This document shows, one piece after another, positions 1-64,000 of a DNA stretch of 64,000 nucleotides (positions are counted from its first letter, which is position 1; every line of letters begins with the position of its first letter). The notes under the pieces are model-generated. The model saw only the letters and a list, made by a program, of their open reading frames with translations, was not told the origin of the DNA and ran no database searches. The position numbers and the translations under genes were made by a program. The stretch covers positions 37,294,063-37,358,062 of the forward strand of contig OZ038385.1 in NCBI GenBank assembly GCA_964036045.1, written 5' to 3'. Origin of the DNA: Eutreptiella sp. 'Long Island Sound 2002' (lineage: Eukaryota > Euglenozoa > Euglenophyceae > Eutreptiales > Eutreptiaceae).

Positions 1-136
1 CCCGACTTCTCGGTGGAAACCGCAACCACATCTTCTATCCCACAAGCTCTCGGTGCAATCACCCCATTTATTGTGCCGTGTTGTGATGCTACGTGCCGTA
101 GGGGAGGCCCTTCCTCATTTGGTCCTCGTAGGGAAG

Positions 137-1043
137 ATGAACCGTAAAGAGCAATATCGCCTTCTTGTTGTCCTTGTTATCTTCATGATATACATGTGGT
201 ACAACTCAACACGGCAACGGGAATATATTCGACAACTAGACGGTGTGCCTGCTACGCGATGGCACCTTGGACGTTGTGCGTGTGAGCCCTCCCCGATTTT
301 GCGGGTGCCGGCACATGCTTGCATCCTTTATCCAATCAATTGGATGAGAGCCCTTTTACGCAACTGTGTTGTGATTTCCCTAAACCTTGCAACCCCATCC
401 TCGCACGCATTCAACCCCACGCAACATTTGGCGTTTTAGCTTTACGAAGCATCAAGGAAACACCGTGCCCGCCTTGTGATAATAAGCCCCAAGATTGTAA
501 GAAGGCAGGGGAATGCCCACCTTGCCCTCAAAGCTCCAACTCTAATGTTGCGTCCAAGTACCAAGCCCCAACAAGTATGTCCGTATGCGATTGTTCTCGA
601 CTTGCGAAAAGCAAAATGTAGCCTATCGTATGCAAATTCTTGTATGCATTGCTCACGTGGGGAAATGTGGTCTAAACAATCGGGCTGTGGCGGGGGGCTT
701 GGGGGGTAACGGTCTCCAACTTTGGGGTCCGAAAGCGCTCGGCAGTAGACACTTATTCATCGACTTTAGGAAGCAAGTATCAATTTACGATAAACGTGTT
801 CACCTACAATCGGATCGAAGGGCTAACAAGATTATGGAAGTCTCTACTTGAGGCCGATTACATGGGGAGGCAAGTGGACATGGTATTGTTTCATGATAAG
901 AAGGAAAATGCCGACGAGGTACCCATGCCCTTCACTCGACTCGGAAGAAGGTCCGAGTGCCGTACACTTGCCCCGCACGATGTCAACAAGTGACACAGTT
1001 GAGTGCTTGCTCGTTGCCTTTCCGTGAACACACACGCTCTTGT

Positions 1044-1134
<91 letters not shown>

Positions 1135-2528
1135 GTTGTTATCTCATCGGCACAGCGGGATGGGACTGACTTATGGATTCAAACCGAAGCATATTGGCCA
1201 TATGGCAATTTCCGAGTGCATAAACGGGTGCAAAACATGGGATTGAGAAGAAGCATCATGGAGGCCTGGTATCCCGTGCAAGAGAACACCTTTGCTGCGT
1301 TTTTCGAGGATGACTTGGAAGTATCCAAATTGTGGTTCCGATGGGTGTGGTGCTTTGTGGTGCTTGCAACGGCCATGAGTGTCTTTCCGTTTGATCCTTG
1401 CAACTTGGGACCCCCGCACCTAATGATTTCCGTGGACGTGCATGTTTGTGAGTTGGGTCGGTCGTGGGTCCCACACCTTCAACGACAAGCAATCGCGGTC
1501 TCCTCCCTCCATCTCGCGCGCTTCGTTGCAGATTCACAAAGCCATACAAAAGTATTATTTCGTGTCAGACCGCAACCCCAAATTGATGGGGCTATCCTTA
1601 TACCGCCCTGTTCATGATGAGTTGACAGAGAAGTTCTTCACCGTGGACAACAATAATGTCCCTTTTGCCTTCCAACAACCCTGCTCTTGGGGTGCGGTTT
1701 GGTTTCCGGGACCGTGGCGGTATTTTCGGAATTGGATGAGCGCACAAACCACCGACCCTCGAATCACGGAGTTTCGGATTTCTTCCAATTCTTGGTATGG
1801 AAACACAAATTGATTGCTGTTTTACATTCGATCTCCCTCCCTCCTCCCTGTGGGTAGTTTGCCTTGGGCTCACTACTCGGATTCTACCTCACCATTGCAT
1901 CACCTAGCCCGCGTACGCACAATGAACATTTTTGCAGTCAACAAGATTTTCTTTCCGGTGCCTTCGCCCATGGCAATGGAGGGCCCGGACTGAGGCAAAT
2001 AAGGTGCTCCAAATGGCCTTGGTGGGGGTGCGTCACCGGGGGCAGGGGGACCGAGGAGCCCCTCACCTGCCCATTGCCTGCGCTGATGCCTGTGCCTGGG
2101 CATGTGTCGTCCCCGAACCTCCTGTAATCGCCACCCATCTATGTCTCCAAGGCCATGACAGCCCCTGAAATCACGTGCTTTTCTGCACCAGGCATGCCAG
2201 CTCGTCCTGGAAGAAGTTCCTAATTCGGTTGATGTACGACAAGGGGCTGTTCATGATCTACCCCAATCTTCCAGAGAAGCATGTCTTCTCCACCAACCAT
2301 TTCATGAAGGGCGAACACCCAACACCGAAGTACAATCTTTACCATTTGCCTCTTCTGACAGAGGCCCGGGCTGAGCACCTGCGGGCAGATGAAGGTCGGG
2401 ATCCATTCGAAATGCCACCGTTGCACAAATTACAGGTGCTGGATATCCGGACGCAGCTGATGTCTGACCTCAGTGCTTTGCCGCACGCTTCAGAGCCATT
2501 CAAGCCCACACCATTTGCGGAAGCGTAG
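137..2528 (+). CDS. Type II membrane glycosyltransferase-like protein, six exons
   Basis: The product is probably a Golgi or ER enzyme that transfers sugar. The proposed start at 137 gives MNRKEQYR followed by one hydrophobic segment (LLVVLVIFMIYMW), a type II signal anchor; ATGs at 53 and 89 are also in frame. Exons: 1 (137 to about 242), 2 (ending 574 before GTATGT), 3 (770-918), 4 (1156-1344), 5 (1532-1794), 6 (2192-2528, stop TAG). Every junction from exon 2 on is GT-AG with matching phase. Exon 2 is cysteine-rich (CPPC twice). Exon 3 begins the GT-A-like core (INVFTYNRIEGL), exon 4 carries a candidate metal or donor site (FFEDDLEVS), exon 5 reads QQPCSWGAVWFP, and the exon 5/6 join gives NSWHASSSWKKF followed by MIYPNLPE. 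Total is about 430 residues. The exon 1/2 boundary is unresolved; the shortest phase-matched option is a 44-bp intron (243-286). Substrate and CAZy family are not assigned; family resemblance is from memory, not a search. Confidence 0.7.
1047..1132. repeat. (AC)43 microsatellite inside an intron
   Basis: There are 43 uninterrupted AC dinucleotides. They lie wholly within the third intron (919-1155) of the glycosyltransferase-like gene and end 23 bp before its acceptor AG, so they form most of the sequence next to the 3' splice site. The His-Thr and Cys-Val repeats seen by translating this tract are not protein. Confidence 0.97.
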
Positions 2529-3397
2529 CGTTAACAGGCACAGCGCGCCGGAAAGAGCACCTATGTGCGGAAGTTCCTGGTTTCAGTCGATGGAAACATG
2601 TGGAGCATGTAGCGGCTGATTGGCGAACCGTCTTGCTTGGGGTGAGCGACGCCAGACGTCGTTGTACTGCATGCCAAGCCCTCTGGTGATGTCTGTTGCC
2701 TGGATTCAGCTGCAATTCCACAAAAAAAAAGTCCAAGGCGCTGCGGGTTGCAAACAGTGAAAGGGAAAGAAACAGCTCTGTTCAGCGGCATTTCTCTGGG
2801 CAGTGGGTGTTGTGCCGTGCCTTCTGCTTTGGGACCCCTACCCAATGGCGGCAAGGCGCGCGATTCTGTCAGGATTGCAGCCAATGGATTGCTAGCTTCC
2901 CCAATTGAAGCATGTCCCCGAGGCGGTGAGGATGGGCGTCCCAAACTTGTGTGATGAAAGCATGAAATAGGTTCACGAAAAACAATTTAGGAAATATTGG
3001 TATTGGTTGAGTGGTGGGCACAGCAATTGGATGTCAGGACGCTAAGGAATGAATGGTAGCGCACACGCAAGTAGCCACTTGTGTCAAGAGTGGCCGTGGG
3101 TTTTCGCTTCAGTAATATTCAACGCTGGAAGAGTTGGCATCATATACCCTGGAATCGCAGGAGCCAAAAAGCACAATTTGCGGTTCACGGAATGATACGG
3201 AACACATCCATCGTACTGCAGTCCTGCTATGTTTGTACACTGTTCGCCCTCAAGGCACCTCTGTACGTTGTGTGCACGATGCACACGTGCTATGCAATCT
3301 CGTGAACGCACCCAACAGTTGATTTCTGCAATGAAAGCACCATCAAGCGGGGCAACCAAACCAGAACACAGCATGTACGGTTGAACATTTTACACCT
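2529..3397. other. Intergenic stretch, no gene seen
   Basis: This follows the stop codon of the glycosyltransferase-like gene and presumably begins with its 3' UTR. No canonical AATAAA stands out just after the stop. Short open frames on both strands show no recognisable motif and no splice-compatible chain. Confidence 0.5.
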
Positions 3398-3792
3398 TGC
3401 CACTCAGCACTCAGCACTCGGCACACTGCACAATGCACTACGTTGCGCATTCTACACGCACCACACTGCACACACTGCACATTCCGCACACTACCCACTA
3501 CACACTGAGCACCTCACGCTGCACTGCGCAGTAGATCCCACACTACGCACACCGAGCACTCTGTATACTGTACAATGTACACACTGTACACTCTCACATT
3601 GTGCATTCTGCACACTCTACAGTACACGTACACTGCACACTGCACACTGTGTACACTGCACTGCACACTGCCCACCGCAAATTCTGCACTCTGCACACCA
3701 GACGCTGCTCACTAGACACTTCTCACTTCGCAATTTGCACGCTTTGCACACTACAAACTGCCCATCATGCACCCTGGGCACTCCTAATACGG
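3398..3792. repeat. Degenerate CACTG/GCACACT low-complexity repeat
   Basis: For about 400 bp the sequence is made of imperfect runs of CACTCAGCA, GCACACTGCA, TGTACACT and similar words, giving translations rich in His, Thr and Cys. The period is irregular (roughly 8-12 bp). It leads directly into a CA microsatellite and may be an old, diverged expansion of the same simple sequence. Confidence 0.7.
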
Positions 3793-3840
3793 CACACGCG
3801 CACACACACGCACGCACGCACGCACACACACACACACACA

Positions 3841-3882
<42 letters not shown>
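3793..3882. repeat. Interrupted (CA)n microsatellite
   Basis: CA dinucleotides are broken by a few CG and TA steps (CACGCACGCACG near the left end, CATACA in the middle). It is less pure than the (AC)43 tract at 1047-1132. Confidence 0.93.
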
Positions 3883-3884
<2 letters not shown>

Positions 3885-6800
3885 TGCAGCCCTCTTTTCG
3901 TTTCCAAGTGGGCCATCTTCAAGGCTCATTTCTGCCACCTTGGATAGTCTCCAATCAATTGTGGAAGAACTCATTTTTGACAATTGTTCGACCCCCTGGG
4001 TGACTGCCCGTAACCCCTACCCGAGCACTCACACATCTGTGCTGGCTTTTGCACAGGGGATTGTTAGTCAGAGTGCCCATGGTGGGTAAGAGGCCTCATT
4101 CTGGTTCATCGTCATTCATCGCTGCGGGGGTTCAGCAGTCCAAAGTAGCCAAATTGCTGCCAAATTACAGCATTTGGTTTGGTTTGGTATCATACCCCAT
4201 GGGCTCTGAGGCCGATGGAAATGTTTTGTGCTTGCAGGGTATCATCACGATCGGGGCGTGTGGGCTCAGGCATGGAGATGGTTATTTCGCCAACCTCCGT
4301 CTGCCGCTGGCCATGGTGGCCGTAGGTGATGGACATGGCCCATGGGTACGCCTTGCGAGCCACGTAGATCCAAGGGGGCAATGCCCACATCAGATGTGGG
4401 GTAGCCGCACCCTCCAAATGGTCTGCGGTGACTGAGTGTGAAGCCTGCCCGCACTGGCATGGCATGCCACGGGGCCGGTTGCTGCATGTTGGACAGTGGA
4501 CAAACATTCCTCTCCCGCCCACGAAACTGCATCCCCCCCCCACCCACCCACAGACAGACCCACACCCACACCCATAAAAGACCCCCATCAACAAAACGAG
4601 GTCACACAACAGGCATGGCGATGGGCACCGGTTGCAAAACACGGTACCCGACCTGTGTTTGTGGACCCCCCCCCCTTCCAGCAGGAACGTAGTGCCCGGA
4701 GAAATCATTTTGGAATGTTCGTTTGATCTGCTGTGTTCTACCAACGCGTTGCATTTGCGTGTTGAATGGTGCCCTCCACGAATCAGGACCATCAATTGGG
4801 GACAGCCCCTTTAGACGCCTCCGCACCCATTCGCAGCCCCGGCTAGACGGTGCGGAACACAGCGCCTGACCCCCCGAGAGCATCCAGATCCTGAACTCAT
4901 ACAACCAAAAAGCACCCAGAGGCTCGTCGATTCAAGAAGCGACGAGGCACAGCACCCCAACCTCCAAAGTTCGGGAAGTAAGCCAAACGTTTTGTGATGT
5001 GTGCCCGCTTATTTGCACCGAATCAGCCCAGGCTTTGATGGCCCTGGCCGGAACCCACCTTACCACGGTCGCTACCTTGCGGCACCGTCACGGTGCTCAT
5101 GGCTGCGGGTTCGTGTCCAGATGTGCCGGGTGGTCTGCACCGGCCGTGCACTGTCATGGCACGACCATCCCCCCAGTTTCTGCGCCAAAAAAACGCTTGT
5201 CACGCATGCCAAAGTGGTGCATGCCGGATTACATGCGCAGCGTGAGGGCTGGCATCCTGCTCGCGCGCGATTGCTCACTAACCGCCGTCCGTAATGGCCT
5301 CAACCGCTGTCGCTGTCGGTTGGCATCCATCTAGCACTACTTTTCTGCATGAACTGCAGCGCGCGCCCTGGCCTAGCAGCTGTCCTTTCCGTGCCTTAAC
5401 GAACCTTGACCTGGTGCTGCATCACCGATGTCTGAAGCAGCATTTGTTAAACTTTGGATTCACAGGATATTTTTTTGAACAGATTTGGCCTCAGATAGAT
5501 TTAAAAGGTGCGCGCAAGTTGTTGCCATGTCGAAAATGTCATCCTCTTTTCTTCCGTGGACCAGGGGCAAGATGACACTGGTCTAGACACGGAGCGATTT
5601 GTATGGGGAAAGAAGGACTGAGTCCTGTGAGTCATGTGAGCGTTGATTCTGCTCATAAAAGCACCCTCCTGCTGTTGTGAAGTGTCCGGTGAATGTCTGT
5701 TTGATTTGCGCAAGCACGGCCCTGTCTACGCGTGGGATTCCCGTCTGATCGTTGCTTTTCCTGACTTGGGCCGAGCTTGCGGGAGGGGGAAGGGTCGCAT
5801 GCGTGACCTCCGTGTTGTAACGCCTGATATAAATGAGCAGAGCACCCCAACTCCTCCGAATTTCTCCGAAATGCCGTGTTAATTGGGTGGAAGCACCCCC
5901 CATCAGCGCACTTGCAGTTTGGCACGGTCACACATGAAGGTTTCAAGCGCGTCGCCCAAGTGTGTCACAAAGAATCTGCGCGCGGGGGGGGGGCGGGGGG
6001 CGGCGAGAGGTCGCGGGGGGTGCCCTCTCTCCCTCCATATTTAAGTGGGAAACGTTCACCCCAGGATTGAAGCTGTTGGGCAGTGTTAGTGTGAGCGCAT
6101 TAAATGTGACGCATTTCTCCAAGTTCAGCTTCATAAAGGGCTGCACCTGAGAGTCATATCCCCCACCAGCAACGACCAGAAGGGGCACAACGCAGCCAGG
6201 CCGCCTGTATCTGGGGCCACAGGACACGCAGGTCTCAGGCCCCGGGCGGGGCAACACAGGGCACGCGCGTCCCCAAGGAGGCGGACAAACAGAGCACGTG
6301 GCTCCCAAATGGCACCAGGCCCCCTTTCTTACTCAAGTGCATCCTCGTTGTCCTCATATATCCGAGAATCGCCCCAAATAAAAGGACACCTGGCACACAG
6401 ACGCCAGAGTCAGAAATTTGGTAACTAAGAAGCATTGCGAAAAAACCAGCGCTTCGGACCCGTGACCTTTGTTTACCTGCAGCCTCCAAAGTGATGAGGG
6501 ATATCGTCTGCGATGCATCGCGGTCCCGTCAAAGGGTATGGGAGGGGCATGCAACGTCCTGAGCACGGACCCGTCCGTCTTTCCCGGGAATGCTCCCCTG
6601 TGCCCTAAGGCAGGGGGAACCACTGTGGCTTTTCCCCGTTTTGTCTATGACCTGTCGATTTGGGGCGGGTTTGCCGCAGTCTTGGATTCGTCCTCCAGAA
6701 AGGCGCTGGTGGTGGTTTCTGTGGCCTTTTTGATGTCCTGCCATCCGTGTTGTTGCACTACTTCGAGTGGAAACGCTGCTGGACCACTTTGCTCCCGCCT

Positions 6801-9763
6801 GTTTGCAGCTCCACGGGCACTGACCACGAAAATGTACGTCCGATCAGAATCATGCTCCTATGTCATCTGCCCAAGCAGCGGTGCTACAGGTGGCGATAGG
6901 TATGATACCCATTGGCCCTGATCAGCATGCACCACCAAATATGGCAGACTGTCTATTTTTGGGGCCATGTTGGTGCCACGTACCTTCGCAGGTGGCACCA
7001 GGTTGCCACTGCCACATATATGGCGGCATCATGGATGCACCACACCACGAGGCCCAAAGTTTTGGGGCACTAGCTCACCTCGTGCGGAACCATTGGACGC
7101 TATTATGCATGCCCACGTGTCGGCATGGTGCTCCGGTGGTATATTGTGACGGGGGCATGACACTGAAGGCCATCCCGCAAATGTCGTTTGGCGAGGCCCA
7201 GATCACCTCGAACTGAATACGAGTCTTCCGTTTGGCACGGTCGACAGCACAGGCGCGGCAGCATACGCACTCCATCACCTCTCCCTAGTGGGTCACGATG
7301 ACCGGCGCCCCTGGCGCTTTCCACAGCCCAACGTTGGATCGCCGATGGACCTACGGGAAGAGCACGGGGAAGACACAAACAGAAAGATCATTCGCGTTCG
7401 GAGGCGTACAGATCTGTGAAACATGTCATGTGTGCCAAGGTTTTCTTGTCCTTCCGCAATTCAACTCCGCTGGAAAGTCCGATTAGTCAAAACTTTCATA
7501 GCAATCGCTTCGGCCTGAATCTGCGTAGTTTGGGCCTGAATCTGCGCATCCTTTGAAGCGTGCCAAATCGAACCGTACCCAAGTCTGGCAGCTAGTCGTA
7601 GGTTGCAGAGTGATCAGGGTGCAGTATGCGCTGTGCGCAGCCACCCTACCTTCCACAGTAAGTCGGTCAAGAAGCACGCCAACAACTGCTTACGTGCATC
7701 TACCATCACGGGACCAAAACAATTGAACACTTTGGTGAGGTTTGTCCGACTATCCGACAGCTTAGAATCCTCTTTCAAGGTCTGGCCGAGCTCCTAAAGG
7801 CACCATACCCGGCCCCATCCTCCACACGTTCTCTGAACTTGTGAGGCTCCGTGCCTTTCTCAAATTCCGGAGAAATATGGAATATGGATTATAGAATAGG
7901 GCCAAATTCATACCATTGTTGCGCATCCCCACGGGATATCTTTCCGGCCACAGAGATGCAAACCGCATGGTAGGATCTGCGCCATCATCCCGTGCATCCA
8001 ACAGTGGAGGCCACCACAGTTGATGCAAATGAACGCTACCGCCCAAGATCAGACCCACAACACATCAAGGTCAGAATGGAATAATTCCTTGAAATCCCCA
8101 AACTGAGTGTCTGGGCAGTGCTTGCATTGTTAATAGGGGAAGAAGATGGAGGTACATCGCATTCCCGTGAAAGCGGATATCGGGTTTCGCACCCCAACTG
8201 TAGGACCCAACAGCACCGTGATGAATGGTTGGTACGGTACAGTATGCCCATCATTCTGGATGCAGTGCAGAAGGGAGTGCAGAGTAATTGGAGGTGCTTG
8301 TTCTGCCTCAACCCTTCCCTCAATCCCATGACATCCCAGGGTATGCATGGAACCAGGGTGCCAGCTTCCAGCGGGGTTCCACACAAGTCTCAGGTGTCAT
8401 GTGTGTAGACGTCTCGTAGCATGCAGTGCATCGCTTAATGGAGACAACAGTTGCAAGGCTGGGACAGGTCAAACTTATGACTGGTTGAATCAATTGGTGT
8501 ACACAGTGATGTGTCACTTGTAATTAGTTTACTGAGAGGATTGGCTTGCACAGGACTGAGCAGGTAGCTACAGCTACCTATGTGGGACAGTCTGAACCCA
8601 AGTCTTGCCTCCTGGGGACACACCTTACCCGTGTGAAGCTACAGGGCACAGGATGGAGACTGTACATACCCCCCCCCCCCTGGCGCATGCACGGCCTTGC
8701 CTAAACACGGGTGTGTCATGCAAAATAGAACATCTGTCACAGCATGAAGCAGACCGCACGGAGAAGTCACAGTAAACACACCACCATCCAGGGAGTAGGG
8801 GCCCACCCTGCTGTTCAACTAAGGCCGTTGAGTGGCTATGGGTTGCAGCCGCCAAGCGGATACCATGCTGCAGCCTTGCTGGGTGCTGATTCCTTGGCGG
8901 GGATGGCGAGCCAAAGATCGCATAGCTGCCGAAGGGGGTGGCATTGGAGTCAATGCACCACCCAGCACGCATGTGACTTGGCAGTCCTTGGGATTGCCCG
9001 GTCCTGCGGACACCCATAAAGTAGGGCGGTAGCCCCGTGGCTACCACCAGCTAGGGCACCCTGAGACTCCCCTGCCCTTGGGAGAGCAGCTCTCCCTGGG
9101 GGAGGGGGACAGTGGTGGCAGTTGGGCAGTTGGGGCTTGAGACGGATGCAGCCATACATTTTCTCCAAGGCTAAGTGCATATAAGGATGCCATTCCAACC
9201 CTAATCTTGACCCTTGAACTTGAACCCTAGGCCTCAGGTGAGCCTTGGGGTAAGAGTTTGGGGCCTGTGTTGGGCCTGTAGAAACTAATTCTAGGGTGGA
9301 CCATACAATCCATCAGCAACATGTGCTGGACATGTGCATGTGAGAGCCATACCCCTGAGGAGTATGGTGCACTGGGCACCAGTAATTCAGCCACCCACCC
9401 AGGGAATCGCCCCAGTGCCTCAACGCCTAAAAATGGGCCCAAACGTAGAGCCCCCAGCCCGGACCTCGCCCAGCTGCATGCTGAAGACCAACCAGCAAGT
9501 GGTGCAGCGGGCCAGGCGCGGCTGAGCCATGTGTCCGAACGTGCCCAGCCCAGAGCCCCCAAGTCTAGACATACAGGCATGGCAGTATCTCCCGCTTGCC
9601 TGTGTTGGCCAGGGTCAGGGAGGCTGTCAACAGTGTTGCAAGCCTTGTGACTCAACATCACGATGTGTCAGTTCCAGTCATATCCGGCGGAAGCAGGCCA
9701 GGGCAGTTGGGATCTTGCTGCCTACAGAGGCTGCCCCCCTGCCCTCCCGGACATGCCATGCGA
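3883..9763. other. Gene-poor stretch with only unsupported open frames
   Basis: I found no domain and no convincing exon chain here. Several open frames of 60-200 codons exist on both strands (for example 4190-4795 minus, 5001-5294 plus, 6469-6921 plus, 8625-9047 minus) without recognisable motifs. Homopolymer runs (C at about 4666-4676 and 8671-8680, G at about 5984-6001) and a 14-bp direct repeat GGCCTGAATCTGCG near 7511 and 7532 are the only local structures noted. The minus-strand frame at 7762-8058 is listed separately. Confidence 0.45.
7762..8058 (-). CDS. Unrecognised minus-strand coding-like segment
   Basis: A 98-codon open frame has protein-like composition, with segments SVHLHQLWWPPLLDARDD, LWPERYPVGMRNNG and LALFYNPYSIFLRNLRKA. 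A possible acceptor (GGCGGTAG) lies just inside its 5' end, so it could be an exon of a longer minus-strand gene or a retroelement fragment. I do not recognise the family. It may be a chance open frame. Confidence 0.25.
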   Translation of the reverse strand: MGLILGGSVHLHQLWWPPLLDARDDGADPTMRFASLWPERYPVGMRNNGMNLALFYNPYSIFLRNLRKARSLTSSENVWRMGPGMVPLGARPDLERGF

Positions 9764-10013
9764 GGGAACAACCCACCCCCGCCCATCAACCTACGCCACC
9801 CACCACCCACCACACCGGATGGCACCCATGCCATGGATGGGAGCGGAGACACAACCCGCGCTCAGTCCTCCTTGTGGCGAGCGCATCAAGTACCCCCTCC
9901 CCCCGTCTTGTGTCCGTGGTGTGTGTATTATGTCTCTGTTTCCACGTGTGGCATGGGTGCCATCCGGTGTGGTGTGTGGCATAAGGTGATGGGCGGGGGT
10001 GGGTTGTTCTCCC
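9764..10013. repeat. Foldback: 65-70 bp inverted repeats around a 116-bp loop
   Basis: The left arm (9764-9833) begins with a GGGAACAACCCACC-type word and ends with GGATGGCACCCATGCC. The right arm (9950-10013) is its near-perfect reverse complement, starting GGCATGGGTGCCATCC and ending GGGTTGTTCTCCC. An extra direct copy of CATGGGTGCCATCC follows at about 10020-10033. The layout fits a foldback or MITE-like element, or a hairpin transcript. No flanking target-site duplication was identified. Confidence 0.75.
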
Positions 10014-11397
10014 GTGTAGCATGGGTGCCATCCAAGGCGGAAGGTTGTTATGTGCCCCTGTCGGGGAATTGAGCCCGCAAGTGGACATCCTAGGGCCCAA
10101 AAGCTGCCGTTGGGGAAGGGTTACCCACGGCCGGTACTGGGTGCCCACTTGGACGCACCTGCCCAACGGCGAGGGCAGTCGCCATGGGAACCACAATACT
10201 GACAAGCTTAGTACCACAGTACCCGAGTCAGAGTCAGGTACATTGTGCCCAGGGGCAATAGTCCCTCCCCAAAGATATTGTCTCAACGTCCATGCGGAAG
10301 GGGGGCTGACTGGAGGGCTCAATGGTCAGTTCTGATCGACTGGACATCCCCATCGTAGACATTTCCATAGACATTTCCAGCAATCAGTCTTGCAGTGTCT
10401 TGAGTTGCCATCACACTTCCATCATAGGTCCCCTTCCGAATTGGGTTCTGTTAGGGCACCCGTTAGACGCACGTGGCATCTTTTTTGGTGGTGCCGGGTG
10501 TTCGCTCATTACTGCTCGTCTTAGTTCACGATTGCAAACACAACACATCATTTGATGCATCTGCGTCACGCTGGTGGCAATCACACCCATTGAATTCAAA
10601 GCGGCCATAGGTTTGGATGCTGTGAACTGTAACGCGGTCCATTGCGCTCATTCGGCCTTCCAACTTACAGGGCAGACATCAACTCAACGAGAGAGGGCAG
10701 GGCACGCAACACTTGGTGTGTGGTCCCGAGGGGGGTTTGGCATGATGCCATGGTGTGTTTTGGTCTGCAGCTGGCGGTGCCAATTGGCCGATCGCATCTT
10801 ACTGCCCTTCCCTTGGTCCCTTTCACTCCATGGGCGGTGCTGCCCATCGGCCTCTCACCACCCTGTGTCCTTTCCTTTCCCTTGGTAGGTTGTGCCAATG
10901 GAGCCCCTGGACTTTCCCTGTTTCACTGCTCTGTGTCGGGTCCACACAGAGGAGGGGCTGGCTTTGGTGGGGCACTGCGCGGCTGTAGCCGCAAATGACC
11001 GGGGCTGTGTGCCCTTGAACACAGCTGTTTGAGCCACAGGTACTCATGGCGGGGGGGGGGGGAGCTTTGCCGGGGTCGTGGTAGACAATTGACCCCCCCT
11101 TTGGGGGGGAGAGTTCGGCTGGGGGGAGCTCCATTGCCCCCCCCCCCCCTCTCCCCTCCAGCCCGCAATCGAAAGCCCAGAAGCCCCAACACTGGCCACG
11201 TTTCCTGCACCAAACCGGCATGCACTGCTTCGATAGTGATGTCGAAGGCGTTTAGCTCCTTCAGCCCACACTCTACACCCGTAATTTCCCGTTTTGTTTC
11301 GTTACCTCCCTCACATAGATTAGCAGTTCCTCTTGTCTGTCATGGAATTGCACCCACGTGGGCTCCTGCAAATCTGGATCATATGGTAACCCAACAG
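10014..11397. other. Intergenic stretch upstream of the U-box gene
   Basis: No supported gene. It contains homopolymer tracts (G at about 11048-11060, C at about 11137-11149). The promoter and any 5' exons of the U-box gene must lie in or before this stretch, but I could not place them. A minus-strand frame at 10411-10608 has a Cys pair (MMCCVCNREL) but no further support. Confidence 0.4.
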
Positions 11398-13194
11398 GAG
11401 CTGATCTTGGGGTTCCAACGGCGGCTGAATGACCATGGCGTATTATGGGCTGAAGTGTTGGAGTTTGCAGAGGATGAGGTTGAGGAGCTATTGAAGGTCT
11501 CTTCAATCCGCTGGGCGCGAGCAGCTTGATTGCGGATTGAATCTTGTATTTCAAGCGACACGTGGAATTGTGCGCATCTCGCCCTATGGAGGCTGTACCA
11601 AAGTGCAGCGCCTTTTTGCCCTCCTTGTGACGAATCCTTGTGACGAGGTCATCCACACGGGACGATAGGGACACAGCGGATTCGGATTATGTCCGCTGTG
11701 CCTTGCTGTTCTTCAAGAATTCTCTGCTAACGCCCTGTTTCAGTAGTATCCTGACCTTATTTTGTCTGCAGGAGGTGCTGCAATACAATGTCATCGACCG
11801 CAACAAAATCAAGAAGCATTTGAGGGCGCAGAGGGCTCTGTCTGCTGCAAGTGACACTGTCAATGGCAAGGTGGCGCAGCCGGCCCCGACTGCACAAGGG
11901 AGGCCTCCAGGACCAATCAACGACACCCCTGTGACTGAGGCAGACGCCCCAGTGGAATTCTTGTGCCCCATAATGAATGAGCTCATGGATGACCCCGTTT
12001 TCACGTGCGATGGCCACACGTATTCACGGCAAGCCATCGTACAGTGGTTTGAGAGCTGCCCTGGGGTGTTCACGTCGCCAAACACAGGTCGTTGCTATTG
12101 CTTGTGCCCGGATTTGCGCCGCTGGTGGCTGCGCAAAGCGGAGGCCTCCCATTTTCACTGGTTTTCACTGCACAGGCCAGTTTTCGCTGCGTCTCTCTCA
12201 GGCTTTTCTGTGTGGTATTTCAACCGAAAGCCCCCAAATTGGACAGTGTGCGTGCTGAAAGCTCTGCGGTGTATATAGGACTGTCTGCACCCGACAAGCC
12301 ATAGTAATCAAGAGATGGGCTTGGACGGTGCGGCAGGTGCTGTATGGGCTGATCAGAGGAAGTGAACCGATGCCCCGGTGGCATTTGGCTCTCGGAGCCT
12401 CGAAAACGAAGCAAGTCCTGATCCTAATCTCAACCTGACGACTGTATTTGGTCAGCTGATGGGTTTTTCTGGGACAGCGTTGGGGTAATACCACCCACAA
12501 TGCTTTAGGACATACCCTGTTGTGCCACATTGACATGGAGTCACCCCCCGCAAATATCCATGTGTGAGGGTCAGAAAGAGGGCACATACATCACCGCAGC
12601 CCCAGCCCAGGAGAGAGAAGACAACTTGACAAATTTGTGTGGAGCAACGGGGTTCAGCACTTACTTTCAGAAGGAGATAAGGCACATTTGCTGGGCACGA
12701 CCTGGCATCTGGGTTTGTAGATAGATTTGGAGCTGGTTGCAGGGGGTGGGAAAAGTAATAAACTGGCACAGGCTCCTCAAATCAGTGTCTTCAGAGTCCC
12801 TGTTGGAGTGTTCAAAAATCAAAGATCAAAGATGCAACCGGGTACCCCAATCATGAGACGGATGTTTGTCAGGGCACTGTCGCGCATGAATTTGGGGAGG
12901 CATTCCCCGATGCCGAAGGGCCTTTTCTGGGATTTGCACTTCAGGTCTACCTCTGGACGACCCAACTCTGACAACGAATCACGCCCTCAAGGCCCAAGTT
13001 GCTGCATGGCGCGACAAACATGGGCTACCAGCGCCTGCTTCTCCACCTTCCCCTCGCAGACCTGCCCCTCGTACGCACGCCGTCAGCCCCAGCGAGCTCA
13101 TCAGCAGTGTCTCATCGCTTTTCCCCGTCCCTGTGTCCCTGACAGACGAGGACAGTGATGATGGCATGGAGTTCACCCCTGAGGCCATTGCTCG
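11398..13194 (+). CDS. SAM-like/U-box protein, probable E3 ubiquitin ligase (partial gene model)
   Basis: U-box proteins are E3 ligases that bind E2 enzymes through a zinc-free RING-like fold. Three exons join in phase: 11398-11496, 11772-12087 and 12945-13194, with introns of 275 and 857 bp (AAG|GTCTCT...CTGCAG; ACACAG|GTCGTT...CTTCAG). The first junction completes a SAM-like helical domain (AEDEVEELLK, then EVLQYNVIDRNKIKKHL). Exon 2 starts the U-box (EFLCPIMNELMDDPVFTCDG, HTYSRQAIVQWF, TSPNTG) and exon 3 completes it (LPLDDPTLTTNHALKAQVAA). The exact restoration of the U-box over the 857-bp intron is the strongest evidence. A Pro/Arg-rich linker and an acidic segment (TDEDSDDGMEF) follow. 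The true 5' end is missing (11398 follows a possible acceptor ACCCAACAG), and exon 3 may end at 13194 (donor GTGTGT) or later. Confidence 0.75.
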
Positions 13195-13339
13195 GTGTGT
13201 TGTGCCGTCCACCACAGCACTCAGTTCTGCCCTTCACAGGAACCACACACTCACTTCCAAGTGGGGGACCAGTTTTAGTGTTTTCTCTCTTTTTACGCGT
13301 GCCGTCCCGGTGTTTGCTGCCAATTGCACATGCCCGCAG

Positions 13340-13560
13340 GAGTATGCCATCCCTCTTTTCATAGACCTCGGGGGCCAAAGGCTCCAAGGGCCGGTCTTCC
13401 AGCCCCTTTCTCTGACGAGCTTCTTTTCGTTTCTCTCGTGGCGTTGCATGTTCGTGTGCTGTCTTCACAGACGGCCCCAACCACCACGTCACATATATCC
13501 ACATGATGCCCTACAGCGGGGCGGGGGCTGCAAAGCAAGGGCGAGTGCTACCGGAACAGG
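13340..13560 (+). other. Possible further exons of the U-box gene
   Basis: Two acceptor-like sites, TGCCCGCAG at 13339 and CTGTCTTCACAG at about 13470, precede open segments. In the phase left by exon 3, the first acceptor gives a short tail (SMPSLFS, then stop), which would end the protein. The second gives a longer Pro/Arg-rich reading (RRPQPPRHIYPHD). I cannot choose between them from sequence alone. Confidence 0.3.
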
Positions 13561-14408
13561 GGCACCGGTGAACCTATGGCGGTCACGCAACGCTATTATC
13601 TGGCGTGCTCTCTTTAAGCCTTGCTGGGGCATCGCCCAAAGTCACTGTACTGGCCACAAGACAAAGAGGCCTGCTGCTCAGTGAAAGCAAAAGGAGGAGG
13701 GAGGGAGGCTTTCCGTCTGTTGAAAATAGGGGATTTTCCTCCCTCCCCCCCTCCCGCCTTGCCTGCCTGCCTGTCTTGCTGTATCTATCCACCCATCCCA
13801 CCCTGTTTCCCTTCCTCTATCCCATGTGGTTTGGGGGAGTTAGGTGAAGATGATCCCCAGCACCCCCCTACTTGAGTAACGCTGAAAAATACCAACGTAC
13901 GAGTCTCCACAGACCTCTCTCGACCCTGTCAGCACTGAGGCGGCCTTACACACTGCTAGCACGTGGAGTTGTGGCTCCTGGCAAGGGGCATTGCAACCAT
14001 GCAAAGAGCCCAGCATCTCCATGTGGAGGGCCGAGTGCCTTCATGCAGAGGAGCAAGCAGCTCCATGCGGAGCACCACTTCCCACCTGCAGAGGTGGCAC
14101 AGATCATTTCACCTATCCTCTGGCCCCACATAATGAGAATAATGGCCCCACAGCCACCAGCCTAGATCACGTACTTATACCCAAACCACTAAATTGCAGT
14201 GGGTATTTCAACAAAATTGACATCCCTATTGCCCCCATCGATGAGCCTCAATTCCCAAGCGCCGTTCTGTGGCTTCACACATCTCCTTTCTCTGACAGGG
14301 GGGCCGCCCAACGCAGAGGCAAAGAACTGCAAAGGTAGAAGAAGAGGCAGAGCGTAGGTGGCACCAAAGCCCCCACACCTCACTTACTAGCATCGCAAAA
14401 TCAAGTAG

Positions 14409-14538
14409 CCTGAGGCAGAATACAGGCGGCAACAGCAACTTGCACAACAGGCACAAGAGCAGCGTAGCAAAGCTACAGTGGCTCATGAAAAAAAGATGGA
14501 GGGCTGGACGGAAATTGATTGCGAGCATTGTTGCAAAA
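14409..14538 (+). CDS. Probable coiled-coil exon, glutamine-rich
   Basis: After an acceptor-like CAAGTAG, one frame reads PEAEYRRQQQLAQQAQEQRS and then KATVAHEKKMEGWTEIDCEHCC, ending at a consensus donor (AAAA|GTAAGT). The Gln/Glu/Arg-rich part would be helical or coiled coil; the closing DCEHCCK has three cysteines and could begin a metal-binding module. It could be a later exon of the U-box gene 1.2 kb upstream, or belong to a separate gene. No downstream partner exon was matched. Confidence 0.45.
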
Positions 14539-17300
14539 GTAAGTCTTACCCCAGCCCACAAAACCCCCGCGCCTGCTTGTACGCCCCGAGCGGTAGGAAT
14601 CTGCTTCTCTTCAGTGTCCAGGATTTTCCCTTCACGTTTGCTCTTTGCGGGCGTGTGAGTGCCGCCCTGTGCACGTGCACCAACAGCGCGTCAACCCCCC
14701 CGTCCTCTGCGATGCCCATCCTCTGTGACCGTAGCACAGAAGAGGTCCCTGTTTGCATGCAAGCCTGCATGACTCCTGGCAAAGTGCAGCATTTGCTAGT
14801 GCATACGATGCTGAGGCGGAGAGAGAACAGGTGAGCAAGAGGAGTCGTAGAAGAGTATTGTAGGGGCTGGAGGGAGACGTCACAAGACAGCAGGTCCTGT
14901 TGGCAAACACTAGGAAGCGGATAGGGGTATGAAGTCCAAACAGCAGCCATACATCCCTGGGCAGGTGGTTTGTGTGCCGTAGAATGTGCTCTGCTCCAAC
15001 ATCAACTCCCTCCTTCCCATCCTCCCACTCCCCCTCCCTCCCTCCCTCCCCCCTCCTTCTGAAGGGAGTACCGAGGTTGGAGGATGGAGGAGTGGATGAA
15101 GAAGGAGAGAGTGGAAGGAGAAGGAGGGGGACCAAAAGACAGCAACGGAGAATAGTGAAAACTGCACACGAACCCATTGTACCTCTTACGGGAAGGGGGA
15201 AACAGGTGGAGTGGGATAGTCGTCTTTCTGTCATCACATTGGAGTCGGCCAGATGGTGCACGGTGCAGAATTTGAAGTTGGCGTAGTTTTACTGATGTGT
15301 GCAGCTGAAGTTCTCAGAGCAACAGTTTACCCAGTTTTTAGAAACCATATTTTTCAACATTTGAACCGTCTTTCCACAGCCTCCCATCCAGGCTAATATA
15401 TTTCGCATGCTGATCTGCATCAATTTTGTGTGCCCATATTCATTCTCATTGTGTTCAGATTATCGCATTTATCCAACACATTGGCGCGCTCACAAGCCAG
15501 CATCGCTATGATGCAGCAGTCGATCAACAGAGTCAGGGCGGAACTGGATTCGTGTGTTGCCTTCTGTCTTCCCGCAACATGTTGCACGTGACCTTGTCAT
15601 TGCTGACTGGTGCTGACGTTCTGCTATTGTTGGGGACGTCGCCTGCTATTCGCTTGTGTCACAGGAGCATCCGTGCCAACGAAACGGCCCAGATACCAGG
15701 CGACAATTGCCATACGAACCAGTGCCTCCTTTGAGGACACGGCTTCTGTTTTCTTTGTTTCGTCAAAACCTGTGCTCAAAGACCGCGGTGATCCTCCAAC
15801 TGCCGTCGGTTGAATCTGCAATTTTTGTCGCCTAAGTACTGATTGCTGGGCCCCGTGTAACGGACGCTGTGGAGTTTTTCTTGTTTTGCGGTTGAAGACC
15901 GTTCTGACATTAAATCTTGCGTGGAACATAGTTAAGTGTGGAGGTGGGGAGCATGTCTTCTGGCACTTGTTGCCCATCGGCTGGTCCTGCAGCAGGGCGC
16001 AGCAATCTGGTGGTACTAATTGTCGGCCTGCGGTCCTCGGGCAGGCCATGGCTCGTTCACTGCGCGTTCACCGCTCGTTCAGAGCACTGCATCGCTCTCA
16101 AACCGGACGTGAGCATTAACATCAGTTCTGCACTCTGTTCCAGAGCATTGTTTCATTGGATGGCAGGACGGACACGACGGAGACTGATTGACAGTGAACA
16201 AATACGCTTTGCTGCCGCAGTGCGTTGCTTGTAGGGACAGTGGGCGCAGAAAAACGACAAATGGTTGCGTGTGTGTCTTCTCTCACGGGCGTCCCACCTG
16301 CGAATTTTTTCGAGGAGACTCCCGTGCTTTATCCTAATGCCAGTCTCCCCTGGCGCTGTCACCGCACCATTTGTATCATTGTTTGCTCCGTTGCTCTCAG
16401 CTCCACTACAGCGCGTGCCAGTGCGCTAGCCACTGCCTCCCGGCCAGTGCAGGACAGGCGACAAGCTGCTGCTTCTGGCCTGGGTTCGTCGTCATGCTCC
16501 AACTGCAGTCCGGATAGCCCCTGTATCGACTGTCGCATCAATCGGCATAAAGAGCAGTATGGGTGGATGACGTCCCCGCATGCTCGAGGACGCTTGCAAC
16601 GCCACCAGGATTTTGCAGGTGTGGTGGCATGGAAGAAAGCTTCCCTGTGCTGGGCTGCTTTCAGCCGTACATGGCCTTGCAATGACACAATGCAACCCAC
16701 AATTGTATGGTTTGCATTGAAAATGGTGCATCCAAATTTTGGTCCCTTGTGTGCTGTTGCATGCTGTGCTGTCGCATGCTGTGCCGATCGATGATGCCTG
16801 GAGGTCAGTCCGTGATGGACAAACATGAATGGCGTCGCCGGAGCACGAATATATTGATTGGCTTAACCAGAGTACAACTTCCACTCAACGCATCACCTCG
16901 GCATCTCGCCACGATCGGATGCCGTTGTGCAACCGCTTCTGTGAAATCTCACCAGCCCACGCCAGCATATCAAGCTCTGTGCTTGGGGTTCCATTTGTAC
17001 TCCACCGATGAACATAGATACCAGCTGCCGTTCATGATGTAGGATTAGACGGGGCAGCAACCGGAAAATGCAAGCAAGCCAGCAAGCCGCCTTCGGCACT
17101 AAAACGTTTGCACATCAGGGGAGCAAGAGCGCTCCATCCGAATGATGGAATGGCTTTGCGTCTATGGGACTTTTGGGGAGTCATCATGCTTTGTCATTTG
17201 CTGCTCCCCGTCAGTGTGCAACGCCTCTTGTTTGATGTCCCTCCTCGGGTACATTGAATGTCAGGGGCCTGCTTCGTGTAGCCCTGGTCACACTTCCCGT
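14539..17300. other. Intergenic or intronic stretch, no supported gene
   Basis: Open frames such as 15938-16234 plus and 16225-16794 plus (with a Cys cluster CSNCSPDSPCIDCRIN near 16500) have no matching splice chain. A polypyrimidine tract at 15003-15058 and a purine-rich tract at 15061-15130 are low complexity. Confidence 0.4.
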
Positions 17301-17319
17301 CACTCTGAACTGTTCATCA

Positions 17320-17565
17320 GTGCAGTACGAAAGGGACCCCAGGCACAGAGTGTGACACGCAGGCTGGGCTGGTCAGATTGCGCAGGGCCCTGGCCTCCAT
17401 CCTCGGCGATACCCCCAGGCGTCTCAACGAACGCCACGTCTCGCTGCAGTTCTGTTGCAACAAGACAAAGGCCTCAGGTGATCAACCCGACGTCTTGCGC
17501 ATCGCCAACGTCATTCGAGTGTCTTCTGGCACCCTCCCGTTTTTCAGGTCCCCTCGCGTCCGATG
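17320..17565 (+). CDS. Unrecognised coding-like exon
   Basis: One frame stays open and looks protein-like through GTECDTQAGLVRLRRALASI, LGDTPRRLNERHVSLQFCCN and DVLRIANVIRVSSGTLPFF. It follows acceptor-like CATCAG and CAGTGCAG, and a CCGTTTTTCAG near 17548 could be another acceptor. I know no family for it and the boundaries are uncertain. Confidence 0.3.
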
Positions 17566-18294
17566 TGCCCTCCCCAGCCTCAGATTTCAGTACATCGTCC
17601 CAGAGAACCATGAGGTATTTGTGATGCATTGTTGCTGAAGCTCCTGTGGCATGCCATGGCTGCGATGTGTTTCGGACCGTGTCTGTGCCAAGGAGTTGGT
17701 TTCAGTGTAGACAAAGGGCGATGCACCAGGGGACGTAGGTAGGGAGCTGGAAGGAAAATTTGTGGGGACGGGTCAACAACTCATCCTTGTTGGGCGAGTG
17801 ACCGGGAGCAGTTGCACAGGGAGATGGCAGCCGCAGGTTATGCAGGGGAGATGCACAAAGCCGCGGCATCACAGAGCAGAGGTCAGGCAGTGTGGCATGG
17901 AGTGGCTCATGCATTGTGAAAGACACTGCCAGCGCAAAGGTGACAAGTAGCGTCTTGGGGTCCGTGAGGTGCACAAGCGAATGCTGTACATTCCCAAACG
18001 CCCCCTATTTTTGAACTTTGCAGGGTCTTAGACTGGGTCCAGCGAATTCATCCCCTGCTGTCCACAACATTCCAAATAAAACACTAAGGTCAAGTGTAGT
18101 AGCGTACTGCTCATCGCTATTATCACTACCGCCGGTTCAAAATTTACATGCGCCCGCTTCCTCATTGTCCGTGGCAGCCTCACAAGCGCACAAGCACCCT
18201 CAACAACCAGTTTATCATGGTCACCTGGTTTGCGCCCGCGCATTCATCCTTCTTCACATGTGCTGAAAATGCTGCACAACGAAGGCTGGTCAAA

Positions 18295-18684
18295 ATGGCA
18301 CGCACCAAAAGACTGGTGTGGTATGACCGGGAGGGATTCGATCCCATCCGTTTGGCCAAGGAGGAGTCAATGAGCAGTGTGTCCGACGGAACGCGTGGGA
18401 GCGGCGCTGGACCACACGGAGCAACCACGGCAAACGTAGGGGAGTCGGGCCCAGCCAGCCCCAACGACCATTTTATGACCCCCAAGCGCAGTGCCCCTGC
18501 CTGCGGGTATGCGAATGGCGGCTGGGCTGGGTCATGCACCGGGAAGGGGGGCACGGCGGGGGATAGACCCAAATGCTGCCAGGCAGAATTTGGGACAAAA
18601 AAAAGTCAGAATAAGCGAAAACAGAACAGAGCACGAGCGGAGTGGACTGAAGAGGAGACTGGCGCAGGTCTCGTGAGGCTATAA
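18295..18684 (+). CDS. Unrecognised basic protein with a Trp-containing C-terminal motif
   Basis: The frame runs from ATG 18295 (MARTKRLVWYDREGFDPIRL) to TAA 18682-18684, 129 codons. The middle is Gly/Ser/Pro-rich and probably disordered. The end is strongly basic (KKSQNKRKQNRARAEW) followed by TEEET, which resembles the start of a Myb/SANT or trihelix DNA-binding domain but stops at once. A donor-like GCGCAG|GTCTCG near 18666 could continue the domain in another exon. Function is not assigned. Confidence 0.3.
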   Translation: MARTKRLVWYDREGFDPIRLAKEESMSSVSDGTRGSGAGPHGATTANVGESGPASPNDHFMTPKRSAPACGYANGGWAGSCTGKGGTAGDRPKCCQAEFGTKKSQNKRKQNRARAEWTEEETGAGLVRL

Positions 18685-21295
18685 AAGCCGCAATACCCAG
18701 GGAAAGTGCAGAAATGTGGGAACCTGCAAAAAAAGGCGATTTTTGCGCGTGCTTTTTTTTTTATATATATTTTTGTCATCCACCCCCCCCCCCGAACCTC
18801 CGCTCCGCCAGAGAAGCGCCGAAAAGCTGCTGAACACCCTGAAATGTGTGGCCCTAACGGTCTGATTCATGGCACAGAAGTGATGTTTCTGTCAATGAAC
18901 CTCTCGTTAGCGCCACTGCCCCCCCCCCCAAATCCAAACATTAAGTACAGTGTCTCCCCCCGGCACTCCCAACCGGCACACATACGCAGCCTTTACGCCC
19001 CCCCTCCCAAATGAGAATAACTCTCGCACGCCACTGCCTTCCTCACTGCGTTATTGCGGGGGGAACGGCGGGTCCGAGGGCGCGACAAGTGGGACCCCCG
19101 CGCCCTCCTCCCGCTTCTCGCAGCACCAGCGACGTGCCCAGCAGCACCCGTGCCCCGCCCGGCCGGCGCCCCGGGCCGTCCCGGTCGCAGCCCTCGCGCC
19201 GCAGTGCCCCTGCACGAGGCTTCATTTGGGAAAGTGCAGCTTTGGGCCCAGGGCCGGACCCTCTGCCTCAGCAGGACCCCGTGCCCAGACGGCCCGGGCC
19301 TCGCGTGGCCGGGGGCTGCAACCGCCCGTTGCTTCGTTGATGTGAGCCTTGTGGATGGCGCTGCCCCACGCGTTGCCTTCGCCGTGCGATGCACGGCCCT
19401 GTGGCGTCCTCAGGCCCTGCCTCATCGTCACCGCCCCCGACGGCGAGGGCACGCCCGGTGCCCCCGCTCTGCCGCGCGGTGCGTGGCCCTGCCTCCCTCG
19501 GGCCGCGCCACACCGCCGCGTCCTGACCCTATGCCAATGCACAGGGCCCGTGTCTGGGGCCGGCGTTGGCATGGGACGCCTCAGACTCGCTACTGCTCGC
19601 CACTGGTCGCGGTGGCGGGGCGTGGGACGTGTGGGACGAGTGTTGCTTCTCCCTCCCACTTCGGGGGTCACACTTGGCAGAGTGCCGGATCTGAAGTGTG
19701 CCCCGTGCCCCCGAGAGAACCGATTGCAGTCATTGGCGCGCTGGGGAACGGCCCTGGTCAACAAGGGCAGCGGGCTGGTTCCGTCCACACCGTCCTTCTA
19801 CCTGCCCGAAGTAAGGGTGGGGTGTTCGGGAGGGGAGAAGTTCGCTCGGAAAATTTCGCGGTTAAGAAAAGTGGCGAAATCCTCCCACTCCGGCGACATT
19901 TTCGCGGCGTGTGACCAACAGTCTCACTGTGAATGCGGATGCCGGTGAAAACGATGAATTCAGACACGTGCAGCAGTGTACCAGGCGGAGGGAAGGGACG
20001 AAGATGTGTTTGTTTCCATCCAGAGCCTCTCAGGAAATAAGAGGAACCATCCAGAGCCCACCACTAAACAACAGCAAGCTTCAGGATTCCTGGAGGTGGC
20101 GAAAATTTCCCCGTCCGAAATTATCCGCGTCGATATTGTCCCCTGCCAAGCCCCCCCCCCCTTCCCCTCTCTGTAGTGGCTCCGATGCGGTGATTCTTCA
20201 CATGAATCCTCCTGTAAATACCCGCAGTGATCTCTGGCTGAATTTCGGATCCCCAGGAACGCTAGTCAACCCGTGGTCAGGCCGCTTTGATGCAATGCTT
20301 TGGGCAGGGGACCGCGATGCCCCAAACAAAGCAGTGGCCCCGCCTTGTTTCTGACCCTGGCACACGGTGCATGCCCCTGCACTCCACGGAGCCCACCACT
20401 GTCCCTTAACCCCCCCGCACACGTCTCACACCCGTTGGGCACGCCTCCTGCGCACTGCAGGCGCGCCGCAGGCGCCGCAGGGGAAGGGGAATCAGCTGTG
20501 GGGTAATTGGCACCGCATTAATCATCCTCACGTTTGGGTGAAGGAAGTGGTCAAACGGGAACAACGGCGCGGCACAACCCTCAAAACGGACAAAAATGTT
20601 GCAATGACCACTTCCCATTCGAAAACGGGGTTCACAAAGGGTACGACTTCCCCTGTTCCGTGATAATTACCCAAATTGCGCGCCGCAGGCGCCGCGTGAT
20701 CCGCGTTCCCCTCTCTTGACCTGCACACGGTATACTGCCTCTTGCCCTCATCTCGGCCCTACCAATACCAACATCACTAACACCCGCGGAAACCCGCGCC
20801 GTCCCACATTGTGCGTTGCCGTTCCGCATGCGGACCCGCCCACACCGCCCACGTGTGTGACCACTGTGTACGGCCCGTTGATCCGTGCAATCAGTGCATG
20901 GCCTCCGCTTCCACTTCACCTGCCGCAGCCTGGGGCTACCCCCCGGTGCGTCTGCCCCCATCGCGGCCCTGCCGCGCTATCCATGCCCCAGTCCTATGCT
21001 GACGCCACGATGCAGTTCATGACCTGCACATCACCTGAACCCCAGCACAACCGTATGATCGCCCCCCTCGTCCTGACCTCGCCGCATGTGTATGGCCTTT
21101 GCGCCGTCGTATGATCTGCATGATCCTTCATCATCCGGACCCTACCGCCCCGTGTGTGCCCCCCGGGCCTCCCTTTGCAGCATTGGCGGTCCAGCCGGCG
21201 GCCTTGATGGGGAAGCCGGACTGCCTCGTTGAGGAGGGGAGGGGAGGGAAGGGGGGTGGGTGGGTCCCACAACACCCACCCACCCCCTTCGAGTC
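18685..21295. other. Mixed non-coding stretch with a GC-rich block
   Basis: A T-rich run with TATATATA (18751-18775) and C homopolymers (18784-18793, 18920-18929) precede a GC-rich block at about 19060-19640. The 199-286 codon frames there overlap on both strands, which is expected where stop codons are rare, and show no motif. One possible short exon lies at 19976-20140 (reading EGRDEDVFVSIQSLSGNK), without a recognised family. The foldback at 20461-20695 is listed separately. Confidence 0.4.
20461..20695. repeat. Nested foldback between 18-bp direct repeats
   Basis: GCGCGCCGCAGGCGCCGC occurs at 20461-20478 and again, identical, at 20678-20695. Between them are two nested inverted pairs: GGGTAATT (20501) with AATTACCC (20665), extended imperfectly, and GGAAGTGGTCA (20543-20553) with TGACCACTTCC (20605-20615). 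This could be a small MITE-like insertion or a structured regulatory element. The direct repeats are longer than most target-site duplications. Confidence 0.5.
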
Positions 21296-21450
21296 TCAGC
21301 CCCCCGCCGCTCTTAAAAGATTGGGCCAAATTTGCTCCCGGACCTTGGGCCAAGCAGAAATTCTCTCCAGCACCTTCGGCGCCCATTCATTTAGACCAAA
21401 ACTTTTCTTCAGTGCCTCTAAAAGCTCAGCAGCACTCGGGGAGAGGGGGG
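21296..21450 (-). CDS. Unrecognised helical coding-like segment
   Basis: On the minus strand one frame reads PSAAELLEALKKSFGLNEWA then PKVLERISAWPKVREQIWPN, a regular amphipathic-helix pattern with no low-complexity bias, unlike the G/C homopolymer sequence on both sides. It could be one exon of a minus-strand gene. No family recognised. Confidence 0.3.
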
Positions 21451-21505
21451 GGGGCGCTGGACCCACTGACCCCCCCCCAGACCCAGCCCCCCCCCCCCAA
21501 GACTC

Positions 21506-21533
21506 ACCCACCCACCCACCCACCCACCCCCCT
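21506..21533. repeat. Short (CCCA)n tract
   Basis: Tandem CCCA/CACC words follow a run of C. It is simple sequence in a purine/pyrimidine-asymmetric stretch. Confidence 0.8.
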
Positions 21534-22131
21534 TATCAGGAGCCCTGATAGGGGTAGGAAAGGGTACACACCTATCTCTTGCTGCGGCAACAGTGTGAGG
21601 AGTCCTGTGCTCGGACCAATTTGCTTGTCATTGTGATCGTGCCCCATGATGAAGTAGCGGCACGTTGAGTGGACGTGTATATCCGCCATCAGAACCGCAG
21701 ATGCATGTAAATGTTACTGGGACATCTAGTACCGGCTTGTACTGGGCAACTGTACCGGGCGTACAACACAGGATTGCCACAGGCAAAGCTTTTCGATGTT
21801 GTGCATCACGCATGGAATCATGCATGTTCTCCCGGACGCTTTGAAACATACACCTTGAAGAACTGTCTCCTTCCCCGTCCCATTTTCAACAGCAGAAACC
21901 TAGTGGGCACGAAACCGCCTCGCCATTGTCTGTAGGAGATCACAAACGGCCCAACGGTTGTATCTTCACCTGTTGGATTCGTACTGGCAACGTCTGCTGG
22001 TAACCAGATGGTCGCAACTTGGTGGTGATGGTGATGGTGGGATGACAATATCATCCATTTGATTTTATCTTTTATATCTTTTCCACACTCAATAAAGGCA
22101 AGGGGTCGTCAATGTGCAATCAGACCATTCA

Positions 22132-22134
<3 letters not shown>

Positions 22135-22177
<43 letters not shown>
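22135..22177. repeat. (TC)n microsatellite, 43 bp
   Basis: Uninterrupted TC dinucleotides, about 21 copies. Confidence 0.97.
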
Positions 22178-22180
<3 letters not shown>

Positions 22181-22488
22181 CACTCAGGCTTGGCCTCCGA
22201 ATTGCTTGCTTAATTGGACTTATTGTTTTCCGTCCCTTCTCCAGACACAATAAAGATCGAACAGATTACAATCACAGCGGATTCTGCTGATTTCTCTGCA
22301 ACCATTCAGCAACCTGTGCAACATTGCTGGGTGTGCGCATCCAAAGCTCATCAGCATCATACAGGGGGTAGTAATGTTTGCCGCTGTATTCAGTGTTCGT
22401 GGACGGATCTGAAGGGACTTTTCTTGAGTATTCCAAAAGTAATGGTTTTTGGTCGGCTGTGGATTGTCAATTGTGATTTTCTCAACGT

Positions 22489-22940
22489 TCATGGCCCCTG
22501 CCCAAGAGAACTGGGGGGGTTTGCTGCACGGTTTTTGTCCTTTAACGGGACCACACCGTGCGCAACTGTTTGGAAGAATACAACTATGTAGCGGGGGGTA
22601 CATCGATGGTCTCGCATATCTCGGTCGTCCGGGACACAAAGTTTGCTGAACCCTGTGGCACCCTGTGCGTCGTCGTGGTGTGTACCGGGTACACAACGAA
22701 ACTTCTGCTTTGTGCCATCAGCGTTGATCCAGCCACCAAAGCGCAGGCCATCAGTCCGCAGCAGCACTGGTTTGCCAGTCCCGTCACGATGCCATGTATT
22801 GTCACCGTCGCAGGCCGTACTACGGAGGCGCCGTCGCATGCAGTCTATCCATGCTCAATGCGATGTCCCGTCATTTCCTGCTGTTCCATCAGTTCCAGCA
22901 GCACCGGGGCTACCCCGCGATATGCAACCGAGCATTGTGT
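22489..22940 (-). pseudogene. PhyH-like 2-oxoglutarate/Fe(II) dioxygenase relic
   Basis: A strong minus-strand acceptor (TTTTCTCTTGCAG) precedes position 22940, and the next frame reads CSVAYRGVAPVLLELMEQQE to HRIEHG before a stop. One base out of frame the reading resumes (IDCMRRRLRSTACDGDN) and carries a candidate HxD iron motif (TWHRDG), then GGWINADGTKQKFRCVPGTH and VVFFQTVAHGVV with a candidate distal His. PhyH-type oxygenases bind iron by HxD...H, and the spacing here is plausible. The one-base break lies near 22843-22855, with no room for an intron, so this is either a decayed copy or a sequence error. Family assignment is from motif memory. The C-terminal part, including the 2OG-binding Arg, was not identified. 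Confidence 0.4.
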
Positions 22941-23006
22941 CTGCAAGAGAAAAGGGAAACAGGGACACCCATTCACAGAACGAGTTGATTTTTGTGCACT
23001 TTTGCG

Positions 23007-23205
23007 CAAATGTTGACACCCAAACGTTGACACCCAATTGTTGACACCCCATGTTGACACCCAATGTTGACACCCAATGTTGACACCGAATGTTGACACC
23101 CAATGTTGACACCCAATGTTGACACCACCAATTGTTGAGACCCAATCTTGTCACCAAATGTTGACACCAAATGTTGACACCCAAATGTTGACACCCAATG
23201 TTCCC
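23007..23205. repeat. 13-bp tandem repeat, about 15 copies
   Basis: The unit is TGTTGACACCCAA, with 12-14 bp variants. It starts the transition zone leading to the satellites and ends 16 bp before the first 412-bp repeat copy. It may lie in the intron upstream of the dioxygenase-like relic on the minus strand. Confidence 0.93.
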
Positions 23206-23220
23206 AACACCCAACGTCGG

Positions 23221-23632
23221 TAAGTTTTCGCTGCCAAGAGGACCACTTTGGGCAAGGTTTTTTGACAAAGCACCCCATCAGAGCAAAAAGCATCCGGGTC
23301 ACCCATTGTTATAGGTTGCGGCCCTCATTGGGTGCTAAATCTATAGTTTAAAAGTAGGGGCACAATTTGGAGACATGTGACAATCCATGCCAACCGGCTC
23401 ATTTTAGGATTTGGAAAGATTGGCTCATCTTTCCGCACTCCAGTTGTCACGGCCGACCGGGAACAACGCCATTGCGACCGGAGGGCGGGGCCTTGCCGGA
23501 GCCTAAGGCGGGGCTTAAACGCGGAGGCAAGGCCTACCCCTAGTGCTTGAGACGGTGTAGTGGTTGGTGGCTCACTAGGTGTGAATATGACACCCAGGTA
23601 GCGGAGCACCCCAACTTGCAAAAATGTTGGTA
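23221..23632. repeat. 412-bp repeat, copy 1
   Basis: It begins TAAGTTTTCGCTGCC and ends at TTGGTA. Copy 2 at 24221-24635 matches along its length; both contain CCACTTTGGGCAAGGTTTTT, CCAACCGGCTCATTTTAGGA and GTGAATATGAC. Copy 1 is separated from copy 2 only by the 588-bp insertion, so the two were originally adjacent in tandem. A 40-bp core (23492-23531) is inverted relative to copy 2. Confidence 0.93.
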
Positions 23633-24220
23633 ACCCCCCCCCAAAAAAAATAGGAACCGCTTCTTATGTTTGGCCCAGTTGGTGGCGGTAGTAGGGGGGG
23701 TTCTTATTTTTAGGGGCGGTTCCTAACCAACTGGTTCCTATTGCGTTTGACACCTCCTCCTGCCTTCAGAAAAAATGGACATTTTTGATGGCTTGCACCC
23801 CTGCATGCGGACTCCATTGACATGGAAAAATCAGACACATTTGAGGACTCGGATATGGAGGTGATTGAGCAGTTGGTTGAGCCTGCGGAGGCAGATTTGT
23901 TTGTTCCAATGTCTGAGGTGGAGCAGGATGTTCAGCAAATGGTAGCTACAAGGGCTCAGGCAGTGCCTGAACCTGATCTTGTCTGCAACCTGGCAGCAGC
24001 AAAGCGCCAAGCTACCATCACTTCCTATTTGTGCAAGTAACTGATGCACAAAAAAATCTTTAGTGTTTCCCGCTGAAGATCTTCAGTGTTTCCCGCTTTT
24101 GTCTTGCTTGTGTCCAAGGTGGTTCTTATTTTTGGCCCGCTCGGTGGAAAGCCCCAGGTGGTTCTTATTTTAGGGGCGGTTCTTAGATTGGGGCATGTTC
24201 TTATTTCGGGGGTGGGGGTT
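23633..24220. mobile_element. 588-bp DNA-transposon remnant inserted at TA
   Basis: The ends are imperfect inverted repeats: the left starts ACCCCCC and runs to AATAGGAAC; the right, read in reverse, is AACCCCC to AATAAGAAC. TA flanks both sides (23631-23632 and 24221-24222), and the uninterrupted junction at 24636-24637 has a single TA, giving an empty-site comparison. Inside each end is a directly repeated block of about 65 bp (23661-23726 and 24123-24186) carrying TTCTTATTTTT and AGGGGCGGTTC. TA duplication fits the Tc1/mariner/pogo superfamily. It is too short to encode a complete transposase. Confidence 0.75.
23822..24040 (+). pseudogene. Short ORF in the TA element, resembling a pogo/Tigger transposase tail
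   Basis: The frame encodes 72 residues from ATG 23822: acidic (DTFEDSDMEVIEQLVEPAEA), ending AAAKRQATITSYLCK. An acidic stretch followed by a basic RQxTIT(D/S)(F/Y) tail is typical of the extreme C terminus of pogo/Tigger-like DDE transposases, which fits the TA target. No DDE catalytic core is present, so this would be a remnant of a deleted autonomous element. The resemblance is by eye. Confidence 0.4.
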
Positions 24221-24635
24221 TAAGTCTTCTGTGCCAAGAGGACCACTTTGGGCAAGGTTTTTTGACACAGCACCCCACCTGACTAAAAAGCATCCGGGCC
24301 ATCCATTCTTATAGGTTCCGGCCCTCATGGGGTGCTAAATCTATAGGCTAAAAGTAGGGGCACAATTTGGAGATTTGTGAGAATCCATGCCAACCGGCTC
24401 ATTTTAGGATTTGGAAAGATTGGCTCATTTTTCCGCACTCCAGCTGTCACGGCCGACCGGGAACAACGCCATTGCGACCGGAGGGGGGGGCCTTGCCTCC
24501 GCGTTTGAGCCCCGGCTTACGCTCCGGCAAGCCCCCCCCCCCTCTAGTGCTCGAGGCGGCACCAGTGGTTGGCGGGTCACGAGGTGTGAATATGACCCCC
24601 AGGTAGCGGAACACCCTATTTTGCAAAAGCTTTTG
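24221..24635. repeat. 412-bp repeat, copy 2
   Basis: This is a 415-bp direct copy of 23221-23632, offset by exactly 1,000 bp. It carries the 40-bp core (24492-24531) in the opposite orientation to copy 1 and a longer C homopolymer beside it. Confidence 0.93.
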
Positions 24636-24712
24636 TAAGTTTTCTCTGCCAAGAGGGCCACTTTGGGCAAGGTTTTTTGACAAAGCACCCCACCAGACCA
24701 AAAAGCGTCCGG
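24636..24712. repeat. 412-bp repeat, truncated copy 3
   Basis: Only the first about 77 bp are present (AAGTTTTCTCTGCCAAGAGG to AAAAAGCGTCCGGG). It then passes into the 198-bp array at a shared CCGGG, suggesting a microhomology junction. Confidence 0.9.
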
Positions 24713-27700
24713 GGGAAGTTTTCAAGCCGAAAAACACCCAAAATGGCAATAAATCGCGACTTCCCGGTGCTATGTGCATTTTCAGCAAACTTTGTGAGAG
24801 ACAAAATTGAAGAGCGCGAAATTCTGCATCCAATGGTCAAAAGTGCCGCGTGTTTTGGGGCCCCTGAACCGAGTTACGGCCATTTTAGTCACCTGGCCGG
24901 CCACGGCCGGGGGAAGTTTTCAAGCCAAAAAACACCCAAAATGGCAATAAATTGCGATTTCCCCGGGCTATGTGCATATTCAGCAAATTTTGCGAAAGAC
25001 AAAGTCGAAGAGCGCGAAATTACGCATTCAATGGTCAAAAGTGCCGCGTGTTTTGGGGCCCTTGAACCGAGTCATGGCCATTTTAGTCACCCGGCCGGCC
25101 ACGGCCCGGGGAAGTTCTCAAGCCGAAAAACACCCAAGATGGCAATAAATCGCGACTTCCTGGGGCTACGTGCATTGTGGGCAAACTTTTTGAAAGACAA
25201 AATTAAAGAGCGCAAAATTCCGGATCTGATGGTCAAAAGTGCCGCGTGTTTTGGGGCCCCTAACCCGAGTTATGGCCATTTTAGTCACCCGGCCGGCCAC
25301 GGCCGGGGCAATTTTTCAAGCCGAAACGCACCCAAAATGGCAATCAATCGCGACTTGCTGGGACTACGTGCATTTTAAGCCGGCTTTTCGAGAGCCAAAA
25401 TCGAAGAGCGCAAAATTACGCATTCAATGGTCAAAAGTGCTGCGTGTTTTGGGGCCCCTAAACCGAGTTATGGCCATTTTAGTCACCCGGCCGGCCACAG
25501 CCGGGGGAAGTTTTCGAGCCGAAAAACACTCAAAATGGCAATAAACCGCGATTTCCCGGGGCTACGTTTATTTTCAGCAAATTTTGCGGGAGACGAAATC
25601 GAAGAGCGAGAAATTCCGCTTCTGATGGTCAAAAGTGCTGCGCGCTTTAGGGCCATGAAACCGAGTCATGGCCATTTTAGTCAAGTTTTCAAGCCGAAAA
25701 ACACCCAAAATGGCAATAAATCGTAATTTCCCGCGGCTACATGCATTTTCAGCAATCTTTTGGAGAGACAAAATCGAAGAGCGCAAATTTGTGCATCCGA
25801 TGGTCAAAAGTGCTACATTTTCTGCAAACTTTGCGAGGGACAAAATTGAAGAGCGCGAAATTCTACATCCGATGGTCAAAAGTGCCGCATGTTTTGGGGC
25901 CCCTAAACCGAGTTATGACCGTTTTAGTCACCCGGCCGGCCACGGCCGGGGGAAGTTTTCAAGCCGAAAAACACCCAAAATGGCAATCAATCGCGATTTC
26001 CTGGGGCTACATGCATTTTGAGCAAACTTTGCGAAAGACAAAATTGAAGAGGGCTGAATTCCGCATGTGATGGTCAAAAGTGCCGCGTGCTTTTGGGCCC
26101 CTAAACCGCGTTATGGCCATTTTAGTCACCTGGCCGGCCATAGCCCGGGGAAGTTTTCAAGCCGAAAAACACCCAAAATGGCAATGAATCGCGACTTCCC
26201 GGGGCTACGTGCATTTTCAGCAAACTTTGCGAAAGACAAAGTCGAAGAGCGCAAAATTCCGCATCTGATGGTCAAAAGTGCCGCGTGTTTTGGGGCCCCT
26301 AAACCGAGTCATGGCCATTTTAGTCACCCGGCCGGCCACGGCCGGAGGAAATTTTCAAGCCGAAAAACACCCAAAATGACAATAATCCGCAATTTCCCCG
26401 GGCTACGTGCATTTTCAGCAAAATTTGCGAGCGAAAAAACCGAAGAGCGCACAATTCCGCATCCAATGGTCAAAAGTGCCGCGCGTTTTGGGGCCCCCAA
26501 ACCAAGTTACGGCCATTTTAGTCACCCGGCCGGCTCGGGCGGGGGGAAGTTTTCAAGCCAAAAAACACCCAAAATGGCAATACATCGCGACTTCCCGGGG
26601 CTACGTGCATTTTCAGCAAACTTTGCGAGAGACGAAATCGAAGACCGCGAAATTCCGCATGCGATGGTCAAAAGTGCCGCGTGTTTAGGGGCCCCTAAAC
26701 CGAGGTATCGCCATTTTAGTCAACCGGCCGGCCACGGCCGGGGGAAGTTTTCAAGCCGAAAAACACCCAAAATGGCAATAAATCGCGACTTCCTGGGGCT
26801 ATGTGCATTTTCAGCAAACTTTGTGAGGGACAAAATCAAAGAGCGTAAAATTCCGGATCTGATGGTCAAAAGTGCCGCGTGTTTTGGGGCCCCTAAACCG
26901 AGTTATGGCCATTTTAGTCACCCGGCCGGCCACGGCCGGGGGAAGTTTTCAAGCTGAAAAACACCCAAAATGGCAATAAATCGCAATTTCCCGGTGCTAT
27001 GTGCATTTTCAGCAAACTTTGCGAGCGAAAGAACCGAAGAGCGCACAATTCCGCACGTGATGGTCAAAAGTGCCGCGCGTTTTGGGGCCCCCAAACCGAG
27101 TTACGGCCATTTTAGTCACCCGGTCGGCCACGGCCGGGGGAAGTTTTCAAGCCGAAAAACACCCAAAATGACAATACATTGCGACTTCCTGGGGCTACGT
27201 GCATTTTAAGCCGGCTTTTCGAGAGCCAAAATCGAAGAGCGCAAAATTCCGCATCCGATGGTCAAAAGTGCTGCGCGTTTTGGGGCCCCTAAACCGAGTC
27301 ATGGCCATTTTAGTCACCCGGCCGGCCACGGCCAGGGGAAGTTTTCAAGCCGAAAAACACCCAAAATGGCAATAAATCGCAATTTCCCGGTGCTATGTGC
27401 ATTTTCAGCAAACTTTGCGAGCGAAAGAACCGAAGAGCGCAAAATTCCGCATGTGATGGTCAAAAGTGCCGCGCGTTTCGGGGCCCCCGAACCGAGTTAC
27501 GGCCATTTTAGTCACCCGGTCGGCCACGGCCGGGGGAAGTTTTCAAGCCGAAAAACACCCAAAATGACAATACATTGCGACTTCCTGGGGCTACGTGCAT
27601 TTTAAGCCGGCTTTTCGAGAGCCGAAATCGAAGAGCGCAAAATTCTACATCCGATGGTCAAAAGTGCTGCGCGTTTTGGGGCCCCTAAACCGAGTCATGG

Positions 27701-27848
27701 CCATTTTAGTCACCCGGCCGGCCACAGCCGGGGCAATTTTTCAAGCCGACACCCAAAATGGCAATAAATCGCGATTTCCCGGGGCTATGTGCATTTTCAG
27801 CAAATTTTGCGAAAGACAAAGTCGAAGAGCGCAAAATTCCGCATCCGT
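24713..27848. repeat. 198-bp tandem repeat array, about 16 copies
   Basis: Successive copies of ATGGTCAAAAGTGC start at 24833, 25031, 25229, 25427, 25625 and so on, 198 bp apart, except for rearranged copies at 25.68-25.88 kb. Each unit contains AGTTTTCAAGCCGAAAAACA, GGGGCCCCTAAACCGAG and a GGCCGGCC palindrome. As 198 = 3 x 66, one frame is open through successive units (e.g. PMVKSAACFGAPKPSYGHFS), and it is interrupted by stops at the GCATTTTAAGC and AAGCTGAAAA variants. I read it as satellite; a decayed 66-residue coding repeat is the alternative. Units differ by scattered substitutions. Confidence 0.95.
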
Positions 27849-28005
27849 ACTTCTTTTTGCCTGGAAACAAAAATTATTGCTACGGGCAACAGAGGCAAAC
27901 CCCATTAAACCCCATTGTATGTTCGGATTCCTCGAGTTTGTGAAGATACATTGTGGACCTGTCCACCTGTAGACCTGTGGACCTGTGGACCTGTGCACTG
28001 TGAAC
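27849..28005. repeat. Junction between arrays with a short 9-bp repeat
   Basis: About 100 bp of apparently unique sequence (27849-27951) separates the 198-bp array from the 21-bp satellite. It is followed by imperfect 9-bp GTGGACCT-type units (27952-27996) and ends GTGAAC directly before the first palindrome. Confidence 0.7.
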
Positions 28006-28738
28006 CCGGAACATGTTCCGGTGCTTCCGGAACATGTTCCGGTGCTTCCGGAACATGTTCCGGTCCTTCCGGAACGTGTTCGAGTGCTTCCGGAACATGT
28101 TCCGGTGCTTCCGGAACATGTTCCGGCGCTTCCGGAACATGTTCCGGTCCTTCCGGAACATGTTCGGGCGCTTCCAGAACCTGTTCCGGCGCTTCCGGAA
28201 CATGTTACGGTCCTTCCGGAACATGTTCCGGTCCTTCCGGAACATGTTCCGGTGCTTCTGGAACATGTTCCGGTGCTTCCGGTACATGTTCCGGCGCTTC
28301 CGGTACATGTTCCGGTCCTTCCGGAACATGTTCCGGTCCTTACGGAACATATTCCGGTGCTTCCGGAACATGTTCCGGCGCTTCCGGAACATGTTCCGGC
28401 GCTTCCGGAACATGTTCCGGCGCTTCCGAAACATGTTCCGGTGCTTCCGGAACATGTTCCGGTGCTTCTCGAACATGTTCCGGTTCTTTCGGAACATGTT
28501 CCGGTGCCTCCGGAACATGTTCCGGTGCCTCCGGAACATGTTCCGGAGCTTTCGGAACATGTTCCGGTCCTTCCGGAACATGTTCCGGTCCGTCCGGAAC
28601 ATGTTCCGGCGCTTCCGGAACATGTTCCGGTGCTTCCGGAACATATTCCGGCGCTTCCGGAACATGTTCCGGTGCTTCCGGAACATGATCCGGCGCTTCC
28701 GGAACATATTCCGGTGCTTCCTGAACATGTTCCGGTCC

Positions 28739-31700
28739 TTCCCTTCCGGAACATGTTCCGGTCCTTCCGGAACATGTTCCGGTGCTTCCGGAACATGTTC
28801 CGGTCCCTCCGGAACATTTTCCGGCGCTTCTGGAACATGTTCCGGTCCTCCGGAACATGTTCCGGTCCTTCCGGAACATGTTCCGGTGCTTCCGGAACAT
28901 GTTCCGGAGGCAGCGGAACATGTTCCGGTGCTTCCGGAACATGTTCCGGTGCTTCTGGAACATGTTCCGGTCCTTCCGGAACATGTTCCGGTCCTTCCGG
29001 AACATGTTCCGGTGCTTCCGGAACATGTTCCGGCGCTTCCGGAACATGTTCCGGTCCTTCCGGAACATGTTCCGGCGCTCTCGGAACATGTTCCGGCGCT
29101 TCCGGAACATGTTCCGGCGCTTCCAAAACATGTTCCGGTGCTTCCGGAACATGTTCCGGTCCTTCCGGAACATGTTCCGGCGCTTCCGGAACATGTTCCG
29201 GTGCTTCCGGAACATATTCCGGCGCTTCCGGAACATGTTCCGGCGGTTCCGGAACATGTTCCGGCGCTTCCGGAACATGTTCCGGCGCTTCCGGAACATG
29301 TTCCGGGGCTTCCGGAATATGTTCCGGTGCTTCCGGAACATGTTCCGGTGCTTCCGGAACATGTTCCGGTGCTTCCGGAACATGTTCCGGTGCCTCCGGA
29401 ACATGTTCCGGTGCTTCCGGAACATGTTCCGGTCCTTCCGGAACATGTTCCGGTGCTTCCGGAACATGTTCCGGAGGCAGCGGAACATGTTCCGGTGCTT
29501 CCGGAACATGTTCCGGTGCTTCTGGAACATGTTCCGGTCCTTCCGGAACATGTTCCGGTCCTTCCGGAACATGTTCCGGTGCTTCCGGAACATGTTCCGG
29601 CGCTTCCGGAACATGTTCCGGTCCTTCCGGAACATGTTCCGGCGCTCTCGGAACATGTTCCGGCGCTTCCGGAACATGTTCCGGCGCTTCCAAAACATGT
29701 TCCGGTGCTTCCGGAACATGTTCCGGTCCTTCCGGAACATATTCCGGCGCTTCCGGAACATGTTCCGGCGGTTCCGGAACATGTTCCGGCGCTTCCGGAA
29801 CATGTTCCGGCGCTTCCGGAACATGTTCCGGGGCTTCCGGAATATGTTCCGGTGCTTCCGGAACATGTTCCGGTGCTTCCGGAACATGTTCCGGTGCTTC
29901 CGGAACATGTTCCGGTGCCTCCGGAACATGTTCCGGTGCTTCCAGAACATGTTCCGGCGCTTCCGGAACATGTTCCGGTCCTTCCGGAACATGTTCCGGT
30001 GCTTCCGGAACATGTTCCGGCGGTTCCGGAACATGTTCCGGTCCTTCCGGAACATGTTCCGGTCCTTCCGGAACATGTTCCGGCGCTTCCGGAACATGTT
30101 CCGGTGCTTCCGGAACATATTCCGGCGCTTCCGGAACATGTTCCGGCGCTTCCGGAACATGTTCCGGTGCTTCCGGAACATATTCCGGTGCTTCCGGAAC
30201 ATGTTCCGGTGCTTCCGGAACATATTCCGGTGCTTCCGGAACATGTTCCGGTCCTTCCCTTCCGGAACATGTTCCGGTCCTTCCGGAACATGTTCCGGTC
30301 TCTCCGGAACATGTTCCGGCGCTTCCGGAACATGTTCCGGTGCTTCCGGAACATGTTCAGGCAATTCCGCAACATGTTCCGCTGCCTCCGGAACATGTTC
30401 CCGTCCTTCCGGCACATGTTCCGGTGCTTCCGGAACATGTTCCGGCGCTTCCGGAACATGTTCCGGCGCTTCAGGAACATGTTCCGGTGCTTCCGGAACA
30501 TGTTCCGGTGCTTCCGGAACATGTTCCGGTCCTTCCGGAACATGTCCCGGCGCTTCCGGAACATGTTCCGGTCCTTCCGGAACATGTTCCGGTCCTTCCG
30601 GAACATGTTCCGGTCCTTCCGGAACATGTTCCGGTGCTTTCGGAACATGTTCCGGTCCTTCCGGAACATGTTCCGGAAGCATCGGAACATGTTCCGGTCC
30701 TTCCGGAACATGTTCCGGCGCTTCCGGAACATGTTCCGGTGCTTCCGGAACATATTCCGGCGCTTCCGGAACATGTTCCGGTGCTTCCGGAACATGTTCC
30801 GGTCCTTCCGGAACATGTTCCGGCCTTTCCGGAACATGTTCCGGTGCTTCCGGAACATGTTCCGGCGCTACCGGAACATGTTCCGGTCCTTCCGGAACAT
30901 GTTCCGGTCCTTCCGGAACATGTTCCGGCGCTTCCGGAACATGTTCCGGTGCTTCCAGAACATATTCCGGCGCTTCCGGAACATGTTCCGGTGCTTCCGG
31001 AACATGATCTGGCGCTTCCGGAACATATTCCGGTGCTTCCGGAACATGTTCCGGTGCTTCCGGAACATATTTCGGGTGCTTCCGGAACATGTTCCGGTCC
31101 TTCCCTTACGGAACATGTTCCGGTCCTTCCGGAACATGTTCCGGTGCTTCCGGAACATGTTCCGTTCCCTCCGGAACATGTTCCGGCGCTTCTGGAACAT
31201 GTTCCGGTCCTTCCGGAACATGTTCCGGTCCTTCCGGAACATGTTCCGGCGCTTCCGGAACATGTTCCAGTGCTTCCGGAACATGTTCCGGCGATTCCGG
31301 AACATGTTCCGCTGCCTCCGGAACATGTTCCCGTCCTTCCGGCACATGTTCCGGTGCTTCCGGAACATGTTCCGGCGCTTCCGGAACATGTTCCGGCGCT
31401 TCCGGAACATGTTCCGGCGCTTCCGGAACATGTTCCGGTCCTTCCGGAACATGTTCCGGTCCTTCCGGAACATGTTCCGGCGCTTCCGGAACATGTTCCG
31501 GCGCTTCCGGAACATGTTCCGGCGCTTCCGAAACATGTTCCGGTGCTTCCGGAACATGTTCCGGTGCTTCCGGAACATGTTCCGGTGCCTCCGGAACATG
31601 TTCCGGTGCTTCCGGAACATGTCCCGGCGCTTCCGGAACATGTTCCGGTGCTTCCGGAATATGTTCCGGTGCTTCCGGAACATGTTCCGGCGCTTCCGGA

Positions 31701-34700
31701 ACATGTTCCGGTGCTTCTGGAACATGTTCCGGTGCTTCCGGAACATGTTCCGGCGCTTCCGGAACATGTTCCGGCGCTTCCGGAACATGTTCCGGTCCTT
31801 CCGGAACATATTCCGGTGCCTCCGGAACATGTTCCGGTGCCTCCGGAACATGTTCCGGTGCTTCCGGAACATGTTCCGGTGCTTCCGGAACATGTTCCGG
31901 CCTTTCCGGAACATGTTCTGGTGCTTCCGGAACATGTTCCGGCGCTACCGGAACATGTTCCGGTGCTTCCGGAACATATTCCGGCGCTTCCGGAACATGT
32001 TCCGGTGCTTCCGGAACATGATCCGGCGCTTCCGGAACATGTTCCGGTGCTTCCGGAACATGTTTCGGCGCTTCCGGAACATGTTTCCGGTGCTTCGGGA
32101 ACATATTCCGGCGCTTCCGGAACATGTTCCGGCGCTTCCGGAACATGATCTGGCGCTTCCGGAACATGTTCCGGTGCTTCCGGAACATGTTCCGGTCCTT
32201 CCCTTCCGGAACATGTTCCGGTCCTTCCGGAACATGTTCCGGCGCTTCCGGAACATGTTCCGGTCCCTCCGGAACATGTTCCGGCGCTTCCGGAACATGT
32301 TCCGGTCCTTCCGGAACATGTTCCGGCGCTTCCGGAACATGTTCCGGCGCTTCCGGAACATGTTCTGGTGCTTCCGGAACATGTTCCGGTGCTTCCGGAA
32401 CATGTTCCGGTGCTTTTCGAACATGTTTCAGGCGCTTCCGGAACACGTTCCGGTCCTTCCGGAACACGTTCCGGCGCTTCCGGAACACGTTCCGGTCCTT
32501 CCGGAACGTGTTCCGGTGCTTCCGGAACATGTTCCGGCGCTTCCGGAACAGGTTCCGGCGCTTCTGGAACATGTTCCGGTCCTTCCGGAACATGTTCCGG
32601 TCCTTCCGGAACATGTTCCGGTCTTTCCGGAACATGTTCCGGTGCTTCAGGAACCTGTTCCGGCGCTTCCGGAACATGTTCCGGTCCTTCCGGAACATGT
32701 TCCGGTCCTTCCAGAACATGTTCCGGTGCTTCCGGAACATGTTCCGGCGCTTCCGGAACATGTTCCGGCGCTTCCGGAACATGTTTCGGTCCTTCCGGAA
32801 CATGTTCCGGCGCTTCCGGAACATGTTGCGGCGCTTCCGGAACATGTTCCGGTCCTTCAGGAACATGTTCCGGTGCCTCCGGAACATGTTCCGGTGCTTC
32901 CGGACCATGTTCCGGTGCTTCCGGAACATGTTCCGGCGCTTCCGGGTAATGTTCCGGTGCTTCCGGAACATGTTCCGGTCCTTCCGGAACATGTTCCGGC
33001 CTTTCCGGAACATGTTCCGGTGCTTCTGGAACATGTTCCGGCGCTTCCGGAACATGTTCCGGTGCTTCCGGAACATGTTCCGGTGCTTCCGGAACATATT
33101 CCGGCGCTTCCGGAACATGTTCCGGCGCTTCCGGAACATGTTCCGGCGCTTCCGGAACATGTTCCGGTGCTTCCGGAACATGTTGCGGTCCTTCCGGAAC
33201 ATGCTCCGGCCTTTCCGGAACATTTTCCGGCGCTTCCGGAACATGTTCCGGCGCTTACGGAACATGTTCCGGCGCTTCCGGAACATGATCCGGTGCTTCC
33301 GGAACATGTTCCGGCGCTTCCGGAACATGTTCCGGCGCTTCCGGAACATGTTCCGGCGCTTCCGGAACATGTTCCGGTGCTTCCGGAACATGTTCCGGTG
33401 CTTCCGGAACATGTTCCGGCCTTTCCGGAACATGTTCCGGTGCTTCCGGAACATGTTCCGGCGCTACCGGAACATGTTCCGGTCCTTCCGGAACATGTTT
33501 CGGCGCTTCCGGAACATGTTCCGGTGCTTCCGGAACATATTCCGGCGCTTCCGGAACATGTTCCGGTGCTTCCGGAACATGATCCGGCGCTTCCGGAACA
33601 TATTCCGTTGCTTCCGGAACATGTTCCGGTGCTTCCGGAACATATTCCGGTGCTTCCGGAACATGTTCCGGTCCTTCCCTTACGGAACATGTTCCGGTCC
33701 TTCCGGAACATGTTCCGGTGCTTCCGGAACATGTTCCGTTCCCTCCGGAACATGTTCCGGCGCTTCTGGAACATGTTCCGGTCCTTCCGGAACATGTTCC
33801 GGTCCTTCCGGAACATGTTCCGGCGCTTCCGGAACATGTTCAAGTGCTTCCGGAACATGTTCCGCTGCCTCCGGAACATGTTCCGGTGCTTCCGGAACAT
33901 GTTCCGGCGCTTCCGGAACATGTTCCGGCGCTTCCGGAACATGTTCCGGTGCTTCCGGAACATGTTTCGGTCCTTCCGGAACATGTTCCGGTCCTTGCGG
34001 AACATGTTCCGGTCCTTCCGGAACATGTTCCGGCGCTTCCGGAACATGTTCCGGCGCTTCCGGAACATGTTCCGGTCCTTCCGGAAAATTTTCCGGTCCT
34101 TCCGGAACATGTTCCGGTGCTTCCGGAACATGTTCCGGCACTTCCGGAACATGTTCCGGCGCTTCCGGAACATGTTCCGGCGCTTCCGAAACATGTTCCG
34201 GTGCTTCCGGAACATGTTCCGGTCCTTCCGGAACATGTTCCGGTGCCTCCGGAACATGTTCCGGTCCTTCCGGAACATGTTCCGGTGCTTCCGGAACATG
34301 TTCCGGTCCTTCCGGAATATGTTCCGGTCTTTCCAGAACATGTTCCGGCGCTTCCGGAACATGTTCCGGTGCTTCCGGAACATATTCCGGCGCTTCCGGA
34401 ACATGTTCCGGCGCTTCCGGAACATGTTCCGGCGCTTCCGGAACATGTTCCGGCGCTTCCGGAACATGTTCCGGTCCTTCGGAACATGTTCCGGTGCCTC
34501 CGGAACATGTTCCGGTGCCTCCGGAACATGTTCCGGTGCTTCCGGAACATGTTCCGGTGCTTCCGGAACATGTTCCGGTGCTTCCGGAACATGTTCCGGT
34601 GCTTCCGGAACATGTTCCGGCGCTTCCGGAACATGTTCCGGCGCTTCCGGAACATGTTCCGGCGCTTCCGGAACATGTTCCGGCCTTTCCGGAACATGTT

Positions 34701-37700
34701 CCGGGGCTTCCGGAACATGTTCCGGCGCTACCGGAACATGTTCCGGTGCTTCCGGAACATATTCCGGCGCTTCCGGAACATGTTCCGGTGCTTCCGGAAC
34801 ATGATCCGGCGCTTCCGGAACATGTTCCGGTGCTTCCGGAACATGTTTCGGCGCTTCCGGAACATGTTCCGTTGCTTCGGGAACATATTCCGGCGCTTCC
34901 GGAACATGTTCCGGTGCTTCCGGAACATGATCCGGCGCTTCCGGAACATGTTCCGGTGCTTCCGGAACATGTTCCGGTCCTTCCCTTCCGGAACATGTTC
35001 CGGTCCTTCCGGAACATGTTCCGGCGCTTCCGGAACATGTTCCGGTCCCTCCGGAACATGTTCCGGCGCTTCCGGAACATGTTCCGGTGCTTCCGGAACA
35101 TGTTCCGGTGCTTCCGGAACATGTTCCGGTGCTTTCGGAACATGTTTCAGGCGCTTCCGGAACATGTTCAAGTCCTTCCGGAACACGTTCCGGCGCTTCC
35201 GGAACACGTTCCGGTCCTTCCGGAACGTTTTCCGGTGCTTCCGGAACACGTTCCGGCGCTTCCGGAACAGGTTCCGGCGCTTCCGGAATATGTTCCGGTC
35301 CTTCCGGAACATGTTCTGGTCCTTCCGGAACATGTTCCGGTCCTTCCAGAACATGTTCCGGTGCTTCCGGAACATGTTCCGGCGCTTCCGGAACATGTTC
35401 CGGTCCTTCCGGAACATGTTCCGGCGCCTCCGGAACATGTTCCGGCGCCTCCGGAACATGTTCCGGTCCTTCCGGAACATGTTCCGGTGCCTCCGGAACA
35501 TGTTCCGGAAGCACCGGAACATGTTCCGGCGCTTCCGGAACATGTTCCAACATGTTCCGGCGCTTCCGGAACATGTTCCGGCGCTTCCGGAACATGTTCC
35601 GGTCCTTCCGGAACATGTTCCGGTCCTTCCGGAACATGTTCCGGTGCTTCCGGAACATGTTCCGGTGCTTTCGGAACATGTTCCGGAGGCATCGGAACAT
35701 GTTCCGGAAGCATCGGAACATGTTCCGGAAGCATCGGAACATGTTCCGGTCCTTCTGGAACATGTTCCGGCGCTTCTGGAACATGTTCCGGTGCTTCCTG
35801 AACATGTTCCGGTCCTTCCGGAACATGTTCCGGTCCTTCCGGAACATGTTCCGGTCCTTCCGGAACATGTTCCGGCGATTCCGGAACATGTTCCGGTGCT
35901 TTCGGAACATGTTCCGGAAGCATCGTAACATGTTCCGGAAGCATCGGAACATGTTCCAGAAGCATCGGAACATGTTCCCGTCCTTCCGGCACATGTTTCG
36001 GTGCTTCCGGAACATGTTCCGGCGCTTCCGGAACATGTTCCGGCGCTTCCGGAACATGTTCCGGTGCTTCCGGAACATGTTCCGGTCCTTCCGGAACATG
36101 TTCCGGTCCTTCCGGAACATGTTCCGGTCCTTCCGGAACATGTACCGGTCCTTCCGGAACATGTTCCGGCGCTTCCGGAACATGTTCCGGTGCTTCCGGA
36201 ACATGTTCCGCCGATTCCGGAACATGTTCCGGTGCCTCCGAACATGGTCCCGTCCTTCCGGCACATGTTCCGGTGCTTCCGGCACATGTTCCGGCGCTTC
36301 AGGAACCTGTTCCGGCGCTTCCGGAACATGTTCCGGCGCTTCCGCAACATGTTCCGGTGCTTCCGGAACATGTTACGGTCCTTCCAGAACATGTTCCGGT
36401 CCTTCCGGAACATGTTCCGGTGCTTCCGGAACATGTTCCGGTCCTTCCGGAACATGTTCCGGTCCTTCCGGACCATGTTCCGGCGCTTCCAGAACATGTT
36501 CCGGTGCTTTAGGAACATGTTCCGGCGCTTCCGGAACATGTTCCGGTGCTTTAGGAACATATTCCGGCGCTTCCGGAACATGTTCCGGCGCTTCCGGAAC
36601 ATGTTCCGGTGCTTCCGGAACATGTTCCGGTCCTTCCGGAACATGTTCCGGCGCTTCCGGAACATGTTCCGGTGCTTCCGGAACATGTTCCGGCGCTTCC
36701 GGAACATGTTCCGGCGCTTCCGGAACATGTTCCGGTCCCTCCGGAACATGTTCCGGCGCTTCCGGAACATGTTTCCGGTGCTTCCGGAACATGTTCCGGT
36801 GCTTCCGGAACGTGTTCCGGTCCTTCCGGAACATGTTCCGGTCCTTCCCTTCCGGAACATGTTCCGGTCCTTCCGGAACATGTTCCGGCGCTTCCGGAAC
36901 ATGTTTCCGGTGCTTCCGGAACATATTCCGGCGCTTCTGGAACATGTTCCGGTGCTTCCGGAACATGTTCCGGTCCTTCCCTTCTGGAACATGTTCCGGT
37001 CCTTCCGGAACATGTTCCGGCGCTTCCGGAACATGTTCCGGTCCCTCCGGAACATGTTCCGGCGCTTTCGGAACATGTTCCGGCGCTTCCGGAACATGTT
37101 CCGGGCTTCCGGAACATGTTCCGGTGCTTCCGGAACATGTTCCGGTCCTTCCGGAACATGAAACGGTGCTTCCGGAACATGTTCCGGCGCTTCCGGAACA
37201 TGTTCCGGTGCTTCCGGAACATGTTCCGGTGCTTCCGGAACATGTTCCGGTGCTTCCGGAACATGTTCCGGTCCTTCCGGAACATGTTCCGGTGCTTCCG
37301 GAACATGTTCCGGTGCTTCCGGAACATGTTCCGGTGCTTCCGGAACATGTTCCGGCGCTTCCGGAACATGTTCCGGCACTTCCGGAACATGTTCCGGCGC
37401 TTCCGGAACATGTTCCGACGCTTCCGGAACATGTTCCGGCGCTTCCGGAACATGTTCCGGTGCTTCCGGAACATATTCCGGCGCTTCCGGAACATGTTCC
37501 GGCGCTTCCGGAACATGATCCGGCGCTTCGGGAACATGTTCCGGTGCTTCTGGAACATGTTCCGGTCCTTCCCTTCCGGAACATGTTCCGGTCCCTCTGG
37601 AACATGTTCCGGCGCTTCCGGAACATGTTCCGGCGCTTCCGGAACATGTTCCGGTGCTTCCGGAAGATGTTCCGGTCCTTCCGGAACATGTTCCGGTCCC

Positions 37701-40700
37701 TCCGGAACATGTTCCGGCGCTTCTGGAACATGTTCCGGCGCTTCCGGAACTTGTTCCGGTGCTTCCGGAACATGTTCCAGCGCTTCCGGAACAAGTTCCG
37801 GTCCCTCCGGAACATGTTCCGGCGCTTCCGGAACATGTTCCGGCGCTTCCGGAACATGTTTACGGTGCTTCCGGAACATGTTCCGGTGCTTCCGGAACGT
37901 GTTCCGGTCCTTCCGGAACGTGTTCCGGTCCTTCCGGAACATATTCCGGCGCTTCCGGAACATGTTCCGGCGCTTCCGGAACATGATCCTGCGCTTCCGG
38001 AACATGTTCCCGTCCTTCCGGCACATGTTCCGGTGCTTCCGGAACATGTTCCGGTGCTTCCGGAACATGTTCCGGTCCTTCCGGAACATGTTCCGGTCCT
38101 TCCGGAACATGTTCCGGTCCTTCCGGAACATGTTCCGGCGCTTCCGGAACATGTTCCGGCGCTTCCGGAACATGTTCGGGTCCTTCCGGAAAATGTTCCG
38201 GTCCTTCCGGAACATGTTCCGGTGCTTCCGGAACATGTTCCGGCGCTTCCGGAACATGTTCCGGCGCTTCCGGAACATGTTCCGGCGCTTCCGAAACATG
38301 TTCCGGTGCTTCCGAAACATGTTCCGGTCCTTCCGGAACATGTTCCGGTGCCTCCGGAAGATGTTCCGGTGCTTCCGGAACATGTTCCGGCGCTTCCGGA
38401 ACATGTTCCGGTCTCTCCGGAATATGTTCCGGTCCTTCCAGAACATGTTCCGGCGCTTCCGGAACATGTTCCGGCGCTTCCGGAACATGTTCCGGTCCTT
38501 CTGGAACATGTTCCGGTGCCTCCGGAACATGTTCCGGTGCCTCCGGAACATGTTCCGGTGCTTCCGGAACATGTTCCGGTGCTTCCGGAACATGTTCCAG
38601 GGCTTCCGGAACATGTTCCGGCGCTTCCGGAACATGTTCCGGTGCTTCCGGAACATATTCCGGCGCTTCCGGAACATGTTCCGGCGCTTCCGGAACATGT
38701 TCCGGTGCTTCCGGAACATGTTCCGGTCCTTCCGGAACATGTTCCGGCCTTTCCAGAACATGTTCCGGTGCTTCCGGAACATGTTCCGGCGCTACCGGAA
38801 CATGTTCCGGTGCTTCCGGAACATATTCCGGCGCTTCCGGAACATGTTCCGGTGCTTCCGGAACATGATCCGGCGCTTCCGGAACATGTTCCGGTGCTTC
38901 CGGAACATGTTTCGGCGCTTCCGGAACATGTTCCGGTGCTTGGGGAACATATTCCGGCGCTTCCGGAACATGTTCCGGTGCTTCCGGAACATGATCCGGC
39001 GCTTCCGGAACATGTTCCGGTGCTTCCGGAACCTGTTCCGGTCCTTCCCTTCCGGAACATGTTCCGGTCCTTCCGGAACATGTTCCGGCGCTTCCGGAAC
39101 ATGTTCCGGTCCCTCCGGAACATGTTCCGGCGCTTCCGGAACATGTTCCGGTCCTTCCGGAACATGTTCCGGCGCTTCCGGAACATGTTCCGGTGCTTTC
39201 GGAACATGTTTCAGGCGCTTCCGGAACATGTTCCGGTCCTTCCGGAACACGTTCCGGCGCTTCCGGAACACGTTCCGGTCCTTCCGGAACGTGTTCCGGT
39301 GCTTCCGGAACACGTTCCGGCGCTTCCGGAACAGGTTCCGGCGCTTCCGGAACATGTTCCGGTCCTTCCGGAACATGTTCCGGTCCTTCCGGAACCTGTT
39401 CCGGCGCTTCCGGAACATGTTCCGGTCCTTCCGGAACATGTTCCGGTCCTTCCAGAACATGTTCCGGTGCTTCCGGAACATGTTCCGGCGCTTCCGGAAC
39501 ATGTTCCGGCGCTTCCGGAACATGTTCCGGTCCTTCCGGAACATGTTCCGGCGCTTCCGGAACATGTTCCGGCGCCTCCGGAACATGTTCCGGTCCTTCC
39601 GGAACATGTTCCGGTGCCTCCGGAACATGTTCCGGTGCTTCCGGACCATGTTCCGGCGCTTCCGGGTAATGTTCCGGTGCTTCCGGAACATGTTCCGGTC
39701 CTTCCGGAACATGTTCCGGCCTTTCCGGAACATGTTCCGGTGCTTCCGGAACATGTTCCGGCGCTTCCGGAACATGTTCCGGTGCTTCCGGAACATATTC
39801 CGGCGCTTCCGGAACATGTTCCGGCGCTTCCGGAACATGTTCCGGCGCTTCCGGAACATGTTCCGGTCCTTCCGGAACATGTTCCGGTGCTTCCGGAACA
39901 TGTTCCGGTGCTTTCGGAACATGTTCCGGAGGCATCGGAACATGTTCCAGAAGCATCGGAACATGTTCCGGAAGCATCGGAACATGTTCCGGTCCTTCTG
40001 GAACATGTTCCGGCGCTTCTGGAACATGTTCCGGTGCTTCCGGAACATGTTCCGGAGCTTCCGGAACATGTTCCGGTCCTTCCGGAACATGTTCCGGAAG
40101 CATCGGAACATGTTCCGGAAGCATCGGAACATGTTCCCGTCCTTCCGGCACATGTTCCGGTGCTTCCGGAACATGTTCCGGCGCTTCCGGAACATGTTCC
40201 GGTACTTCCGGAACATGTTCCGCCGATTCCGGAACATGTTCCGGTGCCTCCGGAACATGGTCCCGTCCTTCCGGCACATGTTCCGGTGCTTCCGGCACAT
40301 GTTTTGGCGCTTGCGGAACCTGTTCCGGCGCTTCCGGAACATGTTCCGGCGCTTCCGCAACGTGTTCCGGTGCTTCCGGAACATGTTACGGTCCTTCCAG
40401 AACATGTTCCGGTCCTTCCGGAACATGTTCCGGTGCTTCCGGAACATGTTCCGGTCCTTCCGGAACATGTTCCGGTGCTTCCGGAACATGTTCCGGTGCT
40501 TCCGGAACATGTTCCGGTGCTTTTGGAACATGTTCCGGAAGCATCGGAACATGTTCCGGTCCTTCCGGAACAAGTTCCGGTGCTTCCGGAACATGTTCCG
40601 GTCCTTCCGGAACATGTTCCGGTCCTTCCGGAACATGTTCCGGTCCTTCCGGAACATGTTCCGGTCCTTCCGGAACATGTTCGCGCGCTTCCGGACCATG

Positions 40701-42390
40701 TTCCGGCGCTTCCAGAACATGTTCCGGTGCTTCAGGAACATGTTCTGGCGATTCCGGAACATGTTTCGGTGACTCCGGAACATGTTCCGATGCTTTAGGA
40801 ACATATTCCGGCGCTTCCGGAACATGTTCCGGCGCTTCCGGAACATGTTCCGGTGCTTCCGGAACATGTTACGGTCCTTCCGGAACATGTTCCGGTGCTT
40901 CCGGAACATGTTCCGGCGCTTCCGGAACATGATCCGGTCCTTCCGGAATATGTTCCGGTCCTTCCGGAACATGTTCCGGTGCTTCCGGAACATGTTCCGG
41001 TGCTTCCGGAACATGTTCCGGTGCTTCCGGAACATGTTCCGGTGCTTCCGGAACATGTTCCGGTCCTTCCGGAACATGTTCCGGCGCTTCCGGAACATGT
41101 TCCGGTGCTTCCGGAACATGTTCCGGCGCTTCCGGAACATGTTCCGGTGCTTCCGGAACATATTCCGGCGCTTCCGGAACATGTTCCGGCGCTTCCGGAA
41201 CATGATCCGGCGCTTCGGGAACATGTTCCGGTGCTTCCGGAACATGTTCCGGTCCTTCCCTTCCGGAACATGTTCCGGTCCTTCCGGAACATGTTCCGGC
41301 GCTTCCGGAACATGTTCCGGTGCTTCCGGAACATGTTCCGGCCCTTCCGGAACATGTTCCGGCGCTTCCGGAACATGTTCCGCTGCTTCCGGAACATGTT
41401 CCGCTGCTTCCGGAACATGTTCCGGTCCTTCCGGAACATGTTCCGGTCCTTCCGGAACATGTTCCGGCGCTTCCGGAACATGATCCGGTGCTTCGGGAAC
41501 ATGTTCCGGTGCTTCCGGAACATGTTCCGGTCCTTCCCTTCCGGAACATGTTCCGGTCCTTCCGGAACATGTTCCGGCGCTTCCGGAACATGTTCCGGTC
41601 CCTCCGGAACATGTTCCGGCGCTTCTGGAACATGTTCCGGCGCTTCCGGAACATGTTCCGGGCCTCCGGAACATGTTCCGGCGCTTCCGGAACAAGTTCC
41701 GGTCCCTCCGGAACATGTTCCGGCGCTTCCGGAACATGTTTCCGGTGTTTCCGGAACATGTTCCGGCGCTTCCGGAACGTGTTCCGGTCCTTCCGGGACA
41801 TGTTCCGGTCCTTCCGGAACATATTCCGGCGCTTCCGGAACATGTTCCGGTGCTTCCGGAACATGTTCTGGTCCTTCCCTTCCGGAACATGTTCCGGTCC
41901 TTCCGGAACATGTTCCGGCGCTTCCGGAACATGTTCCGGTCCCTCCGGAACATGTTCCGGCGCTTCCGGAACATGTTCCGGTGCTTCCGGAACATGTTCC
42001 GGTGCTTCCGGAACATGTTCCGGTCCTTCCGGAACATGTTCCGGTGCTTCCGGAACATGAAACGGTGCTTCCGGAACATGTTCCGGCGCTTCCGGAACAT
42101 GTTCCGGTCCTTCCGGAACATGTTCCGGCGCTTCCGGAACATGTTCCGGTGCTTCCGGAACATGTTCCGGTGCTTCCGGAACATGTTCCGGTCCTTCCGG
42201 AACATGTTCCGGCGCTTCCGGAACATGTTCTGGTGCTTCCGGAAGATGTTCCGGTGCTTCCGGAACATGTTCCGGTGCTTCCGGAACATGTCCGGCGCTT
42301 CCGGAACATGTTCCGGCACTTCCGGAACATGTTCCGGCGCTTCGGGAACATGTTCCGGTGCTTCTGGAACATGTTCCGGTCCTTCCCTTC
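28739..42390. repeat. Proximal satellite domain marked by a 26-bp unit variant
   Basis: A unit with spacer TCCTTCCCTT (5 bp longer) recurs near 28,740, 30,255, 32,200, 34,982, 36,847, 36,988, 37,570, 39,045, 41,258, 41,537, 41,878 and 42,384, with a CCTTACGG form near 31,105 and 33,677. I saw none beyond 42.4 kb. Each one shifts the reading frame by 2, which explains why the peptides change heptad repeatedly here. Confidence 0.85.
28857..29990. repeat. 567-bp higher-order repeat (27 units), two copies
   Basis: Private variants recur exactly 567 bp apart: the inverted-type spacer GGAGGCAGCGG (28,907 and 29,474), CGCTCTCGG (29,075 and 29,642) and CCAAAACATG (about 29,122 and 29,689). 567 = 27 x 21. 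After these, copy 2 lacks two units (CGGTTCC markers are 525 bp apart). Confidence 0.85.
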
Positions 42391-45300
42391 CGGAACATGT
42401 TCCGGTCCCTCTGGAACATGTTCCGGCGCTTCCGGAACATGTTCCGGCGCTTCCGGAACATGTTCCGGCGCTTGCGGAACATGTTCCGGCGCTTCCGGAA
42501 CATGTTCCGGCGCTTGCGGAACATGTTCCGGTGCTTCCGGAACATGTTCCGGTCCTTCCGGAACATGTTCCGGTGCTTCCGGAACATATTCTGGCGCTTC
42601 CGGAACATGTTCCGGTCCTTCCGTAACATGTTCCGGCGCTTCCGGAACATGTTCCGGCGCTTCTGGAACATGTTCCGGCGCTTCCGGAACATGTTCCGGT
42701 CCCTCCGGAACATGTTCCGGCGCTTCCGGAAAATGTTCCGGCGCTTCCGGAACATGTTTTCGGTGCTTCCGGAACATGTTCCGGTGCTTCCGGAACGTGT
42801 TCCGGTCCTTCCGGAACGTGTTCCGGTCCTTCCGGAACATATTCCGGCGCTTCCGGAACATGTTCCGGCGCTTCCGGAACATGATCCTGCGCTTCCGGAA
42901 CATGTTCCGGTGCTTCCGGAACATGTTCCGGTCCTTCCGGAACATGTTCCGGCGCTTCCGGAACATGTTCCGGTCCCTCCGGAACATGTTCCGGCGCTTC
43001 CGGAACATGTTCCGGTGCTTCCGGAACATGTTCCGGCGCTTCCGGAACATGTTCCGGTGCTTCCGGAACATGTTCCGGTGCTTCCGGAACATGTTCCGGC
43101 GCTTCCGGAACATGTTCCGGTCCCTCCGGAACATGTTCCGGCGCTTCCGGAACATGTTCCGGCGCTTCGGGAACATGTTCCGGTGCTTCCGGAACATGTT
43201 CCGGCGCTTCCGGAACAAGTTCCGGTCCCTCCGGAACATGTTCCGGCGCTTCCGGAACATGTTTCCGGTGCTTCCGGAACATGTTCCGGTGCTTCCGGAA
43301 CGTGTTCCGGTCCTTCCGGAACATGTTCCGGTCCTTCCGGAACATGTTCCGGTCCCTCCGGAACATGTTCCGGCGCTTCCGGAACATGTTCCGGTCCTTC
43401 CGGAACATGTTCCGGTGCTTCCGGAACATGTTCCGGTGCTTCCGGAACATGTTCCGGTGCTTCCGGAACATGTTCCGGTGCTTCCAGAACATGTTCCGGT
43501 CCTTCCGGAACATGTTCCGGCGCTTCCGGAACATGTTCCGGCGCTTCCGGAACATGTTCCGGCGCTCCGGAACATGTTCCGGTGCTTCCGGAACATGTTC
43601 CGGTGCTTCCGGAACATGTTTTGGCGCTTCCGGAACATGTTCCGGCGCTTCCGGAACATGTTCCGGCGCTTCCCATGTTCCGGTCCTTCCGGAACATGTT
43701 CCGGTCCTTCCGGAACATGTTCCGGTGCTTCCGGAACATGTTCCGGCGCTTCCGGAACATGTTCCGGCGCTTCCGGAACATGTTCCGGGCCTTCTGGAAC
43801 ATGTTCCGGCGCTTCCGGAACATGTTCCGGTCCTTCCAGAACATGTTCCGGTCCTTCCGGAACATGTTCCGGTCCTTTCGGAACATGTTCCGGCGCTTCC
43901 GGAACATGTTCCGGTCCTTCCGGAACATGTTCCGGTCCTTCCGGAACATGTTCCGGTGCTTCCGGAACATGTTCCGGCGCTTCCGGAACATGTTCCGGTG
44001 CTTCCGGAATAGGTTCCGGCCCTTCCGAAACATGTTCCGGCGCTTCCGGAACATGTTCCGGCGCTTCCGGAACATGTTCCGGCGCTTCCGGAACATGCTC
44101 CGGCGCTTCCGGAACATGTTCCGGCGCTTCCGGAACATGTTCCGGTCCTTCCGGAACATGTTCTGGTCCTTCCGGAACATGTTCCGGCGCTTGCGGATCA
44201 TGTTCCGGCGCTTCCGGAACATGTTCCGGTGCCTCCGGAACATGTTCCGGCGATTCCGGAACATGTTCCGGTGCTTCCGGAACATGTTCCGGTGCTTCCC
44301 GAACATGATCCGGCGCTCTCGGAACATGTTCCGGCGCTTCCGGAACATGTTCCGGTGCTTCCGGAACATGTTCCGGTGCTTCCGGAACATGTTCCGGCGC
44401 TTCCGGAACATGTGCTTCCGGAACATGTTCCGGCGCTTCCGGAACATGTTTCGGTGCTTCCGGAACATGTTCCGGCGCTTCCGGAACATGTTTCGGTGCT
44501 TCCGGAACATGTTCCGGCGCTTCCGGAACATGTTGCGGCGCTTCCGGAACATGTTCCGGCGCTTCCGGAACATGTTCCGGTCCTTCCAGAACATGTTCCG
44601 GTCCTTCCGGAACATGTTCCGGTCCTTTCGGAACATGTTCCGGCGCTTCCGGAACATGTTCCGGTCCTTCCGGAACATGTTCCGGTCCTTCCGGAACATG
44701 TTCCGGTGCTTCCGGAACATGTTCCGGCGCTTCCGGAACATGTTCCAGTCCTTCCGGAACATGTTCCGGTGCTTCCCGAACATGTTCCGGTCCTTCCGGA
44801 ACATGTTCCGGCGCCTCCAGAACATGTTCCGGTGCCTCCGGAACATGTTCCGGCGATTCTGGAACATGTTCCAGTCCTTCCGGAACATGTTCCGGTGCTT
44901 CCCGAACACGTTCCGGTCCTTCCGGAACATGTTCTGGTGCTTCCGGAACATGTTCCGGCGCTTCCGGTACATGTTCCGGTCCTTCCGGAACATGTTCTGG
45001 TCCTTCCAGATCATGTTCCGGCGCTTCCGGAACATGTTCCGGTGCTTCCGGAACATGTTCCGGTGCTTCCGGAACATGTTCCGGCGCTTCCGGAACATGT
45101 TCCAGTCCTTCCGGAACATGTTCCGGTGCTTCCCGAACATGTTCCGGTCCTTCCGGAACATGTTCTGGTGCTTCCGGAACATGTTCCCGCGCTTCCGGTA
45201 CATGTTCCGGTCCTTCCGGAACATGTTCCGGTCCTCCCAGATCATGTTCCGGCGCTTCCGGAACATGTTCCGGTGCTTCCGGAACATGTTCCGGCGCTTC

Positions 45301-47439
45301 CGGAACATGTTCCGGTGCTTCCGGAACATGTTCCGGTGCTTCCGGAACATGTTCAGGTGCTTCCGGAACATGTTCCGGTGCTTCCGGAACATGTTCCGGC
45401 GCTTCCGGAACATGTTCCGGTGCTTCCGGAACACGTTCCGGTGCTTCCGGAACATGTTCCGGTGCTTCCGGAACATGTTCCGGCGCTTCCGGAACATGTT
45501 CCGGTGCTTCCGGAACATGTTCCGGCGCTTGCGGAACATGTTCGGGCGCTTCCGGAACATGTTCCGGTGCTTCCGGAGCATGTTTCGGTGCTTCCGGAAC
45601 ATGTTCCGGTCCTTCCGGAACATGTTCCGGCGCTTCCGGAACATGTTCCGGCGCTTCCGGAACATGTTCCGGCGCTTCCGGAACATGTTCCGGCGCTTCC
45701 GGAACATGTTCCGGTGCTTCCGGAACATGTTCCGGTCCTTCCGGAACATGTTCCGGTGCTTCCGGAACATGTTCCGGCGCTTCCGGAACATGTTCCGGTG
45801 CTTCCGGAACATGTTCCGGTGCTTCCGGAACATGTTCAGGTGCTTCCGGAATATGTTCCGGTGCTTCCGGAACATGTTCCGGCGCTTCCGGAACATGTTC
45901 CGGTGCTTCCGGAACACGTTCCGGTGCTTCCGGAACATGTTCCGGTGCTTCCGGAACATGTTCCGGTGCTTCCGGAACATGATCCGGCGCTGCCGGAACA
46001 TGTTCAGGTGCTTCCGGAACATGTTCCGGTGCTTCCGGAACATGTTCCGGCGCTTCCGGAACATGTTTCGGTGCTTCGGGAACATGTTCCGGCGCTTCCG
46101 GAACATGTTGCGGCGCTTCCGGAACATGGTCCGCCGCTTCCGGAACATGTTCCGGTCCTTCCGGAACATGTTCCGGTCCTTCCGGAACATGTTCCGGTCC
46201 TTTCGGAACATGTTCCGGCGCTTCCGGAATATGTTCCGGTCCTTCCGGAACATGTTCCGGTCTCTCCGGAACATGTTCCGGTGCTTCCGGAACATGTTCC
46301 GGCGCTTCCGGAACATGTTCCAGTCCTTCTGGAACATGTTCCGGTGCTTCCCGAACATGTTCCGGTCCTTCCGGAACATGTTCCGGCGCCTCCGGAACAT
46401 GTTCCGGTGCCTCCGGAACATGTTCCGGCGATTCCGGAACATGTTCCAGTCCTTCCGGAACATGTTCCGGTGCTTCCCGAACATGTTCCGGTCCTTCCGG
46501 AACATGTTCCGGCGCCTCCGGAACATGTTCCGGTGCCTCCGGAACATGTTCCGGCGATTCCGGAACATGTTCCGGTGCTTCCGGAACATGTTCCGGCGCT
46601 TCCGGTACATGTTCCGGTCCTTCCGGAACATGTTCCGGTCCTTCCAGATCATGTTCCGGCGCTTCCGGAACATGTTCCGGTGCTTCCGCAACATGTTCCG
46701 GTGCTTCCGGAACATGTTCCGGCGCTTCCGGAACATGTTCCGGTGCTTCCGGAACATGTTCCGGTCCTTCCGGAACATGTTCCGGCGCTTCCGGAACATG
46801 TTCCGGCGCTTCCGGAACATGTTCCGGCGCTTCCGGAACATGTTCCGGCGCTTCCGGAACATGTTTCGGTGCTTCCGGAACATGGTCCGGCGCTTCCGGA
46901 ACATGTTCCGGTGCTTCCGGAACATGTTCCGGCGCTTGCGGAACATGTTCCGGCGCTCTCGGAACATGTTCCGCCGCCTCCGGAACATGTTCCGGTGCTT
47001 CCGGAACATGTTCCGGCGGTTCGGGAACATGTTCCGGCGCTTCCGGAACATGTTCCGGCGCTTCTCGAACATGTTCCGCTGCTTCCGGAACATGTTCCGG
47101 TGCTTCCGGAACATGTTCAGGTTCTTCCGGAACATGTTCCGGTGCTTCCGGAACATGTTCCGGCGCCTCCGGAACATGTTCCGGTGCTTCCGGAACATGT
47201 TCCGGTGCTTCCGGAACATGTTCCGGTCCTTCCGGAACATGTTCCGGTCCTTTCGGAACATGTTCCGCCGCTTCCGGAACATGTTCCGCCGCTTCCGGAA
47301 CATGTTCCGGTGCTTCCGGAGTATGTTCCGGCGCTTCCGGAACATGTTCCGGCGCTTCCGGAACATGTTTCGGTGCTTCGGGAACATGTTCCGGCGCTTC
47401 CGGAACATGTTCCGGTCCTTCCGGAACATGTTCCGGCGC

Positions 47440-50400
47440 TTCCGGAACATGTTGCGGCGCTTCCGGAACATGGTCCGCCGCTTCCGGAACATGTTCCGGT
47501 CCTTCCGGAACATGTTCCGGTCCTTCCGGAACATGGTCCGGTGCTTCCGGAACATGTTCCGGTGCTTCCGGAACATGTTCCAGTCCTTCCGGAACATGTT
47601 CCGGTGCTTCCCGAACATGTTCCGGTGCTTCCGGAACATGTTCCGGCGCCTCCGGAACATGTTCCGGTCCCTCCGGAACATTTTCCGGCGCTTCTGGAAC
47701 ATGTTCCATTCCTTCCGGAACATGTTCCGGTGCTTCCCGAACATGTTCCGGTCCTTCCGGAACATGTTCCGGCGATTCCGGAACATGTTCCGGTGCTTCC
47801 GGAACATGTTCCGGCGCTTCCGGTACATGTTCCGGTCCTTCCGGAACATGTTCCGGTCCTTCCACATCATGTTCCGGCGCTTCCGGAACATGTTCCGGTG
47901 CTTCCGGAACATGTTCCGGTGCTTCCGGAACATGTTCCGGTGCTTCCGGAACATGTTCCGGTCCTTCCGGAACATGTTCCGGTCTTTCCGGAACATGTTC
48001 CGGCGCTTCCGGAACATGTTCCGGTCCTTCCGGAACATGTTCCGGCGATTCCGGAACATGTTCCGGCGCTTCCGGAACATGTTTCGGTGCTTCCGGAACA
48101 TGTTCCGGCGCTTCCGGAACATGTTCCAGTCCTTCCGGAACATGTTCCGGCGCTTCCGGAACATGTTCCGGTCCTTCCGGAACATGTTCCGGCGCTTCCG
48201 GAACATGATGCGGCGCTTCCGGAACATGTTCCGGCGCTTCCGGAACATGTTCCGGTCCTTCCGGAACATGTTCCGGTCCTTCCGGAACATGTTCCGGTCC
48301 TTTCGGAACATGTTCCGGCGCTTCCGGAATATGTTCCGGTCCTTTCGGAACATGTTCCGGTCCTTCCGGAACATGTTCCGGTGCTTCCGGAACATGTTCC
48401 GGCGCTTCCGGAACATGTTCCAGTCCTTCCGGAACATGTTCTGGTGCTTCCCGAACATGTTCCGGTCCTTCCGGAACATGTTCCGGTCCTTCCGGAACAT
48501 GTTCCGGCGATTCCGGAACATGTTCCGGTGCTTCCGGAACATGTTCCGGCGCTTCCGGTACATGTTCCGGTCCTTCCGGAACATGTTCCGGTGCTTCCGG
48601 AACATGTTCCGGCGCTTCCGGAACATGTTCCGGTGCCTCCGGAACATGTTCCGGTCCTTCCGGAACATGTTCCGGTCCTTCCGGAACATGTTCCGCTGCT
48701 TCCGGAACATGTTCCGGTCCTTCCGGAACATGTTCCGGCGCTTCCGGAACATGTTCCGGCGCTTCCGGAACATGTTCCGGTGCTTCCGGAACATGATCCG
48801 GCGCTTCCGGAACATGTTCCGGCGCTTGCGGAACATGTTCTGGCGCTTCCGGAACATGTTCCGGTGCTTCCGGAACATGTTCCGGTGCTTCCGGAACATG
48901 TTCCGGCGCTTCCGGAACATGTTCCGGCGCTTCCGGAACATGTTCCGGCGCTTCCGGAACATGTTCCGGTGCTTCCGGAACATGATCCGGCGCTTCTGGA
49001 ACATGTTCCGGTGCTTCCGGAACATGTTCCGGCGCTTCCGGAACATGTTCCAGTCCTTCCGGAACATGTTCCGGTGCTTCTCGAACATGTTCCGGTCCTT
49101 CCGGAACATGTTCCGGTCCTTCCGGAACATGTTCCGGCGATTCCGGAACATGTTCCGGTGCTTCCGGAACATGTTCCGGCGCTTCCGGAACATGTTCCGC
49201 CGCTTCCGGAACATGTTCCGCCGCTTCCGGAACATGTTCCGGTGCTTCCGGAACATGTTCCGGCGCTTCCGGAACATGTTCCGGCGCTTCCGGAACATGT
49301 TTCGGTGCTTCGGGAACATGTTCCGGCGCTTCCGGAACATGTTCCGGTCCTTCCGGAACATGTTCCGGCGCTTCCGGAACATGTTGCGGCGCTTCCGGAA
49401 CATGGTCCGCCGCTTCCGGAACATGTTCCGGTCCTTCCGGAACATGTTCCGGTCCTTCCGGAACATGGTCCGGTGCTTCCGGAACATGTTCCGGCGCTTC
49501 CGGAACATGTTCCAGTCCTTCCGGAACATGTTCCGGTGCTTCCCGAACATGTTCCGGTGCTTCCGGAACATGTTCCGGCGCCTCCGGAACATGTTCCGGT
49601 CCCTCCGGAACATTTTCCGGCGCTTCTGGAACATGTTCCAGTCCTTCCGGAACATGTTCCGGTGCTTCCCGAACATGTTCCGGTCCTTCCGGAACATGTT
49701 CCGGCGATTCCGGAACATGTTCCGGTGCTTCCGGAACATGTTCCGGCGCTTCCGGTACATGTTCCGGTCCTTCCGGAACATGTTCCGGTCCTTCCACATC
49801 ATGTTCCGGCGCTTCCGGAACATGTTCCGGTGCTTCCGGAACATGTTCCGGTGCTTCCGGAACATGTTCCGGTGCTTCCGGAACATGTTCCGGTCCTTCC
49901 GGAACATGTTCCGGTCCTTCCGGAACATGTTCCGGCGCTTCCGGAACATGTTCCGGTCCTTCCGGAACATGTTCCGGCGATTCCGGAACATGTTCCGGCG
50001 CTTCCGGAACATGTTTCGGTGCTTCCGGAACATGTTCCGGCGCTTCCGGAACATGTTCCGGTCCTTCCGGAACATGTTCCGGCGCTTCCGGAACATGTTC
50101 CGGTCCTTCCGGAACATGTTCCGGCGCTTCCGGAACATGTTGCGGCGCTTCCGGAACATGTTTCGGCGCTTCCGGAACATGTTCCGGTCCTTCCGGAACA
50201 TGTTCCGGTCCTTCCGGAACATGTTCCGGTCCTTTCGGAACATGTTCCGGCGCTTCCGGAATATGTTCCGGTCCTTTCGGAACATGTTCCGGTCCTTCCG
50301 GAACATGTTCCGGTGCTTCTGGAACATGTTCCGGCGCTTCCGGAACATGTTCCAGTCCTTCCGGAACATGTTCTGGTGCTTCCCGAACATGTTCCGGTCC

Positions 50401-51000
50401 TTCCGGAACATGTTCCGGTCCTTCCGGAACATGTTCCGGCGATTCCGGAACATGTTCCGGTGCTTCCGGAACATGTTCCGGCGCTTCCGGTACATGTTCC
50501 GGTCCTTCCGGAACATGTTCCGGTGCTTCCGGAACATGTTCCGGCGCTTCCGGAACATGTTCCGGTGCCTCCGGAACATGTTCCGGTCCTTCCGGAACAT
50601 GTTCCGGTCCTTCCGGAACATGTTCCGCTGCTTCCGGAACATGTTCCGGTCCTTCCGGAACATGTTCCGGCGCTTCCGGAACATGTTCCGGCGCTTCCGG
50701 AACATGTTCCGGTGCTTCCGGAACATGTTCCGGTGCTTCCGGAACATGTTCCGGTCCTTCCGGAACATGTTCCGGCGCTTCTGGAACATGATCCGGCGCT
50801 TCCGGAACATGTTCCGGCGCTTGCGGAACATGTTCTGGCGCTTCCGGAACATGTTCCGGTGCTTCCGGAACATGTTCCGGTGCTTCCGGAACATGTTCCG
50901 GCGCTTCCGGAACATGTTCCGGCGCTTTCGGAACATGTTCCGGCGCTTCCGGAACATGTTCCGGTGCTTCCGGAACATGTTCCGGCGCTTCCGGAACATG
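47440..51000. repeat. 1,932-bp higher-order repeat (92 units), two copies
   Basis: Rare variants recur 1,932 bp apart: ATGGTCCGCCG (47,473 and 49,405), CATTTTCCGG (47,681 and 49,613), CCACATCATG (47,864 and 49,796) and GGAATATG (48,330 and 50,262). 1,932 = 92 x 21. From about 48.8 kb the offset becomes 1,995 (95 units), so copy 2 gained three whole units. An earlier ATGGTCCGCCG at 46,129 lies 1,344 bp (64 units) before the first. Confidence 0.85.
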
Positions 51001-54000
51001 TTCCAGTCCTTCCGGAACATGTTCCGGTGCTTCTCGAACATGTTCCGGTCCTTCCGGAACATGTTCCGGTCCTTCCGGAACATGTTCCGGCGATTCCGGA
51101 ACATGTTCCGGTGCTTCCGGAACATGTTCCGGCGCTTCCGGTACATGTTCCGGTCCTTCCGGAACATGTTCCGGTGCTTCCGGAACATGTTCCGGCGCTT
51201 CCGGAACATGTTCCGGTGCTTCCGGAACATGTTCCGGTGCTTCCGGAACATGTTCCGGCGCTTCCGGAACATGTTCCAGTCCTTCCGGAACATGTTCCGG
51301 TGCTTCTCGAACATGTTCCGGTCCTTCCGGAACATGTTCCGGCGATTCCGGAACATGTTCCGGTGCTTCCGGAACATGTTCCGGCGCTTCCGGTACATGT
51401 TCCGGTCCTTCCGGAACATGTTCCGGTGCTTCCGGAACATGTTCCGGCGCTTCCGGAACATGTTCCGGTGCTTCCGGAACATGTTCCGGTGCTTCCGGAA
51501 CATGTTCCGGTCCTTCCGGAACATGTTCCGCTGCTTCCGGAACATGTTCCGGTCCTTCCGGAACATGTTCCGGCGCTTCCGGAACATGTTCCGGCGCTTC
51601 CGGAACATGTTCCGGTCCTTCCGGAACATGATCCGGCGCTTCCGGAACATGTTCCGGTGCTTCCGGAACATGTTCCGGCGCTTGCGGAACATGTTCCGGC
51701 GCTTGCGGAACATGTTCCGGTGCTTCCGGAACATGTTCCGGTGCTTCCGGAACATGTTCCGGTCCTTCCGGAACATGTTCCGGCGATTCCGGAACATGTT
51801 CCGGCGCTTCCGGAACATGATCCGGCGCTCTCGGAACATGTTCCGGCGCTCTCGGAACATGTTCCGGCGCTTCCGGAACATGTTCCGGTGCTTCCGGAAC
51901 ATGTTCCGGCGCTTCCGGAACATGTTCCGGTCCTTCCGGAACATGTTCCGGTCCTTCCGGAACATGTTCCGGTCCTTCCGGAACATGTTCCGGTCCTTTC
52001 GGAACATGTTCCGGCGCTTCCGGAATATGTTCCGGTCCTTCCGGAACATGTTCCGGTCCTTCCGGAACATGTTCCGGCGCTTCCGGAACATGTTCCGGCG
52101 CTTCCGGAACATGTTCCAGTCCTTCCGGAACATGTTCCGGTGCTTCCCGAACATGTTCCGGTCCTTCCGGAACATGTTCCGGCGCTTCCGGAACATGTTC
52201 CGGCGATTCCGGAACATGTTGCGGCGCTTCCGGAACATGTTCCGGCGCTTCCGGAACATGTTCCGGTCCTTCCGGAACATGTTCCGGTCCTTCCGGAACA
52301 TGTTCCGGTCCTTTCGGAACATGTTCCGGCGCTTCCGGAATATGTTCCGGTCCTTCCGGAACATGTTCCGGTCCTTCCGGAACATGTTCCGGTCCTTCCG
52401 GAACATGTTCCGGCGCTTCCGGAACATGTTGCGGCGCTTCCGGAACATGTTCCGGCGCTTCCGGAACATGTTCCGGTCCTTCCGGAACATGTTCCGGTCC
52501 TTCCGGAACATGTTCCGGTCCTTTCAGAACATGTTCCGGCGCTTCCGGAATATGTTCCGGTCCTTCCGGAACATGTTCCGGTCCTTCCGGAACATGTTCC
52601 GGTGCTTCCGGAACATGTTCCGGCGCTTCCGGAACATGTTCCAGTCCTTCCGGAACATTTTCCGGTGCTTCCCGAACATGTTCTGGTCCTTCCGGAACAT
52701 GTTCCGGTCCTTCCGGAACATGTTCCGGCGATTCCGGAACATGTTCCGGTGCTTCCGGAACATGTTCCGGCGCTTCCAGTACATGTTCCGGTCCTTCCGG
52801 AACATGTTCCGGTGCTTCCGGAACATGTTCCGGCGCTTCCGGAACATGTTCCGGTGCCTCCGGAACATGTTCCGGTCCTTCCGGAACATGTTCCGGTCCT
52901 TCCGGAACATGTTCCGCTGCTTCCGGAACATGTTCCGGTCCTTCCGGAACATGTTCCGGCGCTTCCGGAACATGTTCCGGCGCTTCCGGAACATGTTCCG
53001 GTGCTTCCGGAACATGATCCGGCGCTTCCGGAACATGTTCCGGTGCTTCCGGAACATGTTCCGGCGCTTGCGGAACATGTTCCGGCGCTTCCGGAACATG
53101 TTCCGGTGCTTCCGGAACATGTTCCGGCGCTTCCGGAACATGTTCCGGCGCTTCCGGAACATGTTCCGGCGCTTCCGGAACATGTTCCGGCGCTTCCGGA
53201 ACATGTTCCGGTGCTTCCGGAACATGATCCGGCGCTTCTGGAACATGTTCCGGTGCTTCCGGAACATGTTCCGGCGCTTCCGGAACATGTTCCAGTCCTT
53301 CCGGAACATGTTCCGGTGCTTCCCGAACATGTTCCGGTCCTTCCGGAACATGTTCCGGTCCTTCCGGAACATGTTCCGGCGATTCCGGAACATGTTCCGG
53401 TGCTTCCGGAACATGTTCCGGCGCTTCCGGTACATGTTCCGGTCCTTCCGGAACATGTTCCGGTGCTTCCGGAACATGTTCCGGCGCTTCCGGAACATGT
53501 TCCGGTGCTTCCGGAACATGTTCCGGTCCTTCCGGAACATGTTCCGGTCCTTCCGGAACATGTTCCGCTGCTTCCGGAACATGTTCCGGTCCTTCCGGAA
53601 CATGTTCCGGCGCTTCCGGAACATGTTCCGGCGCTTCCGGAACATGTTCCGGTGCTTCCGGAACATGATCCGGCGCTTCCGGAACATGTTCCGGTGCTTC
53701 CGGAACATGTTCCGGCGCTTGCGGAACATGTTCCGGCGCTTCCGGAACATGTTCCGGTGCTTCCGGAACATGTTCCGGCGCTTCCGGAACATGTTCCGGC
53801 GCTTCCGGAACAGGTTCCGGCGCCTCCGGAACATGTTCCGGCGCTTCCGGAACATGTTCCGGTGCTTCCGGAACATGATCCGGCGCTTCTGGAACATGTT
53901 CCGGTGCTTCCGGAACATGTTCCGGCGCTTGCGGAACATGTTCCGGCGCTTCCGGAACATGTTCCGGTGCTTCCGGAACATGTTCCGGTGCTTCCGGAAC

Positions 54001-55410
54001 ATGTTCCGGCGCTTCCGGAACATGTTCCGGTGCTTCCGGAACATGTTCCGGCGCTTCCGGAACATGTTCCGGCGCTTCCGGAACATGTTCCGGGGCTTCC
54101 GGAACATGATCCGGCGCTTCCGGAACATGTTCCGGTGCTTCCGGAACATGTTCCGGCGCTTGCGGAACATGTTCCGGCGCTTGCGGAACATGTTCCGGCG
54201 CTTCCGGAACATGTTCCGGTGCTTCCGGAACATGTTCCGGTCCTTCCGGAACATGTTCCGGCGATTCCGGAACATGTTCCGGCGCTTCCGGAACATGTTC
54301 CGGCGCTTCCGGAACATGTTCCGGCGCTTCCGGAACATGTTCCGGTGCTTCCGGAACATGCTCCGGTGCTTCCGGAACATGCTCAGGTGCTTCCGGAACA
54401 TGTTCTGGTGCTTCCGGAACATGTTCCGGTGCTTGCGGAACATGTTCCGGTGCTTCCGGAACATGATCCGGCGCTGCCGGAACATGTTCAGGTGCTTCCG
54501 GAACATGATCCGGCGCTGCCGGAACATGTTCCGATGCTTCCGGAACATGTTCCGGCGCTTCCGGAACATGTTCCGGTGCTTCCGGAACATGTTTCGGTGC
54601 TTCCGGAACATGTTCCGGCGCTTCCGGAACATGTTTCGGTGCTTCCGGAACATGTTCCGGCGCTTCCGGAACATGTTCCGGTCCTTCCGGAACATGTTCC
54701 GGTCCTTCCGGAACATGCTCCGGTCCTTTCGGAACATGTTCCGGCGCTTCCGGAATATGTTCCGGTCCTTCCGGAACATGTTCCGGTCCTTCCGGAACAT
54801 GTTCCGGTGCTTCCGGAACATGTTCCGGCGCTTCCGGAACATGTTCCGGTCCTTCCGGAACATGTTCCGGTGCTTCCCGAACATTTTCCGACCTTCCGGA
54901 ACATGTTCCGGTCCTTCCGGAACATGTTCCGGCGATTCCGGAACATGTTCCGGTGCTTCCGGAACATGTTCCGGCGCTTCCGGTACATGTTCCGGTGCTT
55001 CCGGAACATGTTCCGGTGCTTCCGGAACATGTTCCGGCGCTTCTGGAACATGTTCCGGTGCTTCCGGAAAATGTTCCGGTCCTTCCGGAACATGTTCCGG
55101 TGCTTCCGGAACATGATCCGGCGCTTCCGGAACAAGTTCCGGTGCTTCCGGAACATGTTCCGGCGCTTGCGGAACATGTTCCGGCGCTTCCGGAACATGT
55201 TCCGGTGCTTCCGGAACATGTTCCGGTCCTTCCGGAACATCTTCCGGCGATTCCGGAACATGTTCCGGCGCTTCCGGAACATGTTCCGGTCCTTCCGGAA
55301 CATGTTCCGGTCCTTCCGGAACATGTTCCGGCGCTTCCGGAACATGTTCCGGCGCTTCCGGAACATGTTCCGGTGCTTCCGGAACATGATCCGGCGCTTC
55401 CGGAACATGT

Positions 55411-55509
55411 TCCGGAAGCACCTGAACATGTTTCGGAAGCACCTGAACATGTTCCGGAAGCACCGGAACATGTTCCGGAAGCACCGGAACATGTTCCGGA
55501 AGCTTCCGG
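55411..55509. repeat. Inverted block within the satellite
   Basis: Four consecutive units have the reverse-complement spacer (AAGCA) instead of TGCTT. The block closes at CCGGAAGCTTCCGG (55,496-55,509), itself a palindrome made from two opposed half-spacers, which marks an inversion breakpoint. The peptide readings change heptad across this point. Confidence 0.85.
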
Positions 55510-56699
55510 AACATGTTCCGGCGCTTCCGGAACATGTTTCGGCGCTTTCGGAACATGTTCCGGAAGTGCCGGAACATGTTCCGGTCCTTCCGGAACATGT
55601 TCCGGTCCTTACGGAACATGTTTCGGTCCTTCCGGAACATGTTCCGGTCCTTCCGGAACATGATCCGGCGCTTCCGGAACATGTTCCGGCGCTTGCGGAA
55701 CATGTTCCGGCGCTTCCGGAACATGTTCCGGTGCTTCCGGAACATGTTCCGGTGCTTCCGGAACATGTTCCGGTCCTTCCGGAACATGTTCCGGTTCTTC
55801 CGGAACATGTTCCGGCGCTTCCGGAACACGTTCCGGCGCTTCCGGAACATGTTCCGGTCCTTTCGGAACATGTTCTGGTCCTTCCGGAACATGTTCCGGT
55901 CCTTCCGGAACATGTTCCGGCGCTTCCGGAACATGTTCCGGCGCTTCCGGAACATGTTCCGGTCCTTCCGGAACATGTTCCGGTGCTTCCGGAACACGTT
56001 CCGGTCCTTCCGGAACATGTTCCGGTGCTTCCGGAAGATGTTCCGGTCCTTCCGGAACATGTTCCGGCGCTTCCGGAACATGTTCCGGTGCCTCCGGAAC
56101 GTGTTCCGGCGATTCCGGAACATGTTCCGGCGCTTCCGGAACATGTTCCGGTCCTTCCGGAACATGTTCCGGTCCTTCCGGAACATGTTCCGGTGCTTCC
56201 GGAACATGTTCCGGTGCTTCCGGAACATGTTCCGGCGCTTCCGGTACATGTTCCGGTGCTTCCGGAACATGTTCCGGTGCTTCCGGAACATGTTCCGGTG
56301 CTTCCGGAACATGTTCCGTTCCTTCCGGAACATGTTCCGATGCCTCCCGAACATGATCCGGCGCTTCCAGAACATGTTCCGGCGCTTCCCGAACATGTTC
56401 CGGTCCTTCCGGAACATGTTCCGGCGCTTCCCGAACGTGTTCCGGTGCTTCCAGAACATGTTCCGGCGCTTCCGGGACATGTTCCGGCGCTTCCGGAACA
56501 TGATCTGGCGCTTCCGGAACATGTTGCGGTCCTTCCGGAACATGTTCCGGTGCTTCCGGAACATGTTGCGGTCCTTCCGGAACATGTTCCGGTGCTTCCG
56601 GAACATGTTCCGGCGCTTCCAGAACATGTTCCGGTCCTTGCGGAACATGTTCCGGCGCTTCCGGAACATGTTCCGGTGCTTCCGGAACATGTTCTGGCG

Positions 56700-59600
56700 C
56701 TTCCGCTTCCGGAACATGTTCCGGTGCTTCCGGAACATGTTCTGGCGCTTCCGGAACATGTTCCGGTCCTTCCGGAACATGTTCCGGTCCTTGCGGAACA
56801 TGTTCCGGCGCTTCCCGAACATGTTCCGGTGCTTCCGGAACATGTTGCGGTCCTTCCGGAACATGTTCCGGTGCTTCCGGAACATGTTGCGGTCCTTCCG
56901 GAACATGTTCCGGTGCTTCCGGAACATGTTCCGGCGCTTCCGGAACATGTTCCGCTGCTTCCGGAACATGTTCCGGTGCTTCCGGAACATGTTCCGGTGC
57001 TTCGGGAACATGTTCTGGCGCTTCCGGAACATGTTCCGCTCCTTCCGGAACATCTTCCGGTCCTTGCGGAACATGTTCCGGCGCTTCCCGAACATGTTCC
57101 GGCGCTTCCGGAACACGTTCCGGTGCCTCCGGAACGTGTTACGGCGATTCCGGAACATGTTCCGGTGCTTCCGGAACATGTTCCGGCGCTTCCGGAACAT
57201 GATCAGGCGCTTCCGGAACATGTTGCGGTGCTTCCGGAACATGTTCCGGTGCTTCCGGAACATGTTCCGGCGCTTCCGGAACATGTTCCGGCGCTTCCGG
57301 AACATGTTCCGGCGCTTCCGGAACATGTTCCGGTCCTTCCGGAACATGTTCCGGTGCTTCCGGAACATGTTCCGGCGCTTCCGGAACATGTTCCGGCGCT
57401 TCCGGAACATGTTCTGGCGCTTCCGGAACATGTTCCGGTCCTTCCGGAACATGTTCCGGTCCTTCCGGAACATGTTCCGGCGCTTCCCGAACATGTTCCG
57501 GAAGCGCCGGAACATGTTCCGGAAGCGCCGGAACATGTTCCGGTCCTTCCGGAACATGTTCATGCGCTTCCGGAACATGTTCCGGTCATTCCGGAACATG
57601 TTCCGGTCCTTCCGGAACATGTTCCGGCGCTTCCCGAACATGTTCCGGTGCTTCCGGAACATGTTCCGGCGCTTCCGGAACATTTTCCGGTGCTTCCGGA
57701 ACATGTTCCGGCGCTTCCGGAACATGTTCCGGCGCTTCCGGAACATGTTCCGGTCCTTCCGGAACATGCTCCGGCGCTTCCCGAACATGTTCCGGCGCTT
57801 GCGGAACATGTTCCGGTGCTTCCGGAACATGTTCCGGTGCTTCCGGAACATGTTCCGGTCCTTCCGGAACATGTTCCGGCGCTTCCGGAACATGTTCCGG
57901 TGCTTCCGGAACATGTTCTGGTCCTTCCGGAACATGTTCCAGTGCTTCCGGAACATGATCCGGCGCTTCCGGAACATGTTCCGGCGCTTCCGGAACATGT
58001 TCCGGCGCTTCCGGAACATGTTCCGGCGCTTCCGGAACATGTTCCGGTCCTTCCGGAACATGTTCCGGCGCTTCCCGAACGTGTTCCGGTGCTTCGGGAA
58101 CATGTTCCGGCGCTTCCGGGACATGTTCCGGCGCTTCCGGAACATGATCCGGCGCTTCCAGAACATGTTGCGGTCCTTCCGGAACATGTTCCGGTGCTTC
58201 CGGAACATGTTCCGGTGCTTCGGGAACATGTTCCGGCGCTTCCGGAACATGTTCCGGTCCTTCCGGAACATGTTCCGGTGCTTCCGGAACATGTTCCGGT
58301 GCTTCCGGAACATGTTCTGGCGCTTCCGGAACATGTTCTGCTCCTTCCTGAACCTCTTCCGGTCCTTGCGGAACATGTTCCGGCGCTTCCCGAACATGTT
58401 CCGGCGCTTCCGGAACATGTTCCGGTGCCTCCGGAACGTGTTACGGTGATTCCGGAACATGTTCCGGCGCTTCCGGAACATGTTCCGGTGCTTCCGGAAC
58501 ATGTTCCGGTGCTTCCAGAACATGTTCCGGTGCTTCCGGAACATGTTCCGGCGCTTCCGGAACATGTTCAGGTGCTTCCGGAACATGTTCCGGCGCTTCC
58601 GGAACATGTTCCAGTGCTTCCGGAACATGTTCCGGTGCTTCCGGAACATGTTCCGGCGCTTCCGGAACATGTTCCGGCGCTTCCGGAACATGATCCGGCG
58701 CTTCCGGAACATGTTCCGGTCCTTCCGCAACATGTTCCGGCGCTTCCGGAACATGTTCCGGCGCTTCCGGAACATGTTCCGGCGCTTCCGGAACATGTTC
58801 CGGTCCTTCCGGAACATGTTCCGGTCCTTCCGGAACATGTTCCGGCGCTTCCCGAACATGTTCCGGAAGCGCCGGAATATGTTCCGGTCCTTCCGGAACA
58901 TGTTCATGCGCTTCCGGAACATGTTCCGGTCCTTCCGGAACATGTTCCGGCGCTTCCGGAACATGTTCCGGCGCTTCCGGAACATGTTCCGGTGCTTCCG
59001 GAACATGTTCCGGTCCTTCCGGAACATGTTCCGGCGCTTCCGGAACATGTTCCGGTCCTTCCGGAACATGTTCCGGTGCTTCCGGAACATGTTCCGGCGC
59101 TTCCGGAACATGTTCCGGCGCTTCCGGAACATGATCCGGCGCTTCCGGAACATGTTGCGGTCCTTCCGGAACATGTTCCGGTGCTTCCGGCGCTTCCGGA
59201 ACATGATCCGGCGCTTCCGGAACATGTTGCGGTCCTTCCGGAACATGTTCCGGTGCTTCCGGAACATGTTCCGGCGCTTCCGGAACATGTTCCGGTGCTT
59301 CCGGAACATGTTGCGGTCCTTCCGGAACATGTTCCGGTGCTTCCGGAACATGTTCCGGCGCTTCCGGAACATGTTCCGGTGCTTCCGGAACATGTTCCGG
59401 TGCTTCCGGAACATGTTCCGGTGCTTCGGGAACATGTTCTGGCGCTTCCGGAACATGTTCCGCTCCTTCCGGAACATCTTCCGGTCCTTGCGGAACATGT
59501 TCCGGCGCTTCCCGAACATGTTCCGGCGCTTCCGGAACACGTTCCGGTGCCTCCGGAACGTGTTACGGCGATTCCGGAACATGTTCCGGCGCTTCCGGAA

Positions 59601-61060
59601 CATGTTCTGGTGCTTCCGGAACATGTTCCGGTGCTTCCGGAACATGTTCCGGTGCTTCCGGAACATGTTCCGGGGCTTCCGGAACATGTTCAGGTGCTTC
59701 CGGAACATGTTCCGGTGCTTCCGGAACATGTTCCGGTGCTTCCGGAACATGTTCCGGCGCTTCCGGAACATGTTCCGGTGCTTCCGGAACATGTTCCGGC
59801 GCTTCCGGAACATGATCAGGCGCTTCCGGAACATGTTGCGGTCCTTCCGGAACATGTTCCGGTGCTTCCGGAACATGTTCCGGCGCTTCCGGAACATGTT
59901 CCGGCGCTTCCGGAACATGATCCGGCGCTTCCGGAACATGTTCCGGTCCTTCCGGAACATGTTCCGGTGCTTCCGGAACATGTTCCGGCGCTTCCGGAAC
60001 ATGTTCCGGCGCTTCCGGAACATGTTCTGGCGCTTCCGGAACATGTTCCGGTCCTTCCGGAACATGTTCCGGTCCTTCCGGAACATGTTCCGGCGCTTCC
60101 CGAACATGTTCCGGAAGCGCCGGAACATGTTCCGGAAGCGCCGGAACATGTTCCGGTCCTTCCGGAACATGTTCATGCGCTTCCGGAACATGTTCCGGTC
60201 CTTCCGGAACATGTTCCGGTGCTTCCGGAACATGTTCCGGCGCTTCCCGAACATGTTCCGGTGCTTCCGGAACATGTTCCGGCGCTTCCGGAACATTTTC
60301 CGGTGCTTCCGGAACATGTTCCGGCGCTTCCGGAACATGTTCTGGCGCTTCCGGAACATGTTCTGGTCCTTCCGGAACATGTTCCGGTCCTTCCGGAACA
60401 TGCTCCGGCGCTTCCCGAACATGTTCCGGCGCTTGCGGAACATGTTCCGGTGCTTCCGGAACATGTTCCGGTCCTTCCGGAACATGTTCCGGCGCTTCCG
60501 GAACATGTTCCGGTGCTTCCGGAACATGTTCTGGTCCTTCCGGAACATGTTCCGGTGTCTCCGGAACATGATCCGGCGCTTCCGGAACATGTTCCGGCGC
60601 TTCCGGAACATGTTCCGGCGCTTCCGGAACATGTTCCGGCGCTTCCGGAACATGTTCCGGTCCTTCCGGAACATGTTCCGGCGCTTCCCGAACGTGTTCC
60701 GGTGCTTCGGGAACATGTTCCGGCGCTTCCGGGACATGTTCCGGCGCTTCCGGAACATGATCCGGCGCTTCCGGAACATGTTGCGGTCCTTCCGGAACAT
60801 GTTCCGGTGCTTCCGGAACATGTTCCGGTGCTTCGGGAACATGTTCCGGCGCTTCCGGAACATGTTCCGGTCCTTCCGGAACATGTTCCGGTGCTTCCGG
60901 AACATGTTCCGGTGCTTCCGGAACATGTTCTGGCGCTTCCGGAACATGTTCTGCTCCTTCCTGAACCTCTTCCGGTCCTTGCGGAACATGTTTCGGCGCT
61001 TCCCGAACATGTTCCGGCGCTTCCGGAACATGTTCCGGTGCCTCCGGAACGTGTTACGGT
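56700..61060. repeat. About 2,604-bp higher-order repeat (124 units)
   Basis: The inverted pair GGAAGCGCCGG (57,501 and 60,114) and the variant CTTCCTGAACCTC (58,350 and 60,963) both recur 2,613 bp apart. That is 124 x 21 plus the 9-bp insertion at about 59,187, which lies inside both intervals. Another marker (GCTCCTTCCGGAACATC, 57,039 and 59,463) is 115 units plus 9 bp apart, showing overlapping amplification. Confidence 0.75.
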
Positions 61061-64000
61061 GATTCCGGAACATGTTCTGGCGCTTCCGGAACATGTTCCG
61101 GTGCTTCCGGAACATGTTCCGGTGCTTCCAGAACATGTTCCGGTGCTTCCGGAACATGTTCCGGCGCTTCCGGAACATGTTCAGGTGCTTCCGGAACATG
61201 TTCCGGCGCTTCCGGAACATGTTCCAGCGCTTCCGGAACATGTTCCGGTGCTTCCGGAACATGTTCCGGCGCTTCCGGAACATGTTGCGGTCCTTCCGGA
61301 ACATGTTCCGGTGCTTCCGGAACATGTTCCGGCGCTTCCGGAACATGTTCCGGCGCTTCCGGAACATGATCCGGCGCTTCCGGAACATGTTCCGGTCCTT
61401 CCGCAACATGTTCCGGTGCTTCCGGAACATGTTCCGGCGCTTCCGGAACATGTTCCGGCGCTTCCGGAACATGTTCCGGCGCTTCCGGAACATGTTCCGG
61501 TCCTTCCGGAACATGTTCCGGCGCTTCCGGAACATGTTCCGGTCCTTCCGCAACATGTTCCGGTGCTTCCGGAACATGTTCCGGCGCTTCCGGAACATGT
61601 TCCGGCGCTTCCGGAACATGTTCCGGCGCTTCCGGAACATGTTCCGGTCCTTCCGGAACATGTTCCGGTCCTTCCGGAACGTGTTCCGGCGCTTCCCGAA
61701 CATGTTCCGGAAGCGCCGGAATATGTTCCGGTCCTTCCGGAACATGTTCATGCGCTTCCGGAACATGTTCTGGTCCTTCCGGAACATGTTCCGGTCCTTC
61801 CGGAACATGTTCCGGTCCTTCCGGAACATGTTCCGGCGATTCCGGAACATGTTCCGGCGCTTCCGGAACATGTTCCGGTGCTTCCGGAACATGATCCGGC
61901 GCTTCCGCAACATGTTCCGGTGCTTCCGGAACATGTTCCGGCGCTTCCGGAACATGGTCCGGTCCTTCCGAAACGTGTTCCGGCGCTTCCGGAACATCTT
62001 CCGGTCCTTCCCGAACATGTTCCGGTCCTTCCGGAACATGATCCGGTCCTTCCGGAACATGTTCCGGTCCTTTCGGAACATGTTCCGGTGCTTCCGGAAC
62101 ATGTTCCGGTGCTTCCGGAACATGATCCGGTCCTTCCGGAACATGTTCCGGTCCTTCCGGAACATGTTCCGGCGCTTCCGGAACATGTTCCGGTGCTTCC
62201 GGAACATTTTCCGGTCCTTCCGGAACATGATCCGGTCCTTCCGGAACATGTTCCGGTCCTTCCGGAACATGTTCCGGCGCTTCCGGAACATGTTCCGGTG
62301 CTTCCGGAACATTTTCCGGTCCTTCCGGAACATGCACCGGCGCTTCCTGAACATGTTCCTGCGCTTGCGAAACATGTTCCGGTGCTTCCGGAACATGTTC
62401 CGGTGCTTCCGGAACATGTTCCGGTGCTTCCGGAACATGTTCCGGCGCTTCCGGAACAAGTTCCGGTCCTTCCGGAACATGTTCCGGTCCTTCCGGAACA
62501 TGTTCCGGTCCTTCCGGGACACGTTCCGGCGCTTCCGGAACATGTTCCGGAGTCTCCGGAACATGTTCCGGCGATTCCGGAACATGTTCCGGCGCTGCCG
62601 GAACATGTTCCCGTGCTTCCGGAACATGATCCGGCGCTTCCGCAACATGTTCCGGTGCTTCTGGAACATGTTCCGGCGCTTCCGGAACATGTTCCGGCGC
62701 TTCCGGAACATGTTCCGGCGCTTCCGGAACAAGTTCCGGTCCTTCCGGAACATGTTCCGGCGCTTCCGGAACATGTTCCGGTGCTTCCGGAACATGTTCC
62801 GGTGCTTCCGGAACATGTTCCGGCGATTCCGGAACATGTTCCGGCGCTTCCGGAACATGTTCCGGTGCTTCCGGAACATGATCCGGCGCTTCCGCAACAT
62901 GTTCCGCTGCTTCCGGAACATGTTCCGGCGCTTCCGGAACATGTTCCAGTCCTTCCGAAACGTGTTCCGGCGCTTCCGGAACACGCTCCGGTCCCTCCGG
63001 AACGTGTTCCGGCGCTTCCGGAACATCTTCCGGTCCTTCCGGAACATGTTCCGGTCCTTCCGGAACATGTTCCGGTCCTTTCGGAACATGTTCCGGCGCT
63101 TCCGGAACATGTTCCGGTGCCTCCGCAACATGTTCCGGCGATTCCGGAACATGTTCCGGCGCTTCCGGGACATGTTCCGGCGCTTCCGGAACATGTTCCG
63201 GTGCTTCCGGAACATGATCCGGCGCTTCTGGAACATGTTCCGGAGCTTCCGGAACATGTTCAGGCGCTTCCGGAACATGTTCCGGTCCTTCCGGAACATG
63301 TTCCGGCGCTTCCGGAACATGTTCCGGTCCTTCTGGAACATGTTCCGGTGCTTCCGGAAAATGTTCCGGTGCTTCCGGAACACGTTCCGGCGCTTCCGGA
63401 ACACGTTCCGGTCCATCCGGAACATGTTCCGGTGCTTCTGGAACATGTTCCGGTCCTTCCGGAACATGTTCCGGCGCTTCCGGAACATGTTCCGGTACTT
63501 CCGGAACATGTTCCGGTCCTTCCGGAACATGTTCCGGTCCTTCCGGAACATGTTGCGATGGTTCCCGAACATGTTCCGGCGCTTCCGGAACATGTTCTGG
63601 TGCTTCCGGAACATGTTCCGGCGCTTCCGGAACATGTTCAGGTGCTTCCGGAACATGTTCCGGTGCTTCCGGAACATGTTCCGGCGCTTCCGGAACATGT
63701 TCCGGTGCTTCCGGAACATGGTCCGGCGCTTTCCGGAACATGTTCCGGTCCTTGCGGAACATGATCAGGCGCTTCCGGAACATGTTGCGGTGCTTCCGGA
63801 ACATGTTCCGGCGCTTCCGGAACATGTTCCGGTGCTTCCGGAACATGATCCAGCGCTTCCGGAACATGTTCCGGTCCTTCCGGAACATGTTCCGGTGCTT
63901 CCGGAACATGTTCCGGCGCTTCCGGAACATGTTCCGGCGCTTCCGGAACATGTTCGGGAAGCGCCGGAACATGTTCCGGAAGGACCGGAACATGTTCCGG

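Follow-up and report, generated by a model that had tools for sequence, protein, structure and literature searches.

The window, a stretch of 64,000 nucleotides of DNA from Eutreptiella sp., carries a recognised gene in its left part and ends on the right inside a long satellite array (Table 1). The gene, which encodes a U-box domain protein, is the only one recognised by Pfam above the cut-off in bases ~1–24000; a six-frame Pfam scan of the same bases at E 0.05 gave nothing beyond an incomplete U-box that breaks off at 12002. It is possibly preceded by a SAM-like exon (read by eye, no domain hit), and its 5′ splice sites, also read by eye, are unusual (GTCTCT and GTCGTT). Its introns, read in the same way, make a eukaryotic source most likely. 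A KIAA0319_N match at 17103–17621 (E=0.0052), in one of ten chosen open reading frames (ORFs), lay below the cut-off and was set aside. Positions 9752–10048 hold a cluster of imperfect inverted repeats with arms of 30–55 nt that are 77–84% complementary. Rfam gave no match at gathering score, and a tRNA-Ser called by ARAGORN at 28072–28166 was taken as false, as it lies inside the repeat. The telomere motifs TTAGGG and TTTAGGG do not occur in two consecutive copies on either strand; nor did we find a relic of the dinoflagellate spliced leader at up to three mismatches.

From ~23.0 kb onwards the sequence is a succession of a 13-bp minisatellite, a ~1-kb repeat, a 198-bp satellite, an 8-bp repeat and the array. 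The ~1-kb repeat bears inverted arms of 59 nt (23483–23541 and 24482–24540, 88% complementary), and its third, partial copy runs directly into the 198-bp satellite. The unit of the latter, which adjoins the array, is close to the nucleosome repeat length.

Table 1. Features of the window
Feature	Position	Strand	Remarks
U-box domain protein gene	11380..13270	+	Pfam U-box E=3.4e-12 in 11631-12275; three-exon model by eye
13-bp minisatellite AATGTTGACACCC	23009..23202	+	tandem-repeat detection
~1-kb repeat, one full copy and partial copies	23220..24713	+	84-94% in matched parts
198-bp satellite	24709..27847	+	14 further copies: 11 at 85-91% to the reference copy, three at 60-76%
8-bp repeat (TGTGGACC)	27952..28006	+	directly precedes the array
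21-bp palindromic satellite array	28006..64000	+	unit CCGGAACATGTTCCGG plus 5-bp spacer; window end reached
Run of three reverse-complement spacers (example)	35671..35733	-	among 16 runs
Duplicated segment, 1,569 bp	47254..48822	+	99.3% match to a segment 1,932 bp downstream
Four-unit run of reverse spacers, the longest	55400..55483	-	spacer orientation
Duplicated segment, 1,526 bp	57148..58673	+	98.6% match to a segment 2,613 bp downstream

Tandem Repeats Finder places the start of the array at 28006, with a period of 21 bp and the consensus CCGGAACATGTTCCGGTGCTT; a 42-bp row of the same program extends to 64000, the end of the window, which thus lies inside an array of at least 36,000 bases. 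Allowing up to four substitutions, we counted 1,707 palindromes in the array, 1,074 of them perfect over all 16 bp, and the interval between neighbours is exactly 21 bp in 1,666 of 1,706 cases. The palindrome makes up roughly three quarters of each unit, and no perfect copy of it occurs in bases 1–28005. Short units joined head to tail over a long tract are the mark of a satellite, and a first-pass annotation, which had described a satellite of about 1,700 palindromic units at 21-bp intervals, is borne out in its counts and its satellite character; the surroundings from ~23.0 kb are rich in repeats. The same annotation had pointed out that 21 bp corresponds to two helical turns; the arithmetic is true, and a function is not thereby demonstrated.

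Odd spacings number 40, of which 35 lie left of 44.5 kb, among them all 14 copies of a 26-bp interval. The stretch 44460–54870 (10.4 kb) contains no odd spacing at all, against the 35 of 40 in 28–44.5 kb. By the density of odd spacings the array is split into two zones with different histories. Divergence, reversed spacers included, ranges from 0.42 to 0.87 changes per unit across 3-kb bins, with no clear gradient.

Within the spacer, positions 17 and 18 carry three interspersed haplotypes, which are the predominant ones (CGCTT 593, TGCTT 481 and TCCTT 399 of 1,706 intervals). Adjacent units are identical with a frequency of 0.121 at lag 1 compared with 0.103 by chance; neighbours are thus hardly more alike than random units, and the unit order has been reshuffled. 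A higher-order repeat with a fixed period was rejected, because unit identity shows no peak at any lag between 1 and 399 units (the top value is 0.131 at lag 381, against 0.103 by chance). Segments have been duplicated within the array: the 25 best-scoring pairs that were listed measure 0.5–3.9 kb and are 93–99% identical, the best two at 98.6–99.3%, a pattern of concerted evolution by segmental homogenisation.

A small class of units carries the spacer in reverse orientation with the 21-bp register intact, which is the new observation made here. Scoring a spacer as reversed when it is nearer to a reverse complement than to any forward haplotype, we found 29 such units, grouped into 16 runs that comprise between one and four units each and in which both register and palindrome are kept; 28 of these spacers are exact reverse complements. 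Seen from the other side, 30 spacers in the array are three or more changes away from all forward haplotypes, and 28 of them are exact reverse complements of frequent spacers, which make up 7 of 819 possible 5-mers; the other two read AAGTG and AGTCT. Several reversed runs have flanking patterns in common and seem to be copied from a single event, so that independent flips number fewer than 16, perhaps about eight as judged by eye.

The geometry of the unit offers a way in which a spacer could turn around. Computed for single-stranded DNA, the predicted fold of palindrome, spacer and palindrome is a 16-bp hairpin whose loop measures 5 nt, with an energy of about −20 kcal/mol (three consensus 37-mers gave z between −8.5 and −8.8). 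For the initial 147 nt of the array the predicted energies are −65 and −67 kcal/mol, one for each strand (z about −15), whereas a 148-nt stretch of the 198-bp satellite, taken for comparison, has z values of −0.3 and 0.2. The reversed spacers fit what is expected if spacers flip as hairpin loops, and we infer that hairpins are their cause.

What is observed is a unit with a palindrome, copies of whole segments, a shuffled succession of units and spacers that read in reverse. From this we propose that the array is probably a non-coding satellite, that is, a long minisatellite, in a tandem-repeat-rich and probably heterochromatic domain, shaped by segment duplication and shuffling together with hairpin-driven inversion of spacers. 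Segments of ~0.5 to 4 kb would undergo unequal exchange or conversion, and the array would in this way grow and keep its uniformity. Because every 5-bp spacer sits between two self-complementary 16-mers, array DNA that becomes single-stranded would fold into 16-bp hairpins with the spacer as the loop, and resolving or copying such hairpins could flip the spacer while leaving palindrome and register undisturbed. The palindrome itself would then be kept by homogenisation and not by a binding protein. A heterochromatic state of the array is plausible, and a role in chromatin or at a centromere is possible.

Base composition bears on the recent history of the array. The observed/expected ratio of CpG is 1.3 in the array and 1.18 in the 198-bp satellite, compared with 0.68 in bases 1–23000, where TG/CA is in excess. 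Strong CpG decay was rejected for the array, since the frequency of C/G transitions at CpG is no more than 1.5 times (by copies) or 1.3 times (by events) that at other sites. The array is therefore either without strong methylation decay or was homogenised too recently to show it; given the high CpG ratio and the little CpG-specific decay, it may be unmethylated or recently homogenised.

The first-pass annotation had read the array as a series of binding sites for a dimeric protein, and we regard it as unlikely that a centromere, heterochromatin or recombination factor sits on each palindrome and that selection keeps the sites. The exact palindrome in 1,074 of the 1,707 units and the spacing in phase at 21 bp would suit such sites, as would the 1,429 matches to RRRCWWGYYY in the array, against five in bases 1–28005. 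RRRCWWGYYY is the half-site pattern of the p53 family, and an array of such half-sites would require a p53-family protein in the host; a homogenised array would show all such matches whatever their use. Better conservation of the palindrome than of the spacer, as had been claimed, is seen in raw copies, mainly through the haplotypes at positions 17 and 18, whereas by deduplicated events the two vary alike: 207 fall in the 16 palindrome positions and 60 in the five spacer positions (p=0.67), where positions 17 and 18 were scored against the nearest of the three haplotypes, which by construction lowers their event counts. The consensus base is present in 94.8–99.6% of copies at palindrome positions and in 93.8–97.3% at spacer positions 19–21. 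Leaving out reversed units, variation by copies amounts to 3.41% in the palindrome arms, 3.05% at spacer positions 19–21 and 2.09% in the core at positions 5–12. The arms are thus no better kept than spacer positions 19–21, and only the core, AACATGTT, is mildly less variable, with ratios of 0.61 to the arms (95% interval 0.52–0.73) and 0.68 to spacer positions 19–21 (0.56–0.83), both from a 1-kb block bootstrap. For the C/G positions of the core alone the ratio to the arms is 0.73 (0.55–0.96), and by deduplicated events core and arms differ by 88 to 119 (p=0.037). An earlier count of singletons had favoured the palindrome over the spacer (p=0.014) and the core in particular (59 of 252 mutations, p ~1e-6); since reversed spacers were still among its data and raise the number of spacer changes, we do not rely on it.

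If a symmetric dimer were bound, constraint should be mirrored across the palindrome, yet the eight pairs of mirrored positions share none (r=−0.07 by copies and 0.03 by events), and compensatory double changes occur in just four cases among the 1,707 units. Together with the equality by events, these results leave the proposed dimer sites with little support. The conservation pattern argues against a dimer site under strong selection, and the AACATGTT core leaves a weak form open. Its lower variability compared with the arms is not predicted by homogenisation alone.

Rather improbable in our estimate is a structural centromere or pericentromere satellite, in which dyad cruciforms would help to specify centromeric chromatin without a sequence-specific dimer. 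The extreme self-complementarity of the predicted folds and the adjacent 198-bp satellite are consistent with it, and dyad symmetry has been put forward in the literature as a feature of centromeres (PMC9070824; PMC13081366; PMC8122249). Against it, dyad symmetries in Drosophila melanogaster are, in the account that we draw on, enriched only on the Y centromere (PMC9070824). A bolder extension of the proposed spacer inversion, to which we give still less credence, is that of a self-flipping satellite, whose ~1,700 spacers would act as two-state switches recording hairpin or cruciform events and which may anchor centromeric or heterochromatic chromatin structurally. Dyad-rich satellites have been proposed as centromere marks via cruciform DNA, and units that are palindromic over three quarters of their length would be an extreme test object. 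Hairpin events in satellite DNA could be counted by the reversed spacers that they would leave behind, and the rate of hairpin formation would thereby become measurable from sequence between individuals.

Since 21 bp equal seven codons, the array could also be thought to encode a giant protein built of 7-residue repeats. At 44013–63761 one frame stays open over 6,583 codons, and the 10.4 kb without odd spacing are stop-free in three frames. Observed types of change were set against possible ones (no formal test): three frames lean towards synonymous types, namely KHRNMFR (32 of 38 synonymous against 107 of 148 non-synonymous), RNMFRCF (33 of 40 against 106 of 148) and APEHVPE (36 of 45 against 97 of 137). 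In APEHVPE, however, all seven of the seven possible stop types occur, and the other three frames lean away from synonymous types; one of them is PEHVPVL, in which the longest ORF is read (32 of 51 against 107 of 135). Long ORFs are present in all six frames, the TGCTT unit being stop-free in every one of them, and in 37 of the 40 odd spacings the departure from the unit length is not a multiple of three. With these frame-shifting spacings, long ORFs in six frames and no single favoured frame, the coding reading was rejected as highly improbable; judged by the first two of these features, the array looks non-coding. Long tandem arrays are error-prone in assembly, but a chimeric or over-expanded array is just as remote an explanation, because the 1,666 units comprise 243 distinct types and the longest exact repeat inside the array is 407 bp; the transition from the flanking repeats is continuous, and the sequence contains no N.

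We return to the reading of the array as a non-coding satellite shaped by duplication and spacer inversion, and compare it with known sequences. A text search of 5.39 million papers, and not of a eukaryotic repeat library, did not find the palindrome sequence, and four shorter strings of the array matched five papers, whose subjects are unrelated as judged by title. Two adjacent perfect-core units had no copies in viral or prokaryotic contigs, where a eukaryotic satellite is not expected, and the contig collections searched may leave out records of the window's own genome; positions 25000–28600 gave no match in phages. These literature searches agree with the earlier statement that no satellite with this unit has been described, whereas 21-bp minisatellites as a kind are known. 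BvMSat05 of sugar beet is one, likewise tandem and with a 21-bp unit and head-to-head junctions (PMC2820488); the likeness is drawn from its description. The monomers of BvMSat05 are 38–100% identical. Its authors suggested that palindromic motifs promote growth of the minisatellite by slippage (PMC2820488). In BvMSat05 a conserved 50-bp motif next to the arrays carries the palindromes, whereas here the palindrome is the unit, and inversion in BvMSat05 concerns whole arrays, whereas here single spacers flip (PMC2820488).

The mouse satellite TRPC-21A shares with the array a basic unit of 21 bp, again by description only, and is more GC-rich than the mouse MiSat and MaSat (PMC8122249). The description of TRPC-21A on which we draw does not mention a palindromic unit, in contrast to the unit found here (PMC8122249). 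Dyad-symmetric centromeric satellites, among them the macro-dyads of Tribolium, resemble the array in being self-complementary and capable of forming hairpins or cruciforms (PMC13081366; PMC9070824), but in Tribolium the symmetry extends over tens of kilobases of inverted arrays, whereas here it is contained in each 21-bp unit (PMC13081366). A parallel to the reversed spacers comes from plastomes, where spacer flips at hairpin stems are documented, in one case with a 5-bp loop; as in the array, a short loop between inverted stems flips and the stems stay (PMC6824564). The plastid inversions concern single sites in organelle DNA (PMC6824564), whereas the array, which is not known to be organellar, offers ~1,700 sites at which a flip could occur. 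The array is thus a genuine satellite of a known kind, and its unusually complete palindrome and flipping spacers set this variant apart.
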